A stretch of 58,589 nt of DNA from Bacteroidaceae bacterium (GTDB taxonomy: Bacteria > Bacteroidota > Bacteroidia > Bacteroidales > Bacteroidaceae): assembly GCA_017617575.1 (NCBI GenBank), contig JAFZVY010000046.1:1-58589 (forward strand). The letters run 5' to 3'. The position numbers and the translations under genes were made by a program. Below are positions 1 through 58,589 of the stretch, piece by piece. Position 1 is the stretch's first letter. The number at the start of each line of letters is the position of its first letter. The notes beneath the pieces were generated by a model. That model was given only the letters and a program-made list of their open reading frames with translations. It was not told where the DNA came from and made no database searches.

Positions 1-424
1 CGACCTGTATTCATAACTCAGCAGTATTATTACTGCAAAGTTACTCTGTCATTTTCAAATCAAAAAATCAAAGAACGCACTTAAACCCTTATAAATAAAG
101 GGCATATTGTGGCTTGATGAAAAAATATCGCACCACTAGTATTGTTTGCAATTGAAATATATTACTCATTATTTGCGATTATTTTACAATTTCTTTCACC
201 CCAAATGCATTGATATTAACATAAACTTTATATGATTTTTCTATATTTTCCCTGTATAGTTTTCATCAAAATAAAGTTTTCCATTCTTCCATTCTCGTGA
301 TAGACCTCTTGTTTGTTTTGTAAATATCATATTTTTCTCCACGTTTTTCTCACCACAAAAGGAGAAGAGTATGGCTAATTAATAGATTTAAGTTTTATCG
401 TTTGCTATTCCTATTTAAAATAAT
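1..424. other. Intergenic stretch with no recognised gene
   Basis: AT-rich sequence at the window edge. I see no convincing coding frame, tRNA or long inverted repeat. It may be the upstream or downstream region of a gene outside the window. The only structured element lies at its right border, the hairpin at 425-460. Confidence 0.5.
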
Positions 425-460
425 AATAGCCATTCGGAATGTTTTGTCCGAATGGCTATT
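425..460 (-). terminator. Rho-independent-type terminator of the CvfB-like gene
   Basis: A perfect 14-bp inverted repeat (425-438 and 447-460, arms AATAGCCATTCGGA and TCCGAATGGCTATT) with an 8-nt loop lies 44 bp beyond the stop of the minus-strand gene at 504. On the minus strand it is followed by a T-rich tract. Confidence 0.7.
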
Positions 461-492
461 ACTCATTATTCATTACTCATTGCTAATTGCAC
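458..492. repeat. 7-bp tandem array
   Basis: Five consecutive 7-bp units: ATTACTC, ATTATTC, ATTACTC, ATTGCTA, ATTGCAC. The same unit type recurs at 6216, 6720, 29276, 39004, and inside two coding regions (42318, 54941). Confidence 0.7.
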
Positions 493-503
493 ATCAGTAA
501 TCG

Positions 504-1352
504 TTATTCGTTGTCTGAGACGGCTTTTAAGCCGTCAGGGAGAAGTTCTATCTTCTTTTTCTTGTAGAGGTCACCTACAGCTTGTTTGAAGGTCTTCTTG
601 CTTACTTGGAATGCCTCATAGATATCTTCGGCAGGTGACTTGTCGTGATAAGGACAGAAACCGTCGTGCTCCTGAATGTACTCATAGAGTTGGTCAGAGA
701 AAGAGCGGATGTGACGACGACCGTGCTGCTGAAGAACAAGGTCAATCTTGCCATCCTCGCGTACGTTCTTTACGTATGCTTGAAGACGGTCACCTGTATG
801 AATGTTTTGGAATAGTTCACTCTGGTAGATAAGACCGCTATATTTGCCTTCTACAATTGCCTTGAAGCCGAGATCTGTCTTCTGCTGGATAAGTATACTG
901 ACTTTCTCGTCAACCTTGTATGGTGGCATTTCTTTGCTAAGGAACTTATCGACCTTGGCACTTGCCACGATGCGATATGTGAGAGCGTCTATATATGTAT
1001 ATACGATATAGCTTCTTCCTTGTTGCATACGCATCTTCTGCTCACGGAATGGACAGAAGAGATCCTTCATAAGTCCCCAGTTGAGGAATGCGCCTGCCTC
1101 ATTTACCCAGTTTACTTCAAGATAGGAGAACTCGCCCACCTGAGTGAGTGGTGTCTCTGTTGTGGCAACAAGTCTTTCCTCGCTATCGAGGTAGAGGAAC
1201 ACGTCAAGTATGTCGCCAACCTTTGTTCCTTCTGGGACATAACGCTTAGGGAGAAGAATTTCACCTATCTCTCCTCCATCGAGGTAGACGCCAAAATCTA
1301 CCTCCTTTATGACTTCAAGCTCATTACGCTTGCCAAGTTGCAGTTTCATCAT
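504..1352 (-). CDS. CvfB-like S1-domain RNA-binding protein
   Basis: A 282-residue protein resembling the CvfB/YitL family of RNA-binding proteins. The family has several S1-like OB folds and a C-terminal winged helix, and in Firmicutes it affects virulence-factor expression. An N-terminal OB fold lies around residues 5-65, a second around 70-135, a clear S1 repeat around 145-210 (with the GKYSGLIYQSELF segment), and a winged-helix-like end at 220-275. The two possible starts (Met1/Met2) are adjacent, so the choice hardly matters. It lies 47 bp downstream of the LolD-like gene on the same strand, so co-transcription is possible. Its target RNA in Bacteroidetes is not known to me. Confidence 0.85.
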   Translation of the reverse strand: MMKLQLGKRNELEVIKEVDFGVYLDGGEIGEILLPKRYVPEGTKVGDILDVFLYLDSEERLVATTETPLTQVGEFSYLEVNWVNEAGAFLNWGLMKDLFCPFREQKMRMQQGRSYIVYTYIDALTYRIVASAKVDKFLSKEMPPYKVDEKVSILIQQKTDLGFKAIVEGKYSGLIYQSELFQNIHTGDRLQAYVKNVREDGKIDLVLQQHGRRHIRSFSDQLYEYIQEHDGFCPYHDKSPAEDIYEAFQVSKKTFKQAVGDLYKKKKIELLPDGLKAVSDNE

Positions 1353-1399
1353 TCTTTCTTTATGTTAAGTTTTTTCAAACCGAGTTCGGTTAGAAACTA

Positions 1400-2092
1400 T
1401 TAAACCTCCTCTATAGGAGCTGGGATAGATGGTTCTTCGTTATTCTCTATCAAGCCATCCTTGATGTGTATAGTTCTGTCTGTTATCTCCGAAAGATGCT
1501 CGTCGTGAGTAACAATAACAAATGTCTGTCCGTATTTGTCACGCAAGTCGAAGAACAGTTTGTGTAGCTCTGCTTTGTTTTGTGAGTCAAGGCTACCAGA
1601 AGGCTCGTCTGCAAGGATTACCTCAGGGTTGTTGATAAGGGCACGGGCAACAGCTACGCGCTGCTTCTCACCACCTGACAGTTCGGAAGGCTTGTGGTTG
1701 GCACGCTCCTTGAGGCCAAGGAAATCGAGAAGTTCAAGTGCATGAGCCTTTAGTTCCTTATTGTTGCGTCCAGCTATCATTCCAGGAATCATGACATTCT
1801 CAAGTGCCGTGAACTCAGGTAAGAGCTGGTGGAACTGGAACACGAAACCAAGGTGCTGGTTACGGAACTTAGCCAATTCGTTCTGACTAAGGTGCGTAAC
1901 GTCCGTACCATTGATGATGACGCTTCCCGAATCCGCATCGTCAAGTGTACCCATGATTTGTAGGAGCGTAGTTTTACCTGCACCCGAAGGTCCTACGATG
2001 CTGACCACTTCACCTTTATTAATATGTAAGTCGATTCCCTTCAACACTTGAAGGTTGCCAAACGACTTCTTTATGTTTTTAATTTCAATCAT
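1400..2092 (-). CDS. LolD-type ABC transporter ATP-binding protein
   Basis: A 230-residue ATPase of the LolD/MacB/FtsE class. It has Walker A GPSGAGKT (residues 34-41), a Q-loop in FVFQFHQ, the signature LSGGEKQRV and Walker [10 protein letters not shown], followed by the His-switch VTHDEH. LolD energises release of lipoproteins from the inner membrane for transport to the outer membrane. The permease (LolC/E) is not next to it, so the LolD name is by similarity only. A GC-rich palindromic repeat (2096-2130) ends only a few bases before the start codon, so the leader is largely repeat-derived. The C-terminal tail is acidic and rich in Pro and Glu. Confidence 0.85.
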
Positions 2093-2095
2093 AAA

Positions 2096-2130
2096 GACCC
2101 TCCCCTGCCCCCTCCCTTTCAGGGCGGGGA
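2096..2130. repeat. GC-rich C/T-tract palindromic repeat, copy 1
   Basis: Starts GACCCTCCCC and ends AGGGCGGGGA. It is an inverted copy of 2241-2276; the two are separated by about 110 bp and could form one large hairpin between the EnvC-like and LolD-like genes. Related sequences lie at 6062, 28411 and 53852. Confidence 0.8.
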
Positions 2131-2240
2131 ATAGTTACCAAGGGAACTATTATTCGTTAATACTAATTTTATATTCTTTGCACAAACCCTCTACCTTATA
2201 AAGTGATATCCTTGTATCACCTTCTCGTATGTGTAACTTC

Positions 2241-2276
2241 TCCCCGCCCTGAAAGGGAGGGGTTGGGGGAGGGTCC
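2241..2276. repeat. GC-rich C/T-tract palindromic repeat, copy 2 (inverted)
   Basis: Reverse-complement partner of 2096-2130, with the shared core CCGCCCTGAAAGGGAGGGG. Its last base coincides with the stop codon of the EnvC-like gene (stop at 2276-2278). It may serve as that gene's terminator. Confidence 0.8.
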
Positions 2277-3727
2277 TATCTTACCCACTGTTCTGGGTTC
2301 AACCTTGTTCTCTCCTTACGCATTTGGAACTGTAGGACGTAACGTCCGTCAGTATCCTTACCAATGGTACCAAGTGTCTCGCGTGTCTTTACCTTCTGAC
2401 CCTTTGATACTCCAACGGATGAAAGACCAGAGTAGATGGTGATGTATGAACCGTGACGAAGCATGACTACATATCGTCCACCATACTGGAATACAGAACT
2501 TACCTCGCCGTCAAATACGGCACGTGCGCTACATCCTTCCTGACCCTTTATGTCGATACCCTTGTTCTCAAGTGTCACGTTCTTAAGTCCTGCTACGGTG
2601 TATGTTCCGTAATGACCTACTATAGAATATGAACCTGTGATAGGTACAGGTAATTTACCTTGGTTGTTTGCAAAGTTACCAGAGAGCTTTACGTCTGCGC
2701 TACTTGACTTCCATTCTTCCATCTTCTTGCGCTCAAGCTTATCCTCTGCCTCTGCTTCCTTGAGGTCGGCATTAGCCTTTTCAAGTGCAGCCTTTGCAGC
2801 AGCCTTTTCCTTGGCTGTCTTGGCTGCCTTCTTGGCTGCTTCGGCAGATTCCTTGGCAGCCTTAGCCTCTGCAAGCTTGCGAGCCTTCTCCCTTGCAGCC
2901 TCTTCGGCCTTGCGGTTACGCTCTGCCTCTGCCTTGCGTGCAGCTTCCAGTTCTATTTGTATTATACGTTCAATCTCCGCGTTAAGTGACTGTTCCTTCT
3001 TCTGGTAATCCTTAATCTGTTTCTGAACTACAGAAAGGTTCTTGTTGAGGAAGTTTACCTGCGTCTCGCATGAAGTCTTCATCACTTCAAGTGAGTGCTT
3101 ACGCTCACGAAGGTTGGCAAGATTGTTCTCAACCCTTGTCTTAGCGTTAAGGAGACTGTTCTGAGTGTTTGTTACCTCCATCTGCTTTTCCTTCAGAAGT
3201 TCGCCCTGTGCCCTCTGGAATGTTGAATATTCCTTCATGTAACGCATACGACGAATAATCTGCGAGAAGTTGTCGGCAGAGAAGATGAACATCAGCTTCT
3301 CTTGGTCAGAGCGGTTACGCCTCATATATACGACCGCCTTGGCAAAACGCTTCTTCTTTATTGCAAGTTCCTTTTCAAGACGTTTCAACTCGCTTGAAAG
3401 TGAATCTATGGTGTCGTTGAGCACCTTCACCTCAACATTTAGACTGTCAATGGCTACTTTCTGCTTGCCAATCTTGTTGTCAAGGATAAGCACGCTATCA
3501 AGGTTTGACTTGATGTGCTTGTTTAGTTCGGCAGCCTTGCGTGACGCCTCCTTTCGCTGCTTCTCCAAGGCTGCCTTTTCCTTCTGGAGCTGTGCCTTGC
3601 TTTTGACAGCATTCTTGCTTATTGTCTTTGTTGTCGTCTGCTTCTTCTGCGTGGTTGTCTTCTTTTGAGCCATTACAGGCATGCAAAGCACCATCGCCAA
3701 TAGCAATATGATGTATTTCCTATTCAT
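2276..3727 (-). CDS. EnvC-like murein hydrolase activator (degenerate LytM)
   Basis: A 483-residue secreted protein with a signal peptide ending VMA-Q (about residue 20), a Lys/Thr-rich stretch, a long coiled coil (about 40-340, including an Ala/Lys/Glu-rich stretch) and a C-terminal LytM/M23 fold (about 360-483). Active M23 peptidases bind zinc through H-x3-D and HxH. Here the first site reads NKGID (His replaced) and the last reads LQFQM (both His replaced), so it is probably not a hydrolase. This matches EnvC, which activates amidases during cell division. It overlaps the DUF4292 lipoprotein gene by 8 bp in the order dUTPase-TPR-DUF4292-EnvC, which I recall as conserved in Bacteroidales. 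The partner amidase is not in the window. Confidence 0.88.
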   Translation of the reverse strand: MNRKYIILLLAMVLCMPVMAQKKTTTQKKQTTTKTISKNAVKSKAQLQKEKAALEKQRKEASRKAAELNKHIKSNLDSVLILDNKIGKQKVAIDSLNVEVKVLNDTIDSLSSELKRLEKELAIKKKRFAKAVVYMRRNRSDQEKLMFIFSADNFSQIIRRMRYMKEYSTFQRAQGELLKEKQMEVTNTQNSLLNAKTRVENNLANLRERKHSLEVMKTSCETQVNFLNKNLSVVQKQIKDYQKKEQSLNAEIERIIQIELEAARKAEAERNRKAEEAAREKARKLAEAKAAKESAEAAKKAAKTAKEKAAAKAALEKANADLKEAEAEDKLERKKMEEWKSSSADVKLSGNFANNQGKLPVPITGSYSIVGHYGTYTVAGLKNVTLENKGIDIKGQEGCSARAVFDGEVSSVFQYGGRYVVMLRHGSYITIYSGLSSVGVSKGQKVKTRETLGTIGKDTDGRYVLQFQMRKERTRLNPEQWVR

Positions 3728-4337
3728 TATTCAGCATCGCTTTAAAGAGTGCTTCAATCGAAACTCTCTGATATTTTGATGATACAGCTGTATGTCCGTT
3801 CCATCCTGATTCATAGCTGATGTTGCCAAGGCGGAGTTCAAGTGCCACTGGCTTGGACATTGGGATGGTGTAGTTGACCGTTTCGTTTGCACCCGTCTTC
3901 TGCACCTGTTCCCAGAAAAGGTCCTGTACTGTGTCAAAGGTTATCGTAGTGCCAGCCAGCGCAGTCAGCTTGGTGTATGACTCTGATATGTAACGCTTGT
4001 TCACCCTGTCTATGACGAGTACGGAATCTGTGGAAATCTCCATCTTGCCCACTTCCATCACACCAAGGAGAGGGTCAACGAGTGAAATCTGGATTACGTC
4101 ATTCCACTTCATCTTCAGCTGTCCGTTGGTGGACATTTCTTTGTCACCGTCATACACAATCTTTACCCTTACCTTTGAACATATCTCTGTATGTTTAGGT
4201 GTTTTCTTGGCAGGAACTAGTGTCTCTACCTTTGAGCCAATGGCATTGGCATCCTCCCTTGCCATCTTCTTTGACGAGCGGCATGAAGCAAGGAGAATGG
4301 TTCCAAGCAATACTATTACAAGTCTTTTCATCATCAC
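3720..4337 (-). CDS. DUF4292 lipoprotein
   Basis: A 205-residue lipoprotein with an N-terminal hydrophobic segment and lipobox LLASC, then a beta-rich body of the DUF4292 type, which is related to LolA/LolB-like folds. It overlaps the TPR gene by 4 bp upstream and the EnvC-like gene by 8 bp downstream, so translational coupling is likely. Position and fold suggest a cell-envelope role, perhaps in lipoprotein or outer-membrane assembly. That role is inference from context; I know of no established function. Confidence 0.8.
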   Translation of the reverse strand: MMMKRLVIVLLGTILLASCRSSKKMAREDANAIGSKVETLVPAKKTPKHTEICSKVRVKIVYDGDKEMSTNGQLKMKWNDVIQISLVDPLLGVMEVGKMEISTDSVLVIDRVNKRYISESYTKLTALAGTTITFDTVQDLFWEQVQKTGANETVNYTIPMSKPVALELRLGNISYESGWNGHTAVSSKYQRVSIEALFKAMLNNE

Positions 4338-6043
4338 AATTTTCTCTTCTTTATCTTCTTGTCAAGAGCCTTTGGATTGTCGCTTCCGCCCAGTTCCTTA
4401 GCCTTGAGCCAATACTTCATAGCGTTTTCCTGTTCGCCACAACGACTGTATATGTCGCCTGCATGCTCTATTATGGTGCTGTCGCTTGCTTCAAGCTCGT
4501 CGCCCATGATGTTGAGAGCCTTTTCCATAACCTCCTTTGCCCCGTTATAGTTCTTCTTGACAAAGAGAATCCAAGCGTAGGTGTCGAGGTAAGTGGCGTT
4601 GTCCTGTTCAAGTTCGTTTGAACGCTTGCTCATAATCTCCGCACGGTCAAGGTCTTTCTTGATGAGGGAGAGGTAGTATGAGTAGTTGTTGAGTACGTAG
4701 GCGTCATCATATCTGTAGATGAGACATGAGTCATACTCCTGAAAAGCCTTCTCTGGATAACCCGTCTGATGGTAGAGGTCACCAAGGAGAGAGTGAAGGC
4801 GTACTGTGAGGTCAAGGTTCGTCTTGGAGTCGGTATGCGTCACGCCTTTCTTGAATGTCTCTATGGCAGCATCATATTTTGACTGCTGATAATACACGAT
4901 TCCGAGGTAGAAGTAATACATCGGTTCACTTGCGCCATACTCCACGGCTGGCTTACAGAGAGAGTAGATGCTTGCTGAGTCGTTCTCCTCCACGGCGTAG
5001 GCAAGTAACTGGTTGCGTGCTATCTCGCTCTCTGGCTCAATCTCAAGCATCTGTTTGAGTACAGGCTTGAGTCTTTCCTTCGACATGTTGGAAGAAGCCA
5101 TGTATCTTGCACACAACTCATGCATCGTGGCATCCTCCTGTGGCATGGAAAGCAACTTGTCAAATATCTTCAGCATCTTTATTGAGTCGCCCCCAGGCTG
5201 AAGGTTCTCATATACAAGTCCTCCCACGAGCTGAAGTCTTACGCTTCGGTCAAGCTTAGGGTTGGTCACCATCTTGAGGATGTATTCCTGACATAGGGAG
5301 TCGTTACCCTCCTTCTGGTAGTAGTTGGAGAGGGATATGAGCGCATTCACATTTGTCGAATCCTTTGCCTCCACCATCTTGTACTGGGACAGAGCCTTTG
5401 CCTTGCCCTCCTCCGTGTCTTGGTCGAGGTAAAGGTCGCCTATGAGCACTTGATACCTAAGGTCGTTAGGATATTCGTCGGCAAGCGCACGCATCTCCTT
5501 GAAGGCACTCTTCTCGTCCTTGAGGCGGACATAGATGCGGAACTTCTCCATACTGAGCTGCTCTGACTTTCCTTCCTTCACTTCAAGCTTGTCGAGAGCC
5601 TTGACCATGTTTGCGTAATCCTCGTTTGAAGCATAGAGGTCGATAAGCATCATGAGCACGTCCGACTTGTCTGGGAACGTGGTTGCCATGTCCTCAAGCA
5701 CCTTCTGGGCTTCTGCCTTCTTTCCCGAATTGAAGTAGAACTTGACAAGCATATCCTTGTACCAATAGTTGTCAGGATACATCTTGACAGCCTCTTCCAT
5801 CTCCTTCAGGGCTATGCTGTCGTTACGCATGTACCTGTTGAGGGTAGAAAGATAGTAGCGTGCCGTTCCCGACTGTGGGTTAAGTCTCATTCCATAGTCG
5901 AACAGGTCGTAGGCAGCTGCAAGGTTTCCCTGTGCCATCTGCCTTGATGCCTCGAAAAGTATGTAGTCGCTCTTTTCGTTTTGCGCATTCATGTTGCCAC
6001 AGAATACCAACGACAGAAGCATTATTACCAATAGTCTCATCAT
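4334..6043 (-). CDS. Periplasmic TPR-repeat protein
   Basis: A 569-residue protein with a signal peptide (MMRLLVIMLLSL... ending NMNAQ) and tetratricopeptide repeats along almost the whole length (about 25-560). Clear units include AAAYDLFDYGMRLNP, AAIETFKKGV and AMKYWLKAKELGG. TPR solenoids bind protein partners. As the second gene of the dut-TPR-DUF4292-EnvC row it is likely a periplasmic scaffold for envelope assembly. The last codons overlap the next gene by 4 bp. No catalytic domain is visible. Confidence 0.85.
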   Translation of the reverse strand: MMRLLVIMLLSLVFCGNMNAQNEKSDYILFEASRQMAQGNLAAAYDLFDYGMRLNPQSGTARYYLSTLNRYMRNDSIALKEMEEAVKMYPDNYWYKDMLVKFYFNSGKKAEAQKVLEDMATTFPDKSDVLMMLIDLYASNEDYANMVKALDKLEVKEGKSEQLSMEKFRIYVRLKDEKSAFKEMRALADEYPNDLRYQVLIGDLYLDQDTEEGKAKALSQYKMVEAKDSTNVNALISLSNYYQKEGNDSLCQEYILKMVTNPKLDRSVRLQLVGGLVYENLQPGGDSIKMLKIFDKLLSMPQEDATMHELCARYMASSNMSKERLKPVLKQMLEIEPESEIARNQLLAYAVEENDSASIYSLCKPAVEYGASEPMYYFYLGIVYYQQSKYDAAIETFKKGVTHTDSKTNLDLTVRLHSLLGDLYHQTGYPEKAFQEYDSCLIYRYDDAYVLNNYSYYLSLIKKDLDRAEIMSKRSNELEQDNATYLDTYAWILFVKKNYNGAKEVMEKALNIMGDELEASDSTIIEHAGDIYSRCGEQENAMKYWLKAKELGGSDNPKALDKKIKKRKL

Positions 6044-6061
6044 GTGAGTTTTTAAGTTAAA

Positions 6062-6094
6062 GCCCTCTCTCCATCCTTCCCACTAGGGGAGGGT
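6062..6094. repeat. C/T-tract palindromic repeat, diverged copy
   Basis: Contains CCCTCTCTCC and CCCACTAGGGGAGGGTGA, a weaker relative of the GC-rich palindromes at 2096, 2241 and 28411. It lies between dut and the TPR gene. Confidence 0.55.
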
Positions 6095-6215
6095 GACTAA
6101 TGCAAGAGCCCCTATTCTTGATTTTTAAGTTTAGCAAGCCGAGTTCGTTGCGAAGATTCTCCGTTTTCTAAATCTTAATTACTTCCATGCGGTCAGTGAG
6201 ACCGCTTCGCTCAGT

Positions 6216-6236
6216 TCTTAACTCTTAATTCTTAAT
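6216..6236. repeat. 7-bp tandem array abutting the dut stop codon
   Basis: Three units, TCTTAAC, TCTTAAT and TCTTAAT, end exactly where the dut stop codon begins (6237-6239). Confidence 0.65.
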
Positions 6237-6671
6237 TTACTTCGTGCCTGTGTGTCCGAATCCACCAGCACCACGTTCTGTTTCGTCAAGCACATCCACC
6301 TCCACGAGTTCGGGTTGCTCGTGCTTTGCTATGACAATCTGAGCTATTCGCTCGCCGTCATTTACCACGAAAGGTTCGTTTGAGAGGTTGATAAGTATTA
6401 CGCACACCTCGCCACGGTAGTCTGCATCCACCGTACCCGGAGTGTTAAGTACCGTTATGCCCTTCTTGATGGCAAGTCCTGAGCGAGGACGCACTTGTGC
6501 CTCATATCCAGCTGGAAGAGCCATGTACAATCCTGTAGGGATGAGTTTGCGCTCCAAAGGATTGAGTGTTATAGGCTCATCAAGGTTAGCCCTTATATCC
6601 ATGCCGGCACTCTGTGGAGTGGCATACTCAGGAAGTGCATGATGTGACTTGTTTATTATCTGTACTTTCAT
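6237..6671 (-). CDS. dut: dUTP diphosphatase
   Basis: A 144-residue homotrimeric-type dUTPase that converts dUTP to dUMP and diphosphate, keeping uracil out of DNA and feeding dTMP synthesis. All five family motifs are present: SAGMDIRA (21-28), PRSGLA (62-67), [11 protein letters not shown] (79-89, with the catalytic Asp and Tyr), GERIAQ (106-111) and the C-terminal [10 protein letters not shown] (133-142). Length is normal for the family. It leads the row with the TPR, DUF4292 and EnvC-like genes, but the 193-bp gap after it contains repeats, so it may be transcribed separately. Confidence 0.97.
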
Positions 6672-6719
6672 TTATGTCTTTATTTTAAGCTTCTTTTCAA
6701 TCCAAATCTGTCTTGAAAA

Positions 6720-6747
6720 GAATTATGAATTATGCTTTATGAATTAA
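6720..6747. repeat. 7-bp tandem array overlapping the dgt stop codon
   Basis: Units GAATTAT, GAATTAT, GCTTTAT, GAATTAA. The last unit overlaps the dgt stop codon at 6744-6746. Confidence 0.65.
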
Positions 6748-8051
6748 ATTATCGGAATGCTCTCTCCGTTTATCTTCCTGAACAAGTCGAGGGCATAAAC
6801 GTCTGTCATACCTGACACGAAGTCAAGAACCGCCATGATGCGAGTGTAGGTGTCAGGGCTGTAAACGTCATACTGCGAACTAACCCTATTGAGCAGAAGC
6901 TCTGAATAGGCACGGTCAGGATTCATGGCAGCCTCAGTGAACAGCTCGATGAGTGTTCGGATTATCTTGTAACCAGCCAATTCAATATCCACTACGTCCT
7001 TGCTGTGGTAAATCTTGGCGTAAGAAGTCTCAACACACTTGGCGTAAGCGTCGCGTATGGATGGGCAAGTGTGGTCAATAAGCGCACCCTTGAATGTTCC
7101 GTTGAGTATTGCCTCCTCGTTCTCCACAAACACGCGTACACATTCGTGCTCAAGGGCACCTATGGCGCAAGAGCGGAGATAGACAACCTGTTCGTTCACG
7201 TCGTTTATGTCTTCTTCATTGAAACGTGAGAGGACGGCTTCGCGCTTCTCCTCGGCAACGAATCCCATGAGAAGTTTCTTTGTCTCCTCTGTCGTGAGAA
7301 TTTTCAGTTTGTGTGCATCCTCAATATCCATAATCTCGTAACAGATATCGTCGGCAGCCTCCACGAGATAAACCAATGGGTGGCGCACGCCTTCCATCAA
7401 TCCAAGCTCTTCAGCAATCTTCTTGTAGGTCTCTGCCTCATCCTGAAAGTATCCGAACTTCTGCTTCTTAGCCTTGCTGGCTGGGAAAGGATACTTGATG
7501 ATGGATGCAAGAGTGGAGTATGTGAGTACGAATCCACCCTCACGACGTCCCTTGAACTTGTGGGCAAGAAGGCGAAAGGCATTTGCATTACCGTCAAAGT
7601 GGGTGATGTCCGCCCATTCGTCCCTTGTGAGCAGGTTCTTGTAGATGGCACCAGGGCCTTCGCTGAAGAACGTAGCTATGGCACGTTCGCCCGAATGACC
7701 GAAAGGTGGATTGCCAAGGTCGTGGGCGAGACAAGCAGCCTGAACTATGTCACCAATCTCGCCAAGGTGAGTATTGTGAAGTTCAGGATGACGCTCAAGA
7801 AGTCGGCGTGCTGAGTCATCGCCCAATGAGCGACCCACGCTTGCCACTTCGAGTGAGTGAGTAAGTCGGTTGTGGACGAAGATTCTTCCTGGGAGAGGAA
7901 AAACCTGTGTCTTATTTTGAAGTCGGCGGAAAGGGGCAGAGAAGATAAGGCGGTCGTAGTCGCGCTTAAACTCTGTGCGCTCTTCAGCCCTGTTCTGATG
8001 CTTGTCTTCCTGGCCGAGTCGTTTATTTGAAAGAAGTTGTCCCCAGTTCAT
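6744..8051 (-). CDS. dgt: Deoxyguanosinetriphosphate triphosphohydrolase-like protein
   Basis: A 435-residue HD-domain dNTPase that releases triphosphate from dGTP or other dNTPs and so controls the dNTP pool. The metal ligands are visible: His65 in NRLTHSLEV, His110-Asp111 in LAHDLGNPPFGHSGE and Asp234/235 in EAADDICYE. The dGTPase-type N terminus (REEERT-like RAEERTEFKRDYDRLIFS) is present, and the length is normal. It lies next to dut, another nucleotide-pool enzyme, but has its own promoter (8113-8144). The start Met is about 55 nt from the predicted transcription start. Confidence 0.95.
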   Translation of the reverse strand: MNWGQLLSNKRLGQEDKHQNRAEERTEFKRDYDRLIFSAPFRRLQNKTQVFPLPGRIFVHNRLTHSLEVASVGRSLGDDSARRLLERHPELHNTHLGEIGDIVQAACLAHDLGNPPFGHSGERAIATFFSEGPGAIYKNLLTRDEWADITHFDGNANAFRLLAHKFKGRREGGFVLTYSTLASIIKYPFPASKAKKQKFGYFQDEAETYKKIAEELGLMEGVRHPLVYLVEAADDICYEIMDIEDAHKLKILTTEETKKLLMGFVAEEKREAVLSRFNEEDINDVNEQVVYLRSCAIGALEHECVRVFVENEEAILNGTFKGALIDHTCPSIRDAYAKCVETSYAKIYHSKDVVDIELAGYKIIRTLIELFTEAAMNPDRAYSELLLNRVSSQYDVYSPDTYTRIMAVLDFVSGMTDVYALDLFRKINGESIPII

Positions 8052-8112
8052 AAAAGTACTTTTACTGTTTCCCTTGTGGGAAAGAACCTTTTTTGGATGA
8101 TATAATATTGCG

Positions 8113-8144
8113 CAAAGATAACTTTTTTCTTTCCAAATACCAAA
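8113..8144 (-). promoter_or_regulatory. Bacteroidetes-type promoter of dgt
   Basis: On the minus strand there is TTTG (8144-8141), a 20-bp spacer and TATCTTTG (8120-8113). This matches the -33/-7 pattern TTTG...TAnnTTTG and gives a leader of about 55 nt. Confidence 0.75.
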
Positions 8145-8246
8145 TAATTAGTTTTATTAACGTGCTCTTGAATGACTAATTTCTTTTTCGTGGCATTTTT
8201 AGGCAAGGCGAATGACAAATGCACCCCAGGCATTCATGTCCGTAGT

Positions 8247-8411
8247 ACGTCCGTTGTTTCTCCTAAGTAACTTCGTTCTTACTCCGTATTTTCACCATCA
8301 CATCTCCATTTCTTCTCCATCGAATGTCCATCAAAACGATGGAGATTCGATGGACATTCTCCGTAGAAATAGCGAAGTTACTTAGGAGAAACAACGGACG
8401 TGCGACGGAGA
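8247..8411. repeat. Large palindromic 11-bp-period repeat element, copy A
   Basis: Outer arms 8247-8275 and 8373-8401 are a perfect 29-bp inverted repeat. An inner hairpin centred near 8335 has 17-bp arms with one mismatch. The middle and right parts read as consecutive 11-mers such as TCTCCATTTCT, TCTCCATCGAA, TGTCCATCAAA, ACGATGGAGAT, TCGATGGACAT, TCTCCGTAGAA. The reverse complement of 33764-33895 aligns along most of its length. It lies between the stop of the 8437 gene and dgt. Nothing else is seen in 8145-8246. Confidence 0.85.
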
Positions 8412-8436
8412 TGCTTACCGGTATTTTCTGGGTAAC

Positions 8437-9078
8437 TTACGTCTCTGACTCCAACGACTCCAAAAAGTAATGGTACATGATGATGTAGAATATGCTTCCG
8501 AGCATTACTGAGAATGATAATAATGACGAATAGACGCCTGTAAACCATTCTGACAGGGGAAGCGTGTTGATGAGGAAGATGGTGAAATTCACAATGACGT
8601 GGCAGATGATGGCATAAATCAAGCTATGCGTCTTGCTGAAAACAAGATACACGCTGACAGATATCATCATAATCGGAATTATTAGGAACGATGTTTCCTG
8701 CATGACGGAGGTTATGAGTGCGCATATTACTATGGCAATATACTTGTTGCACATATCCATAAGCATCCTGAGGATGATTCCACACACGAGCGTTTCCACA
8801 ACTATCGGAAAAAGAAAGCAATAGTTGAAGAATTGCAATGGCGAAGTGTAGTCGAAATCCTCCACTTCCACCAAGTATTTCATGGGAGTATAGACGACAA
8901 GCGTCAGATACAAGATGATGGAGAAGAAAAAGATAGAATGTCCCAGATAGTACGTATAATACTTGCTATCCATAATCTGTCCTGACTTCCTCATACTCAC
9001 ACATATTGCAATCAAGCATAAAATTGAACCTACTATTGTCCAAATAACGTTATCTAAATCGTTTAGGTAAGATATCAT
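8437..9078 (-). CDS. Multi-spanning membrane protein, possibly CPBP-like
   Basis: A 213-residue, very hydrophobic protein with about six membrane segments. The arrangement VVETLVCGIILRM, then a long hydrophobic stretch, then IICHVIVNF recalls the CPBP (CAAX protease and bacteriocin-processing) family. That family normally has EExxxR, FxxxH and HxxxN motifs. Only the HxxxN-like HVIVN and a single Glu are seen, so it may be a catalytically inactive relative or unrelated. It is AT-richer than the flanking genes. An 8-bp tandem array precedes it (9182-9221) and the 11-bp-period element A follows it. Confidence 0.5.
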   Translation of the reverse strand: MISYLNDLDNVIWTIVGSILCLIAICVSMRKSGQIMDSKYYTYYLGHSIFFFSIILYLTLVVYTPMKYLVEVEDFDYTSPLQFFNYCFLFPIVVETLVCGIILRMLMDMCNKYIAIVICALITSVMQETSFLIIPIMMISVSVYLVFSKTHSLIYAIICHVIVNFTIFLINTLPLSEWFTGVYSSLLSFSVMLGSIFYIIMYHYFLESLESET

Positions 9079-9181
9079 AATGCATTTAATTTATTTATTG
9101 TCGTGTTGTTATCTAATATTTTCGCCTTTTTCTCAAAAAATTAAAATTTCAAAAAATCACCTCCTTCCTCAATAACGAAAT

Positions 9182-9221
9182 AACTTAAAAACTCAAGAAC
9201 CCACAAACTTATAAACTTAAT
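9182..9221. repeat. 8-bp tandem array overlapping the kinase stop codon
   Basis: Units AACTTAAA, AACTCAAG, AACCCACA, AACTTATA, AACTTAAT. It lies upstream of the membrane-protein gene and overlaps the stop (9217-9219) of the uridine-kinase-like gene. Confidence 0.7.
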
Positions 9222-10335
9222 ACTCATATCCGCTTCCACCAAGGAACTCCCTGAGTATTGAATATTTAGGAAGAAGTTCCACAGCTACAGGGTGAACCTC
9301 CTCGAGGAGCTTTAGCAGCCTTTGTGCCTCAAAATATGAAGGCTCTTCGTTTGTGACATTCTGAAGGAGAGGAATGGCTTCGTGGCGAAGCAATCCAAGC
9401 TCGTAAGGGAAAGACGTGTTCACGCTTGCATTTGCATACTTCTGGTAAGGTACAATCCATCTGCGCTCACCAAGGCGTACGCTCATCCATCGGTCGATGG
9501 TTGACTGGGCAGAAGTGCCACGATACTTGAAGTCACGTACCATTCGACGTATGAGACGGTTGTCCGTACTTAGGAAACTCTGTCCGTTTTGTCCCATCTT
9601 AAGGGCAGAGCCTGAGATGTAGATGCGGTAGAGTAGGTCGTTGCTTAGCGAGCCTGTAAGCTCTGGGTTAAGGCCGTGGATGCCCTCGATGATGAGGATG
9701 GAGTCCTCTTCCATCTTTGTCGGTTCACTTTGCCATTGGCGCGAAGCCGTAGCGAAGTCGTATCGTGGAAGGATGACCTCCTCGCCAGCCACGAGGCGTG
9801 TGAGGTGGTCTTCTATTAGCTTGAGGTCAAGAGCATAGAGTGACTCGAAGTCATATTCTCCGTTTTCGTCAAGTGGACAGTTATCGAGAGTGTCGTAGTA
9901 GTCGTCGAGCGACAGCATCTTTGGCTTCAATCCTTGTTGCTCAAGAGCATACGCCATCTTCTTGCAGAATGTCGTCTTGCCGCTTGACGAAGGACCTGCT
10001 ATGAGAACCACCTTTGGCATCTTCTGTGCAATATCCTCTGCCACGCTACTAATCATGGCCTCCTTGAGCTTCTCAAGAACGACGATAAGCTTGTCAATCT
10101 TGCCCTTGTCAATAATGTTGTTTACCTCGTCAAGGCTGATGTCTGCCGTCAGCATTCTGTCTGCTGGTACTCCGTTTATCTCAAGAACGCCAACAATCTT
10201 GTTGACTAACTCGGAAAGACTATTTTCATCGTAATTTTTTCTTAATTCAGATTTAAAACCGTCTGAAACGATTAATTTTTTATCTACGACTACAAACTTT
10301 TCTGAACTTTTATTATTTTTGCAACTGTTTTGCAT
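9217..10335 (-). CDS. Uridine/nucleoside kinase-like P-loop protein
   Basis: A 372-residue protein with a phosphoribulokinase/uridine-kinase domain. It has the P-loop GPSSSGKTT (114-122), LSLDDYYD (base or acceptor region), LDENGEYDFESLYALD, ILIIEGIHGLNPEL (Walker B-like) and a C terminus LREFLGGSGYEY that I recall from Bacteroidales nucleoside kinases. As I remember them, those are about 550 residues with an N-terminal TGS/threonyl-synthetase-like part. Here the first 110 residues are short and unlike that, so this is a reduced or paralogous form. A -7 box on the minus strand at 10369-10376 supports the start at 10335. It is divergent from the phosphate transporter. Confidence 0.8.
   Translation of the reverse strand: MQNSCKNNKSSEKFVVVDKKLIVSDGFKSELRKNYDENSLSELVNKIVGVLEINGVPADRMLTADISLDEVNNIIDKGKIDKLIVVLEKLKEAMISSVAEDIAQKMPKVVLIAGPSSSGKTTFCKKMAYALEQQGLKPKMLSLDDYYDTLDNCPLDENGEYDFESLYALDLKLIEDHLTRLVAGEEVILPRYDFATASRQWQSEPTKMEEDSILIIEGIHGLNPELTGSLSNDLLYRIYISGSALKMGQNGQSFLSTDNRLIRRMVRDFKYRGTSAQSTIDRWMSVRLGERRWIVPYQKYANASVNTSFPYELGLLRHEAIPLLQNVTNEEPSYFEAQRLLKLLEEVHPVAVELLPKYSILREFLGGSGYEY
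10314..10321 (+). promoter_or_regulatory. -7 box for the Na/Pi cotransporter gene
   Basis: TATTTTTG fits TAnnTTTG and lies inside the first codons of the divergent kinase gene. It implies a leader of about 100 nt before the ATG at 10429. No clear -33 element. Confidence 0.45.
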
Positions 10336-10368
10336 GACTTTCTTAATTCTGTATTATTAAAGTTAGCA

Positions 10369-10376
10369 CAAATATA
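10369..10376 (-). promoter_or_regulatory. -7 box for the kinase gene
   Basis: TATATTTG on the minus strand, about 33 bp upstream of the ATG at 10335. Together with the plus-strand box at 10314 it implies divergent transcripts whose 5' ends overlap. Confidence 0.5.
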
Positions 10377-10428
10377 TACTTTTTATTTCAAACCTTGTAG
10401 ATTATTTCAGGGAATTAACAAAATTTAT

Positions 10429-12171
10429 ATGAACGAATCTCACATTGACGCAATTCACATCATTACACTCATTGGTTCCGTGGCACTTCTCATGTACGGT
10501 ATGAAGGTAATGAGTGAGGGTCTCCAGAAGATGGCAGGTAGCAAACTCAGAAATGTGCTTGGCACCATGACTACCAATCGAGTGACTGGAGTCCTTACGG
10601 GTGCATTCATCACTACTGCCATTCAGTCATCAACAGCCACTACGGTTATGACGGTAAGTTTCGTTAGTTCGGGACTCCTTACCTTGGCACAAGCCATATC
10701 TGTAATCATGGGTGCCAATATCGGTACCACCGCAACAGCATGGATTATGGTGCTTGGCGGAAGTAATTTCAATATGCTTGGCGTTGTCTATGCGGCAATC
10801 ATTTTTGCAATCATTCTTATCTATACAAAGAAAAACACCAACCTCGGAGAATTTATTATAGGACTGGCATTCATGCTTCTCGGATTGACAACCTTGAAGA
10901 CTAATGCAACCGAAATGAACCTTGCTGGCAACGATGCCATCATGGGATTCTTCTCATCCACTTGTCATTGGGGCTACGGAAGCTACATACTCTTCCTTCT
11001 TATCGGAGGACTCATGACATGTGCCGTACAGAGCTCGGCAGCCATCATGGCAATCACTATGACTCTCTGCTCAACAGGTGTTATGCCTATAGACATGGGT
11101 ATCGCACTTGTCATGGGCGAAAACATAGGTACTACAATCACTTCAAACGTGGTGGCTCTCTCTGCTTCCACACAGGCACGAAGGGCAGCCATGGCTCACT
11201 TGGTGTTCAACCTCTTCGGAGTGATTTGGGTACTCTGCATCTTCAAGTATTTCGTAGGAGCTATATGTGACGTATGGGATGTTCCTTTCACTCCTGGTGA
11301 GGTGTCTGGTAAGATGAGTGCAACATCGCTCAACGCTATCCTCGCCACATTCCACACAGCATTCAACGTGTGCAACGTACTTATCCTTATCTGGTTCGTT
11401 AAGCCACTTGAGAAGATAGTATGTCTCATCGTAAGCCAGAGAAATGCCGACGAGGAAGAGGAAGGACGACTTCACTTCATTGGTGGTGGTGTCCTCTCCA
11501 CAGCTGAGCTTTCAATACTTGAGGCAAAGAAGGAGATTAACGTGTTTGTCAATCGTTGTGTCAAGATGTACGCCATGACACAGGAGTTGCTTCACGTAAA
11601 GAAAGGCGACGAGTTCAATAAACTCTACAGTCGAATAGAAAAATACGAGAGTATTACCGACAACCTTGAGGTGGAGATATGTGACTACCTCTCCAAGGTG
11701 AGTGAGGGACGTCTCTCCGTAGAGTCAAAGATAGAGATTCAGCACATGATGCGAGTGTGCGACGAACTTGAGAGCATTGGTGACAGCTGTTTCAACCTTG
11801 CTCGCACTATGAGCCGCAAGCGTAAGAACTCAAACGAGGACTTCACAGAGAAGCAGTATGAGCATATACTCAACATGATGCAACTAACGGAGGAGGCACT
11901 CAGCCAGATGGCTGTGGTAATCGAGCATGGTGACCATCGTTTCGTTGACCTCAATAAGAACTACAACACGGAGCATGAGATAAACAACTATCGCTCTCAG
12001 CTCAAGAACCAGAATATAATTGACATCAACAACAAGCTCTACGACTACCAGATTGGTGTCTTCTACATGGATATCATCTCTGAGTGTGAGAAACTTGGTG
12101 ATTACATCATTAACGTTATTGAGGCATCAGGTATAAAGGAAAAGAAAGCCAACGGCTTCAAGAACGCCTAA
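10429..12171 (+). CDS. Na+/phosphate cotransporter family protein with PhoU-like tail
   Basis: A 580-residue inner-membrane protein of the NptA/YjbB (Na/Pi cotransporter II) family. It carries the two inverted-repeat family signatures, QSSTATT near residue 62 and QSSAAIMA near residue 200, each within hydrophobic segments. A cytoplasmic C-terminal region (about 360-575) is helical like PhoU and probably ties transport to phosphate status. The ATG at 10429 (MNESHIDAIH) is preferred over an in-frame ATG at 10330, because the extra 33 residues (rich in Phe and Cys) do not look like family sequence and the frame there overlaps the predicted promoter. It is monocistronic: tRNA genes follow. Confidence 0.9.
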   Translation: MNESHIDAIHIITLIGSVALLMYGMKVMSEGLQKMAGSKLRNVLGTMTTNRVTGVLTGAFITTAIQSSTATTVMTVSFVSSGLLTLAQAISVIMGANIGTTATAWIMVLGGSNFNMLGVVYAAIIFAIILIYTKKNTNLGEFIIGLAFMLLGLTTLKTNATEMNLAGNDAIMGFFSSTCHWGYGSYILFLLIGGLMTCAVQSSAAIMAITMTLCSTGVMPIDMGIALVMGENIGTTITSNVVALSASTQARRAAMAHLVFNLFGVIWVLCIFKYFVGAICDVWDVPFTPGEVSGKMSATSLNAILATFHTAFNVCNVLILIWFVKPLEKIVCLIVSQRNADEEEEGRLHFIGGGVLSTAELSILEAKKEINVFVNRCVKMYAMTQELLHVKKGDEFNKLYSRIEKYESITDNLEVEICDYLSKVSEGRLSVESKIEIQHMMRVCDELESIGDSCFNLARTMSRKRKNSNEDFTEKQYEHILNMMQLTEEALSQMAVVIEHGDHRFVDLNKNYNTEHEINNYRSQLKNQNIIDINNKLYDYQIGVFYMDIISECEKLGDYIINVIEASGIKEKKANGFKNA

Positions 12172-12322
12172 GCACCCATGTAGGATTACATCCCGAGCCA
12201 TACTAAGCTCGTCTGCTTGTTTCGATCAGTCCTTGGCTCGCCCTCTTCTATCAAAAAGAGTTAAAAAAGTAAAAAAGTAAAATATTTCTCGTTAATTGTT
12301 TTAACGTTTAATAATAATTTAC

Positions 12323-12330
12323 TACCTTTG
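12323..12330 (+). promoter_or_regulatory. -7 box upstream of the tRNA genes
   Basis: TACCTTTG followed by CACCCGC, about 22 bp before the first tRNA. This is a typical strong stable-RNA -7 element. The -33 element is not clear. Confidence 0.6.
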
Positions 12331-12351
12331 CACCCGCTAAACAAGGAACGG

Positions 12352-12423
12352 GCTCCTATAGTTCAATGGATAGAACAAATCTCTCCTAAAGATTAGATTC
12401 GAGTTCGATTCTCGATGGGAGTA
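12352..12423 (+). tRNA. tRNA-Arg (CCT)
   Basis: A full cloverleaf can be folded. The acceptor GCTCCTA pairs with TGGGAGT (with G-T wobbles), the D stem is GTTC/GAAC, the anticodon stem AATCT/AGATT carries loop CTCCTAA (anticodon CCT), and the T arm is TCGAG-TTCGATT-CTCGA. The discriminator is A and CCA is not encoded. It decodes AGG. Confidence 0.9.
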
Positions 12424-12459
12424 CAAGACACGGGGTGTCTGAGCTCTTCAGAAGCATAC

Positions 12460-12532
12460 ACGGGGTTAGTTTAGTTGGTAGAATATCGGTCTCCAAAACC
12501 GAGGGTCGGGGGTTCGAGTCCCTCACCCCGTG
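12460..12532 (+). tRNA. tRNA-Trp (CCA)
   Basis: The acceptor ACGGGGT pairs with ACCCCGT, the anticodon stem TCGGT/ACCGA carries loop CTCCAAA (anticodon CCA), and the T arm is GGGGG-TTCGAGT-CCCTC. The discriminator is G, as expected for tRNA-Trp. It lies 36 bp after tRNA-Arg and probably shares its transcript. Confidence 0.93.
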
Positions 12533-12537
12533 CAACG

Positions 12538-12585
12538 AAAGAAAACGGCAACTTGCAAAGTCAAGTTACCGTTTTCTTTGTTTTT
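12538..12585 (+). terminator. Terminator of the tRNA operon
   Basis: 18-bp arms (12538-12555 and 12562-12579) with one mismatch, followed by a T-rich tail. Confidence 0.85.
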
Positions 12586-12668
12586 ACCATTTTACTTTTT
12601 CTATTCTACGTAAATCTGTGTTGAAAAGATGCGCAGGATTGATGTAATGTTTTTCTTATCCCACCTAA

Positions 12669-14813
12669 TTATCCCATCTCACCAATCCACTTGCTGAACC
12701 ATTGGGTTACGCGAGTGTTGGCTGTGCTTGGAGTGGAGTAGTGAGGGTCGCTGAACGTGTATGTCTCGTTGTTCTCCTCCTGCTGGTCAGGATAAATGAC
12801 CATTATGTTGTTATTCGCAAACTCGTTCTCCAGTTGGTTGCCAATCTTGCTGAATGAGTTCTGGTACGAGATACTACCCTTACGTGCCGTAACGACAACA
12901 AGGAGGTCGTCCCTCTTGACTTCATGGCGTAGGGCTGGAAAGTCGTCCCAAGTGTATAGTTCGGAATATTCTGCACGTACGGACTTGTGACGTTCTTTCA
13001 TGTATCGCATTATGAGATTGCCTGTGCTCTCTGGTGAGAAGAACTCGATGCTTGCACCGAGGTCAGCAGTCATACGTGCAAGACGGTTTATCCAGCGATA
13101 GAAGCCTTTTTCGTATTGTGCCTTGTCTGGTACTGCCACATATATATGATGAAGGGTGTGGGCAGGTTGTTTGAGGTTGACAATGGTAAGCTGTCGTGAC
13201 ATACCTTCAACAAGTCCCATGGCAAACTGTCCGAAGTAGTTATCGCCTTCGTGAACCTTTCTGTGCAAACCAATAATCATCTCGGATGCGTGATTCTCGT
13301 TAAACGAGTGGATTGTAGCAGTCACGAAGTTGACGGCAAGTCGTGTCTGTGTCTGCACTGGCACATCGCTTGCAGCTGCTATCTTGGCAGCCATGTCAAG
13401 ACATTCCTGGCTGTTGGCACGCGTCTTGTCGTTAAGATCTGCATCGTTGATGATGTTAAGGCATATAAGTCCACGCTTTAGCTTCTGGTTGCGCATCATA
13501 ATGGCAGATTGCATAAGCGGTTGGATATTGCCCTTATAGTTGATTGGGATAAGAATCTTTTCGTCATCCAATGATGTACTATCGTGACGAACGGATTTCT
13601 CTTCCTTCTCGTATAGCTTAATCTTCTTTGCGGCTTGGTCTGTCGCAATAGAGCTGATGATGCAAGAGATAAGAATCATCATTACCACACCATCGAGTAC
13701 GGCACTATTCATAAGTGGCACACCCGGAGCAGTCTCAAGCTTTGTTCCTACAAGCACCATGGCAAGTGCTCCTGCAGCATGCGCCTCAGTAAGACCGAAC
13801 ATCATAAGTCCTTCGCCAGAAGAGAACTTGAATATCCTCTTTGCACATTGGGCGGCAATATATTTTGAAACAGTACCTGCTATGACCATTGCTATTACAA
13901 CGAGTACGGCTTGTATCTCGTGGAACATAGGAGATATGTTGATAAGCATACCCACGCCAATAAGGAAGTAAGGTACAAAGAGTGCGTTACCCACAAACTC
14001 CAGTCGGTTCATGAGTGGTGAGGTATGTGGTATGAATCTGTTGAGTACGAGTCCCGATAGGAATGCGCCAAGTATGCCTTCAAGTCCGCACACTCCTGCG
14101 AGGGCGGCACTAAAGAACACAATGGCAAGCGTGTATGTGAACTGCATCACAGGTTCAATAAACTTGCGAAAGAAGAAACGTGTGAGCCTTGGTACGATAA
14201 AGAATTCCACAAAGGCAAATATGGCACACTTGCCAAGGAACAACATCCAGAACCAAACGTCAGAACTGCCGTTGAGCACTCCGCCCATAGCTGCAAGGAA
14301 AATGAGGGAGGCAAGCAACGCTATCATAGTAGCCACAACGGAAATGGTGACCGCAGGATTGCGAGTAACGCCATATCGTCCCACTATGGTATAAGCCACA
14401 AGTGTGTGGGATGCCATGATGCAGGACAACAGCAAGGACGCCGGGATGCTGTAGCCAAGCAGGAAATAGCCTGTGACGAATCCAAAGCCAAAAGGTATGA
14501 GGGTGGTTAGCGCACCAAATATGATTCCCCTTGTCCTATTCAGCTTAAGATTCTGCATATCCATCTCAAGACCTGCAAGGAACATGATGAAGTAGATGCC
14601 TACCTGTCCAAACAATTCAAAGCTTGCGTCACGCTGAAGCAAGTTAAGTCCGTTTTCTCCTATAAGGACACCAGCAAGAATCATTCCGATGAGATGTGGA
14701 ATATGTAGTTTGCTAAGTATCATAGGAGCAAACAGAATGATGCACAATACAAGAAAGAATATCCACGTTGGATTTGTAATTGGCAAATGAAGATATGTGC
14801 TAATCAAGTCCAA
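12669..14813 (-). CDS. Cation/proton antiporter, CPA2 family, with C-terminal soluble domain
   Basis: A 714-residue protein. Residues 1-400 form a CPA2-type Na+(K+)/H+ exchanger with about 12 membrane segments, including GQVGIYFIMFLAGLEMDM and LSGLVLNRFIPHTSPLMNRLEF, typical of KefB/NapA-like antiporters. A charged linker (about 400-425, SVRHDSTSLDDEKILIP) leads into about 290 residues resembling one or two universal-stress-protein folds, likely a regulatory nucleotide-binding part. It works in the inner membrane in pH or cation homeostasis. It is divergent from asd with a 175-bp AT-rich gap. The exact ion cannot be told from sequence. Confidence 0.88.
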   Translation of the reverse strand: MDLISTYLHLPITNPTWIFFLVLCIILFAPMILSKLHIPHLIGMILAGVLIGENGLNLLQRDASFELFGQVGIYFIMFLAGLEMDMQNLKLNRTRGIIFGALTTLIPFGFGFVTGYFLLGYSIPASLLLSCIMASHTLVAYTIVGRYGVTRNPAVTISVVATMIALLASLIFLAAMGGVLNGSSDVWFWMLFLGKCAIFAFVEFFIVPRLTRFFFRKFIEPVMQFTYTLAIVFFSAALAGVCGLEGILGAFLSGLVLNRFIPHTSPLMNRLEFVGNALFVPYFLIGVGMLINISPMFHEIQAVLVVIAMVIAGTVSKYIAAQCAKRIFKFSSGEGLMMFGLTEAHAAGALAMVLVGTKLETAPGVPLMNSAVLDGVVMMILISCIISSIATDQAAKKIKLYEKEEKSVRHDSTSLDDEKILIPINYKGNIQPLMQSAIMMRNQKLKRGLICLNIINDADLNDKTRANSQECLDMAAKIAAASDVPVQTQTRLAVNFVTATIHSFNENHASEMIIGLHRKVHEGDNYFGQFAMGLVEGMSRQLTIVNLKQPAHTLHHIYVAVPDKAQYEKGFYRWINRLARMTADLGASIEFFSPESTGNLIMRYMKERHKSVRAEYSELYTWDDFPALRHEVKRDDLLVVVTARKGSISYQNSFSKIGNQLENEFANNNIMVIYPDQQEENNETYTFSDPHYSTPSTANTRVTQWFSKWIGEMG

Positions 14814-14924
14814 TTTAAGTGATGATTATTAAAATGTGTACTCTTGTTAATGATTTATTGATTAAAATTACGGCAAAGATACTAACTTTTTGCTATAAAT
14901 ATTTATCATTTCGTTTAAAAGTTG

Positions 14925-14932
14925 TAATTTTG
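14925..14932 (+). promoter_or_regulatory. -7 box of asd
   Basis: TAATTTTG (TAnnTTTG), giving a leader of about 50 nt before the ATG at 14989. No good -33 element is seen at the usual spacing. Confidence 0.55.
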
Positions 14933-14988
14933 CTCCCGATTTTGTGAATAATTTGTAATCAAGCTATTGATTTTTTAACTTAAATAAT

Positions 14989-16047
14989 ATGAAAGTAGCT
15001 ATCGTTGGCGCATCAGGCGCAGTAGGTCAGGAGTTTCTCCGCGTACTTGATGAGAGAAATTTCCCAATTGACGACCTTGTTCTCTTTGGTTCTCCTCGTA
15101 GTGCAGGAACTAAGTACACGTTCAGAGGTAAGGAGTATGAAGTAAAACTTCTTCAGCACGGTGATGACTTTAAGGATGTGGATATCGCATTCACAAGTGC
15201 AGGTGCTGGTACTTCTAAGGAATTTGCAGAGGACATTACAAAGTATGGTGCTGTGATGATAGATAACTCAAGCGCTTTCCGTATGGACGATGACGTTCCA
15301 TTGGTAGTGCCAGAGTGTAATGCGGAGGATGCTCTTAATCGTCCACGTGGTATCATCGCTAACCCTAACTGTACAACTATCATGATGGTTGTAGTTCTCA
15401 AACCTATTGAGAAGCTTTCACATATAAAACGCATCCACGTAGCTTCTTATCAGTCAGCTTCAGGTGCTGGTGCTGCTGCAATGGCTGAACTTCAGGAACA
15501 GTACAAGCAGCTTGCAAACTCTGAGGACCCAACAGTCAGCAAGTTCGCTTATCAGCTTGCATACAACGTAATACCACAGATTGACGTCTTCACAGATACT
15601 GGTTACACTAAGGAAGAGATGAAGATGTTCAACGAGACAAAGAAGATTATGCATACAGATGCTAACTGTTCTGCTATGTGTGTTCGTATCTCTTCACTCC
15701 GTGCTCACTCTGAGGCTGTATGGGTAGAGACAGAGAAGCCTATCTCTGTAGAGGATGCTCAGAAGGCTATTGCTGCTGCTGATGGTGTTACTCTCATCGA
15801 CAATCCTGCTCTTGTAGGTGCTAAGGCTAACAAGGACGCTAACGCAGAGACTATGGAAGGTCTTCCTTACCCAATGCCTCTCTTCGCAGCTGGCAAGGAT
15901 GACGTGTATGTAGGTCGTGTGCGTAAGGACCTTGCCAATCCTAATGGTCTTACATTCTGGCTCACAGGTGACCAGATTAAGAAGGGTGCTGCCCTCAATG
16001 CCGTTCAGATTGCAGAGTACCTTATCAAGGTTGGTAATGTAAAGTAA
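14989..16047 (+). CDS. asd: Aspartate-semialdehyde dehydrogenase
   Basis: A 352-residue enzyme that reduces aspartyl phosphate to aspartate semialdehyde with NADPH, the branch point to lysine/diaminopimelate, threonine and methionine. The N-terminal nucleotide-binding loop is GASGAVG (7-13). [11 protein letters not shown] binds the cofactor. The catalytic Cys is Cys128 in IIANPNCTT, and a substrate-binding region IRVSSLRAHS-like ([13 protein letters not shown]) is present. Length is as expected. It is monocistronic, with its own -7 box and terminator. Confidence 0.97.
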
Positions 16048-16094
16048 GTTTTTACGGTGAACCGTAAAATAACGGTGAAATAATAATATAAATG

Positions 16095-16131
16095 AAGTCC
16101 CAGTGACCAATATGGTTGCTGGGACTTTTAC
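16095..16131 (+). terminator. Terminator of asd
   Basis: Hairpin with AAGTCCCAG (16095-16103) and CTGGGACTT (16119-16127) arms followed by a T-rich stretch, 47 bp after the stop. Confidence 0.8.
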
Positions 16132-16167
16132 TTTCTCTATGCTTCGGATAATATAAGGAGAAAAAGA

Positions 16168-16193
16168 AAAGCGTGACTTAATTGTCACGCTTT
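16168..16193 (-). terminator. Terminator spanning the stop codon of the hybrid regulator gene
   Basis: Arms AAAGCGTGAC (16168-16177) and GTCACGCTTT (16184-16193) around the stop codon (16178-16180). On the minus strand the stem is followed by TTTTCTTTTT. It faces the asd terminator, separating the convergent genes. Confidence 0.8.
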
Positions 16194-18652
16194 CTATATT
16201 CTGATGGTGATACACCTACGTCAGCCTTGAATGTACGGCTAAAGTAACTTGGTGTGTCGAATCCACATTCTATCTGAATCTCCATCATTGCAAGGTCTGT
16301 GTTCTGAAGCAAGTCCTTAGCCTTAGCGATACGGTGCATACGTATGTAATGCGTAGTGTCAATGTTGGTAAGGTTCTTGAGCTTGCGGTTCAATGTACTT
16401 GTGGTAGTGTTGAGCGCGTCTGCAAGTGTTGCCGAACTGAGGTTCTGGTTTGAAAGGTTCTTCTGGATAAATGAATCCACGCTTTCGAGGAACATACGCT
16501 CCTTTGTTGACATTGCCTCTTGTGACTTTGGCTCGTTAGGCTTCTGCTCAGGCTCGTTAGCACTTGTACTTGTATCTGGAGTTTCCTCGCTCTCCTCTGC
16601 TACTTCTGTAGGAGTGTTTGGAACAACATCTACTGTGTCGTTTGGCATATTTGGCTCAATAGGCTGTGGGTGATTATCCTTTGCAGCCTGACCAATGTGA
16701 ATTCGGAACTTACTCTTCAACAACTGTCGCTGTTCGAGAAGCTTGCGGATGCGTATGAGCAATTCGTTTGGCAAGAATGGCTTTCCGAGATATACCTCTG
16801 CACCTGCCTCAAATCCGATAAGACGATCCTCGTTCTCTACACGTGCAGAAACCACGATGATAGGAAGGTGGTTAATGCTCTCGTCGTCCCTTACCTTCTT
16901 CATCAGTTCAAGTCCATCCATTCGTGGCATCATGATGTCGGTAATGAGGAGTTCAGGCATATTCTCGTGCATCATCTCCCAAGCTTCCTGACCGTCCTTT
17001 GCCCATGCATAGCTATATCCTTCTGCTTTGAGCATCTCTGTTACGAGAAGTGCAACGTCTGGGTCATCCTCTGCAAGAAGTATGTAGTGTCCCTCGTCTT
17101 CCTCGCTGACTGATGAAGGAATATCTATGTCTGCATAGTTAGTGTTATTGCTAAGCTCGCTGATTGCAGGTGTGTTGCTTGTACTTCCGTTCTTAGAGTA
17201 CTCAATCATCTCTGTAACGAGGTTGAGCAACTGCTGACACTGGCGGTTCATGGCATCGAACTCACGCTTTGCGAGCATATCGTTCTCTGGCAGGAACTTT
17301 CGAAGCTGCTGCGCCATACCAAGCACTACGGTAAGTGGAGTACGTAACTGGTGAGTTACTCCACGGTAGAACTCCTGTCTCTCAAGTGCTATCTTTTCCT
17401 TCTCCTTTGCTGCCTTCTTGTTCACGTTGAACAGACGGATAAGAAGGATGAAGGCAATTGCGGCAATGGATGTGATTATTCCGCCACTAATGAGGATGAG
17501 GTTGTTAATCTGTTTCTCTGTCTTAACCCTTGTCTCTGCCTCACGTGCCCTGTTAGACTCGTATTCTACTCGTAGGTTCTGGAGATGGTCTTTGCTTGAC
17601 TGTGAAGCCAAGGAATCATTGTAAACCTTGAAGTTGTGAATGTCTGATATTGCCTTGCTGTATTCACCTGTTGACTCATGAACCTTTGCAAACAACTCAT
17701 ACACTCTTGCAAGGTGCTCTATTGAGTGTATGGAGTTGGCTGTCTCAAGAGCAATGTTAAGATATTTCTTGGCAGAGTCAATCTTATTTTCGTTGAAATA
17801 ATACTTGCTTATTGAGAGGCAAGGCTCCATCCAGTGCCAGGCATCGCCAGTAGGCAAGGCTATTTCATAACTCATTCTGAAATACTTGAGAGCGTCCTCG
17901 TCATTATGCTTCTTTTCCTCAAGTTTACCGAGGTACATGTAGCATAGACTTATACCTATATCATTGTGAGCACTCTTGTTGTATTCAAGTGATTGCTTAT
18001 AGTAGATAAGTGCAGAGTCCGTCTTGTTCTGACGTTCCTTTACACTACCCAGATTGGCAAGGTTGATAGCTATGCCTATTGGGTTACGTGCATCTGTCTC
18101 GTATGAGAGTGCACGACGGAACATACTCTCTGCAGGCTCGAAGTTTTCGAGTGAGAGAAATACGTTTCCGAGACCATTGAGTGCACGTGTCACGTTTTTC
18201 CTTACAGCAAAGCTTGTGTCGTCTGAGAAAACGGCACAAAGATTCAAGGCTTCATAATGTGCTGTTGAAGCCTCGCTCATTGAACCAATCCTACGATAGT
18301 TAGTACCCTGGTTGTTAAGTGCGTTTACTATTTCAAATGTATCGCAAATTTCTTTCGCGAGGGCTATGCATGAATCATGCTGGATAATAGCTGCCTTGAA
18401 CAAGGACCTATCCCTAAGACATTTGCCATATGCCATACGAATGACCAACTCGGCATCCTTATCTCCCAAATTCTTATACTTCTGAATGTATTCAGGGTAT
18501 TGTTCAAGAGATTTAAGACTGTCGGCGATTGCTTGTGCCTCTGCTTTGCGAGGGCTTGCAACATGTCTTGTTCTGGCATCTCCACATGATAGAATAGTTA
18601 TAACTAAAAATAGGAGGGCAAAGAAATAAGCTATCTTTTTCTTTCTTTTCAT
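16178..18652 (-). CDS. TPR / HisKA / REC / AraC hybrid regulator lacking an ATPase domain
   Basis: An 824-residue membrane regulator resembling Bacteroidetes hybrid two-component systems. In order it has an N-terminal hydrophobic segment with a lipobox-like LSCG (20-23), TPR-type repeats (about 50-350), a membrane helix (384-408), a HisKA dimerisation helix with His434 in VTHQLRTPL, a REC domain (523-640, with Asp529/530, phosphoacceptor Asp572, Ser602, Lys624), an acidic Pro/Glu linker (655-712) and an AraC-type DNA-binding domain (715-824, ending FGVSPSEYR-like). The HATPase_c kinase domain expected between HisKA and REC is missing: only about 40 Ser/Asn-rich residues separate them. It is divergent from the secreted-protein gene at 18980, a likely target. 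See findings. Confidence 0.9.
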   Translation of the reverse strand: MKRKKKIAYFFALLFLVITILSCGDARTRHVASPRKAEAQAIADSLKSLEQYPEYIQKYKNLGDKDAELVIRMAYGKCLRDRSLFKAAIIQHDSCIALAKEICDTFEIVNALNNQGTNYRRIGSMSEASTAHYEALNLCAVFSDDTSFAVRKNVTRALNGLGNVFLSLENFEPAESMFRRALSYETDARNPIGIAINLANLGSVKERQNKTDSALIYYKQSLEYNKSAHNDIGISLCYMYLGKLEEKKHNDEDALKYFRMSYEIALPTGDAWHWMEPCLSISKYYFNENKIDSAKKYLNIALETANSIHSIEHLARVYELFAKVHESTGEYSKAISDIHNFKVYNDSLASQSSKDHLQNLRVEYESNRAREAETRVKTEKQINNLILISGGIITSIAAIAFILLIRLFNVNKKAAKEKEKIALERQEFYRGVTHQLRTPLTVVLGMAQQLRKFLPENDMLAKREFDAMNRQCQQLLNLVTEMIEYSKNGSTSNTPAISELSNNTNYADIDIPSSVSEEDEGHYILLAEDDPDVALLVTEMLKAEGYSYAWAKDGQEAWEMMHENMPELLITDIMMPRMDGLELMKKVRDDESINHLPIIVVSARVENEDRLIGFEAGAEVYLGKPFLPNELLIRIRKLLEQRQLLKSKFRIHIGQAAKDNHPQPIEPNMPNDTVDVVPNTPTEVAEESEETPDTSTSANEPEQKPNEPKSQEAMSTKERMFLESVDSFIQKNLSNQNLSSATLADALNTTTSTLNRKLKNLTNIDTTHYIRMHRIAKAKDLLQNTDLAMMEIQIECGFDTPSYFSRTFKADVGVSPSEYRKRDN

Positions 18653-18979
18653 AGGTGTTGTTAGTTTCTAAATGCAAATGTACAAAAATATTTCTATAAA
18701 ACCATATAAAGCGTGACAAATATTCAAAAAAGTTGTTTTTTATTGCTATGATTTTACATATTGTCAGTTATAAAAGCAATTTAGAATGCTTTTATATTGC
18801 AAATTCCACCTTGATAATTAAATAAAAATTGTATATTTGCCACGAATGTGAAACAAGAAGTATCGTTTATGCATTCCTTGCCAACCTATATTCCCTATAT
18901 ATTTAATTTGGTGAAATATGAAAAAGGGGTATTCTAATACAACTTTATAATCTGTCATATAATTTATACTTGAGATATT
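18653..18979. promoter_or_regulatory. Divergent control region between hybrid regulator and surface cluster
   Basis: This 327-bp AT-rich region contains a minus-strand -7 box TACATTTG (18682-18675), which serves the regulator with a leader of about 16 nt. It also holds a plus-strand promoter at 18811-18839. No strong palindromic operator stands out. Bases 18840-18979 form a leader of about 135 nt for the surface gene. Confidence 0.5.
18811..18839 (+). promoter_or_regulatory. Promoter of the surface-protein cluster
   Basis: TTG (18811-18813), 18-bp spacer, TATATTTG (18832-18839), close to the Bacteroidetes consensus. Confidence 0.6.
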
Positions 18980-21040
18980 ATGAAAAAAGTCATTTCGTCA
19001 ATTGCGCTATTGTTGATATGTGTATCAACATGGGCAGGCCACTGGACTTCAGCATCTGTCTATGACTATGTTACGAGTAGTCCGGTTTATGCTTCTCTTC
19101 GTATCAATAATGGTATTGCCAATGCAGATACCATAGTGGAACTTGCTGCTTTCGTTGATGGTACTTGCCGTGCTGTTGCCACTGTTCCTTCTTCCAACGG
19201 AAAGTATCTGCTTCGTGTGGTAGGTGACAATTCTGAGGTTAACAAGACCATTGAGTATAGGGCTTACTACAAGGGATTGGAGTATGCGCTTCAACCTGCA
19301 TCAGCATCCAAGTTTACGGGAGAGACTGCAATCGTCAACCTTGAGTTGTCTGCCATAACGGGTGTTACGACGGATAACGCCATCAACATAACCGCCAACC
19401 TGCCTTTTGACAAGACACTTTCACACACATATCTCTATCAAGATTTTAAGGGGAAGAACATTACCCCATCCACTCGTTCATCCGTATTGAGCGAGTTGAC
19501 TGTTTCGTGGAACACTTTCGGTGCCAGCGGTTTCTCTGTTACAGGGAACACCTTGCACATTACGGGTGAGTGTATTGACAAGCCTATTAAGTGTACCGTT
19601 TCAGGTCCTAAGTATGGAACAGAGCAATTCTCCAAGAGTTGTTCCACAAATCTTACGGCATCTTATCCAGTGAGCTTCAACTTCCCTACTCTTGAACTTG
19701 ACCGTTTCAAGACAACATCCATAAATCTGCCTAACCTCGTGGGTATCATCTTTGACCCTTCACTTGTTGAGTTCCAGTTCCCAACAGTAGGAGGCGTGCC
19801 AATGGCAGTTACTTCATACGAACAAAAGAATGGCAAGTGGTATTTCAATATTTATGCCAACATGGTGGGACAGTTGCCATACAAGGTGCTTTACAACGGA
19901 AAGCCTATGATGTCGTCAGACAATAAGGAGACTGCCACAGTTACCGTGGATGCCACTTGTAGCGTGCCTAATGGCTGGTCATGGTTGTCGTTGCTTGCCA
20001 CGGATGAGATGACAGACAATATCAGTCTTGTTGAGGCTGATGGCAAGTATGGCGTATGGGCAAAGACGTATATTGACGAGATACGTTCACAGTTATACCT
20101 GCTCTATAATGACACTGACTATGGATTGTTTGGCGAGATAACCAACCTCAATGTAGGAGACGGAATGTATAAAGTGAAGGCAAAGTCTGCCACACAGTTT
20201 GCCCTTGGCCATAAGACAAGCAACGGATTAGACGTGGTTAAGCAGATACGCAAGGGTTACAACTGGTTCAACAATCCTTATCAGCTTGACATCACCCTCA
20301 GTCAGTTGTCTGAGGCTCTTGTCATTACTCCTTCACAAGGCGATAAGGTTATTGGCAAGAATGCCTTTGCCGAATATGACGGAACACAATGGCAAGCGTC
20401 ATCCTCATTCCTGCTTGAGGCTGGAAAGGGATACATATATTACTCTACATCTTCAAGCAATAAAAGCATGAGTTTCAAGTCAAATATAGGCTATACTTGT
20501 AATTCATCGGTTAACACACTTGTGTCCATGCCTAATACTTCAGGTAGTCGTAGTAGGATAAAGGAAACAGGTGTGCCTTCACCTTGGAGCTATGACGACT
20601 CTCAGTTTGCAGATAACATGGTTATCGTAGCTTCACTTGACGGAATAGACAATCCTGCCAACTATAGCATTGGTGCTTTTGTTGGAGACGAGTGCCGTGG
20701 TGAGGGAGAGGCTTCTGAGTCAGGAAGGATGTTTATTAGCGTTGCTTCTAAGGCAGGAGAAACTATTAGCTTTAAGCTTTACGACAAGCATACAGGAGAA
20801 ATGACAGACCTCAATGAATCACTTGCTTATGCTGGTTTTGTCGGTTCTATAAGCAAGCCAGTGGATCTCACTTCCGATGTTGTAACTACTGGTGTCTCAA
20901 ATGTTAATGCCGTTGATGCACATATAGTTGAGATTCATGATATGACTGGCAGAAAGGTGAATACTATGGGTCGTGGCACTTATCTTGTGACGTATAATAA
21001 TAACGGCTCAATTGTGACAAAGAAGGTAATGAACAAGTAA
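18980..21040 (+). CDS. Secreted protein with type IX-like C-terminal sorting tail
   Basis: A 686-residue protein with a signal peptide (MKKVISSIALLLICVSTWA) and several beta-rich modules. A unit near the N terminus contains VELAAFVDGTCRAVA and a second, about residues 545-640, contains IGAFVGDECRGEGEA and a FKLYDKHTGE segment. They look like copies of one Ig-like module, also found in the lipoprotein at 24443. The last 37 residues (VEIHDMTGRKVNTMGRGTYLVTY... KKVMNK) resemble a type A sorting domain of type IX secretion, which would place the protein on the cell surface. No enzyme motif is seen. It is the first gene of the cluster, facing the ATPase-less regulator. Confidence 0.75.
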   Translation: MKKVISSIALLLICVSTWAGHWTSASVYDYVTSSPVYASLRINNGIANADTIVELAAFVDGTCRAVATVPSSNGKYLLRVVGDNSEVNKTIEYRAYYKGLEYALQPASASKFTGETAIVNLELSAITGVTTDNAINITANLPFDKTLSHTYLYQDFKGKNITPSTRSSVLSELTVSWNTFGASGFSVTGNTLHITGECIDKPIKCTVSGPKYGTEQFSKSCSTNLTASYPVSFNFPTLELDRFKTTSINLPNLVGIIFDPSLVEFQFPTVGGVPMAVTSYEQKNGKWYFNIYANMVGQLPYKVLYNGKPMMSSDNKETATVTVDATCSVPNGWSWLSLLATDEMTDNISLVEADGKYGVWAKTYIDEIRSQLYLLYNDTDYGLFGEITNLNVGDGMYKVKAKSATQFALGHKTSNGLDVVKQIRKGYNWFNNPYQLDITLSQLSEALVITPSQGDKVIGKNAFAEYDGTQWQASSSFLLEAGKGYIYYSTSSSNKSMSFKSNIGYTCNSSVNTLVSMPNTSGSRSRIKETGVPSPWSYDDSQFADNMVIVASLDGIDNPANYSIGAFVGDECRGEGEASESGRMFISVASKAGETISFKLYDKHTGEMTDLNESLAYAGFVGSISKPVDLTSDVVTTGVSNVNAVDAHIVEIHDMTGRKVNTMGRGTYLVTYNNNGSIVTKKVMNK

Positions 21041-21102
21041 GTTAGGTCATCATTATTCTTGCTATTCAATGGAGGGTTTTACATGACAAAATGTTATGGC
21101 TT

Positions 21103-21146
21103 AACCCTTCATCAATCCTTCGCTAACCCTTCGTTAATGGTTCGTA
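21103..21146. repeat. 11-bp tandem array, unit AATCCTTCGTT-like
   Basis: Four units, AACCCTTCATC, AATCCTTCGCT, AACCCTTCGTT, AATGGTTCGTA, lie between the first and second genes of the surface cluster. The same unit in reverse orientation forms the array at 57857. Confidence 0.75.
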
Positions 21147-21227
21147 ATTTTCGTCTAAAAGTTGAAATGACAAAATGATAGTGGGCTACCGAAGAATGAA
21201 TGGCAAAAAGTAAGGACGGACAACGAC

Positions 21228-22904
21228 ATGAAAAGATTAACATTAGTTTTTCTGTTCTTGGGTCTTTGCCGTTATGCCTGTTCGCAGAACATATCGCAGA
21301 TATCCAAGAGCTCGCCGCTGATAATAACTGGTGCGGTGGGTACGCAGAACACATACAGGTATTCCTCGTTAGGTGACGGTTTCTCGTCGCCGATGAGTAA
21401 TGCCTTGTATGCTAATGTCAATGTTAATCTTTACGGCATAAGCATGCCTTTCTCCTTCTATTATACCAATAGTACATTGGACTTTGACCATCCGAGTGTG
21501 GCATTCAGTCTCACTCCTTCGTATGGCTACTGGCAAGGATTCATAGGACTGTCATCCATGGACTTCAACAACTACGTGATGAATATGTCATTCAATGGCG
21601 TGGGACTTGAATATAAGGATAGGAACTGGCATGGTGGTTTCTTCTATGGCCGCTTGCGTAATGCTATAAATGACGACCCTACAGACCCTCATTCACGCTC
21701 TCCTCAGTACAAACGTATGGGATGGGGCTTCAAGGCTGGATATACGGATGGCAGGAAATATTATGCCGATGTATATCTGCTTCGTGCATACGACTGCCTT
21801 AACTCGCTTGACTATACATTACGCGACATGGTGAAACCACAGGAGAGCCTTGTGCTTGGAGTAAAGGCTGGATACAATGTGTACGATTGGTTGTCGGTCT
21901 CCACAAACCTTGCTACTTCTGCTTTCTCCACGGATATGAATGCTGACGGGTTAGGTACGACTACGGCCTTCGACAAGGTGTTTGACACTCGTTACAGTAC
22001 CCTGTCACGCTTTGCAGGCGACATAAGTGCCAACGTCTCATTGCCTTATGTTAATGCTTCTTTGAGCTATAGGCTTGTTCAACCAGATTATACCTCACTT
22101 GGAACATATTACATGATGAACAACTACGAGAGTTTATCGCTTTCTGCCAGTTCGTTCTTGTTCCGCAAAGTTGCCTTGTCTGGTTCCATATCTCGCCAGT
22201 CAGATAATATTTCGGGCGAACAAATGTACACTACGTATGGCTATGTGTATAACCTGTGTGCCTCAAGCCGTCTTACGGACAAACTGAATGTGAGTGCCCT
22301 CTTCAACGGCTATGTACAGAACCAGAAGGATGGAATGGTTGATGTGGACGATGCGCAGAGAATAAATAGGTGCATGGCAAGCTATAGTATCATGCCGTCG
22401 TACCTGTTCGAGACCACAGGACTTGAGCATAACATAGGCCTTTCGCTCAACTATACGGAGAATGTGAACCTAAATGGCAACATGGTAGGCGAAAGTGATG
22501 TCAAGACCTTTGCTGCTGGTTGCTCATACGGTGTGGATGTGGAATCCTTGGCTATGAACTTCACTGGTTCGTATAGCCATCAGAACACAAAGGGCTATTC
22601 GGCAGAATACACAAGTGATATATGCTCTTTCACGGCAAACCGTTCTTTCCTTAGTGACAGCAAACTTGACGCCTCGGCTACCTTGTCTATATGTAGCAAT
22701 AGGATTACCACTGGCGACAATAGTTTCTCTCTTGGGTTGGAGTTGTCTGCCAGCTACACGCTTAACAAGGTGCATCTTTTTTCTGCAAACATGGGAGTGA
22801 ACAAATATGCTGATGTTAATTCCGTTGTTTCAGGCTCTAATGTAAAGGGCACAGACCTTACCATGAGTCTTAACTACGCTTACACATTCAGCCTCTTCCG
22901 TTAG
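21228..22904 (+). CDS. Outer-membrane beta-barrel protein
   Basis: A 558-residue protein with a signal peptide (ending RYACSQ) followed by many alternating amphipathic strands, for example FEYKDRNWHGGFFYGRL-like GLEYKDRNWHGGFFYGRLR. It ends with aromatic-rich strands (YAYTFSLFR), as usual for outer-membrane barrels. The N-terminal part (PLIITGAVGTQNTYRYSS ... PFSFYYTNS) recalls a barrel family I have seen beside large surface proteins in Bacteroidetes, but I cannot name it. It is followed after 44 bp by the TANFOR-like gene, so they are probably co-transcribed. It may export, anchor or assemble the neighbouring secreted proteins (inference). Confidence 0.75.
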   Translation: MKRLTLVFLFLGLCRYACSQNISQISKSSPLIITGAVGTQNTYRYSSLGDGFSSPMSNALYANVNVNLYGISMPFSFYYTNSTLDFDHPSVAFSLTPSYGYWQGFIGLSSMDFNNYVMNMSFNGVGLEYKDRNWHGGFFYGRLRNAINDDPTDPHSRSPQYKRMGWGFKAGYTDGRKYYADVYLLRAYDCLNSLDYTLRDMVKPQESLVLGVKAGYNVYDWLSVSTNLATSAFSTDMNADGLGTTTAFDKVFDTRYSTLSRFAGDISANVSLPYVNASLSYRLVQPDYTSLGTYYMMNNYESLSLSASSFLFRKVALSGSISRQSDNISGEQMYTTYGYVYNLCASSRLTDKLNVSALFNGYVQNQKDGMVDVDDAQRINRCMASYSIMPSYLFETTGLEHNIGLSLNYTENVNLNGNMVGESDVKTFAAGCSYGVDVESLAMNFTGSYSHQNTKGYSAEYTSDICSFTANRSFLSDSKLDASATLSICSNRITTGDNSFSLGLELSASYTLNKVHLFSANMGVNKYADVNSVVSGSNVKGTDLTMSLNYAYTFSLFR

Positions 22905-22948
22905 ATTATCTTTTTGTACCGTGTACGGTACAAAATAGTTAGTGATAT

Positions 22949-24433
22949 ATGAGATTATTGATAATGACATTGATGATGGTGCTTAGCTTCCTTAGGATGT
23001 CTGCACAGGATGTGATGGTCTCTGTTGTACCAGTACAACAAGTGTTACCACCACAGGCTTTGATGTATGTGGACAATCCGGGTAAGTATTTCAACATAAG
23101 CATTACTAACACCACGTCACAGATTCAGAACATCTACATAGCCATTACCATAGACAGCTACTTCCCAGACAGGATGAACGTTCTGTCCACTCCTTCAACC
23201 CTACAGCCACAGCATCCCATAACCATAGCACCACACAGAACAATGCACATCACTATGGCTGACTTGAAACGTCAGTTTGCACATTTGTCATCAAGGGATG
23301 TCCATGTGTCCAGTCGTCTCATGAGTGGATATGGTGGAGGCTCGTATGGACTCCTGCCAGAGGGTAGGTATCAGATTACCATCACGGCATATAAATGGAA
23401 CAATCCTAAGTACGCCATTCCTGTCATGCTGAGCAATCCTGTCAATAGCTCCGCCACCTTCTCCGTGAGCTATCTTGCCAAGGCTCCGCAGATGATTACT
23501 CCTGTCGTTACCCACGTCACGGAAGGTGGCTATGCAGAGGTTGACCCTCTTAATGCCATGTTCTCATGGTCAGAGTCATTACTATTGTCCAACTACTCTA
23601 ATGTTCGCTATGCTTATTCGCTTAGGGTGGTTGAAGTCCTGCCTGGTCAGCCTCTCGACTATGCTATGGACAATAATCCTTCGGTTTATCATATCCGTAA
23701 CTTAGCATCTCCTGTTTGCATCATTCCTCCTAACTATGTTGCTAATCGTATGTCGCCATCCAAGTTGTATGCTGCACAGGTGACTGCCGAGCCAAGGACT
23801 ACTGGCATGCTTGACTATGTGCTTGTGGAGAACAAAGGCAAGAGTGACATCAAGCCGTTTAGGGTCGTTCCTATACATCATAGGACTATAGAGCCAAAGG
23901 ACACGCTTCACGATGATGAGCTGATGGCGTTTACTGATGGTGTCTATGAGGATAGCGTTGAAGCATGCACTACAGCTGAATACATCCAGAATATTATGGC
24001 AAGTCTTGACTCTACACTTATGAGAGAGACTCAAGCTTACGAATGTGACTCTCTGGCAAGGCTTTGTCTCAATAATCTTCAAACGAATGTAGCTACTATG
24101 CGTAATATGAGTCATATCGTGGCAAAGAAGGCAGGACTGACAGATGAGGCTAAGAGTGCCTACGGACAGATAAAGGAACTCATGACAGAAGCAGAAGAGG
24201 CTTCGGATATTGCAGCCATACAGTACAAGGCAGCATATCTGACGCTTCAGAAACTTGAACGCCATAGCAGCAAGCACAGTAAAACGGATAAATGTGACAA
24301 ACAAATGTATGATGAATGTGTTGAGGCTGTAGCCAAGGCAAAGATAGCTGCACGCAATGCGCAGGTTTATTTTTCATCAATACAAAAGACGGAATATCTT
24401 GCAAGCAAGCAAATGAAGTATCTTACGAAATAA
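22949..24433 (+). CDS. TANFOR-like secreted protein with C-terminal helical region
   Basis: A 494-residue protein with a signal peptide (ending FLRMSAQ). Residues 20-300 show features I associate with the TANFOR domain of Bacteroidetes surface-associated proteins: an early VVPVQQVLPPQ segment, ISITNTTSQIQNIYIAI, a HITMADLKRQF segment, LLPEGRYQITITAYKW and a later set of Ig-like strands. Residues 340-494 are helical and rich in Ala, Lys, Glu and Gln, probably a coiled coil. It lies 9 bp before the lipoprotein gene and 44 bp after the barrel gene. The function of the family is unknown to me. Confidence 0.65.
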   Translation: MRLLIMTLMMVLSFLRMSAQDVMVSVVPVQQVLPPQALMYVDNPGKYFNISITNTTSQIQNIYIAITIDSYFPDRMNVLSTPSTLQPQHPITIAPHRTMHITMADLKRQFAHLSSRDVHVSSRLMSGYGGGSYGLLPEGRYQITITAYKWNNPKYAIPVMLSNPVNSSATFSVSYLAKAPQMITPVVTHVTEGGYAEVDPLNAMFSWSESLLLSNYSNVRYAYSLRVVEVLPGQPLDYAMDNNPSVYHIRNLASPVCIIPPNYVANRMSPSKLYAAQVTAEPRTTGMLDYVLVENKGKSDIKPFRVVPIHHRTIEPKDTLHDDELMAFTDGVYEDSVEACTTAEYIQNIMASLDSTLMRETQAYECDSLARLCLNNLQTNVATMRNMSHIVAKKAGLTDEAKSAYGQIKELMTEAEEASDIAAIQYKAAYLTLQKLERHSSKHSKTDKCDKQMYDECVEAVAKAKIAARNAQVYFSSIQKTEYLASKQMKYLTK

Positions 24434-24442
24434 GGCTATTGT

Positions 24443-25117
24443 ATGAACAAAGTAATGCATGACATATCTGTATTGGGAATGATGGTAATGACATTCATTG
24501 CCGTCGTTTCTTGCAGCCTCGTCTCTTTCGACTTTAACGAGTCTGAGGAGCGTGGATATGTGATGCACCTCAACCGAGATACTGTATATATAATGGAAGG
24601 AGACACATTCACGTTGTCACCATTATATACTCCTGAGCTACATGGAGACAATGTCTTCTGGGCTTCCACGGATTCCGTCCTTAAGATAGATGGCAATAAC
24701 ATAATAGCCTCCAAGGTGGGTGACACATACGTCAAGGCTTATTCTTCATATCAGAATCTTACTGACTCTTGCTATGTGAACGTCATGCCTAAATGGAGGA
24801 CACCAATATATGATTATCCATACGAGACTATTGTGAACGCAAATGTCATGATAGATGACAACTTTTTCGACCCTTCCAAGATGAAGGTGGCTGCATTTAT
24901 CAATGGCGAGTGCCGTGGTTTAGGCATCCCGAAGGACTACTTCGGAACGACAATAATCCAGTTCCGTATATGCGGTAACCCAAGTGAATACAACGAGCAA
25001 ATTCGTTTTCGTCTCTACATTCACGACGAATTATTCTGCGAATACTTCCCTCAAACCATTCCATTTGATGGAGCAACTCATGGTACTATCAGTTCTTTGA
25101 CTGTATTGAAGATGTAA
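24443..25117 (+). CDS. Lipoprotein with Ig-like repeats and CRG module
   Basis: A 224-residue lipoprotein with lipobox AVVSC (Cys24). Residues 45-115 resemble a bacterial Ig-like (BIG2-type) repeat: GDTFTLSPLYTP, VFWASTDSVLKIDGNNIIASKVGDTYVKAYS. Residues 120-224 are a copy of the module also present in the protein at 18980, with VAAFINGECRGLGI and IRFRLYIHDE. The shared module suggests that the two proteins bind the same ligand or assemble together. It is the last gene of the cluster, 9 bp after the TANFOR-like gene. Confidence 0.7.
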   Translation: MNKVMHDISVLGMMVMTFIAVVSCSLVSFDFNESEERGYVMHLNRDTVYIMEGDTFTLSPLYTPELHGDNVFWASTDSVLKIDGNNIIASKVGDTYVKAYSSYQNLTDSCYVNVMPKWRTPIYDYPYETIVNANVMIDDNFFDPSKMKVAAFINGECRGLGIPKDYFGTTIIQFRICGNPSEYNEQIRFRLYIHDELFCEYFPQTIPFDGATHGTISSLTVLKM

Positions 25118-25644
25118 GTTTCTCCAGAGAGTTATTAATGTGTTATCTTGTAGGATATGGGTGTTAATGTGTGGACATATATATGTAAATATCGGGAGAT
25201 ATGGGTGTAAATAAAATTATATGTGGGTGTGGCATGCATGGAGTGTGTAAATGAATACTAAATGTCATACGTACAGGTAGAATTTGGAAATATTACAAAT
25301 TTACAAATTTACAATTTAGTGTATGTAATATATAATAATGCAGCTAACTATATGATATATAATATAATAACTATATTTTAACTACTTAATACATGAAATT
25401 GTAAAATTGTAATTTGTAAACTGTAATAATTTCTGTGTTTGGTATAGTAATAAGAAATATTGATATGTTGTTATCGAAAATATGTCGTTATATTATGTAT
25501 TTGTGAATATAAGTGATGTTTTGACGACATCAAGAAATACCATTTATTAGCATGAAAAACGTGTTTCTTTGGCATAAAAAATGCTTAATGACAAGAGGCA
25601 TATTTGCATTATTTTGTTGATTTTGGGTATCATTATCTGTGTTT

Positions 25645-25672
25645 GTGTCTAAAAAGTGGACACAAGTGTGTC
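25645..25672. promoter_or_regulatory. Candidate operator upstream of the ABC operon
   Basis: GTGTC (25645-25649), nine bases, GACAC (25659-25663), then a third GTGTGTC (25666-25672). It lies 60-90 bp upstream of the -7 box at 25734, where a REC-Fis regulator such as the one at 29373 could bind. That link is inference. Confidence 0.4.
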
Positions 25673-25733
25673 TTTATTTTAGGCATTTGGAGTAAAATGA
25701 TGAAATCATGAATGATAATTATTGTCTTGTACG

Positions 25734-25741
25734 TATCTTTG
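25734..25741 (+). promoter_or_regulatory. -7 box of the ABC transporter operon
   Basis: TATCTTTG, 23 bp before the ATG at 25765, so the leader is short. Confidence 0.55.
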
Positions 25742-25764
25742 TTGTACAAAATGAAAAATAAGAT

Positions 25765-27738
25765 ATGAATATACAGACAAGAAATAAGGTTCATACTTGG
25801 GTCGTAAGGATATTGATGTGCATGGTGCTTGTCGTAGCTTTATGTACGTTCTATTTCTTTATGATTCAGTCATCATTCGGATTGAAGGTGTCAAGTTCAC
25901 GTGAGAAAATGAAGAACCTGCTTGTGATGTCTTGTTTTCCTAATGATAGTGGAAACATTCAGAGGACAAAGGATATAGTTTTGGATATCGTGGATAATAA
26001 ACTGAACATTAATAACTATGTTTTCTCTTTCCAAGCTAAAAAGTCTTTCTTGTGCAAGAACGGAGTATATGACATTAATAAGAATGATGTGTGCTTTATG
26101 TCTGGTAAAAACGTGGGTATCTTTGAACCTACGATAGTGGAAGGCTCGCTTAACTTCACAAAGGTGGCATCTCGTGAGAAGTTCAAAATCCACAATCCTG
26201 AGTATGGCATTTACATTTTTGATAAGGATGGAAATAAAATAAGGAAATATAATGATACGGTTACAACAGTTGTAAAGTGTGGTGCCATAATTCCTCGTTC
26301 TGTATCGGAAAACTTGTTTGGAGAGGGCAAGTCTGCTGTTGGACGTACTATTCGTTGGTGTGACAACCTAAACTATCATTCGGAGAAGGTAATCTGCGTG
26401 TATGAGGATTTCCCAGAATATACCGGTATAAAAAACTGCATATATCTCAGTATGGACGATGATATTGCGAAATATGTGGATTATGATATGTTCAAGATAA
26501 CATTCGATTTGAATGAAAATCGTAGCTTGGAAAGTCAGCAGAATATTTATTCTTTGATGGAAAAGTATGTGAATGAATATCCTATGAAAAAGCAGGTTGT
26601 GGAGGTCTTGATAAATGAGCCTATCAATTATACTCATTCTGTTGATTCTTTTGTGATTAGCGCAGATCATAAAAAGGCAAAGATGTACTTGACCAACTAT
26701 GACAAGGCTTTGAAGTTTGTTATTTATCCTCTGTATGGTGAGTTTAATGCGTATGATAGCTTTGGTTGGTTCGATTCCTCTATATCCATCACATTCCTTT
26801 TCCTTGCTCTGACGATAGTCATTATGGCTATCATCTGTCAGTTGAACATAGCTCTTGCATCTGTTCCATTAAAGATGAAGAATATCAGCATCCGTATTGT
26901 GATAGGTACTGTGAAGCGTTATATTTGGTTCAAACAGATATTCGTATATATGGTCATGTCGTTTGTGGCATTCCTATTGGCAATGTTTATTATGGGTTAT
27001 GTTGATTCGCATCATTATTTGTCCTACGTTATGTGTACAAGCTTGAGCATTGAGCATAATATGGTGGTTGTGTTTATCACTTTATTGGTAGCTTTGGGCA
27101 TAGGTGCATTGTGTGGCGTGTCATCCGCTTTCTATTCTACAAACATGCCTATGGACAGGGTACTGAAGGCAAAGGTGGGAATGGACAGAAGGAGTAGGAG
27201 AATACGTGACGTATTGCTTGTGGTGCAATTTTTAATGGCTTTATTTCCTTTGGTGTCATTATTGACTTATGCTTTAGATAATCTTAATGTTATTGGTCGT
27301 CCTTTGGTGTTTGTTTTTTTCATGATAAGTAGTCTTTTCATTATCTTCATCACTTTGTTCTGCCTGATTATGCAACAGAACAGGTATATGCACCGAAGTA
27401 TTGCCATACGCAAGGTACTGGGAACTACAAATGTTGAACTCATGATGATGAATGTCAAACATTATGTTAAGCTGCTTTTATGTTCAACTTTAATGTTCAT
27501 ATTGGTTTGTTATGCTTATTTTATATATGAAATATGCATGGGTGATGATGGTGTGTTTATTGGATTAAGCAGGATTTATATTACAAGTTTGCCAATAATA
27601 TTGGAGAATGCTGGTATGTTTATCCTCAGAGTGTTCTGTAGTTCCATCATACTGACAGTAATAATTGTGGTATCTGTCATGGTGCATTCTTTATTTTCAA
27701 AAGAGACAAGTTTGTCAAATGCCTTAAAAACGGAATAA
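25765..27738 (+). CDS. FtsX-type ABC transporter permease
   Basis: A 657-residue inner-membrane protein with an N-terminal anchor (about 15-35), a large extracytoplasmic domain (about 40-330) and seven or eight further membrane helices in two groups (about 335-470 and 480-645). The cytoplasmic loops IRIVIGTVKRYIW and IAIRKVLGTTNVELM match the typical I(K/R)KV(L/N)G(A/S) loop of FtsX/MacB permeases. Bacteroidetes members usually have a second extracytoplasmic domain between the helix groups; here it is absent, so the protein is shorter. It is strikingly AT-rich compared with neighbours. No membrane-fusion protein or TolC gene is adjacent. The substrate may be a peptide or lipid (family inference). 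Confidence 0.8.
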   Translation: MNIQTRNKVHTWVVRILMCMVLVVALCTFYFFMIQSSFGLKVSSSREKMKNLLVMSCFPNDSGNIQRTKDIVLDIVDNKLNINNYVFSFQAKKSFLCKNGVYDINKNDVCFMSGKNVGIFEPTIVEGSLNFTKVASREKFKIHNPEYGIYIFDKDGNKIRKYNDTVTTVVKCGAIIPRSVSENLFGEGKSAVGRTIRWCDNLNYHSEKVICVYEDFPEYTGIKNCIYLSMDDDIAKYVDYDMFKITFDLNENRSLESQQNIYSLMEKYVNEYPMKKQVVEVLINEPINYTHSVDSFVISADHKKAKMYLTNYDKALKFVIYPLYGEFNAYDSFGWFDSSISITFLFLALTIVIMAIICQLNIALASVPLKMKNISIRIVIGTVKRYIWFKQIFVYMVMSFVAFLLAMFIMGYVDSHHYLSYVMCTSLSIEHNMVVVFITLLVALGIGALCGVSSAFYSTNMPMDRVLKAKVGMDRRSRRIRDVLLVVQFLMALFPLVSLLTYALDNLNVIGRPLVFVFFMISSLFIIFITLFCLIMQQNRYMHRSIAIRKVLGTTNVELMMMNVKHYVKLLLCSTLMFILVCYAYFIYEICMGDDGVFIGLSRIYITSLPIILENAGMFILRVFCSSIILTVIIVVSVMVHSLFSKETSLSNALKTE

Positions 27739-27739
27739 T

Positions 27740-28408
27740 ATGATTAAGTTAGATAATATACGCAAGGTCTTTCACTCTAAGACATCGGAGACTGTTTCAC
27801 TTCAGGACATCTGCTTAGAGGTGAAGCAAGGTGAGTTTGTTGCAATCATGGGGCCTTCAGGTTCTGGTAAGACTACTCTTCTCAATATACTTGGTCTTAT
27901 TGACCGTCCTACTGAGGGTAAGTATATCCTTGATGGCGAGGATACGGAGAAGATGACAGACTATCAGATGACTATCTTCCGTAGGAAACGTCTGGGATTC
28001 ATCTTCCAAGCCTTTAATCTTATTGACGAACTGACGGTTTATGAGAACGTGGAATTACCTCTCAAGCTTCTTAACTATCCTGCCAATGAGCGTCAGATAC
28101 TTGTGATGGAGGCTCTCCGCAGGATGGAAGTAAGCCATCGTGCACAGAACTATCCTAATGAGCTTTCTGGAGGTCAACAGCAACGTGTGGCTTTTGCACG
28201 TGCTATCATATCCAAGCCTAAGCTTATACTTGCTGACGAGCCGACTGGTAATCTTGACTCAAAGAATGGATTGGAAGCTATGCAGATTCTCTCAGACCTG
28301 CACAAGGAAGGAGCAACAATAGTTATGGTGACGCATAACCAACGTGATGCTGCCTATGCGGATAGAGTCATAAACCTGTTTGACGGAAGAGTGATAGAGG
28401 TGAAGTAA
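27740..28408 (+). CDS. ABC transporter ATP-binding protein (MacB/LolD class)
   Basis: A 222-residue ATPase that pairs with the permease just upstream (1-bp gap). Walker A is GPSGSGKTT (about 39-47), followed by Q-loop FIFQAFN, signature LSGGQQQRV, Walker B LILADEPTG and the switch His in VTHNQ. It should energise the FtsX-type permease. Unlike the permease gene its composition is close to that of the housekeeping genes. It ends 50 bp before the convergent histidine-kinase gene, with a palindromic repeat between them. Confidence 0.93.
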   Translation: MIKLDNIRKVFHSKTSETVSLQDICLEVKQGEFVAIMGPSGSGKTTLLNILGLIDRPTEGKYILDGEDTEKMTDYQMTIFRRKRLGFIFQAFNLIDELTVYENVELPLKLLNYPANERQILVMEALRRMEVSHRAQNYPNELSGGQQQRVAFARAIISKPKLILADEPTGNLDSKNGLEAMQILSDLHKEGATIVMVTHNQRDAAYADRVINLFDGRVIEVK

Positions 28409-28410
28409 AG

Positions 28411-28454
28411 GACCCCTCCCCGTCCCTCCCACGAGGGGAGGAACGGGGAGGGTC
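28411..28454. terminator. GC-rich palindrome, probable bidirectional terminator
   Basis: Arms 28411-28430 and 28435-28454 are nearly complementary, with one or two mismatches. It is a relative of the C/T-tract palindromes at 2096 and 2241. It sits exactly between the convergent ABC and kinase genes and is followed by T-runs on the plus strand. Confidence 0.75.
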
Positions 28455-28459
28455 TTCTT

Positions 28460-29266
28460 TTAATTCAATTCAATTTGGAAGCTTACGTTCCATCCGTTAG
28501 TACCTGTAGGTAGGATGGATATGCTGCCTCCACTTATGTTTATTATCTGTCGGCAGAGGCTGAGACCTATGCCGTTGCCTGTACGCTTTGTAGTGAAGAA
28601 AGGAACGAATATCTCCCTTTGCTCCTCGTCAGTTATGCGAGGGCCGTTATTGCATATTCGTATGCGAGTAGGGGCATCGTCATACTTAAAGGCATATATG
28701 AGGATGCGTGTGGCAGAGGCCTCCACGGCATTCTTTACTATGTTGATAAGAACCTGACGTATAAGGTTAGGGTCAACATTTATGCTTATGTCCTCTGGCT
28801 CAATCTTTGTCTCTAAGCTTACGTTTTCTGGTATTATACCTATGTTTCTAATGTTGTCGAGCAACTCTCTTACGTTCACATTTTCTGGTTGAGGCTTCTG
28901 CAAGGCGGAGAATTTTCTGTAGCTATCCACAAATGATATTAGTCCTTCAGACGTGTCGTGAATAGCTTTCATTCCTTCATATAGTTCGGAGTTCCTTATC
29001 GCTTCCTCTTCAAGAAAGGTATCGCTAAGCGAAACGATAGGTGCAAGTGAATTCATTATCTCATGTGTAAGGATGCGCGTTATCCTTTCCCATGACGCCA
29101 TCTCTATGTTCTGCCTTTGTTCCTGCATTAGTTCCATCATACGGTTGATGGTTATTATTGCAGCCCTCTCGCCTGGGAAGGTTGCTTTCTCCTCAGGTAT
29201 GCGGAACGAGAAGTCATTATTGCGTATGGCTTCAAGTGCAGTCTGGTATAATGATGAATGATACAC
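28460..29266 (-). CDS. Short soluble sensor histidine kinase
   Basis: A 268-residue kinase with no membrane segment. After about 50 helical residues comes a dimerisation helix with His68 in ILTHEIMNSLAP, then an ATPase domain with N-box INIVKNAVEA (Asn175, Asn179), an F-box region IFVPFFTTK and G2 GNGIGLSL. The usual DxGxG (G1) motif reads NNGPR, so the Asp is Asn206. The start is GTG, with an in-frame stop just upstream. Related Bacteroidetes NtrY-like kinases have two membrane helices and a sensor part that are missing here. It follows the REC-Fis regulator gene after 106 bp and is convergent with the ABC transporter. Confidence 0.8.
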   Translation of the reverse strand: MYHSSLYQTALEAIRNNDFSFRIPEEKATFPGERAAIITINRMMELMQEQRQNIEMASWERITRILTHEIMNSLAPIVSLSDTFLEEEAIRNSELYEGMKAIHDTSEGLISFVDSYRKFSALQKPQPENVNVRELLDNIRNIGIIPENVSLETKIEPEDISINVDPNLIRQVLINIVKNAVEASATRILIYAFKYDDAPTRIRICNNGPRITDEEQREIFVPFFTTKRTGNGIGLSLCRQIINISGGSISILPTGTNGWNVSFQIELN

Positions 29267-29275
29267 TTGGTTTTT

Positions 29276-29303
29276 AATGAGGAATTAGGAATTAGGAATG
29301 GTT
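29276..29303. repeat. 7-bp tandem array upstream of the kinase gene
   Basis: Units AATGAGG, AATTAGG, AATTAGG, AATGGTT, starting 10 bp upstream of the GTG start. The in-frame stop codon that limits the kinase reading frame lies in this array. Confidence 0.65.
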
Positions 29304-29372
29304 ACCGAGCGCGGTAACCAATAGTTTTGTATTAGTCAGCCTCTCCTCTGTGGGATGGATAGTGAGAGTTTT

Positions 29373-29888
29373 TTATCCCTTTATTTTATTATATAACGTC
29401 TGTCTGCTTATGCCGAGCATCTCGGCTGCAAGCTTCATGTTGCCATTACACTTGTCAACGGCAGAGCGGATATGCTGTGCCTCCATTTCGGCAAGAGGAA
29501 CAACTTCCTTGTTTGCTTCTATGGCATGGTTGAGCGTGTAGAGCAGTTTCTCATTATCCCAAGGCTTGGTGACAAAGTCGGATGCACCTTGCTTGAGTCC
29601 CTTGACGGCAAGCTCTATGTCGCCATAAGCCGTGAAGAGTACGACAGGTGTCTCAGGATGAAGACGCTTGATTTGCTCCAGCCAGAACAGTCCTTCGTTA
29701 CCTGTGTTAAGCCCGAGGGCAAAGTTCATGTCGAGAAGTATGACGCTAAATGACTCTGATGCCATGTTTTTCTGTATGGCATCAGGATTGTCTATTAGTA
29801 CCACGTTCTCAAACATCTTCTTGAGAAGGTATTTTAATGATACACGAACTGCCTCGTTATCATCTACTACAAGTATGGATTTGTGCAT
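29373..29888 (-). CDS. Compact REC-Fis response regulator
   Basis: A 171-residue regulator with REC residues Asp9/Asp10, phosphoacceptor Asp53, Thr86 and Lys108, joined by a 15-residue linker directly to a Fis-type helix-turn-helix (about 135-170, KLAAEMLGISRQTLYNKI). NtrC-type regulators paired with this kind of kinase carry a sigma-54 ATPase between these parts; it is absent, giving the layout of RegA/ActR proteins. It would act as an ordinary DNA-binding regulator rather than a sigma-54 activator. Downstream is its probable kinase partner. The nearby ABC operon is a likely target (inference). Confidence 0.88.
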   Translation of the reverse strand: MHKSILVVDDNEAVRVSLKYLLKKMFENVVLIDNPDAIQKNMASESFSVILLDMNFALGLNTGNEGLFWLEQIKRLHPETPVVLFTAYGDIELAVKGLKQGASDFVTKPWDNEKLLYTLNHAIEANKEVVPLAEMEAQHIRSAVDKCNGNMKLAAEMLGISRQTLYNKIKG

Positions 29889-29893
29889 ACTCC

Positions 29894-30050
29894 TTAGGGA
29901 GTTAAAAGTTAGAAATGGAGTTAAGAGGAAGTTAATGTGGAGTTAAAAAGGAGTTAAAAAGACGAATGTCTATCGTTAAGATATTTTAGGATACGAATAT
30001 GCAGACAAACAAACGTCTTTTTAACTTCTTATATAACTCCATTTTAACTA
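29894..30050. repeat. 11-bp array pair, unit TGGAGTTAAAA-like, inverted
   Basis: Left side: TTAGGGAGTTA, AAAGTTAGAAA, TGGAGTTAAGA, GGAAGTTAATG, TGGAGTTAAAA, AGGAGTTAAAA, AGACGAATGTC (29894-29970). Right side, inverted (30013-30050), carries CGTCTTTTTAACTTC and AACTCCATTTTAAC. It fills the gap between the GDP-fucose synthase stop and the regulator start and may end the former transcript. Confidence 0.7.
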
Positions 30051-30054
30051 CAAG

Positions 30055-31260
30055 CTATGCAATGGATTCTTTATACCACTCGAAGAGCTTCTGTACTCCG
30101 TCCTCAATTTCCACCTTGTGTGTCCAACCGAGGGAGTGGAGCTTGCTTACGTCGATAAGCTTACGCATCGTTCCGTCTGGCTTGCTTGAGTCGAATGCAA
30201 CCTCGCCCTTGAAGTCAACAACCTTAACGACAAGCTCAGAGAGCTGACGGATGGTAAGCTCCTTGCCAGTACCCACGTTGATGTGGCAGTTACGTATCTC
30301 GCCGAGGCTTGGTATTGCACCACCACGTCCTGCGCTATGGTTACGGTCAACAGCTCCGTCTGTGCTTGCGCCATAGTGTACTGATGAATATTTTTCAATA
30401 CCGATGATGTCCTTGAAGTCAACATTGAGGAGAACGTGAACAGATGCGTCTGCCATGTCCTCGCTCCAGAGGAACTCACGAAGTGGAGTGCCTGTACCCC
30501 AGAGAGTAACCTTGTTGTTCTCTATGCCGTACCAAGCAAGTACCTTGAGGATTGTAGCCTCGTCGCTCTCTCCGTTCACCTCATAGCGTACCTTCTCTCC
30601 GTTCTCTGGGATGGTAGCACCAACAGGACGGATGGTGAGGTCCTTGCGTATAGACTTCCAATCGCCCTCGTTGATGAGCTTGGCAAGATAAACCTTACGC
30701 ATCATGGCAGGCATTACGTGGCTGTTCTCAAGGTGGAAGTTGTCATTAGGGCCATAGAGGTTAGTAGGCATGACAGCTATGTAGTTAGTACCATACTGGA
30801 GGTTGTAGCTCTCACACATCTTGAGACCTGCAATCTTGGCAATGGCATATTCCTCGTTTGTATATTCAAGCTCAGAAGTGAGGAGACAATCCTCCTTCAT
30901 TGGCTGTGGAGCATTCTTTGGATAGATACAAGTAGAGCCGAGGAAGAGGAACTTCTTCACTCCGTGGGCATAAGCCTCGGAGAACACGTTACATTGTATC
31001 TTCATATTCATCATCATGAAGTCGGCACGGTAGAGGCTGTTAGCCATGATACCACCTACGAAGGCGGCGGCAAGAACCACAGCATCAGGTTTCTCCTCGT
31101 CGAAGAACTTCTTTACTGCCACCTGATCCGTAAGGTCAAGCTCCTTGTGACTGCGACCCACGAGGTTGTTGTAGCCACGTGACTTCAGATTATTCCATAT
31201 AGCAGAACCAACAAGTCCGTTGTGTCCTGCAACATAAATCTTGCAACTTTTATCTAACAT
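30055..31260 (-). CDS. fcl: GDP-L-fucose synthase
   Basis: A 401-residue NADPH-dependent epimerase/reductase that makes GDP-L-fucose from GDP-4-keto-6-deoxymannose for surface glycans. It has the extended-SDR nucleotide-binding motif GHNGLVGSA, the fingerprint FLGSTCIYP (catalytic Ser) and YAIAKIAGLKM (catalytic Tyr and Lys). An insertion of about 80 residues compared with E. coli Fcl (around residues 205-280, SIRKDLTIRPVGA...) is usual in Bacteroidetes as far as I recall. The ATG at 31260 (MLDKSCKIYVAGH) is chosen because the -7 box lies at 31294-31301, which rules out the longer TTG start at 31296. Confidence 0.93.
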   Translation of the reverse strand: MLDKSCKIYVAGHNGLVGSAIWNNLKSRGYNNLVGRSHKELDLTDQVAVKKFFDEEKPDAVVLAAAFVGGIMANSLYRADFMMMNMKIQCNVFSEAYAHGVKKFLFLGSTCIYPKNAPQPMKEDCLLTSELEYTNEEYAIAKIAGLKMCESYNLQYGTNYIAVMPTNLYGPNDNFHLENSHVMPAMMRKVYLAKLINEGDWKSIRKDLTIRPVGATIPENGEKVRYEVNGESDEATILKVLAWYGIENNKVTLWGTGTPLREFLWSEDMADASVHVLLNVDFKDIIGIEKYSSVHYGASTDGAVDRNHSAGRGGAIPSLGEIRNCHINVGTGKELTIRQLSELVVKVVDFKGEVAFDSSKPDGTMRKLIDVSKLHSLGWTHKVEIEDGVQKLFEWYKESIA

Positions 31261-31293
31261 TGTCCTGATTGTTATATTTTTCAATTTACGATG

Positions 31294-31301
31294 CAAATAT
31301 A
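31294..31301 (-). promoter_or_regulatory. -7 box of fcl
   Basis: TATATTTG on the minus strand, giving a leader of about 27 nt before the ATG at 31260. It decides the start codon. Confidence 0.6.
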
Positions 31302-31345
31302 CTTCATTTTATTGATATACTTCCCTAATATCTGCCTAAATACAC

Positions 31346-31381
31346 TATCTGGGCAGGAAAAAAGTTTTTCCTGCCCAGATA
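31346..31381 (-). terminator. Strong hairpin terminator after the lipoprotein gene
   Basis: Perfect 17-bp arms (31346-31362 and 31365-31381) with a 2-nt loop and internal A5/T5 tracts, 12 bp after the stop at 31394. Confidence 0.85.
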
Positions 31382-31393
31382 ATATTGTTTGCG

Positions 31394-32512
31394 TTACTTC
31401 TTCATCTTCCTTCTGTAGATGAAGCTACCTATTGCGATTATGATTGCAGAACCCATAAGGACGAATGCCCAAGGGTTGTTGCGTTCGCGTGTGGATATGG
31501 ATATTTTATAGTCACCCATGATAAGTTCCTCACCTGAGATGGCGAAATGTCCCGTTCCCTTTTCCTTTGGGTCATTAGCTATATAGTTAATCCTATGTCC
31601 TCCACATACCTCTCCTGGCAAGGTGATGTTGTGTTGGATTTTGATATTAAGTATTTCGTACATCCTGAGTAGCTTATTGTTTATCTCCTTGCAGAACTTG
31701 CTTTCCTCATCCATAAAGATGTCGTAGGCATCTGTCTTGTAGAAGTTATGGAATAGTTCATTTGTATTCAACTCCAATAGACCCTTTGATGAGTTTATAC
31801 AAAACTGCTTGAAGTCATTACGTGTGGCAAGAAAATCTTCCTTTGTAAGTGGAGGGTTAGGTATGGAGTCATAGTATTTGTCTATTGTGCTGAAATATAC
31901 AGCCAAGATATTGTCATTAACCCAGTTGTCCACCTTGTCCTCTATCTTTGACAATCGTTCTGACATCTCTGAACCCGGAAGGCGGTTACCATTTTCGTCA
32001 AGCACCATGTCAGGATAACCTCTGAACCAGAACCTAATGGTGTCCATGCTACCTATTTTTTCCACAGGGACAGGAAACTCATCCTTCAGGCTTGCAAAGG
32101 TCTCAGTATAAGTGTATTTCGTGTAGAAGAATCCTTCCTCCTTCTTATACTCCACCTTTGACTTGAGTGGTTTGCCATTAAGCATGAAAGGACACTTGTC
32201 GTGCATCTCCTCCACGGACGCATACTCCTGCTTGAATACGGACATGACCGTATCGCCCTTGAGTTCCGTATTGATATGCTTCATCTTTGAAACATCCACA
32301 TTCTGTGGGGTAGGGAGAGCATATCCTGTCTTACCCTTTCCCCAGTTATTGTCACGTTCCGACTGCGTCATGGTTGTCTCGTAGATGACCTCACGTGTGC
32401 ATGAGCCGTCCTCGTTGATGACTGTATTAACCTTCACGTTTCTCGCATTGTTGCAAGAACATATTGCTATACACGTAATAGCAAGTAATATGATTGATTT
32501 AATTGTATTCAT
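31394..32512 (-). CDS. Lipoprotein with C-terminal membrane anchor, unknown function
   Basis: A 372-residue protein with a signal peptide and lipobox ICSC (Cys20), a beta-rich N-terminal part (25-175), a helical middle (185-320), a beta-rich part and a C-terminal transmembrane helix followed by RRKMKK (about 348-372). A lipid anchor together with a membrane anchor is unusual; the protein may sit in the inner membrane facing the periplasm. It follows the sigma/anti-sigma pair on the same strand, so it may belong to that regulon. I do not recognise the family. Confidence 0.65.
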   Translation of the reverse strand: MNTIKSIILLAITCIAICSCNNARNVKVNTVINEDGSCTREVIYETTMTQSERDNNWGKGKTGYALPTPQNVDVSKMKHINTELKGDTVMSVFKQEYASVEEMHDKCPFMLNGKPLKSKVEYKKEEGFFYTKYTYTETFASLKDEFPVPVEKIGSMDTIRFWFRGYPDMVLDENGNRLPGSEMSERLSKIEDKVDNWVNDNILAVYFSTIDKYYDSIPNPPLTKEDFLATRNDFKQFCINSSKGLLELNTNELFHNFYKTDAYDIFMDEESKFCKEINNKLLRMYEILNIKIQHNITLPGEVCGGHRINYIANDPKEKGTGHFAISGEELIMGDYKISISTRERNNPWAFVLMGSAIIIAIGSFIYRRKMKK

Positions 32513-32519
32513 AATGGTT

Positions 32520-32599
32520 TGAGTTTATGAGTTTTTAAGTTCTTAAGTTTGTGAATTCTTAAGTTTTTAAGTTCTTAGGTTCTTAAGTTCTTAAGTTCC
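32520..32599. repeat. 8-bp tandem array, ten units
   Basis: Ten consecutive units of TAAGTTCT type (TGAGTTTA, TGAGTTTT, TAAGTTCT, TAAGTTTG, TGAATTCT, TAAGTTTT, TAAGTTCT, TAGGTTCT, TAAGTTCT, TAAGTTCC). It starts 8 bp upstream of the lipoprotein start codon and so forms its leader. Confidence 0.85.
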
Positions 32600-32614
32600 T
32601 AAATATTAATGCTC

Positions 32615-33025
32615 TTAGTTGTTCTTTACCATTGCATAACTGTGAATTTTGTTCTTCTCCTTCAAGTTTGTGTACACAACGTTTAGGGTACTTGAAAAAG
32701 AAGAGTTGTTTGTTTTGATTGAAGTATGGTTGATTGCAATTACCTTTTCATTATCGTTTATTGGGGAAGACGTGGTGACGTATGAGTAGGCAAAGAGGCC
32801 TACAAGCCATATTGCAGCCACGGAACTGACGGCTCTCACAATATTGATGATAGTCTCTGCCTTGCCTCCGCCTTGCTGCTGCCTTGCTGCTTCCTCCTCG
32901 TCCGTAGCGTCGAGTTGGATGTCGGGCAGGTTCATCATTATCTGCTCCGTAAGCAAGTCGGCATCTGGTGGGGTAGGCTGCTGACCTTTCATTCCGTTGA
33001 GTATGTCGTCTATCGTCTTATTCAT
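32615..33025 (-). CDS. Probable membrane anti-sigma factor
   Basis: A 136-residue protein. Residues 1-60 are cytoplasmic and acidic (MNKTIDDILNGMKG...LDATDEEEAARQQ), a single membrane helix lies at about 63-85, and a 50-residue outer part follows. It overlaps the ECF sigma gene by 8 bp, which is the standard arrangement for a cognate anti-sigma. No zinc-binding anti-sigma motif is seen, so the call rests on topology and context. Confidence 0.6.
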   Translation of the reverse strand: MNKTIDDILNGMKGQQPTPPDADLLTEQIMMNLPDIQLDATDEEEAARQQQGGGKAETIINIVRAVSSVAAIWLVGLFAYSYVTTSSPINDNEKVIAINHTSIKTNNSSFSSTLNVVYTNLKEKNKIHSYAMVKNN

Positions 33026-33569
33026 ATCCTAATCTTTTTAGTTGTTCGCGAATTGTTTGTCTTGCAACATATAGGTTGCTCTTTATCTGTTTGGCGTCCA
33101 AACCTGTTATGGAGCTAATCTCCGTGGAGTCAAGTCCTTCGAGGTGACTGAGTGTGAATACCAGCCTTTGCTTGTCACTCAACCTGTCAGCCAGTAGTCT
33201 CAAGATAGCCACCCACTCACTATTCTCCAACTGCCGTTGCGAATCGCCCGTTGTGGCATATTCCCTGAGCACGGATTCGTCTTCTGGCAGAGGTACGAGC
33301 CGTCGTGACGCCTTCAACCTGTCGAGGCAGATGTTTGAGGCTATTCGGTATATCCACGTGGAGAAAGAGCTTGAACCGTCGTACCTCTTGATATGAACCC
33401 ATATCTTGATGAACGTCTCCTGCGTGGCATCCTTGGCTTCTTCCTCATCGCACAGCATCTTGAGTGCGAGTGACCACACCATCCTTTGGTATGTGCTCAC
33501 CACTATGGAGAAAGCCGTCTTGTCTCCGCCTTGGCATCTTGTTAATATTTCGGTATTGATTTGTTCCAT
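33018..33569 (-). CDS. ECF-type RNA polymerase sigma factor
   Basis: A 183-residue sigma-70-family factor. Region 2 covers about residues 20-90 (MVWSLALKMLCDEEEAKDATQETFIKIW, FSTWIYRIASNICLDRLK) and region 4 about 125-178 (LSDKQRLVFTLSHLEGLDSTEISSITGLDAKQIKSNL). It is encoded with a probable anti-sigma (8-bp overlap) and perhaps the lipoprotein downstream. The target regulon cannot be told from this window. Confidence 0.93.
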   Translation of the reverse strand: MEQINTEILTRCQGGDKTAFSIVVSTYQRMVWSLALKMLCDEEEAKDATQETFIKIWVHIKRYDGSSSFSTWIYRIASNICLDRLKASRRLVPLPEDESVLREYATTGDSQRQLENSEWVAILRLLADRLSDKQRLVFTLSHLEGLDSTEISSITGLDAKQIKSNLYVARQTIREQLKRLGYE

Positions 33570-33763
33570 AATTTTGAACGATTACACCCATTATACGATT
33601 GTGTTGTCTAAAGGTCAAATGCAAATCGTCACTTTTTTCAGAAAAAAGTTAGTTAACCACTTCTTCTGCAAAATTACCACTTTATTTTGATTGCAACAAA
33701 GTTTTCTGGAGCATATCTCCTCGTTCTTCATCTGTTTTACCTCCGTCATTCCTCCATTATAAC
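33570..33763. other. Intergenic, no gene seen
   Basis: AT-rich region upstream of the sigma-factor gene. It should hold its promoter, but no TAnnTTTG box is clear. It continues into the 11-bp-period element B. Confidence 0.4.
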
Positions 33764-33895
33764 TTCGCTCTTTCTCCGTAGAATCTCCACCGAATGTCCA
33801 CCGAATGTCCACCGTTTTGGTGGACATTCGATGAAGATTCCATGGAGATGTGATGGTGAAAATATGGAGGAAGAACGAAGTTGCTACGGACATAA
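33764..33895. repeat. Large palindromic 11-bp-period repeat element, copy B
   Basis: From 33781 the sequence reads as 11-mers: GAATCTCCACC, GAATGTCCACC, GAATGTCCACC, GTTTTGGTGGA, CATTCGATGAA, GATTCCATGGA, GATGTGATGGT. Its reverse complement aligns with element A (8247-8411), sharing the TTTTCACCATCACATCTCCAT segment and the AACTTCGTTCTT flank. Confidence 0.85.
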
Positions 33896-33977
33896 ATCGG
33901 AGTAGGGAGGGAATATCGCACCAGAGGCGCGGACGAAGAAAAAACAGGTAAAAAAAAAACAGATAAAAATATTCTAG

Positions 33978-34331
33978 GTCTTTCCGATAGATGAAGCTAT
34001 GATGGAATATATTCGTACACATTGGGAATGTCCAGCAATAGCACAACGTAATAAGATTACTTCTAAGATTTATGTATGCTTTGATGTTGAGAAAGATGGT
34101 ACTGTTACAAACGCAGAAATACTCTGTAATGACTCTTATGCTAATTTTAAGTTAAAATTAGAGAGTGCCATGTGCGATTCGATAGATGCAAAAAATGTAA
34201 AAGAAAGTCTTGATGCGTTAGAATCTAATGTATTGAAAGTTGTAAGAGGAATAAAAAAATTGAATCCTGCAAAAAAGAATGGTGAGCCTGTAAAGTGTAG
34301 GTACAGTATTCCTTTCACTTATTACTTATAA
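33978..34331 (+). pseudogene. TonB C-terminal domain fragment
   Basis: The frame is open from the codon after a TAG at 33975-33977; the first ATG is at 33999 (110 residues). The translation (VFPIDEAMMEYIRTHWECPAIAQ..., IYVCFDVEKDGTVTNAEIL, LDALESNVLKVVRGIKKLNPAKKNGEPVKCRYSIPFTY) follows the TonB C-terminal domain from its FPGG-like start to its end. It lacks the membrane anchor and Pro-rich spanner needed for energy transduction, and has no signal peptide. I read it as the remnant of a TonB-type gene, with repeat element B immediately upstream. A small cytosolic domain protein is less likely. Confidence 0.65.
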
Positions 34332-34430
34332 TTTATGAAGATGGTACTAATTTCTGTGGTGAAAAGGCAAAAAACGCTATGTTGATGAATTATGTGAAAT
34401 AATGCGTTTTGTGTTGCATTTTCCTTTGCT

Positions 34431-34496
34431 TTCTCTTAGCATCCTCTACAATTCTCTGAGAATTTGTAGAGGATGCTAAGGGAATACTAACGTAAT
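34431..34496. repeat. 11-bp-period palindrome after the TonB fragment
   Basis: Perfect 17-bp arms (34435-34451 and 34464-34480) extend inward to about 22 bp with one extra base. The sequence reads as 11-mers: TTCTCTTAGCA, TCCTCTACAAT, TCTCTGAGAAT, TTGTAGAGGAT, GCTAAGGGAAT, ACTAACGTAAT. It could act as a terminator. Confidence 0.8.
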
Positions 34497-34529
34497 AGAG
34501 TCAGTTGTGACGAAATTTCAGGTTCTTTA

Positions 34530-34560
34530 TTTGCCCATTCAATATCTTTTTGTAATTTTG
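34530..34560 (+). promoter_or_regulatory. Consensus promoter of the small lipoprotein gene
   Basis: TTTG (34530-34533), 19-bp spacer, TAATTTTG (34553-34560), a very good Bacteroidetes consensus. The leader is about 42 nt. Confidence 0.8.
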
Positions 34561-34609
34561 CCATGAGAATAAACTAACTATACAACTAACTAAATCAAAA
34601 CGCTTAAAA

Positions 34610-35020
34610 ATGATGAGAAATACAAAAGGTTTTGCCCTGTTGGCTCTTGGTGGCAAAAGAATTCTTGGAGTTTCCGTGGTGGCTTTATTGGGTTGCTCTT
34701 TACTCGGTTCGTGTGTGCGTATAAGTACAACGACTACAACGTCTAAGACGGAATCGTATTATAAGACAGATGATGATTCTTCTTACGTGATGGTTGTTAC
34801 AACAACGGATAACTGGGGGAATAAGACCACTAAGAAAGTAAAGACTAATGTGGTGATAGACGGAGTGGCATATCCTGAACTCAGGTCAGAGGATGAGGTT
34901 AAGGAGTATTTGAGTGAATTAAGCGTGAAGTACAAGATGCTTACAAAAAGGCATGATGCCAGCATGAATGGTAATGTTGATGAATATGTGGAGATAAATG
35001 TTGAAACAGAACAAAAATAG
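34610..35020 (+). CDS. Small lipoprotein of unknown function
   Basis: A 136-residue protein whose N terminus is Met-rich and basic, then hydrophobic, with lipobox LLGSC (Cys35). A Thr/Ser-rich stretch (RISTTTTTSKTES) follows, then a short beta-rich domain (55-90) and a helical, charged end. The signal region is long; an internal start would shorten it. A strong consensus promoter precedes it. Thr-rich segments just after the lipid anchor are common in surface lipoproteins. I do not recognise the family. Confidence 0.65.
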   Translation: MMRNTKGFALLALGGKRILGVSVVALLGCSLLGSCVRISTTTTTSKTESYYKTDDDSSYVMVVTTTDNWGNKTTKKVKTNVVIDGVAYPELRSEDEVKEYLSELSVKYKMLTKRHDASMNGNVDEYVEINVETEQK

Positions 35021-35159
35021 GGTATGGGCAGGCTTGGAAGTTTATTCTGAGCCTGCTTATTTTCGTTTTTATAAACACTTGTTTGTTCTTGGAGGATAAT
35101 AAGGGCTTGCAGATGTAAGAAATCTTAATCCTTATTCGCTTTTTCTTATTTTTTTTGCC

Positions 35160-35167
35160 TACCTTTG
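35160..35167 (+). promoter_or_regulatory. -7 box of purL
   Basis: TACCTTTG followed by CACCC, 49 bp before the ATG at 35217. No obvious -33 match at the usual distance. Confidence 0.6.
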
Positions 35168-35216
35168 CACCCAGATATCTAAATTTATTTTTCATATAAT
35201 TCATACCACATAAGTT

Positions 35217-38200
35217 ATGATTTATTTTTTCAGAACACCTTCGCAGAGTGTAATTGCAACAAGTGTTGAGCATAAGCTCTCTGCTGACGAGGTTAATGCG
35301 CTTTGCTGGCTCTATGGCGAAGCAACCTTACTCGACGTACAAAATCTTGATGGCTTCTTCGTGGGTCCACGTCGCGAAATGATTACTCCTTGGAGTACTA
35401 ACGCAGTTGAGATTACTCAGAACATGAGTCTTATGGGCGTTAAGCGTATTGAGGAGTATTTCCCAGTTGACAGCGAGGATGCGGAGCACGATCCTATGCT
35501 CCAGCGCATGTACAAGGGATTGGATCAGGACATCTTCACAGTTAACATCAAGCCTGCCCCTATAGTTCACATCGAGAACCTTGAGGAGTACAACGAGAAG
35601 GAAGGTCTTGCACTCTCTCCTGAAGAGATTGAGTACCTCCACAAGGTGGAAGGACAGCTTGGTCGCAAACTTACGGACTCAGAGGTGTTCGGTTTCGCTC
35701 AGATTAACTCAGAGCATTGCCGTCATAAGATTTTCGGCGGTACATTCATTATTGATGGTAAGGAAAAGGAGTCTTCACTTTTCCAGATGATTAAGAAGAC
35801 AACTCAGGAGAATCCAAACAAGATTCTTTCTGCATATAAGGATAACGTGGCATTCAGCCAGGGTCCTAAGGTCGAGCAGTTCGCTCCAAAAGACCATTCT
35901 ACTTCAGATTATTTCGAGATTAAGGATATTGAGTCTGTCATCTCCCTCAAGGCAGAGACTCACAACTTCCCTACTACCGTGGAGCCTTTCAATGGTGCTG
36001 CTACTGGTACTGGTGGTGAGATTCGCGACCGTATGGGTGGTGGTGTAGGTTCATGGCCTATTGCAGGTACAGCCGTTTACATGACTTCATACCCACGTAA
36101 TGGCGTTGCTCCAAGTCAGCCACACAGCTATGCTAAGTGGACAAAGAGCGACAAGGAGGGTGACATCCGCGACTGGGAGAAGATTCTTCCTATCCGTAAG
36201 TGGCTCTACCAGACTCCAGAGCAGATTCTTATCAAGGCATCTAATGGTGCTTCAGACTTCGGTAACAAGTTCGGTCAGCCACTTATCTGTGGTTCTGTCC
36301 TCACTTTTGAGCATGCAGAGAAGCAGGGTGACGTTACTGAGCAGTATGGCTATGACAAGGTTATCATGCTTGCTGGTGGTGTTGGTTACGGTACTAAGCG
36401 TGATTGCCTCAAGGGTGAGCCTCAGAAGGGTAACAAGGTTGTTGTAGTAGGTGGTGACAACTACCGCATCGGTCTTGGTGGTGGTTCTGTATCATCTGTT
36501 GATACTGGTCGCTATTCTTCAGGTATCGAGCTTAATGCCGTTCAGCGTGCTAACCCTGAGATGCAGAAGCGTGTCAACAACCTCGTTCGTGCGCTTTGTG
36601 AGGAAGACGTGAACCCAGTAGTCTCTATCCACGACCACGGTTCAGCAGGTCACGTCAACTGTCTCTCTGAGCTTGTAGAGGAGTGTGGTGGTGTTATTGA
36701 CATGACTAAGCTCCCTATCGGTGACCAGACACTTTCTTCAAAGGAGATTATCGCCAACGAGTCACAGGAGCGTATGGGTCTCCTTATTGACGAGAAGCAC
36801 ATCGACCATGTTCGCAAGATTGCAGAGCGTGAGCGTGCTCCACTCTATGTGGTTGGCGAGTGTACTGGTGATGCTCATTTCGCATTCCAGCAGGGTGATG
36901 GCGTTCGTCCATTCGACCTTGACGTGGCTCAGATGTTTGGTCACTCTCCAAAGACATACATGCGTGACGAGACTGTTGTCCGCACATACGAGAATGCTAC
37001 ATATTCATTCAACGATATAGACAAGTACCTTGAGAACGTGCTTCAGCTTGAGGCTGTAGCTTGTAAGGACTGGTTGACTAACAAGGTTGACCGCTCCGTA
37101 ACAGGTAAGATTGCACGTCAGCAATGTCAGGGTGAGATTCAGCTCCCACTCTCTGACTGTGGTGTGGTAGCCCTCGACTATCGTGGTACAAAGGGTATTG
37201 CAACAGCCATCGGACATGCTCCACAGGCAGGTCTTGCCGACCCAGCTGCTGGTTCTGTTCTCTCTGTTGCAGAGTCACTCACAAACCTTGTGTGGGCACC
37301 TCTTGCCGAGGGGCTTGACTCTGTAAGCCTTTCAGCTAACTGGATGTGGCCTTGCCGCTCACAGAAGGGTGAGGATGCACGTCTCTATGCAGGTGTTGAG
37401 GCTCTCTCAGACTTCTGTTGTGCACTCCAGATTAACGTGCCAACAGGTAAGGACTCTCTCTCAATGACTCAGAAGTATCCTGACGGAAGCAAGATTGTCA
37501 GCCCAGGTACAGTTATCGTATCTTCAGGTGGTGAGGTTAGCGATGTCAAGAAGGTGGTAAGCCCAGTACTCGTTAACGACAAGAACACTACACTCTATCA
37601 TATCGACTTCTCATTCGACACTCTCAAGCTTGGTGGCTCTGCCTTTGCACAGACACTTGGCAAGGTGGGTAGCGACGTACCAACAGTACAGAATCCTGAG
37701 TACTTCCGCGATGCATTCCTCGCAGTTCAGGAACTCGTGAACAACGAGCTTATCCTTGCAGGTCACGACATCAGCGCAGGTGGTCTCATCACTACACTCC
37801 TTGAGATGACATTTGCAAACCAGAAGGGTGGTATTGACGTAAACCTCGCAGGTATTGCCGAGAAGGATATCGTGAAGGTACTCTTTGCTGAGAACCCAGG
37901 TGTCGTTATTCAAGTGGCTAATGACAAGAAGGAAGAGGTTGAGGCTATCCTTAACAAGGAAGGCATCGCATTCTCTGAGATTGGTACTCCATCAGCAGAG
38001 CGCAACATAACAGTCAAGAAGGATGGCAGAACACGCACATTCGATATTGACGCACTTCGTGAGGTATGGTACTCTACTTCATACCGCCTTGACACAAAGC
38101 AGAGCTTCAACGGTATGGCTGCAGAGCGTCTCAAGAACTACAAGAACCAGCCAATCGAGCATAAGTTCAACGCAGACTTCACAGGTAAGCTCAGCCAGTA

Positions 38201-39002
38201 CGGCATCTCTGCCGACCGTCGTGAGCGTACAGGTATCAAGGCTGCCATCATCCGTGAGAAGGGTACAAATGGCGAGCGTGAGATGGCTTACTCACTCTAC
38301 CTTGCAGGCTTCGACGTGAAGGATGTCATGATGACTGACCTCGTAAGCGGACGCGAGACACTTGAGGATGTCAATATGATTGTCTTCTGTGGTGGATTCT
38401 CTAACTCCGACGTTCTTGGTTCTGCCAAGGGATGGGCAGGTGCATTCCTCTTCAACCCTAAGGCAAAGGCTGCACTTGACGCATTCTATGCTCGTGAGGA
38501 CACTCTCTCACTCGGTATCTGTAACGGATGTCAGTTGATGATTGAGCTTGGTCTTATCAACAACAACCACGCCGTAACAGACGCAAAGGACTATGCTCAG
38601 ATGCTTCACAACGTATCTCATAAGTTCGAGTCAGAGTTTATCTCACTCTCTATTCCAGAGAACAAGAGCGTAATGTTCGGAAGCCTCTCAGGCAACAAGC
38701 TCGGTATCTGGGTTGCCCACGGAGAAGGAAACTTCTGTCTTCCAAAGGCAGAGAGCGAGTACAACATCATCGCTAAGTACAACTACTCAGGTTATCCAGC
38801 CAACCCTAACGGCTCAGATTATGATGTTGCAGGTCTCTGTTCTGCAGATGGTCGTCACCTCGCTATGATGCCACACCTTGAGCGTGCAATATTCCCATGG
38901 CAGCAGGCACACTATCCAGCTGACCGTCGCAAGGACGATGTTACTCCATGGATTGAGGCATTCGTTAATGCTCGCAAGTGGGTGGAAGCGAAGAAAAAAT
39001 AA
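35217..39002 (+). CDS. purL: Phosphoribosylformylglycinamidine synthase (large form)
   Basis: A 1261-residue single-chain enzyme of purine synthesis, converting FGAR, ATP and glutamine to FGAM. It has an N-terminal PurS-like part, two synthetase halves (with SLKAETHNFPTTVEPFNGAATGTGGEIRD and the glycine-rich GVGYGTKRDC) and a C-terminal glutaminase from about residue 1020. Catalytic Cys1102 lies in LGICNGCQ, and His/Glu are in MMPHLERAIFPW. Length is normal for the fused form. The coding sequence strongly uses a narrow codon set (many GGT, ACT, CTC), suggesting high expression. It is followed directly by a 7-bp array and a terminator. Confidence 0.97.
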   Translation: MIYFFRTPSQSVIATSVEHKLSADEVNALCWLYGEATLLDVQNLDGFFVGPRREMITPWSTNAVEITQNMSLMGVKRIEEYFPVDSEDAEHDPMLQRMYKGLDQDIFTVNIKPAPIVHIENLEEYNEKEGLALSPEEIEYLHKVEGQLGRKLTDSEVFGFAQINSEHCRHKIFGGTFIIDGKEKESSLFQMIKKTTQENPNKILSAYKDNVAFSQGPKVEQFAPKDHSTSDYFEIKDIESVISLKAETHNFPTTVEPFNGAATGTGGEIRDRMGGGVGSWPIAGTAVYMTSYPRNGVAPSQPHSYAKWTKSDKEGDIRDWEKILPIRKWLYQTPEQILIKASNGASDFGNKFGQPLICGSVLTFEHAEKQGDVTEQYGYDKVIMLAGGVGYGTKRDCLKGEPQKGNKVVVVGGDNYRIGLGGGSVSSVDTGRYSSGIELNAVQRANPEMQKRVNNLVRALCEEDVNPVVSIHDHGSAGHVNCLSELVEECGGVIDMTKLPIGDQTLSSKEIIANESQERMGLLIDEKHIDHVRKIAERERAPLYVVGECTGDAHFAFQQGDGVRPFDLDVAQMFGHSPKTYMRDETVVRTYENATYSFNDIDKYLENVLQLEAVACKDWLTNKVDRSVTGKIARQQCQGEIQLPLSDCGVVALDYRGTKGIATAIGHAPQAGLADPAAGSVLSVAESLTNLVWAPLAEGLDSVSLSANWMWPCRSQKGEDARLYAGVEALSDFCCALQINVPTGKDSLSMTQKYPDGSKIVSPGTVIVSSGGEVSDVKKVVSPVLVNDKNTTLYHIDFSFDTLKLGGSAFAQTLGKVGSDVPTVQNPEYFRDAFLAVQELVNNELILAGHDISAGGLITTLLEMTFANQKGGIDVNLAGIAEKDIVKVLFAENPGVVIQVANDKKEEVEAILNKEGIAFSEIGTPSAERNITVKKDGRTRTFDIDALREVWYSTSYRLDTKQSFNGMAAERLKNYKNQPIEHKFNADFTGKLSQYGISADRRERTGIKAAIIREKGTNGEREMAYSLYLAGFDVKDVMMTDLVSGRETLEDVNMIVFCGGFSNSDVLGSAKGWAGAFLFNPKAKAALDAFYAREDTLSLGICNGCQLMIELGLINNNHAVTDAKDYAQMLHNVSHKFESEFISLSIPENKSVMFGSLSGNKLGIWVAHGEGNFCLPKAESEYNIIAKYNYSGYPANPNGSDYDVAGLCSADGRHLAMMPHLERAIFPWQQAHYPADRRKDDVTPWIEAFVNARKWVEAKKK

Positions 39003-39003
39003 T

Positions 39004-39031
39004 AATTCAGAATTCAGGATTCAAAATTAAA
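39004..39031. repeat. 7-bp tandem array directly after the purL stop
   Basis: Units AATTCAG, AATTCAG, GATTCAA, AATTAAA begin one base after the stop codon. Confidence 0.65.
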
Positions 39032-39095
39032 GCCATTCGGTTCATGTTTAATCATACAGAACAGTTCGGTTCGTAGTTTTGAATTAGTACATAAG

Positions 39096-39130
39096 AAAGT
39101 GAGGCAATCGCAAGGTTGCCTCACTTTTTT
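39096..39130 (+). terminator. Terminator of purL
   Basis: 12-bp arms AAAGTGAGGCAA and TTGCCTCACTTT with an 8-nt loop, followed by six T. Confidence 0.9.
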
Positions 39131-39145
39131 GCTTCTATAGCCCTG

Positions 39146-39250
39146 TGTCGTTTAACGGCTGTTATACCCCACCAGCCACTGTTAAACCATTGTCAAATGG
39201 TTTTTAGCAGTGTTTTAGTGGTGTTTGAGCTCAAACACAGCTCAAGCGGA
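39146..39250. repeat. 11-bp-period palindromic region between purL and the FKBP gene
   Basis: It reads as 11-mers (CAGCCACTGTT, AAACCATTGTC, AAATGGTTTTT, AGCAGTGTTTT, AGTGGTGTTTG, AGCTCAAACAC, AGCTCAAGCGG) and folds around AAACCATT/AATGGTTT with further pairing of CACTG/CAGTG outside. Confidence 0.7.
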
Positions 39251-39259
39251 AGAAAACAA

Positions 39260-39299
39260 CAAATCCGCATATCCAGCCATTGCTGAATATGCGGATTTG
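39260..39299 (-). terminator. Terminator of the FKBP isomerase gene
   Basis: Perfect 13-bp arms (39260-39272 and 39287-39299) around a 14-nt loop, 30 bp past the stop at 39329. Confidence 0.7.
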
Positions 39300-39328
39300 C
39301 GATTATGTTATGTTGAATGTCTGTTGAC

Positions 39329-39949
39329 TTAGTACCAAGTATAGTCTTCTTCTATTCCGTACTTGTATATCTTTGCAAGCTTGACGTTGAAGATAAGTGT
39401 GGAATAGCTATGAACTGGGGTACTTGCGTCTCCATATCCAAGTTCGTTAGGAATGTACACCGTCCAGTCGTCACCTTCAACCATGTTCATCAATGCTGTA
39501 GTGAATCCTACAACGAGATTGTTGACGGAGAATTGGTTTGGTACGTCTGTCTTCTCATTGAGCGTGTAGCCGTTGTATGACCTATCGAAGATATAGCCAT
39601 TCTTGTACATGTCAGATGGAATGAGATGACCAACGTAATGTATTCTTACTACATCGTTGAATTGTGGACTGTATGAACCCTTTCCATTAACATTCTTATG
39701 GACATAGACATAGTGGTTGTTATTACCCTTAGTGCTTTCTACAAGCTCGTCACGGTTGTATGCACAATATCTAACCCAGTTGCCGTCTGCATTCTCGGCG
39801 CACACCTTGGCGATGGAATCCACGTATATCTGGTTGCGTTGCTCCCAGTTGTCGTAGTCGCTTATTGCTTCTGTCTCCTGACAGGACATGAATGTGAATG
39901 CTGAAGTGCAGAGTGCTAATAGTATAAGTATGTTGAATGGATGTTTCAT
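39329..39949 (-). CDS. FKBP-type peptidyl-prolyl isomerase lipoprotein
   Basis: A 206-residue lipoprotein (lipobox FMSC, Cys23) with an FKBP domain in the C-terminal half. Visible pieces are VVRIHYVGHLI, GYIFDRSYNGYTLNEKTDVPNQFSVNNLVVGFTTALMNM, DDWTVYIPNELGYGD and YSTLIFNVKLAKI. It should catalyse prolyl isomerisation of envelope proteins. Some FKBP aromatic pocket residues appear kept (Y, F, D, Y). It lies downstream of glyS on the same strand with a 121-bp gap containing an 8-bp array. Confidence 0.88.
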   Translation of the reverse strand: MKHPFNILILLALCTSAFTFMSCQETEAISDYDNWEQRNQIYVDSIAKVCAENADGNWVRYCAYNRDELVESTKGNNNHYVYVHKNVNGKGSYSPQFNDVVRIHYVGHLIPSDMYKNGYIFDRSYNGYTLNEKTDVPNQFSVNNLVVGFTTALMNMVEGDDWTVYIPNELGYGDASTPVHSYSTLIFNVKLAKIYKYGIEEDYTWY

Positions 39950-40024
39950 TGTTAGATGTTTTTATCTTAGAAGTTATGTGGTTTGTGAATTTAGAAAGTT
40001 AAGACAAATATGTTATTGTGCATA

Positions 40025-40056
40025 AACTTACAAACTCACAAACTTAAGAACTCACA
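40025..40056. repeat. 8-bp tandem array upstream of the FKBP gene
   Basis: Units AACTTACA, AACTCACA, AACTTAAG, AACTCACA, between glyS and the FKBP isomerase gene. Confidence 0.7.
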
Positions 40057-40070
40057 ACTACTTAAGGGAC

Positions 40071-41621
40071 TTACTTGAGTCCCTTAAGAAGGCTTGTGAT
40101 TGATACCTGATCCTCGATGATGCCACGGAGTTCAGAGATAGCTACACGCTTCTGCTCCATTGTGTCACGGTAACGGAGTGTTACTGTGTTGTCCTCGAGA
40201 GTCTGGTTATCTACTGTTACACAGAATGGAGTACCGATTGCGTCCTGACGACGGTAACGCTTACCAATCTGGTCTTTCTCCTCGTACTTGCAGTTGAAGT
40301 GGAACTTGAGGTCGTCGATAATCTCGCGTGCCTTCTCTGGAAGTCCGTCCTTCTTTGTGAGTGGGAATACAGCAAGCTTAACTGGTGCAAGTGCTGCTGG
40401 GAGGTGGAGGACAGTACGAGTGTCACCGCCTTCGAGCTTCTCCTCGTCATAGCTGTGGCAGATGACAGAGAGGAACATACGGTCAACACCGATTGATGTC
40501 TCGATAACGTATGGAGTGTAGCTTGTATTGTCTTCTGGGTCGAAGTACTCAATCTTCTTGCCTGAGAACTTAGCGTGCTGTGAAAGGTCGAAGTTAGTAC
40601 GAGAGTGGATACCCTCAACCTCCTTGAATCCGAATGGCATCTTGAACTCAACGTCTGTTGCTGCATTAGCATAGTGAGCAAGCTTGTCGTGGTCGTGGAA
40701 ACGGTAGTTCTCGCTTCCGAATCCGAGTGCCTGATGCCAAGCCATACGACGCTCCTTCCAAGTCTTGAACCACTCAAGCTCTGTACCTGGCTTTACGAAG
40801 AACTGCATCTCCATCTGCTCAAACTCACGCATACGGAAGATGAACTGACGTGCTACGATTTCGTTACGGAATGCCTTACCAATCTGAGCAATACCGAATG
40901 GAATCTTCATACGGCCAGTCTTCTGTACGTTGAGGTAGTTTACGAAGATACCCTGTGCTGTCTCTGGACGGAGGTAGATTGTGCTTGCACCTTCGGCAGC
41001 TGCACCCATCTCAGTCTTGAACATGAGGTTGAACTGACGAACGTCTGTCCAGTTGCGAGTACCAGAAATAGGACAAGCGATTTCCTCGTCGATGATAATC
41101 TGCTTCATACCTTCGAGGTCGATACCGCCTGGTGCGTTCATAACCTCCTGGTAACGCTTCTCAAGGGCGTCACGCTTAGCCTGGTTCTCAAGTACGTGCT
41201 CTGATGTTGCGCGATACTGAGCCTCGTCAAACTTGTCGCCGAAACGCTTCTTTGCCTTTGCTACTTCCTTCTCAATCTTCTCCTCGTACTTTGCAATCTG
41301 CTCCTCGATGAGAACGTCTGCACGATAACGCTTCTTTGAGTCGCGGTTATCGATGAGAGGGTCGTTGAATGCATCAACGTGACCTGATGCCTTCCATATT
41401 GTTGGGTGCATGAAGATGGCAGAGTCGATACCGACGATGTTCTCATGAAGGAGAACCATGTACTGCCACCAGTACTGCTTGATGTTGTTCTTAAGTTCTA
41501 CACCGTTCTGACCGTAGTCATAAACAGCTCCGAGACCGTCATAAATCTCAGATGATGGGAATACGAAACCGTACTCTTTGCAGTGGCTAACCACTTTCTT
41601 GAAGATGTCTTCTTGTGCCAT
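40071..41621 (-). CDS. glyS: Glycyl-tRNA synthetase (eukaryote-like dimeric type)
   Basis: A 516-residue class II synthetase that charges tRNA-Gly. The three class II motifs are seen: motif 1 around FMHPTIWKASGHVDAF, motif 2 with FRNEI in IGKAFRNEIVARQFIFRMREF, and motif 3 with GVDR in ETSIGVDRMF. An anticodon-binding domain lies at about 400-516. It is the single-chain alpha2 type found in Bacteroidetes, not the alpha2beta2 type. The transcript probably starts near 41812, giving a leader of about 190 nt built from two 8-bp repeat arrays. Confidence 0.96.
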   Translation of the reverse strand: MAQEDIFKKVVSHCKEYGFVFPSSEIYDGLGAVYDYGQNGVELKNNIKQYWWQYMVLLHENIVGIDSAIFMHPTIWKASGHVDAFNDPLIDNRDSKKRYRADVLIEEQIAKYEEKIEKEVAKAKKRFGDKFDEAQYRATSEHVLENQAKRDALEKRYQEVMNAPGGIDLEGMKQIIIDEEIACPISGTRNWTDVRQFNLMFKTEMGAAAEGASTIYLRPETAQGIFVNYLNVQKTGRMKIPFGIAQIGKAFRNEIVARQFIFRMREFEQMEMQFFVKPGTELEWFKTWKERRMAWHQALGFGSENYRFHDHDKLAHYANAATDVEFKMPFGFKEVEGIHSRTNFDLSQHAKFSGKKIEYFDPEDNTSYTPYVIETSIGVDRMFLSVICHSYDEEKLEGGDTRTVLHLPAALAPVKLAVFPLTKKDGLPEKAREIIDDLKFHFNCKYEEKDQIGKRYRRQDAIGTPFCVTVDNQTLEDNTVTLRYRDTMEQKRVAISELRGIIEDQVSITSLLKGLK

Positions 41622-41658
41622 TATATTATTGTTTATTGTTTAATCTTATTGAAGTTAG

Positions 41659-41714
41659 GTTCAAGAGTTCAATGATTTAAGTGTTCAAAAGTCCAAGAGT
41701 TTAAGGCTTCAAAT
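41659..41714. repeat. 8-bp tandem array 1 in the glyS leader
   Basis: Seven units of GTTCAAGA type: GTTCAAGA, GTTCAATG, ATTTAAGT, GTTCAAAA, GTCCAAGA, GTTTAAGG, CTTCAAAT. Confidence 0.7.
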
Positions 41715-41729
41715 GCTAAATACAGCAGG

Positions 41730-41793
41730 AACTTAAAAACTCACGAACTTAAAAATTCACAAACTTAAATACTAATAAACTCAAAAACTAATT
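41730..41793. repeat. 8-bp tandem array 2 in the glyS leader
   Basis: Eight units of AACTTAAA type: AACTTAAA, AACTCACG, AACTTAAA, AATTCACA, AACTTAAA, TACTAATA, AACTCAAA, AACTAATT. Confidence 0.8.
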
Positions 41794-41818
41794 GAATTCT
41801 ATTCCTCTCATTTTCGTG

Positions 41819-41826
41819 CAAAGTTA
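41819..41826 (-). promoter_or_regulatory. -7 box of glyS
   Basis: TAACTTTG on the minus strand. It is divergent from, and 22 bp away from, the plus-strand box of argE at 41849. Confidence 0.5.
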
Positions 41827-41848
41827 CGAGTTTCTAACCAAAAAGTTG

Positions 41849-41856
41849 TAACTTTG
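41849..41856 (+). promoter_or_regulatory. -7 box of argE
   Basis: TAACTTTG on the plus strand, giving a leader of about 70-75 nt before the start at 41933 or 41939. Confidence 0.5.
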
Positions 41857-41932
41857 GTGCTTAAAAATATTTAATTCAAACTAAAAGTGACAAATAGACG
41901 ACACTTTATAGCCGTCGCATCAAATAACAAAC

Positions 41933-43039
41933 ATGACAATGAACACTAACAACATGACGAATTCAGCCGTTGAGTTGCTGAAAAGACTTATATCTACTCC
42001 AAGCATTAGTCGTGACGAGGCTAAGGCTGCCGACATACTCTTTGCTGAATTGAACGCAAGCAATGAGGCTCTTGGCGACGCTTTCAAGGTTCATCGCCAA
42101 GGTAACAACGTGTGGTGCATACCTAATGACTATAACGCATCAAAGCCTACCATACTGCTGAATGCACATATCGACACTGTCAAGCCTGTGGCTGGATGGC
42201 AGCACGACCCATTCACTCCGACCGTGGAGGATGACAACCTGTATGGTCTCGGTTCAAACGACTGCGGTGGCGGACTTGTGTCACTCATGCAGGTGTTTCT
42301 CTGTTATTGCACAAAAGATTCCTCACTCTCCGCTCTTCATTCATCATTGAACATCATCTATCTTGCTTCGTGTGAGGAGGAGGTGTCAGGCAAGAACGGT
42401 ATTGAGAGCGTCCTTCCACTCCTTCCTACTATTGACTTTGCCATCGTGGGAGAGCCAACAGGTATGCAACCAGCCATAGCGGAGAAGGGACTCATGGTCA
42501 TTGATGCCGTAGCTCACGGCAAGGCTGGTCATGCGGCACGTAATGAGGGTGACAATGCCATATACCATGCCATTGACGACATTAAGTGGCTGTCCGAATG
42601 GGTGTTCCCAAAGCAGACTGACCTCCTCGGTCCTGTCAAGAACACGGTGACGATTGTGAATGCAGGTACGCAGCACAATGTCATTCCTGACCAGTGTACA
42701 TTCACCATTGACGTGAGAAGTAACGAGTGCTACACCAACGAGGATATATTTGCATTCTTCCAGCAGCATCTGAAGTCAGAGCTTAAGGCGCGTAGCTTCC
42801 GACTCAGTTCGTCACGCATAGACATAGACCATCCTTTCGTCAAGCTATGCGTTGATGCAGGTCTTGTTCCTTTCGGTTCGCCAACGTTGAGTGACCAGGC
42901 ACTCATGCGTTTCCCAAGTCTCAAACTTGGTCCGGGACAAAGCTCACGTTCCCACACGGCAGACGAATACATCAAGATTAGTGAGATTAGCGATGCTATC
43001 AGTCTTTATATCCACTTACTCGAAGGACTCAAACTATAA
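41933..43039 (+). CDS. argE: M20 deacetylase, probable N-acyl-citrulline/ornithine deacetylase
   Basis: A 368-residue zinc peptidase-family enzyme of arginine synthesis. Metal ligands and catalytic residues are visible: His79/Asp81 in LLNAHIDTV, Asp110 in GLGSNDCGGG, Glu148-150 in CEEEVSG, a Glu in VGEPTG and His in SRSHTADEY. Bacteroidetes acylate citrulline rather than ornithine, so the substrate is probably an N-acyl-citrulline (established for relatives, inferred here). Residues about 125-140 (CTKDSSLSALHSSLN) are a loop whose DNA (42318-42352) is a 7-bp array; see findings. Met1 or Met3 may be the start. It is divergent from glyS. Confidence 0.88.
   Translation: MTMNTNNMTNSAVELLKRLISTPSISRDEAKAADILFAELNASNEALGDAFKVHRQGNNVWCIPNDYNASKPTILLNAHIDTVKPVAGWQHDPFTPTVEDDNLYGLGSNDCGGGLVSLMQVFLCYCTKDSSLSALHSSLNIIYLASCEEEVSGKNGIESVLPLLPTIDFAIVGEPTGMQPAIAEKGLMVIDAVAHGKAGHAARNEGDNAIYHAIDDIKWLSEWVFPKQTDLLGPVKNTVTIVNAGTQHNVIPDQCTFTIDVRSNECYTNEDIFAFFQQHLKSELKARSFRLSSSRIDIDHPFVKLCVDAGLVPFGSPTLSDQALMRFPSLKLGPGQSSRSHTADEYIKISEISDAISLYIHLLEGLKL
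42318..42352. repeat. 7-bp array inside the argE coding region
   Basis: ATTCCTC, ACTCTCC, GCTCTTC, ATTCATC, ATTGAAC in frame within a loop of the deacetylase; the same unit family as the intergenic 7-bp arrays. Confidence 0.55.
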
Positions 43040-43068
43040 TATAACACAGACTAATGGTACTTTGTCGT

Positions 43069-43156
43069 AGTACGTCGCTTACGTACTCACAGTACTACCG
43101 TCACGTACTCTCAGTACGTTCGGCACGTACTGGCAGTACGTTCCCCAACGTACTGG
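43069..43156. repeat. AGTACGT array: four 22-bp (eight 11-bp) units
   Basis: Four exact-length 22-bp units (43069-43090, 43091-43112, 43113-43134, 43135-43156), each starting AGTAC and carrying (A)CGTACT at the other side, so each unit is itself an inverted repeat. It lies between the argE stop and the bidirectional terminator. Confidence 0.9.
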
Positions 43157-43162
43157 AAAGAG

Positions 43163-43197
43163 AAAAGGTGTGGAGCATTTCTGCTACCACACCTTTT
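43163..43197. terminator. Bidirectional terminator
   Basis: Perfect 11-bp arms AAAAGGTGTGG and CCACACCTTTT, with A- and T-runs at both ends, between the convergent argE and large secreted-protein genes. Confidence 0.85.
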
Positions 43198-43228
43198 CAA
43201 TTATTTAAGGTTTTGTAAAGAATTTACA

Positions 43229-46200
43229 TTACTTAATGAGTGAACCTGCAACGTTGTAAGTCTTACCACCCTTAACGATGACAACCTTACCGTCAACCAT
43301 CATCTTCTTAACAGAAGTTGTAGCCTCAGTCTCTACAGACTCGATAGCATCTGGCTGCTCAGTTGTATCCTTAACGAGCCAGAGACCTCTGATTGTGAAT
43401 GTTGCATTCTTGACATCTCCGTTAGCATTGAAGAAGATTGAGAAGTCAGCAATACCTTCAGTCTTCTGCTTGTCTGTGAATACCAATTCAAATGCATCCT
43501 TACCGTCAAGATCAAGCCATCCCTCTGGACATACGAAACCACATGGAATGAATCCATATTCAGGATTACCCTCACTTACAGGAAGAGCCTCAGCGAATTC
43601 AACAATAACGCTCTTATAACCCTTAATCATATCAGGAGTGAGGTTGTACTTGAAGATGCTAAGGTGTGAAGCGTTGTTACCCCAAGTACCATCTGTGATA
43701 GTGTACTTAGCAGAAAGTGGCTGTCCTTCCTCATCTGTTTCGAGAACCTCGATAGCAAGCTCTGAACCCTCACCGCTACCACCAGTAAGTGCGAGACGGA
43801 GGTCGTTCTCATGTGCAACTGGCTCTGGCTCTGGAGCTTCTGCACCGAAGTATGTAAGACGGAATGTATCAAATACTGTCCAATCTTCTACAGCATCACC
43901 CTCACGTGTAACACCAATTGTCAATGTGTTGTCTGTTACAACAATCTTCTCGATAACATTAACGTATGCACCTGTTTCAAAACATGCAGCAGCGTCAGCC
44001 TGAGAATCTGGAATGTAGTATGCACCAGATGCTACACGCCAACCTCCGTCCTGTTCGTTCTTAGCCTCAGCAAATACAGACTTGATTACTACAGACTCGT
44101 CATTAGCAAACAATTTAGGGAATACTTCTGTACCTTCCTCATGAGCAGTAGCAGCTACAGCAGGACCGCCATGACGATAGTATGCCTGTGCAGTAAGCTG
44201 ATAAACACCATTTGGAATATCTGTGATAGTCTGTGAAACAGTAAATGAACCTGCGTTCCACTTTTCATTATTACAGTTGTTGATAATTGTATTGTCTGAG
44301 CCAAGGTTTCCACCAATCTTTACAGCGCTCCATGCATTGTTAGCAGCATCAGCATTGTGGAAATCTGGAGCCTTGATATATACTGTAGCATCAACTGGAT
44401 TTTCAGCAGTTGCATTAGCCAAGAGAGCCTTACGAGCATCTGCTGTTACAAACTGCCAAACAGAACCTGCTGTAATTTCGTCTGTATAATCAGGGATATC
44501 AGAACCTTCAACATAGCTAAAGTACTTAGTACCATTGAAGAGTGCTACACCACCTTCAGTTTCTACAATTTCCCATGCACCGCTTTGGTCATTAAAACCA
44601 TCAGATGGACGAAGAGCCTTGCTTTCTCCCTTAATACCTGATGCCAATACATACTTACCATCTACATAAGAAACATTATATTCAATACCATTTCCAAAGA
44701 GAACTGAACGAGTTCCCCAGAATGCACCATTTGCGAGATACTTACCAGCCTTTACATTGTAAATGAAATATGAACCATCTGCAATGATAGGAGTTGGATC
44801 TGGCTCTGGGTCTGGTTCTGGATCTGGAGTTGGGTCTGGTTCGTCATTAGTTACAGCAACGATTGTCCAAATACCATTGAATGAAGTATTCTTGTCAGCA
44901 TAAACTGTCTCATCTGTGTTGTCATCAGCCTTTACACCGTAGTCAAGACCGAATGAACCAAGTTCTCCCTTGATTTCATATCCACCCTCAACTGGCTCGA
45001 TAGATACAACGTAAGCATCTTCGATGTTTGCAGAAGTAGAGAGGCTCCAAGTATTAGTAGTTCTTGTTACATACTGTGCCTCTGAGTTAGAGAAGATGAA
45101 TCCACCCTCTACGTTAGTGATATTAACCTTTGCACCCTCAGCAACATTAACTGCCTCGTTTGCGATGTTAAGGTTCTTGTTAAGTGTAACATTCTGGATG
45201 TAGTAAGTACCATCAGCGAAGAGAGTTGTTGGCTCTGGATCTGGAGTTGGGTCTGGTGTTGGCTCAACAGTTGCCTTATAGAACTCAGTTTCAGCATAGA
45301 ACTTGAAGAAAGCAGGTTCTGTAACAGTTGCTACAGCTTCTGAGTGGCTAAAGTATGTACCACGACCAACATTCTTAATAGTATATCCGTTCTCAGTCTT
45401 TTCTACAGTCCAAAGTGCGTGGTTAGCAGCGTCCTGTCCCCAAGCGCGTGATACTAAAACATTCTCTTCATATTTGTCGCCAAGGCCAAGTGCAAATACG
45501 ACAGACTTACCTTCTGGCTGGAAGTTCACATAGCCCTGTGTACCCCACTTTTCAAAGTTCTTGCCATCCTTGATGAACATTTGCATAGTATAGATATCAC
45601 CTTCAGCACCTTCTACTTCAACGTCTGCCTTAGCAAACTTAGTGTAAAGATATTCTGTACCTTCAAGGTCAAAGATGTTCTTTGAAACCATATCCTGAGC
45701 ATCACCAATATTGCAAAGAAGCTTCTCGCTTGCAGTTGCATCTACAAGTACAAGTGTCTTTCCGTCGAGTTCTGAAACTTCACCAGTAAACTCAGTATCT
45801 GCCTTCACGCGAAGCAAACCAAACTCTGCTAATCTCTGCTCTTTATTATATTGTTCATAAGCAGCTACATACTCATTGAAATCCGTAACAGAAACTGCTG
45901 CCCAAGTTCCATTTGTAGTAGATGCTGTAAAGTTTAGACGTGTTTCAGCTGGATCACCACCCCAAGTAAGGATAGTGTTCTCAAACTTTGTACATCCGAT
46001 AGTGAATGTCTTGTCTTCGCCTACTGTAATAGTAAACTTGTCATTTCCATCTCTTGAACCATCAATCCATACGCCGTCTGCGCCATCAGGGCTCATAGCA
46101 CCAATCTTGTATGTGCCACCATCAATTGCTGTTATGGCAACAGCAAGACCTTTGTCATAAGCGACAGATGCACGTGTACCCCAATCGTTTGCACCTACGA

Positions 46201-46357
46201 GGAAGCCACCGAACTCTACATTGTAGAGATACTGTTCAACTGTACCGTCTGTGTTCAAATCAGAGAACTTTGGTACTGGCTTCTCAGCAGCAAACGAAGA
46301 AATAGAAGCGACTACAGAAAGAACCATAGTCAAGAAAAAAAGAGTAAACTTCTTCAT
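43229..46357 (-). CDS. Large multi-module secreted protein
   Basis: A 1042-residue protein with a signal peptide (ending SFAA). Four copies of a module with a Y(L/Y/F)xxNV start appear: EQYLYNVEFGGFLVGAND (about 41), then about 235, GTYYIQNVTLNKNLN (383) and GSYFIYNVKAGKYLANG (528). Two PDP-repeat linkers (365-376, 506-523) separate them. A galactose-binding-like domain follows (about 655-890; IPNGVYQLTAQAYYR, DNTLTIGV, WTVFDTFRLTYFG), then a beta-rich domain (890-1000) and a tail (KMMVDGKVVIVKGGKTYNVAGSLIK) like a type IX sorting end. The modules may bind carbohydrates (inference). The gene at 46706 shares the layout. The leader is about 226 nt, with a promoter at 46590-46620. Confidence 0.75.
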   Translation of the reverse strand: MKKFTLFFLTMVLSVVASISSFAAEKPVPKFSDLNTDGTVEQYLYNVEFGGFLVGANDWGTRASVAYDKGLAVAITAIDGGTYKIGAMSPDGADGVWIDGSRDGNDKFTITVGEDKTFTIGCTKFENTILTWGGDPAETRLNFTASTTNGTWAAVSVTDFNEYVAAYEQYNKEQRLAEFGLLRVKADTEFTGEVSELDGKTLVLVDATASEKLLCNIGDAQDMVSKNIFDLEGTEYLYTKFAKADVEVEGAEGDIYTMQMFIKDGKNFEKWGTQGYVNFQPEGKSVVFALGLGDKYEENVLVSRAWGQDAANHALWTVEKTENGYTIKNVGRGTYFSHSEAVATVTEPAFFKFYAETEFYKATVEPTPDPTPDPEPTTLFADGTYYIQNVTLNKNLNIANEAVNVAEGAKVNITNVEGGFIFSNSEAQYVTRTTNTWSLSTSANIEDAYVVSIEPVEGGYEIKGELGSFGLDYGVKADDNTDETVYADKNTSFNGIWTIVAVTNDEPDPTPDPEPDPEPDPTPIIADGSYFIYNVKAGKYLANGAFWGTRSVLFGNGIEYNVSYVDGKYVLASGIKGESKALRPSDGFNDQSGAWEIVETEGGVALFNGTKYFSYVEGSDIPDYTDEITAGSVWQFVTADARKALLANATAENPVDATVYIKAPDFHNADAANNAWSAVKIGGNLGSDNTIINNCNNEKWNAGSFTVSQTITDIPNGVYQLTAQAYYRHGGPAVAATAHEEGTEVFPKLFANDESVVIKSVFAEAKNEQDGGWRVASGAYYIPDSQADAAACFETGAYVNVIEKIVVTDNTLTIGVTREGDAVEDWTVFDTFRLTYFGAEAPEPEPVAHENDLRLALTGGSGEGSELAIEVLETDEEGQPLSAKYTITDGTWGNNASHLSIFKYNLTPDMIKGYKSVIVEFAEALPVSEGNPEYGFIPCGFVCPEGWLDLDGKDAFELVFTDKQKTEGIADFSIFFNANGDVKNATFTIRGLWLVKDTTEQPDAIESVETEATTSVKKMMVDGKVVIVKGGKTYNVAGSLIK

Positions 46358-46589
46358 TTTCTGATTTTGTTTTTAAAAGTTGTTAATTATTAAAGTTAGT
46401 AAAAAACTAATGCTATTTTCATTTTGGTTCTTCAAATCCAAGGTCTTGCAAGGCTTATTCTCATGGTTTGAGTGTCATGGTCAATTTTGGAAGTTAGAAC
46501 CTATAATCATTGAACAATGCAAATCATTGGAAATAATACTTTCAAGAAATTAAATCCAAATGACCGTTATGTAGTTCTTTTTTACTTTG
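46358..46589. other. Leader of the large secreted-protein gene
   Basis: AT-rich region of about 230 bp between the predicted transcription start (near 46583) and the ATG. No gene and no strong hairpin seen. Confidence 0.4.
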
Positions 46590-46620
46590 CAAAAATAATT
46601 ATTTGGAGGCTAAACTCCAA
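46590..46620 (-). promoter_or_regulatory. Promoter of the large secreted-protein gene with embedded palindrome
   Basis: Minus strand: TTG (46620-46618), 20-bp spacer, TATTTTTG (46597-46590). A perfect palindrome TTGGAG-GCTAAA-CTCCAA (46603-46620) occupies the -33 element and the upstream half of the spacer, as an operator would. Confidence 0.65.
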
Positions 46621-46664
46621 GATATTTGCAATGAAATGTGTAAAATAGTGTGTTTTTAAAGCAA

Positions 46665-46699
46665 CAAGTACACTGAAATGCGAAATTTCAGTGTACTTG
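46665..46699 (-). terminator. Terminator of the second secreted-protein gene
   Basis: Perfect 15-bp arms CAAGTACACTGAAAT and ATTTCAGTGTACTTG with a 5-nt loop, just past the stop at 46706. Confidence 0.85.
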
Positions 46700-46705
46700 A
46701 AACAA

Positions 46706-48742
46706 TTATTTTAATTTCTTTACAACTTTTCCGTTGCTATACTTGATGATATTAAGTCCAGATTCGAGTTCTTTTCTCTTTATTCCGTTTATAGAATAGA
46801 TACCCTTGACGGTTGCTTTCCTGTCGTCGTCAGTAGCTTCTATTCCGAGTGCTGGGTCTGGACTTACGAGTATGAGACGGAAGTTGTCTGCCACGAACCA
46901 GCGTGCTGGCATTGTGGTGAAGTTCCTTACACCTATTGTGAGTGTGTTGTCTATCGCCTCTATCTCAGGTGTAGTGTATTCTTTGAAGTCACTACTTTCC
47001 GTGTCAACATATACTGTCACGGAGTCTTTGCCATTGAAGGCGTAGAGACCACATGAAGGAGTGAAGCTTGTGTCGTTTGAACTCTTGGAGTTGTAAGCCA
47101 TACATGACACGGTGTATTTACCGTTCTGAAGCCCTGTGATGGTCTGGTAGTAGTTGAATGACCTGTCATTAAGCTTGATACTGCTACCTGCCCAGTACTC
47201 AAAAGACACATTGTTTAATAATGGACCATTACCACCATTAGGTTTCTCGCAAGTCCAACCTGTTGAGCCGTCAATGGTAGGATTGACGATGGCGTCGGTC
47301 ATGTCCGTTCCCGGAATAATCTGTGACTTGAGTGCGATAAGGTATATCTCGTGGAGAGCCTTTATCTCCTCCTTGCCGTTGGTGATAGCTCCATTGTTAT
47401 AATCATCCATGATGCCAGCTGCAAGTTCCTTGAACTTTGCCTGTCCATCCTCGTCAAGTTTGGTGTATATGTCGTAAGCCTTGATGACTTTCTCGTAATA
47501 TTTGGCTGACTTGTTGCATTCTGCCCTTGCCTTGTTAAGCGTGTTGATGTATGGCTTGATGGACTCAATGGTCATGGCAACAGTGTCTTTGTGCTGAAGG
47601 ATGGTGAGGATGCTGTCCTTGATATCCTTGTTCATTATCTTCTCGATAGTGGCTTCTGCATCCTTTATGGATTCTTCATATGCTTTCTTGTAGCCATCAA
47701 GGTCGAGGTCGCTGACGTATGTAAGTACGAAGTTGTCCCAGTAGCTTCTTAGCTTCTCTGACCTTTCAAGTCGTGTACCGACAACTATCTTGCCGTTATA
47801 GGTGGTAGTCTTCAGTCCCTTGACATCATAGAGGTTGAGCGTGAACGAATTGCTTGCATCTGTCTCGGATGCTTCCTTCTGTGTACCAAGGTGGAATGTC
47901 TCTGCCTCATCGTCGAGGTAAAGCTCTGGGATGTATGATGTTCTTGTACCGTCAAGACGGTAGAAGCATTGTGCCTGTAGGGTGTATGTACCGCAAGGAA
48001 TACCTTCCACATCCTGACTAATATCGAACGTGGTGTGGTTGGCTATGCCGCAAGGGCTTGACGCACCACCTCCTCCAAGTATGATGCCGTTGGTGTTGCT
48101 CGCCTCGTTGATGGTCCAGTATGACTCTCCGTAGTCAGGACCGAAGTTAGTGTGTAGGTCGGAGTTACGGATAAGGAACGTAGCGTCATCTTCACCCTTG
48201 AAGGAGTTGATGATATCTTCTTCCCTTGTTATCTTCCACTGAGCCTTTCTGCTGTTTGGATTTGTCATGTTGACGACGGTTGTTGACGCACCTTCGCTTG
48301 CGAGGTAGTTCTTGCCATCACGTGACAATGTGTATGTTCCGTCCTTTGTTGCTTCTATTTGCCAATAGGTGGCCTCTTCGTCCAGCATGTTGCTTGCACC
48401 AAGGTAGTGGTTCGTCTCGCTGCTGAAGAAGTGAGAGTCTATGATGTAAAGCTGTGGCTTAGTCTCTGCCTGTTGCTCAGAGTCATTCTCCGTGCCATCT
48501 ACTGGCTCGGTCTGGGTGTCAGGCTCAACTTTGGTAGTGGTGTCTTGTACGGCTGTGAAGATAAATGGGTGTCCATGCCTTACAAGTACTGCCTTGGCAT
48601 TCTTTCCACCATAGCTGCCAAGGTACATATTTGTATATGCGTTCTGAATGTAATACACACCGTCCTTGAACTGTGCGTAAGCGTATCCTGATGTAACAAT
48701 GCAAAAAGCAGTTAATGTTAATAGTCTGTTGAATATATTCAT
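46706..48742 (-). CDS. Second multi-module secreted protein, related to 43229
   Basis: A 678-residue protein with a signal peptide (ending GYAYA). The N-terminal module (DGVYYIQNAYTNMYLGSYGG) matches those of the 43229 protein and a second covers about 95-170. A galactose-binding-like domain with IPCGTYTLQAQCFYRLDG lies at about 190-345, a helical spacer at about 350-470 (YKKAYEESIKDAEATIEKI), and a second galactose-binding-like domain with LQNGKYTVSCMAYNS and DNTLTIGV at about 480-625. The tail (IYSINGIKRKELESGLNIIKYSNGKVVKKLK) resembles a type IX sorting domain. Probably a surface-bound paralogue of 43229 with different spacing of the binding modules. Confidence 0.75.
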   Translation of the reverse strand: MNIFNRLLTLTAFCIVTSGYAYAQFKDGVYYIQNAYTNMYLGSYGGKNAKAVLVRHGHPFIFTAVQDTTTKVEPDTQTEPVDGTENDSEQQAETKPQLYIIDSHFFSSETNHYLGASNMLDEEATYWQIEATKDGTYTLSRDGKNYLASEGASTTVVNMTNPNSRKAQWKITREEDIINSFKGEDDATFLIRNSDLHTNFGPDYGESYWTINEASNTNGIILGGGGASSPCGIANHTTFDISQDVEGIPCGTYTLQAQCFYRLDGTRTSYIPELYLDDEAETFHLGTQKEASETDASNSFTLNLYDVKGLKTTTYNGKIVVGTRLERSEKLRSYWDNFVLTYVSDLDLDGYKKAYEESIKDAEATIEKIMNKDIKDSILTILQHKDTVAMTIESIKPYINTLNKARAECNKSAKYYEKVIKAYDIYTKLDEDGQAKFKELAAGIMDDYNNGAITNGKEEIKALHEIYLIALKSQIIPGTDMTDAIVNPTIDGSTGWTCEKPNGGNGPLLNNVSFEYWAGSSIKLNDRSFNYYQTITGLQNGKYTVSCMAYNSKSSNDTSFTPSCGLYAFNGKDSVTVYVDTESSDFKEYTTPEIEAIDNTLTIGVRNFTTMPARWFVADNFRLILVSPDPALGIEATDDDRKATVKGIYSINGIKRKELESGLNIIKYSNGKVVKKLK

Positions 48743-48829
48743 ACCTTTATTTGTGCATTAGTTAACATTTCTGTTTATCATATATGTTATTCTCTCGAAT
48801 TATACTTCCATGAGTTTTTGAACTCTGCA

Positions 48830-48860
48830 CAAAGGTAATAAAACATTGTTAGTTTGCCAA
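48830..48860 (-). promoter_or_regulatory. Promoter of the second secreted-protein gene
   Basis: Minus strand: TTG (48860-48858), 20-bp spacer, TACCTTTG (48837-48830), leader about 80 nt. The -33/-7 layout is the same as for the paralogue at 46590. Confidence 0.7.
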
Positions 48861-48882
48861 GACTAAATCCTTAAAAACAAAA

Positions 48883-48913
48883 AAAGAGTCCAAGAATGCC
48901 TCTTGAACTCTTT
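48883..48913 (-). terminator. Terminator of purA
   Basis: 13-bp arms AAAGAGTCCAAGA and TCTTGAACTCTTT with one mismatch, followed on the minus strand by a T-rich tract, 63 bp past the purA stop. Confidence 0.75.
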
Positions 48914-48975
48914 AATATTATTGTTTTTGTGCTATTTTACGCTATTTGTGTAAAATGCACTTTGCAAAATTGACA

Positions 48976-50238
48976 TTATCGCTCAATAGTCTGCTCACGG
49001 TCTGGACCTACGCTCACGATAGCGATTGGAGTCTCAAGTTCCTTCTCAAGGAATGCAATGTAGTCCTTGAATGCCTGTGGGAACTGAGCCTCAGAAGTCA
49101 TCTTAGTGAGGTCTGTCTTCCATCCTGGCATCTCTACGTAAACTGGTTCAACATCGTCAATCTCGTATGGGAAGTAGTCGATTACGCTACCATCCTTGAG
49201 CTTGTATGCTGTACATGCCTTGATAGTGTCGAATCCATCGAGTACGTCACTCTTCATCATGATGAGCTTAGTAACACCGCTTACCATGATAGCGTACTTG
49301 AGTGCTACGAGGTCAATCCAACCACAACGACGCTCACGACCTGTTACTGCTCCATACTCATGACCGATGGCACGGATAGTAGCTCCTGTCTCGTCGAAGA
49401 GTTCTGTTGGGAATGGACCTGCACCTACACGAATACAGTATGCCTTGATGATACCGAATACATCGCCAATCTTGTTAGGACCGACACCAAGACCTATACA
49501 TGCACCTGCACATATTGTGTTGGATGATGTTACGAATGGATATGAACCGAAGTCGATGTCAAGCATTGTACCCTGAGCACCTTCACAGAGAACAGACTTG
49601 TCCTGCTTGAGGAGGTTGTTAATCTCATGCTCTGAATCTACGATAGGGAACTGACGGAGATACTCGATTCCTTCCATCCACTTCTTCTCTACCTCTGTAA
49701 TGTCATAATCCGTATAGTTGAGTGACTTGAGGATAGCCTCATGACGTGCCTTTGCAGCTGCATATTTTGCTTCGAAGTTCTCAAGGATGTCACCCACACG
49801 AAGTCCGTTACGGCTTGTCTTGTCAGCGTATGTAGGACCGATACCCTTACCTGTAGTACCTACCTTGTTCTTTCCCTTCTGTGCCTCATAAGCAGCATCG
49901 AGAATACGGTGGGTTGGCATTATGAGGTGAGCCTTCTTTGAGATGTGGAGACGACTCTTAAGTTCGTGACCTGACTTCTCAAGATCCTTTGCCTCATCCA
50001 TGAAGAGGTCTGGAGCAAGAACTACGCCATTACCGATAATGTTGACCTTGTCACCCTGGAAAATTCCCGATGGAATGGAGCGAAGTACATACTTCTGGCC
50101 TTCAAATTCGAGTGTGTGTCCAGCGTTAGGACCTCCCTGAAAACGAGCTACCACGTCGTAACGTGGAGTAAGTACATCTACTACCTTACCTTTGCCTTCG
50201 TCTCCCCACTGGAGACCCAAAAGAACATCTACTTTCAT
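48976..50238 (-). CDS. purA: Adenylosuccinate synthetase
   Basis: A 420-residue enzyme that joins IMP and aspartate using GTP, the first step from IMP to AMP. The N-terminal GLQWGDEGKGKVVD loop carries the catalytic Asp and His partner (NAGHTLEF). VGTTGKGIGPTYADK, EGAQGTMLDIDFGSYPFVTSSN and GRERRCGWIDLVALKYA are all family signatures. Length is normal. It is the last gene of a possible run with the AlkD-like and Fur genes. A hairpin overlaps the Fur stop upstream. Confidence 0.97.
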   Translation of the reverse strand: MKVDVLLGLQWGDEGKGKVVDVLTPRYDVVARFQGGPNAGHTLEFEGQKYVLRSIPSGIFQGDKVNIIGNGVVLAPDLFMDEAKDLEKSGHELKSRLHISKKAHLIMPTHRILDAAYEAQKGKNKVGTTGKGIGPTYADKTSRNGLRVGDILENFEAKYAAAKARHEAILKSLNYTDYDITEVEKKWMEGIEYLRQFPIVDSEHEINNLLKQDKSVLCEGAQGTMLDIDFGSYPFVTSSNTICAGACIGLGVGPNKIGDVFGIIKAYCIRVGAGPFPTELFDETGATIRAIGHEYGAVTGRERRCGWIDLVALKYAIMVSGVTKLIMMKSDVLDGFDTIKACTAYKLKDGSVIDYFPYEIDDVEPVYVEMPGWKTDLTKMTSEAQFPQAFKDYIAFLEKELETPIAIVSVGPDREQTIER

Positions 50239-50272
50239 TGTTTATATGTTTTTTGATTTAACTTTCGCATGT

Positions 50273-50296
50273 AAGTAAACGTGTCTGCGTTTACTT
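50273..50296. terminator. Hairpin across the Fur-family gene stop codon
   Basis: AAGTAAACG and CGTTTACTT arms with a 6-nt loop, overlapping the stop at 50291-50293 and lying 35 bp before purA. No strong T-run, so it may only attenuate. Confidence 0.45.
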
Positions 50297-50809
50297 TGCC
50301 TTTCCCAACTCACTTGCAGCCGCTGAAAGCATCGCAAGTTTCAGTCTTGCCTTCTCCCAGCGTGCCTTCTTGGCCTTGCACTTGGTACACACGCCAAAGA
50401 TATATGTGCTGCTTCGTTCCTTGGTAAATCGCGGAGTCTTTGCCTGCATAGCAACATTTGTGATGCTTGTGTCGTAAAGGTCGTGTATCTCACGGCACTC
50501 TGTACATATATAGTGACTGTGAGGCTCAACCTTGTAGGCATTCTCATAGAGTGCTGCACTCTTCAATATAGAGTGACAGTACACAAGTCCTATCTCTGCA
50601 AACAAGTCGAGTGTTGTATAGACAGTTGCACGGTTTATCTTGTAATTGTCCGGAGTGAGTGCCTGAATCTCATCAGCAGTATGATGTCCAGAGGTGTTCA
50701 GTACAACCTTAAGGACAATCTCACGTTCTGGTGTATGACGCATTTTGTGACTTTCAATATATGCATCCAAAATGGCTTTAGCACCTTCAAATTTCTTGTC
50801 AATATCCAT
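50291..50809 (-). CDS. Fur-family transcriptional regulator
   Basis: A 172-residue metal- or redox-responsive repressor. A winged helix covers about residues 15-85 (MRHTPEREIVLKVVLNTSGHHTADEIQA, INRATVYTTLDLFAEIGLV) and the dimerisation domain has HSHYICTECREIHD with Cys102 and Cys105. A second pair, Cys141 and Cys144, lies in GVCTKCKAKK, giving a structural zinc site. Which branch it is (Fur, Zur or PerR) cannot be decided by eye; the HSHYICTEC and CTKC arrangement fits Fur/PerR. It starts 43 bp after the AlkD-like gene. Confidence 0.9.
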   Translation of the reverse strand: MDIDKKFEGAKAILDAYIESHKMRHTPEREIVLKVVLNTSGHHTADEIQALTPDNYKINRATVYTTLDLFAEIGLVYCHSILKSAALYENAYKVEPHSHYICTECREIHDLYDTSITNVAMQAKTPRFTKERSSTYIFGVCTKCKAKKARWEKARLKLAMLSAAASELGKAK

Positions 50810-50852
50810 ATTCCGTACTCATAAACCGCACAAATTTATTACTTTTCTGTCA

Positions 50853-51476
50853 CTATGACAAATAATCTGCAATTTTTTTGACCTTTTCAGCATTAACTTC
50901 ACTTTGCGATGCAAATATTTGTAGTGCTTTGAAAACTTGGGTGTCAAGTACAGTCGGCTTTGCCTCATCGCTGCCATCTGTCCTGAGATGTGAAAGAACA
51001 GATGATGCCTGATCAAGGAACTCGTTTGCACTTCTGTCCTGCAACTCGCCTCGTCTAAGCACATGGCACAAGGTGAGATAGCCACAACATTGTACCATCT
51101 CCTTGTCTGATGCCATCCACTCGAAAGCCTTTACAGATGCGTACTTGAGTCTGTTTACAAGGTTCATACAGAACATTTGTGCTATCTCGATGGTTTTGAT
51201 GTCTTCCACCCAGATATCGCATATCTCCTCATCGAACTTGTCCACAGGCATGAGTATGGTAGCGAGAATCTTGCATTCACGTACATTCTCTTTCCAGAGT
51301 GCTTGCGCCAGTTCATGGCTTGCCTCAAACTCCTTGGCAATATCGTGTATTCTCGGAAGTTCCACGCCAAAGTTAACCCTGTAATCTGCCGACTGCCTCA
51401 TGGCTGCCGACGCAATACCGTTCATATTAGCACGTAGTTCCTTCTTTACATCTAATATTTTTTCTTTTATATCCAT
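50853..51476 (-). CDS. AlkD-like DNA alkylation repair (HEAT-repeat) protein
   Basis: About 207 residues, starting at MDIKEKILDVKKEL (a Met six codons upstream is also possible). It is all-helical, with the family pattern LAQALWKENVRECKILATILMP, EICDIWVEDIKTIEIAQMFCMNLV and AFEWMASDKEMVQCCGYLTLCHVL. AlkD-type enzymes remove alkylated bases using HEAT-like repeats. The catalytic Asp and Trp pair is plausibly within WVEDIKT, but I cannot confirm activity. It is encoded upstream of the Fur and purA genes and downstream of the M49 peptidase, 148 bp away with a repeat in between. Confidence 0.75.
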   Translation of the reverse strand: MDIKEKILDVKKELRANMNGIASAAMRQSADYRVNFGVELPRIHDIAKEFEASHELAQALWKENVRECKILATILMPVDKFDEEICDIWVEDIKTIEIAQMFCMNLVNRLKYASVKAFEWMASDKEMVQCCGYLTLCHVLRRGELQDRSANEFLDQASSVLSHLRTDGSDEAKPTVLDTQVFKALQIFASQSEVNAEKVKKIADYLS

Positions 51477-51499
51477 ACACGTTTCATTTTGCACAATGT

Positions 51500-51605
51500 G
51501 CCAATTAAAAAAACAATAAAGAAACAGAACAAAAACAAGAAAAAACAGGTTTTCTTTTGTATTCTTTTGTTTTCACCATGTTTTTCTAACTGGCCGCTTT
51601 GCGGC
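51500..51605. repeat. A-rich repeat with GC hairpins, copy 1
   Basis: Contains a 29-nt A-rich string (51519-51547) that is identical to 58087-58115. It is preceded by GTGCCAATTA and followed by GTTTTTCTAACT and the hairpin GGCCGCTTTGCGGC. It lies between the M49 and AlkD-like genes. Confidence 0.75.
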
Positions 51606-51624
51606 AAAAAACACAATACAAATA

Positions 51625-53622
51625 TTACTTAACAGAATACTTGGAAGAATAGCGAAGCATCTGCTCTGCATATCCTTCGGTGTAAGTAACCTTTACATCG
51701 ATGATTTCGCCCTTGTCGTTACGTACTGCCTCATATACAGGGTTGATAAATCCCTTGTAAGGAGCAATGTTGAGCTTGGCGTATCTGTCGAGAACCTCCT
51801 TGTGAAGCTCTGGGTCGATCTTTACTCCGTATGTCTCTACGAGGTTCTTTGCACCCTCATAGTCACCAGTACTCTTTATGCGCTGGATTTCTGCAAGAAG
51901 TTCACCGAACAAGTCACGAAGACGAACATAGTCGTTAATCTTAACGTATGTCTTACCATCCTTCTTTACCATCTCAACTACATTGTCCTTCTTGCCGTGG
52001 TCAAGTGCCCAACGTGCAATGAGTGCCCTATTACGCATATGAGCCTCCTCAATGTTGTTGCCGATGTTGATGCGTACGAGCTGAGTCATAAGACCATTCA
52101 TCATCTGACTGTAGTATGAAGCCTTGTAAGCCTCTGCATTTGGAGTAAGTCCGAGTTCCACGAGCTTTGCGTCTGGGAGGTAGTAGAGGGCAAAGAGGTC
52201 TGCACGTGCTTCCTCAATTGTTGAACCGTATGCCTTGAGGCTATCTCCGTCCACTCCATCGAGAAGCTTACCACTTCCATGTCCGAGACACTCGTGAAGG
52301 TCTGTGTGGAGGTCATCGCACACGTCACCATATTTGTCAATTAACTCTCTCTCAACGGCAGAGTAAACGAATTCCTCAGACATACCATTGCCCTTGGCAG
52401 CTTTGTTGTAGGCATCTGTAAGGTTACCTATGGTAACGCTCTTTGAACCATGTTCCTTGCGAACCCAGTCAGAGTTAGGAAGGTTGATACCGATGGCTGT
52501 TGAAGGATAGAGGTCACCAGCGAGTATGGCAGCGTTGATTACCTTGGCAGTAATACCCTTTACCTTCTCCTTCTTGAATCTTGAATCTACAGGACTATGG
52601 TCCTCAAACCACTGTGCGTTGGCACTCAATGTCTCTGTACGCTTAGTAGCCTCAAGGTCCTTGAAGTTTACTATACTCTCCCAAGAGCACTTGAGACCGA
52701 GAGGGTCACCATAGCACTCGATGAATCCGTTGACGAAGTCGATGAGTGGTGCTGTGTTCTTAACCCAGAGGATGCTATACTCGTCAAATGTCTTGAGGTC
52801 ACCTTCTGTGTAGTATTCTATGAGCTTGTCGATAACCTGCTTCTGAAGCTCGTCCTCTGCGTATGGACGTGCAAGCTTGAGGTTCTCCACTATTTTAGCG
52901 ATGTACTTACCATACTTGCCGCCAATCTTCCACTTATCCTCAAATATCTTGCCATTCTTCTTGACAAGTGTGCTGTTCATACCATACATTACAGGGTGCA
53001 AAGGGTCGCCTTCAGCCTTCTGCTTACCGTAGAAGTCCTCAGCCTCCTCCTGTGTCACGCCTTGGTAGTAGTTGCAGGCAGAAGTCTTGATGAGGTCAAC
53101 ACCCTCGGCAAGGTTCACACGCTTCGTGAGGTAGTCCTCCTTGAAGATTGCCTTGCATATTTCATCAAGCTCTGCGCCCTTCACGTTTACCTTGCAATTC
53201 TTAACCTGCTCCCTGAACCATTTCTCAGAGAATCCTGGCACGAACTTCTCACATCCGTAGTGGTGGTGTATGCCATTAGAGAACCATACACGCTTGAGGT
53301 ATGTCTCCATAGCCTTGAAGTCATCAGACTTCTTGTTAGCCTTGTCAGAACAATAGATGCTTTCAAGTACGTTTCTTATGCCTAAGTTGTAGAGACCGTT
53401 CTGGTCAAACAAGATGTCACGTCCCCAGAGTGCAGCCTCCTGAAGGTGGTAGATGAAAGTCTTCTGCTTGAGTGTAAGCTCCTCAAATCCGTGTACCTTG
53501 TAGCGAAGCATCTGCAAATCTGCAAAACGCTCATCCGAATACTTGAAGTTGTCTGTCTGGGCAACGCCGTTGGCAACTCCCATACTGAGTAATGATGCCA
53601 TAATGTAATTTCTTATATTCAT
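51625..53622 (-). CDS. Dipeptidyl-peptidase III family (M49) metallopeptidase
   Basis: A 665-residue exopeptidase that removes dipeptides from peptide N termini. It has a signal peptide (MNIRNYIMASLLSMGVANGVAQ), so it acts outside the cytoplasm. The M49 zinc motif HECLGH is at 443-448 and the third ligand motif EEARAD at 470-475. Family members have HExxGH/HELLGH and EExRAE/D, so the site looks complete. The length fits bacterial DPP III. Upstream is an 8-bp tandem array (53628-53691). Confidence 0.92.
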   Translation of the reverse strand: MNIRNYIMASLLSMGVANGVAQTDNFKYSDERFADLQMLRYKVHGFEELTLKQKTFIYHLQEAALWGRDILFDQNGLYNLGIRNVLESIYCSDKANKKSDDFKAMETYLKRVWFSNGIHHHYGCEKFVPGFSEKWFREQVKNCKVNVKGAELDEICKAIFKEDYLTKRVNLAEGVDLIKTSACNYYQGVTQEEAEDFYGKQKAEGDPLHPVMYGMNSTLVKKNGKIFEDKWKIGGKYGKYIAKIVENLKLARPYAEDELQKQVIDKLIEYYTEGDLKTFDEYSILWVKNTAPLIDFVNGFIECYGDPLGLKCSWESIVNFKDLEATKRTETLSANAQWFEDHSPVDSRFKKEKVKGITAKVINAAILAGDLYPSTAIGINLPNSDWVRKEHGSKSVTIGNLTDAYNKAAKGNGMSEEFVYSAVERELIDKYGDVCDDLHTDLHECLGHGSGKLLDGVDGDSLKAYGSTIEEARADLFALYYLPDAKLVELGLTPNAEAYKASYYSQMMNGLMTQLVRINIGNNIEEAHMRNRALIARWALDHGKKDNVVEMVKKDGKTYVKINDYVRLRDLFGELLAEIQRIKSTGDYEGAKNLVETYGVKIDPELHKEVLDRYAKLNIAPYKGFINPVYEAVRNDKGEIIDVKVTYTEGYAEQMLRYSSKYSVK

Positions 53623-53627
53623 GTTTT

Positions 53628-53691
53628 TAAGTTTTTGAGTTCGTAATTTTTTGAGTTTGTAAGTTCTTGAGTTCTTAAGTTTTTAAGTTCT
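53628..53691. repeat. 8-bp tandem array upstream of the M49 gene
   Basis: Eight units: TAAGTTTT, TGAGTTCG, TAATTTTT, TGAGTTTG, TAAGTTCT, TGAGTTCT, TAAGTTTT, TAAGTTCT. Same unit and orientation as 32520-32599; it starts 6 bp from the start codon. Confidence 0.85.
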
Positions 53692-53708
53692 GTACGGTTG
53701 GGTTGGAG

Positions 53709-53818
53709 AAGCCTGAAAGGCTGGTAATATTACAGGCAGGGAGTGGAGCATAGCGGAACCCCTGTTTTGTCGGTATCACATCATCCGAAGAACCCAGAAT
53801 GGGTGACATAACAGAAGC
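53709..53818. repeat. REP-like intergenic element
   Basis: Contains small hairpins AGCCTGAAAGGCT (53710-53722) and ACCCAGAATGGGT plus the string GCAGGGAGTGGAGCATAGCGG. This resembles dispersed Bacteroidetes intergenic elements I have seen near REP-associated tyrosine transposases. No transposase gene is in the window. Recognition is from memory only. Confidence 0.45.
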
Positions 53819-53846
53819 GTTGTTCGTGTCTTTATTCTGTCACTCA

Positions 53847-54200
53847 TCAATCTCCTCCCTTCGTTGGGGTTGGGAGGGGACCTCTCCTATACTCTTCTGG
53901 CGATAAGCCTGTGAAGCGTTTGAAGGCAAGGAAGAACGACACGCGGTTTTTGAATCCCACAAGTATTCCTATTTCCTCCACCGTCATGTCTGCCTTCTTT
54001 TTGTTGGTAAGATGACGCTTCGCATCAGCCACACGATGTGACAGAACTATGTCGGAGTATGTACAGCCATACTCCTTCTTGATAATCCTCGACAACTTGT
54101 AGTTCTCAATACCCAAGTCCTCCGCAAGGCGTGTTGCGGAATAGTCTGGGTCACGATACTTGTGACTTTTTATGAGTAATGCGTCTATCTCCTTTTTCAT
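53847..54200 (-). CDS. Short AraC-type DNA-binding protein
   Basis: A 117-residue protein that is almost only an AraC-type double helix-turn-helix: first HTH about 20-45 (YSATRLAEDLGIENYKLSRIIK), second about 72-100 (MTVEEIGILVGFKNRVSFFLAFKRFTGLSPEEYRR). There is no ligand or dimerisation domain. The last dozen residues (GPLPTPTKGGD) are encoded by a C/T-tract palindromic repeat (53852-53880) that also lies just before the stop codon. A minus-strand TATATTTG (54216-54209) sits only 9 bp before the ATG, implying an almost leaderless mRNA. Confidence 0.8.
   Translation of the reverse strand: MKKEIDALLIKSHKYRDPDYSATRLAEDLGIENYKLSRIIKKEYGCTYSDIVLSHRVADAKRHLTNKKKADMTVEEIGILVGFKNRVSFFLAFKRFTGLSPEEYRRGPLPTPTKGGD
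53852..53880. repeat. C/T-tract palindrome within the end of the AraC-type gene
   Basis: CTCCTCCC, a short loop region and TGGGAGGGGA, related to the palindromes at 2096, 2241 and 28411. It supplies the final codons of the gene. Confidence 0.6.
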
Positions 54201-54208
54201 ATCTCGTG

Positions 54209-54216
54209 CAAATATA
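54209..54216 (-). promoter_or_regulatory. -7 box of the short AraC-type gene
   Basis: TATATTTG on the minus strand, 8 bp upstream of the ATG at 54200, so transcription should start within a few bases of the start codon. Confidence 0.5.
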
Positions 54217-54322
54217 TCCTTTTTTATCCACTTGTTAACTATGTTTACCCTAAAAAACGAGGTGAAATGCTTCTGCCGAATAACATGAATTATGAAAAAA
54301 GTAATGAAACATGTTAAAATGC

Positions 54323-54353
54323 TTTGATAAATGTGGCGGAATATCTACATTTG
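54323..54353 (+). promoter_or_regulatory. Consensus promoter of the aminotransferase gene
   Basis: TTTG (54323-54326), 19-bp spacer, TACATTTG (54346-54353), leader about 28 nt. Confidence 0.8.
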
Positions 54354-54387
54354 TGATGTGTAATAAGAAAAACAGGTTCGGAATTTT

Positions 54388-55563
54388 ATGAAACAAAGAG
54401 ACATCTCTTTCCTTGACCTCAAGTCTGTCACGGAATTGCATGGTGACGAGATAAGGAGTGCTATAAACAAAGTTGTGGATTCTGGCTGGTATCTTCATGG
54501 CGAATGTACCCGTCAGTTTGAGGAAGACTTTGCCAAATACATCGGTACTAAATACTGCATTGGTGTGGGTAATGGACTTGAAGCACTCTCACTCATCCTG
54601 CGTGCCTACAAGGAGTTAGGTAAGCTGAAGGATGGGGATGAGGTCATCGTTCCTGCCAACACGTTTATAGCCTCCGTACTTGCAATAACGGAGAATAATC
54701 TCATTCCTGTCTTTGCAGAGCCAAGGCTTGACACGCTTGTTATTGACGACTCTGCTGTTGAGGCTCTTATCACGGAACGTACTCGTGCCATAATGATTGT
54801 TCATCTTTATGGCAGATGCTCATATACTACAAGGATTGGTGAACTCTGCAACAAGCACAACCTCCTTCTGATAGAGGATAATGCGCAAGCACACGGTTGC
54901 CGTAGCAATTCTTCTTCCCATCGTTCTATATCCGAAAATGATTCTTCATTCTTCATTCCTCATTCTTCATTTCCCCGCACGGGTTCTCTCGGTCATGCTG
55001 CTGGTCATTCTTTCTATCCTGGAAAGAATCTTGGTGCAATGGGTGATGGTGGAGCTGTGACAACTGACGACCTGGAGCTTGCTGAGGCAATACGTTCTCT
55101 TGGCAATTATGGTTCTTCTGCCAAATATGTATATAAGTATAAAGGTGAGAACTCGCGTCTTGACGAGCTTCAAGCTGCCGTACTTGACGTGAAACTCCGC
55201 CATCTTGACGAGGACAATGCCCGTCGTCAGCAGATTGCAGCACATTATTATGATAATATAAGCAATCCTCACGTGACTCTTCCCGTTCGTCTGCCAGATG
55301 CAAACAATGTCTATCACATATTCCCTGTTCTTTGCGAAGAACGTGACAAGTTGCAGTCTTTCCTTAAGGAACGTGGCATCCAGACCTTGATTCATTATCC
55401 TGTTGCTCCTCATCAGCAGGAATGTTACAAGGAATACTCCCATCTTTCCTTACCTGTAACCGAAAGAATCCATCGTGAGGAGCTGAGTCTTCCTATGTCT
55501 CCTTCACTCACAATAGATGATGCCAAGTATGTTGCTGAATGTATAAATGAATTTATGTTATAA
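54388..55563 (+). CDS. DegT/DnrJ/EryC1-family sugar aminotransferase with in-frame repeat insertion
   Basis: A 391-residue PLP enzyme that transaminates keto-deoxysugar nucleotides for surface glycans. GNGLEALSLIL (PLP phosphate region), PANTFIASVLAI, Asp164 and Gln167 in IEDNAQAHG, and the Schiff-base lysine Lys213 in HSFYPGKNLGAMGDGGAV are all seen. Family members have about 25 residues between the Gln and Lys; here there are 46. The extra 20 or so (about 172-197, rich in Ser, Phe and His) are encoded partly by a 7-bp array (54941-54975). Resemblance is to the FdtB/DesV-like branch; the exact sugar is unknown. It has its own consensus promoter. Confidence 0.88.
   Translation: MKQRDISFLDLKSVTELHGDEIRSAINKVVDSGWYLHGECTRQFEEDFAKYIGTKYCIGVGNGLEALSLILRAYKELGKLKDGDEVIVPANTFIASVLAITENNLIPVFAEPRLDTLVIDDSAVEALITERTRAIMIVHLYGRCSYTTRIGELCNKHNLLLIEDNAQAHGCRSNSSSHRSISENDSSFFIPHSSFPRTGSLGHAAGHSFYPGKNLGAMGDGGAVTTDDLELAEAIRSLGNYGSSAKYVYKYKGENSRLDELQAAVLDVKLRHLDEDNARRQQIAAHYYDNISNPHVTLPVRLPDANNVYHIFPVLCEERDKLQSFLKERGIQTLIHYPVAPHQQECYKEYSHLSLPVTERIHREELSLPMSPSLTIDDAKYVAECINEFML
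54941..54975. repeat. 7-bp array inside the aminotransferase coding region
   Basis: ATTCTTC, ATTCTTC, ATTCCTC, ATTCTTC, ATTTCCC in frame between the DNAQAHG and PGKNLGA motifs. Confidence 0.8.
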
Positions 55564-55685
55564 TGTTTTTTGTGAAGAGTTGGAGAGAGCGAATGAAAAA
55601 AGCAGGATGAAAGTTGCCTGTTATCTCTCTCTTCTGTTTGTACCAAAAGTAATATCGCCCCTCATGTTTTGTCCTAAACTTCATA
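55564..55685. other. Intergenic segment with a module shared with 57751
   Basis: 55587-55628 contains GAATGAAA...GGATGAAAGTTGCCTGTTAT, very similar to 57753-57790 (GAATGAAA...GAATGAAAGTCGCCTATTAT). Both copies follow a gene end and precede an 11-bp array. No gene seen. Confidence 0.5.
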
Positions 55686-55762
55686 GTCAGTACTTAGTCT
55701 ATAGTTTGTCAGTACTTAGTCAGTACTTTGACTATACTTCAACCGTACCTGTTTTGTGACTA
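55686..55762. repeat. 11-bp tandem array, unit GTCAGTACTTA
   Basis: Units GTCAGTACTTA, GTCTATAGTTT, GTCAGTACTTA, GTCAGTACTTT, GACTATACTTC, AACCGTACCTG, TTTTGTGACTA (55686-55762). It lies between the aminotransferase and fimbrillin genes. Confidence 0.8.
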
Positions 55763-55855
55763 TAATGGAAAACTATTGCCCTTTTTGTCTTTTGATGTTT
55801 CCTCTTCTTTCTGATGCCAGATTTTTTCGACTTGTGAGTTTTATTTGTGCAAATA

Positions 55856-55887
55856 TTTGGTGATAAGGGAAATCTTTCATACCTTTG
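55856..55887 (+). promoter_or_regulatory. Consensus promoter of the fimbrillin-family gene
   Basis: TTTG (55856-55859), 20-bp spacer, TACCTTTG (55880-55887). The leader is about 65 nt. Confidence 0.8.
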
Positions 55888-55957
55888 TGTTATCTTTTTG
55901 TTACAGAGCTATTTTGCGAATGGAAAGAAACAACTAACTTAAAAAAATCAAAACGAA

Positions 55958-57652
55958 ATGAAGAATATTGCATTATCTATTATTTCCTTGAGTTTGCTCG
56001 CAGCTTGTTCGTCAGAACTGGCGGAGATGGAAAACGACATTGTGACTGGTGACGAGGTACAGAAAGTTACCATTCAGAGCCATCCTTTTGTGTTCGATGA
56101 CGACACGCGTACATTGCTTACGGCATCGGATAAGTCTATCAATTTTTCTTGGGCTGACTATGATGCCATGGGTGTGTTCCCTGTCGCACCATACTCCAAC
56201 AGTCAGGCAAAGCGTACACTCAGCGTACCTGCTGGTGCTGATGCCCATTATGCTACGTTCGACGGAGCAGGATGGGAACTGAGCCAGAACAATACGTATG
56301 CAGCATACGTGCCTTACAACGGTTCGCTCCCTTCATCAACTTTGTACGATGAGGTGCCTGTTGACCTTACTGGTCAGGACGGAACGCTTGAGACAATCGG
56401 CAAGAAGTACGACTATATGTATGCGCCATCCTCAAGAGGAACATTTAAGAACCTCGGTGGTAAGAATACCGAGATTGTGTTCGATTTCCAGCATGCCGTA
56501 TCTATTATCCAGTTGAAGCTCACCATGCCTATTGCTGCAGAGTGGAAGAGCGTCACGCTTGCAAGTACAGACGGAAGCAAGGTGTGGACAACATCAGCAG
56601 CCATGAACGTGGCTACGGGTGAAGTCATACCAAAGGAAACATCATCAGAGGTTACGCTCTCGCTCGATAATGTAAGCACAACCGAATCAGACAAGACTCT
56701 CACTCTCTATCTTGCAGTGCTCCCTACAACGACTGGTGACCTCACGCTTACAGCCAAGACATCAGTCAACAGGTCATACACAGCGACTCTAACAGCAAAG
56801 ACTCTCGTTGCTGGCAAGGCTTACCGCTATACAAAAAGCGAGTTTGTTACGCCTCCAACAACGGGTACTGAGAATGGCTATACATGGGTTGACCTCAATT
56901 TGCCATCTGGTTTGAAATGGGCAACAATGAATGTTGGCGCAACAAGTGTAGCAGATTATGGCAAGTACTACGCATGGGGTGAGACGAAAGGATATGGCGA
57001 GGAAGACCAAAGCAATGCAAGAAATTATGTCTCTGCGGGCAGTTACACTAAGACCTCTTATTCTTGGAATACATACAAGTGGTCAAATGATGATGAAGGA
57101 AACTCATTTAGCAAATACACAGCTTCCTCAAACACTACTCTTGACGCAGAGGATGATGCTGCCACACAGAACTGGGGCGGAGCATGGCGTATGCCAACCC
57201 ATGCAGAACAAGAGGAACTCGTAAACAACTGTTACTGGGTGTGGACATTAAATTACAACGGTTCTGGCGTAGAAGGTTGTATCGTTTATGCGGCAAAATA
57301 TCCTTCTGACTGTGGATTGTGTGACATGAGTGAAAATTCTTCGAAAAACTACTCGCTCTCTGATACCCATATTTTCATTCCTGCTGCTGGCTATCGTTTT
57401 TTGGGTGGATCCGATTCTAATTTCGATTCTGATCCTGTTGTTGATCCAGATTTTAATGTTGATCCTATAGGCAAAAACCGTAGCAGTTATGGTAAAATCT
57501 GGTCGTCTTCACTCACTGGCGATGATGGCAAATCCGCATGGTCATTGGACTTCTGTACGATGCGGATTGGTTGGATAGAGCAAGTAGTACTCAATAGCGA
57601 CAATTTAGATGGCCGTTACAAAGGCTTCTCTGTCCGTGCTGTCTGCAAGTAA
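55958..57652 (+). CDS. Fimbrillin-family lipoprotein with FISUMP-like C-terminal domain
   Basis: A 564-residue protein with lipobox LAAC (Cys17). Residues about 30-300 match the fimbrillin (Mfa-like) fold: KVTIQSHPFVFDDDTRT, WADYDAMGVFPV, YAAYVPYNG, YDYMYAPSS, VFDFQHAVSIIQLKLTM. Residues about 312-564 look like the Fibrobacter-type major paralogous (FISUMP) domain: YTWVDLNLPSGLKWATMNVGA, GKYYAWGETKGYGEED, WGGAWRMPTHAEQEELVNNC, FSVRAVCK. In Bacteroidetes such proteins sit on the outer surface as pilus or adhesin subunits. The fusion suggests a tip or accessory adhesin. No other fimbrial gene is adjacent. Confidence 0.82.
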   Translation: MKNIALSIISLSLLAACSSELAEMENDIVTGDEVQKVTIQSHPFVFDDDTRTLLTASDKSINFSWADYDAMGVFPVAPYSNSQAKRTLSVPAGADAHYATFDGAGWELSQNNTYAAYVPYNGSLPSSTLYDEVPVDLTGQDGTLETIGKKYDYMYAPSSRGTFKNLGGKNTEIVFDFQHAVSIIQLKLTMPIAAEWKSVTLASTDGSKVWTTSAAMNVATGEVIPKETSSEVTLSLDNVSTTESDKTLTLYLAVLPTTTGDLTLTAKTSVNRSYTATLTAKTLVAGKAYRYTKSEFVTPPTTGTENGYTWVDLNLPSGLKWATMNVGATSVADYGKYYAWGETKGYGEEDQSNARNYVSAGSYTKTSYSWNTYKWSNDDEGNSFSKYTASSNTTLDAEDDAATQNWGGAWRMPTHAEQEELVNNCYWVWTLNYNGSGVEGCIVYAAKYPSDCGLCDMSENSSKNYSLSDTHIFIPAAGYRFLGGSDSNFDSDPVVDPDFNVDPIGKNRSSYGKIWSSSLTGDDGKSAWSLDFCTMRIGWIEQVVLNSDNLDGRYKGFSVRAVCK

Positions 57653-57669
57653 AGGTTCTTCTGAGTCCC

Positions 57670-57756
57670 TCCTTTTTCCCTTAGTTCCTCTTATGTTTCT
57701 CTTAGGATTTGTGGAGAAACATAAGAGAAACGTAAGGGAAGAGTGGGGGAGAGAAT
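57670..57756. repeat. 11-bp-period palindrome after the fimbrillin gene
   Basis: Long arms (57676-57701 and 57714-57740) pair with few mismatches. The sequence reads as 11-mers CCCTTAGTTCC, TCTTATGTTTC, TCTTAGGATTT, GTGGAGAAACA, TAAGAGAAACG, TAAGGGAAGAG, TGGGGGAGAGA. Probable terminator. It shares words with the palindrome at 34431. Confidence 0.8.
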
Positions 57757-57856
57757 GAAAATTCAGAATGAAAGTCGCCTATTATATATAATGTGTCATT
57801 GTGTTATTCCGTTCCGAAGGCCTCATTTCTTTCTGTCACCCGCAAATTCACGGAAG

Positions 57857-57911
57857 AATTACGAAGGGTTAACGAACCATTAACGAAGGATTGACGAGGG
57901 TAGGCGAACTG
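57857..57911. repeat. 11-bp tandem array, unit ATTAACGAAGG
   Basis: Units AATTACGAAGG, GTTAACGAACC, ATTAACGAAGG, ATTGACGAGGG, TAGGCGAACTG. Inverted relative of the array at 21103-21146. Confidence 0.8.
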
Positions 57912-57951
57912 ACATTTTGTTATTTTTTATGGAACCCGCTCCCTCTTGGGA

Positions 57952-58242
57952 GCTAAATTACCAACTATTCTCTCTGACCGCAGGGAAGAAATCTTACCAA
58001 TCTTTGAGCCAACTTTTCTCTCTGACCGTAGGGAAGAAATCTTTACATTTTTTTTATGCGCTAAGGCGCCAATTAGAAAAACAGGCAAGAAACAGAACAA
58101 AAACAAGAAAAAACAATTTTCTTTATTTTACCTTATAGTGGGAAAAGTTCTAAATTTTCGTTTTTAAAAATAATGGTAAGATTGGCTTAAAGATTGGTAA
58201 GATTTCTTCCCTGCGGTCAGAGAGAATAGTTGGTAATTTAGC
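57952..58242. repeat. Long inverted-repeat element (54-bp perfect arms)
   Basis: Arms 57952-58005 and 58189-58242 are perfect reverse complements (54 bp), and pairing continues inward with a mismatch. The left arm is followed by a degenerate direct copy of itself (58009-58043). Each arm is flanked outside by a small GC hairpin (GCTCCC...GGGAGC at 57939-57953, GCCACC...GGTGGC at 58241-58255). The loop holds the A-rich 29-mer (58087-58115) also found at 51519. No credible gene inside. Confidence 0.9.
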
Positions 58243-58330
58243 CACCATCGGTGGCGGTTTCTTTAATAAATGTCTCTATTAAATATGTCTTCTTTTGTTT
58301 TTCCAATTGGCGCCTTGGGCGCATTATTTT
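58058..58330. repeat. A-rich repeat with GC hairpins, copy 2
   Basis: GCGCTAAGGCGCCAATTAGAAAAACA (split here as 58058-58083) and its inverted partner TTTTTCCAATTGGCGCCTT (58294-58312) flank part of the 54-bp inverted-repeat element, which interleaves with it. The loop shares a 29-nt string with 51519-51547. Confidence 0.65.
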
Positions 58331-58523
58331 TGGGGAATGTGGCGGTTTTTTCTTCTTCCGCCCGCCCGTGCGACCCCAAATTGACGTTTTCAGACGTGTC
58401 TCATTTCGTGCCTTGGTGTCTCAAAAATCTCACGAAAAAGTAGCGTGATAAGAAATCTGTTGTCCGATTAAAACTAAAATGCAAGAAAAATGCATGTTTT
58501 GATAAAAAATATCGGCCCGGCGC
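58331..58523. other. Intergenic, nothing recognised
   Basis: AT-rich spacer between the repeat zone and the terminal promoter; no coding frame with recognisable content. Confidence 0.4.
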
Positions 58524-58553
58524 TTGCCAGTTTCAGAAAAGTCCGTACCTTTG
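58524..58553 (+). promoter_or_regulatory. Strong promoter at the window end, gene outside
   Basis: TTG (58524-58526), 19-bp spacer, TACCTTTG (58546-58553), followed by CACTCGCTTTCGGGAAGC. The form is like that of stable-RNA or housekeeping promoters. The transcribed gene lies beyond 58589. Confidence 0.65.
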
Positions 58554-58589
58554 CACTCGCTTTCGGGAAGCAACGCTACTGAGTCCCAC

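Follow-up and report, generated by a model that had tools for sequence, protein, structure and literature searches.

Intergenic arrays of several dispersed repeat families share an 11-bp step in a Bacteroidaceae genome

Repeat families are usually described by their sequence. A 58,589-nucleotide contig from a Bacteroidaceae bacterium (the window, taken here as the whole stretch analysed) raises the question of what could hold a spacing constant while the sequence changes. The initial annotation of this DNA marked ten intergenic loci divisible into consecutive 11-mers, most with a unit of their own. It proposed that a fixed period with a changing unit reflects either selection on about one turn of a DNA or A-form RNA helix, or copying with an 11-nt step. 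Here we ask how firm the period is, how the units are related, and which process could account for the step.

The 11-bp period itself is borne out. Autocorrelation of the window's intergenic DNA (36 regions, 8,266 bp, against 200 dinucleotide shuffles) gives an excess at lags 11 (z=6.9) and 22 (z=4.2), with z=3.1 at lag 33; lags 8 (z=7.3) and 7 (z=5.3) are of comparable strength. When each region is scored by its best 33-column window, 10 of the 36 reach p<=0.015 at lag 11, where ~0.5 are expected. The ten named loci occupy nine regions, since 57670 and 57857 fall in the same one, and eight of the nine reach that level. The ninth holds the 22-bp array at 43069 (p=0.214 at lag 11, 0.005 at lag 22), and two further regions reach p<=0.015 at lag 11 with no named locus. 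Rfam at gathering score finds no structured RNA in the window except two tRNAs.

A 638-kb sample of the same genome (319 intergenic regions) yields z=26.8, 18.3, 14.3 and 13.4 at lags 7, 8, 11 and 22. Genes in the samples were called by length plus codon use, so gene ends there are approximate; a codon-only caller was over-strict and let coding period 3 into the spectrum. The second batch of this sample was mostly selected by hits to one repeat family (family F, below). The less biased subset, consisting of the window and the first batch (146 regions, with one of the 20 stretches placed on a family F hit), contributes 11 lag-11 arrays and 10 lag-22 arrays. Arrays of period 7 or 8 match those of period 11 in frequency, yet they comprise few families: we count 3, 4, 5, 3, 12, 0 and 1 families at periods 7, 8, 9, 10, 11, 12 and 13, and 2, 14 and 4 at periods 21, 22 and 23, the count at 22 being overstated by at least 3 (family E twice, the ATATGGGTGT family twice, and one family F array). 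A ladder test, defined by a 4-mer in at least four copies at an exact step with unlike spacers, finds a ladder in 20 of the 319 regions at step 11 and in 6 at step 22, with 3 at step 10 and 1 each at steps 12 and 21; five shuffles give 0.0 at steps 11 and 22. With the test relaxed to three copies, steps 9 (19 versus 3.2) and 10 (18 versus 4.6) also exceed the shuffles. The idea of a fixed period with a changing unit therefore holds for families, which pile up at 11 and 22 and not at 10, 12 or 21, but not for single loci. Pooled samples from six other members of the genus show no rise at lag 11 (z −0.8 to 1.3). Among the literature matches listed, as represented by titles and abstract openings with thin coverage of subscription journals, there is no 11-bp intergenic array family from the Bacteroidales.

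The units are not locus-specific, as had been claimed, because nine of the ten loci belong to six dispersed families. Loci 8247 and 33764 match each other (family A), as do 21103 and 57857 in opposite orientation (family B), while 34431 and 57670 have further matches in common at L093, L061 and L225 (family D). The loci at 29894, 43069 and 55686 have 17, 4 and 15 further places, respectively, in the sampled DNA of this genome. Locus 39146 is the only one of the ten with no relative in that DNA or in the sampled DNA of the sister species, G036. The arrays are multi-copy and almost wholly intergenic; single-unit patterns of family C, which are short, fall inside called genes in 4 of 42 cases. 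The features of the window are as follows.

8230 to 8416, unstranded: family A, GGA cores running outward in 11-bp steps from a palindrome centred near 8334, 9 units left and 7 right
21086 to 21149, minus strand: family B array, whose unit on this strand reads ACGAAGGATTA
25155 to 25230, plus strand: 22-bp-period array, ATATGGGTGTAA, with a second copy at L086:4331
29907 to 30053, unstranded: family C, 11-mers of GGAGTTAAAAA type in two arms that are inverted relative to each other and flank a variable middle
33733 to 33919, unstranded: family A, centre near 33815, 7 units left and 9 right
34425 to 34490, plus strand: family D, inverted repeat with an 11-bp-period arm (TCTCTTAG..)
39146 to 39230, plus strand: weak 11-bp periodicity
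43058 to 43150, unstranded: family E, 22-bp palindromic units (AGTACGT..ACGTACT)
55684 to 55748, plus strand: family F, row of GTCAGTACTTA-type units
57663 to 57745, plus strand: family D inverted repeat, same family as 34431, adjoining a family B array
57850 to 57907, plus strand: family B array, related to that at 21103 but oriented the other way

Family A provides the strongest result: from a palindromic centre, GGA cores run outward in exact 11-base steps. In the first ten loci 153 of 178 GGA triplets are in phase, although the extents of these loci were defined by that phase. Ten further loci give 120 of 140. Since the pattern used to find them already holds two cores 11 bp apart, the fairer count is the one beyond the third unit, where 89 of 109 GGA triplets are in phase, the rest lie only at +2 or +3, and eight of the ten other phases contain none. 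Eleven further places were phase-tested; L314, a chance match without a ladder, is not counted, and two of the ten loci are kin to the first set (L299 as an ortholog, L307 as a near-copy). Across the twenty loci, some of them orthologs or copies of others, the register is held exactly for up to 13 units per arm, and the ladders weaken with distance from the centre. Judged by arm-to-arm matches, the family A loci are related by descent: when arms are compared with one another at whole-unit offsets, 16 to 18 of the 34 score above the 95% level of shuffled sequence (0.79), and the outer arms of 8230 to 8416 match each other at a two-unit offset. A family A unit has about 5 conserved and 6 variable positions. 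Among outer units, cores are 0.78 identical and adjacent spacers 0.38, a level that random units drawn from other loci also show (0.395). In one ortholog pair, the left arm carries 4 core differences and 1 spacer difference. Selection on roughly one helical turn, as initially proposed, is supported, best by these exactly spaced cores with unlike outer spacers.

The step could instead have a mutational origin. Local duplication (slippage, template switching or primer-length re-annealing) could in this lineage favour 11- or 22-nt copies of any sequence, with the families later spread by recombination. Simple slippage with the spacer included in the repeat is not what the outer family A spacers show, is slightly borne out by a second measure of family A (CGGA ladders, adjacent units 0.50 alike versus 0.42), and is partly borne out in families F, B, C and D, whose adjacent units are more alike (0.54–0.60) than units of other loci (0.34–0.48), as unit duplication would give. 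Arrays of 11-bp units that occur at a single sampled locus also fit duplication, as do copy-number changes by whole units between orthologs and copies: 44 bp at 43069, 11 bp both at L095 and inside the L307/L313 element discussed below, and about 42 bp, divided among three gaps, at L093:17673. Against it, only 1 of 32 clean ortholog gaps is exactly 11 bp and none is 22 bp, a set too small for ortholog indels to serve as a mutational test; step-11 ladders are absent from 320 coding chunks; and arrays of 7- and 8-bp period are equally common. We regard a mutational step as improbable.

The initial annotation also suggested comparing the loci in close relatives, and in G036 their fates differ. 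The 43069 array is kept but 44 bp shorter, with the same array ends and an additional 3-bp gap just outside. At 29894 a 7-bp-period palindrome stands in place of the family C array, and the gap orthologous to 21103 is only 38 bp long and has no array. Family A occupies the same gap in both species at L299/L309 clearly, and at L087/L311 as judged by one flank, with the arrays reorganised. The pairing of a family B array with a family D inverted repeat (57663 to 57745 with 57850 to 57907) recurs in G036 at L288, and a B and D pair at the L056 site is present only in G036.

Such gains and losses are compatible with MITE-like mobility, in which the arrays would be passengers or end-sequences of small non-autonomous elements moved by an unseen transposase, and the step would come from transposase sites or trapped minisatellites. 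The families are dispersed and intergenic, and one family C ortholog pair keeps the same arms around a different middle. The near-identical family A elements L307 of this genome (G000) and L313 of G036, each with some 230 bp of array and some 100 bp more to one side, lie at sites without other common flank among the matches listed, and look like a copied element at unlike sites. The ortholog alignments, however, contain no clean empty site with a target duplication, and neither terminal inverted repeats nor target-site duplications were seen in them. Family A ladders peak centrally and fade outward, unlike transposon ends; many families would require many transposases; and mobility alone leaves the one shared step unexplained. 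The Y1_Tnp transposase domain (PF01797) also speaks against it, with 0 matches in G000 (86% complete), whereas 5 of 14 control genomes are positive; a REP/RAYT system was rejected on this result. We consider this account unlikely. BrickBuilt and 464/PgRS of Porphyromonas gingivalis are likewise intergenic and multi-copy in Bacteroidales, and are described in excerpts of PMC4596501 as MITE-like, with tandem direct repeats of 23 or 41 nt in a small element. BrickBuilt, as excerpted there, is one 23-nt unit family with IS5-like terminal repeats, whereas here many units share one step. The TAACTGA heptamer arrays of Beggiatoaceae, Cyanobacteria and Bacteroidetes, as excerpted in PMC4679880, are also dispersed intergenic repeats of fixed short period and resemble the 7- and 8-bp arrays here, but have a single 7-bp unit, not 11.

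That nine of ten loci follow a gene's 3′ end is the background rate (276 of 319 intergenic regions do likewise, as do 35 of the 42 with an 11- or 22-bp array). In the two sister species family F sits on the promoter side: AAGTACTGAC is on the coding strand in 25 of 26 copies in tandem regions, the single copy in the minority orientation being 55684 to 55748. Another 15 arrays lie between divergent genes and 0 of 41 between convergent genes, compared with 71 of 480 regions. This placement uses 41 of the 56 arrays, after removal of 12 at contig edges and another 3 lying in gaps >1,500 bp, and excludes six loci of other organisms. The rule fails outside the species pair, where five placed arrays comprise two convergent, two reversed and one sense; with them added, the totals come to 26 sense and 3 reversed arrays, with 15 divergent and 2 convergent. 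The motif TAnnTTTG provides weak promoter support, its density being 2.73 per kb in DNA downstream of F arrays, 1.59 per kb on their upstream side and 2.09 per kb in tandem regions overall. Downstream genes, judged by eye, are varied. The F unit varies at positions 4, 5, 8 and 11 of 11, the other seven being fixed by the search pattern itself. Families B and C are balanced in orientation.

The arrays might instead act as RNA, folding once transcribed into long A-form hairpins (11 bp per turn) bound by an RNA-binding protein or RNase, and serving at 3′ ends as terminators or stabilisers. Among the folds listed, the claim that most loci are palindromic stands for 8247 (RNA-fold z −8.0), 33764 (−6.6), 43069 (−7.1) and 21103 (−2.6), and fails for 55686 (−0.6); 29894 scores 0.2 in a context that missed part of its second arm. 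Family A folds strongly (z −4.5 to −18.3 over ten loci), in 7 of the 9 loci tested its outer arms alone score −4.6 or below, and E and several 22-bp loci also fold strongly. Yet the match between the two outer A arms exceeds that of every control arm at only 2 of 10 loci. Folding of F stretches is weak (z 0.3 to −3.4 among those listed), F shuns convergent gene ends in the two species, and arrays are not enriched after 3′ ends. Nor is there a C>G strand bias relative to transcription in tandem-region 11- and 22-bp arrays (17 versus 18 of 35 in this genome; 11 versus 13 of 27 in G036, with 3 ties); Rho rut arrays, which would have a C-rich, G-poor strand matching the transcript, were rejected on the same counts. 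A-form RNA is thus unsupported as a general cause and very unlikely as the explanation, though it may apply to families A, C or E.

The reading that we tentatively favour, at a little under even probability, is that these are dispersed rows of DNA–protein sites, built like PhoB and ArcA repeats, for one or more candidate binding proteins. Short cores of about 4–7 bp are repeated between genes at exactly one or two 11-bp steps, and several unrelated families of such rows are dispersed in two closely related genomes; each row would be an array of sites for a DNA-binding protein. Protein copies would sit side by side on one helix face, as OmpR/PhoB-type regulators do on direct repeats of 11 and 22 bp; same-face spacing would keep the step, and one structural class of protein could serve several families. 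In excerpts of the published accounts, ArcA sites consist of direct repeats spaced by 11 bp, additional ones lying 11 or 22 bp away (PMC3798270), and the PHO box consists of two 11-nt units with seven conserved and four less conserved positions (PMC4415409). Such operator arrays share with ours the 11- or 22-bp direct repeats found in the family and ladder counts, as well as, in looser form, a conserved core beside a more variable spacer and, in two species, the apparent promoter-side placement of family F. They differ in that here there are many unrelated families, longer ladders, the inverted layout of family A and dispersal as elements. The parC centromere of plasmid R1 also carries 11-bp direct repeats bound side by side (by ParR), but is a single plasmid locus with parMR, whereas these are dispersed chromosomal copies. 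Several points weigh against binding sites. The ladders (4–13 units per arm) are mostly longer than published operators as excerpted, and to serve so many families either a large number of proteins or a single versatile class would be required. Of the results above, the failure of the F rule outside the species pair, the varied genes and weak promoter motif downstream of F, and the balanced orientation of B and C count against this reading. So do the common descent of family A loci, their somewhat alike adjacent units in the second measure, the excess of core over spacer differences in one ortholog pair, the three-copy ladders at steps 9 and 10, and the flat lag 11 in the six other genus members. 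A single sequence-independent process in this lineage, either a self-assembling class of DNA-binding proteins that repeatedly gains new target cores or 11-nt duplication machinery, could build intergenic ladders from any core, so that the step would be inherited while the sequence turned over between species; we consider this unlikely.

As the families differ in sequence but keep a step of 11 or 22, one can ask directly which of the two, spacing or sequence, is being selected or copied, and family A offers a clean ruler for spacing. If the arrays are protein-driven, they would represent a level at which uncultured rumen-type Bacteroidales control their genes or organise the chromosome.

An excess at lag 11, predicted by the initial annotation from ten 11-bp-period intergenic loci, was confirmed by autocorrelation. 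Across the 36 intergenic regions of the window, compared with 200 dinucleotide shuffles, z was 6.9 at lag 11, 4.2 at lag 22 and 3.1 at lag 33; lags 8 and 7 were likewise raised (z = 7.3 and 5.3). Eight of the nine regions containing the ten loci reached p ≤ 0.015 at lag 11, and the ninth carries the array at 43069, whose period is 22 bp. Among 319 intergenic regions in 638 kb sampled from the same genome (G000), 31 hold a lag-11 and 28 a lag-22 array (shuffles, 0.25 and 0.05), with 15 arrays at lag 10, 24 at lag 8 and none at lag 12; the second batch of this sample was mostly selected for carrying family F (see below), and a less biased subset of 146 regions holds 11 lag-11 and 10 lag-22 arrays.

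Arrays of 7 bp are the commonest class (55 of the 319 regions; e.g., window 29276–29299 and L048:1022–1105, another sampled stretch), and rows of AATTNNN lie a median of 24 bp from the end of the upstream gene in tandem regions. Arrays of 8 bp (AACTYANR) occur in the window at 9168–9222, 32520–32602, 40024–40057, 41730–41789 and 53623–53694. Among 31 tandem cases of such 8-bp arrays with a single orientation, 24 are on the coding strand; the median distance to the following start codon is 21.5 bp. By eye, the array at 41730 was not seen at the orthologous site in four relatives.

The units are not locus-specific, as had been proposed. When every locus was compared by BLAST with sampled DNA from G000 and its sister species G036, nine of the ten fell into six dispersed families, each with its own unit and an 11- or 22-bp step; 39146 found no relative in these samples. 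The places matching the nine loci count as intergenic, in that called genes cover under half of each.

Repeat families identified by BLAST (window positions of the loci)
Family A: 8247, 33764
Family B: 21103, 57857
Family C: 29894
Family D: 34431, 57670 (joined via common matches)
Family E: 43069
Family F: 55686

Family F dimers number 38 in G000, 132 in G036, five in a third genome of the genus (G042) and one in each of two others, with none in the remaining 40 of 45 genus genomes. The family A core is found 44 times in G000, 20 times in G036 and 0–4 times in other genomes (reversed control, 0–2). Since the counts concentrate in few genomes, families A and F are local to this small species group; 11-bp family B arrays are present in G042. 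Other dispersed sequences were also seen. A ∼70-bp element with a CGGTCAGTGAGACCG core (window 6164–6239) recurs at 20 further places in the sampled G000 DNA, 19 of them intergenic, and at ∼30 places in G036 among the matches listed. A ∼170-bp sequence (L049:10968–11138) matches more than 20 places in G036, and several of these lie close to or right at the beginning of a contig. Near the contig end, an inverted repeat of ∼45 bp with arms ∼190 bp apart was noted by eye (window 57955–58260), and window 55958–57652 encodes a 564-aa protein lacking a Pfam match; at E ≤ 0.001 it has 23 matches in G000 and 44 in another genome, G004, making it one of a large family.

Unlike families share the step. 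When G000 arrays were clustered by unit, 12 families had period 11 and 14 had period 22, the latter including at least three overcounts (family E twice, the ATATGGGTGT family twice and one F array) so that ∼11 remain; periods 9, 10, 12, 13, 21 and 23 gave 5, 3, 0, 1, 2 and 4 families, and periods 7 and 8 gave many arrays in few families (3 and 4). Ladders of an exact 4-mer (at least four copies at an exact step, with unlike spacers) peaked at steps 7, 8, 11 and 22 (24, 12, 20 and 6 regions; shuffles, 0.0), and three-copy ladders exceeded shuffles at steps 9 and 10 too. No step-11 ladder occurred in 320 coding chunks. Small samples of the genus members G040, G022 and G044 contain step-11 or step-22 ladders with other cores, G022 also having three at step 21, and none was found in small samples of G042, G003, G051 or two outgroup families. 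Pooled autocorrelation of these six genus members was not raised at lag 11 (z −0.8 to 1.3); lag 22 was raised in G040 (z 5.5) and G042 (z 4.2), and the outgroup genome G019 has one 22-bp array. In G051 (L271–L275), array density among the periods listed is highest at 23 bp, reaching 4.05 per 10 kb of intergenic sequence, with none at 11 or 22.

Comparison of G000 with G036 shows turnover at some sites and retention at others. At 43069 the array has the same ends in both species and a length difference of 44 bp, the 21103 array is absent from G036, and the 29894 site holds a palindrome of 7-bp period there. One site (L101) carries family A in G000 and F plus B-like units in G036, another (L056) has a B+D pair in G036 only, and a third (L095) keeps its F array in both. 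A near-identical family A element, differing by one 11-bp unit, occupies a different site in each species. Copy number shifts by whole units, and elements move. One rival explanation is a mutational process that itself advances by 11 nt; another is that the arrays are miniature mobile elements akin to those described as BrickBuilt (PMC4596501). No target duplication was seen in these comparisons. Separately, orthologous family C elements (L103:2872–3161 and L222) have almost unchanged arms and different middles.

Family A consists of a palindromic centre with GGA cores running outward at exact 11-bp steps. Over ten loci whose extents were themselves defined by GGA phase, 178 GGA triplets were counted and 153 of them share one phase; among the 169 units beyond the first, GGA is exact in 133, displaced by +2 in two and missing from 34. 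In ten further G000 loci (16–99 bp from the centre), the innermost core sets a phase that 120 of 140 triplets follow; 16 sit at +3 and four at +2, leaving the eight remaining phases empty. When only triplets past the third unit are counted, 89 of 109 are in phase. Outer units are alike in their cores (identity 0.78) and not in their spacers (0.38; random units of other loci, 0.395), and a coarser measure on CGGA ladders gave 0.50 for adjacent versus 0.42 for random units. Roughly half of the 34 arms (16 to 18) have spacers in common with some other arm when shifted by whole units; the loci are therefore in part duplicates of each other. In one orthologous pair (L299/L309), both arms are kept at 119 bp each with no length change; differences in the right arm number 15 among 64 spacer positions and 4 among 55 core positions. 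In the left arm they number 1 and 4 among as many positions, and those four core differences cluster in one unit.

Another explanation, that the arrays act as RNA hairpins, is weakened by the outer arms of family A and by family F. In only two of ten loci do the outer A arms match one another better than every control arm, though in seven of nine they still give folding z scores of −4.6 or below. The 14 placeable A loci out of 20 comprise eight tandem, five divergent and one convergent. The 41 placed F arrays of G000 and G036 include none in convergent regions (71 of 480 regions overall; chance ∼0.0014 by hand), 15 in divergent regions and 26 in tandem regions, where AAGTACTGAC is on the coding strand 25 times and reversed once, in the window's own copy (two-sided binomial ∼8e-7, by hand). 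Five placed arrays from other organisms are mixed (one sense, two reversed, two convergent), so this orientation rule is not general. The promoter-like motif TAnnTTTG is somewhat commoner in the stretch from the F array to the start codon, with 27 occurrences in 9.9 kb (a TTG box accompanies 13), than on the opposite side, with 13 in 8.2 kb (four with the box); the background is 2.09 per kb. By eye, the genes downstream of 19 F arrays look diverse. The reported association with gene 3′ ends (nine of the ten loci) did not hold up: a 3′ end precedes 35 of 42 regions with 11- or 22-bp arrays and 276 of 319 regions generally, a resemblance that makes the link background.

Several described binding sites have a similar step. 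ArcA boxes are 11-bp-spaced repeats, and additional repeats lie 11 or 22 bp away (PMC3798270); the PHO box is described as two 11-nt units, each conserved at seven positions and less so at four (PMC4415409); and ParR of plasmid R1 requires at least two 11-bp repeats (PMC9426499). The nearest described sites are those of OmpR/PhoB-type regulators, among them the ArcA and PHO boxes; a protein of this type is a candidate here. The evidence fits rows of putative DNA–protein sites, in which each array may set protein sites side by side on the same face of the helix.
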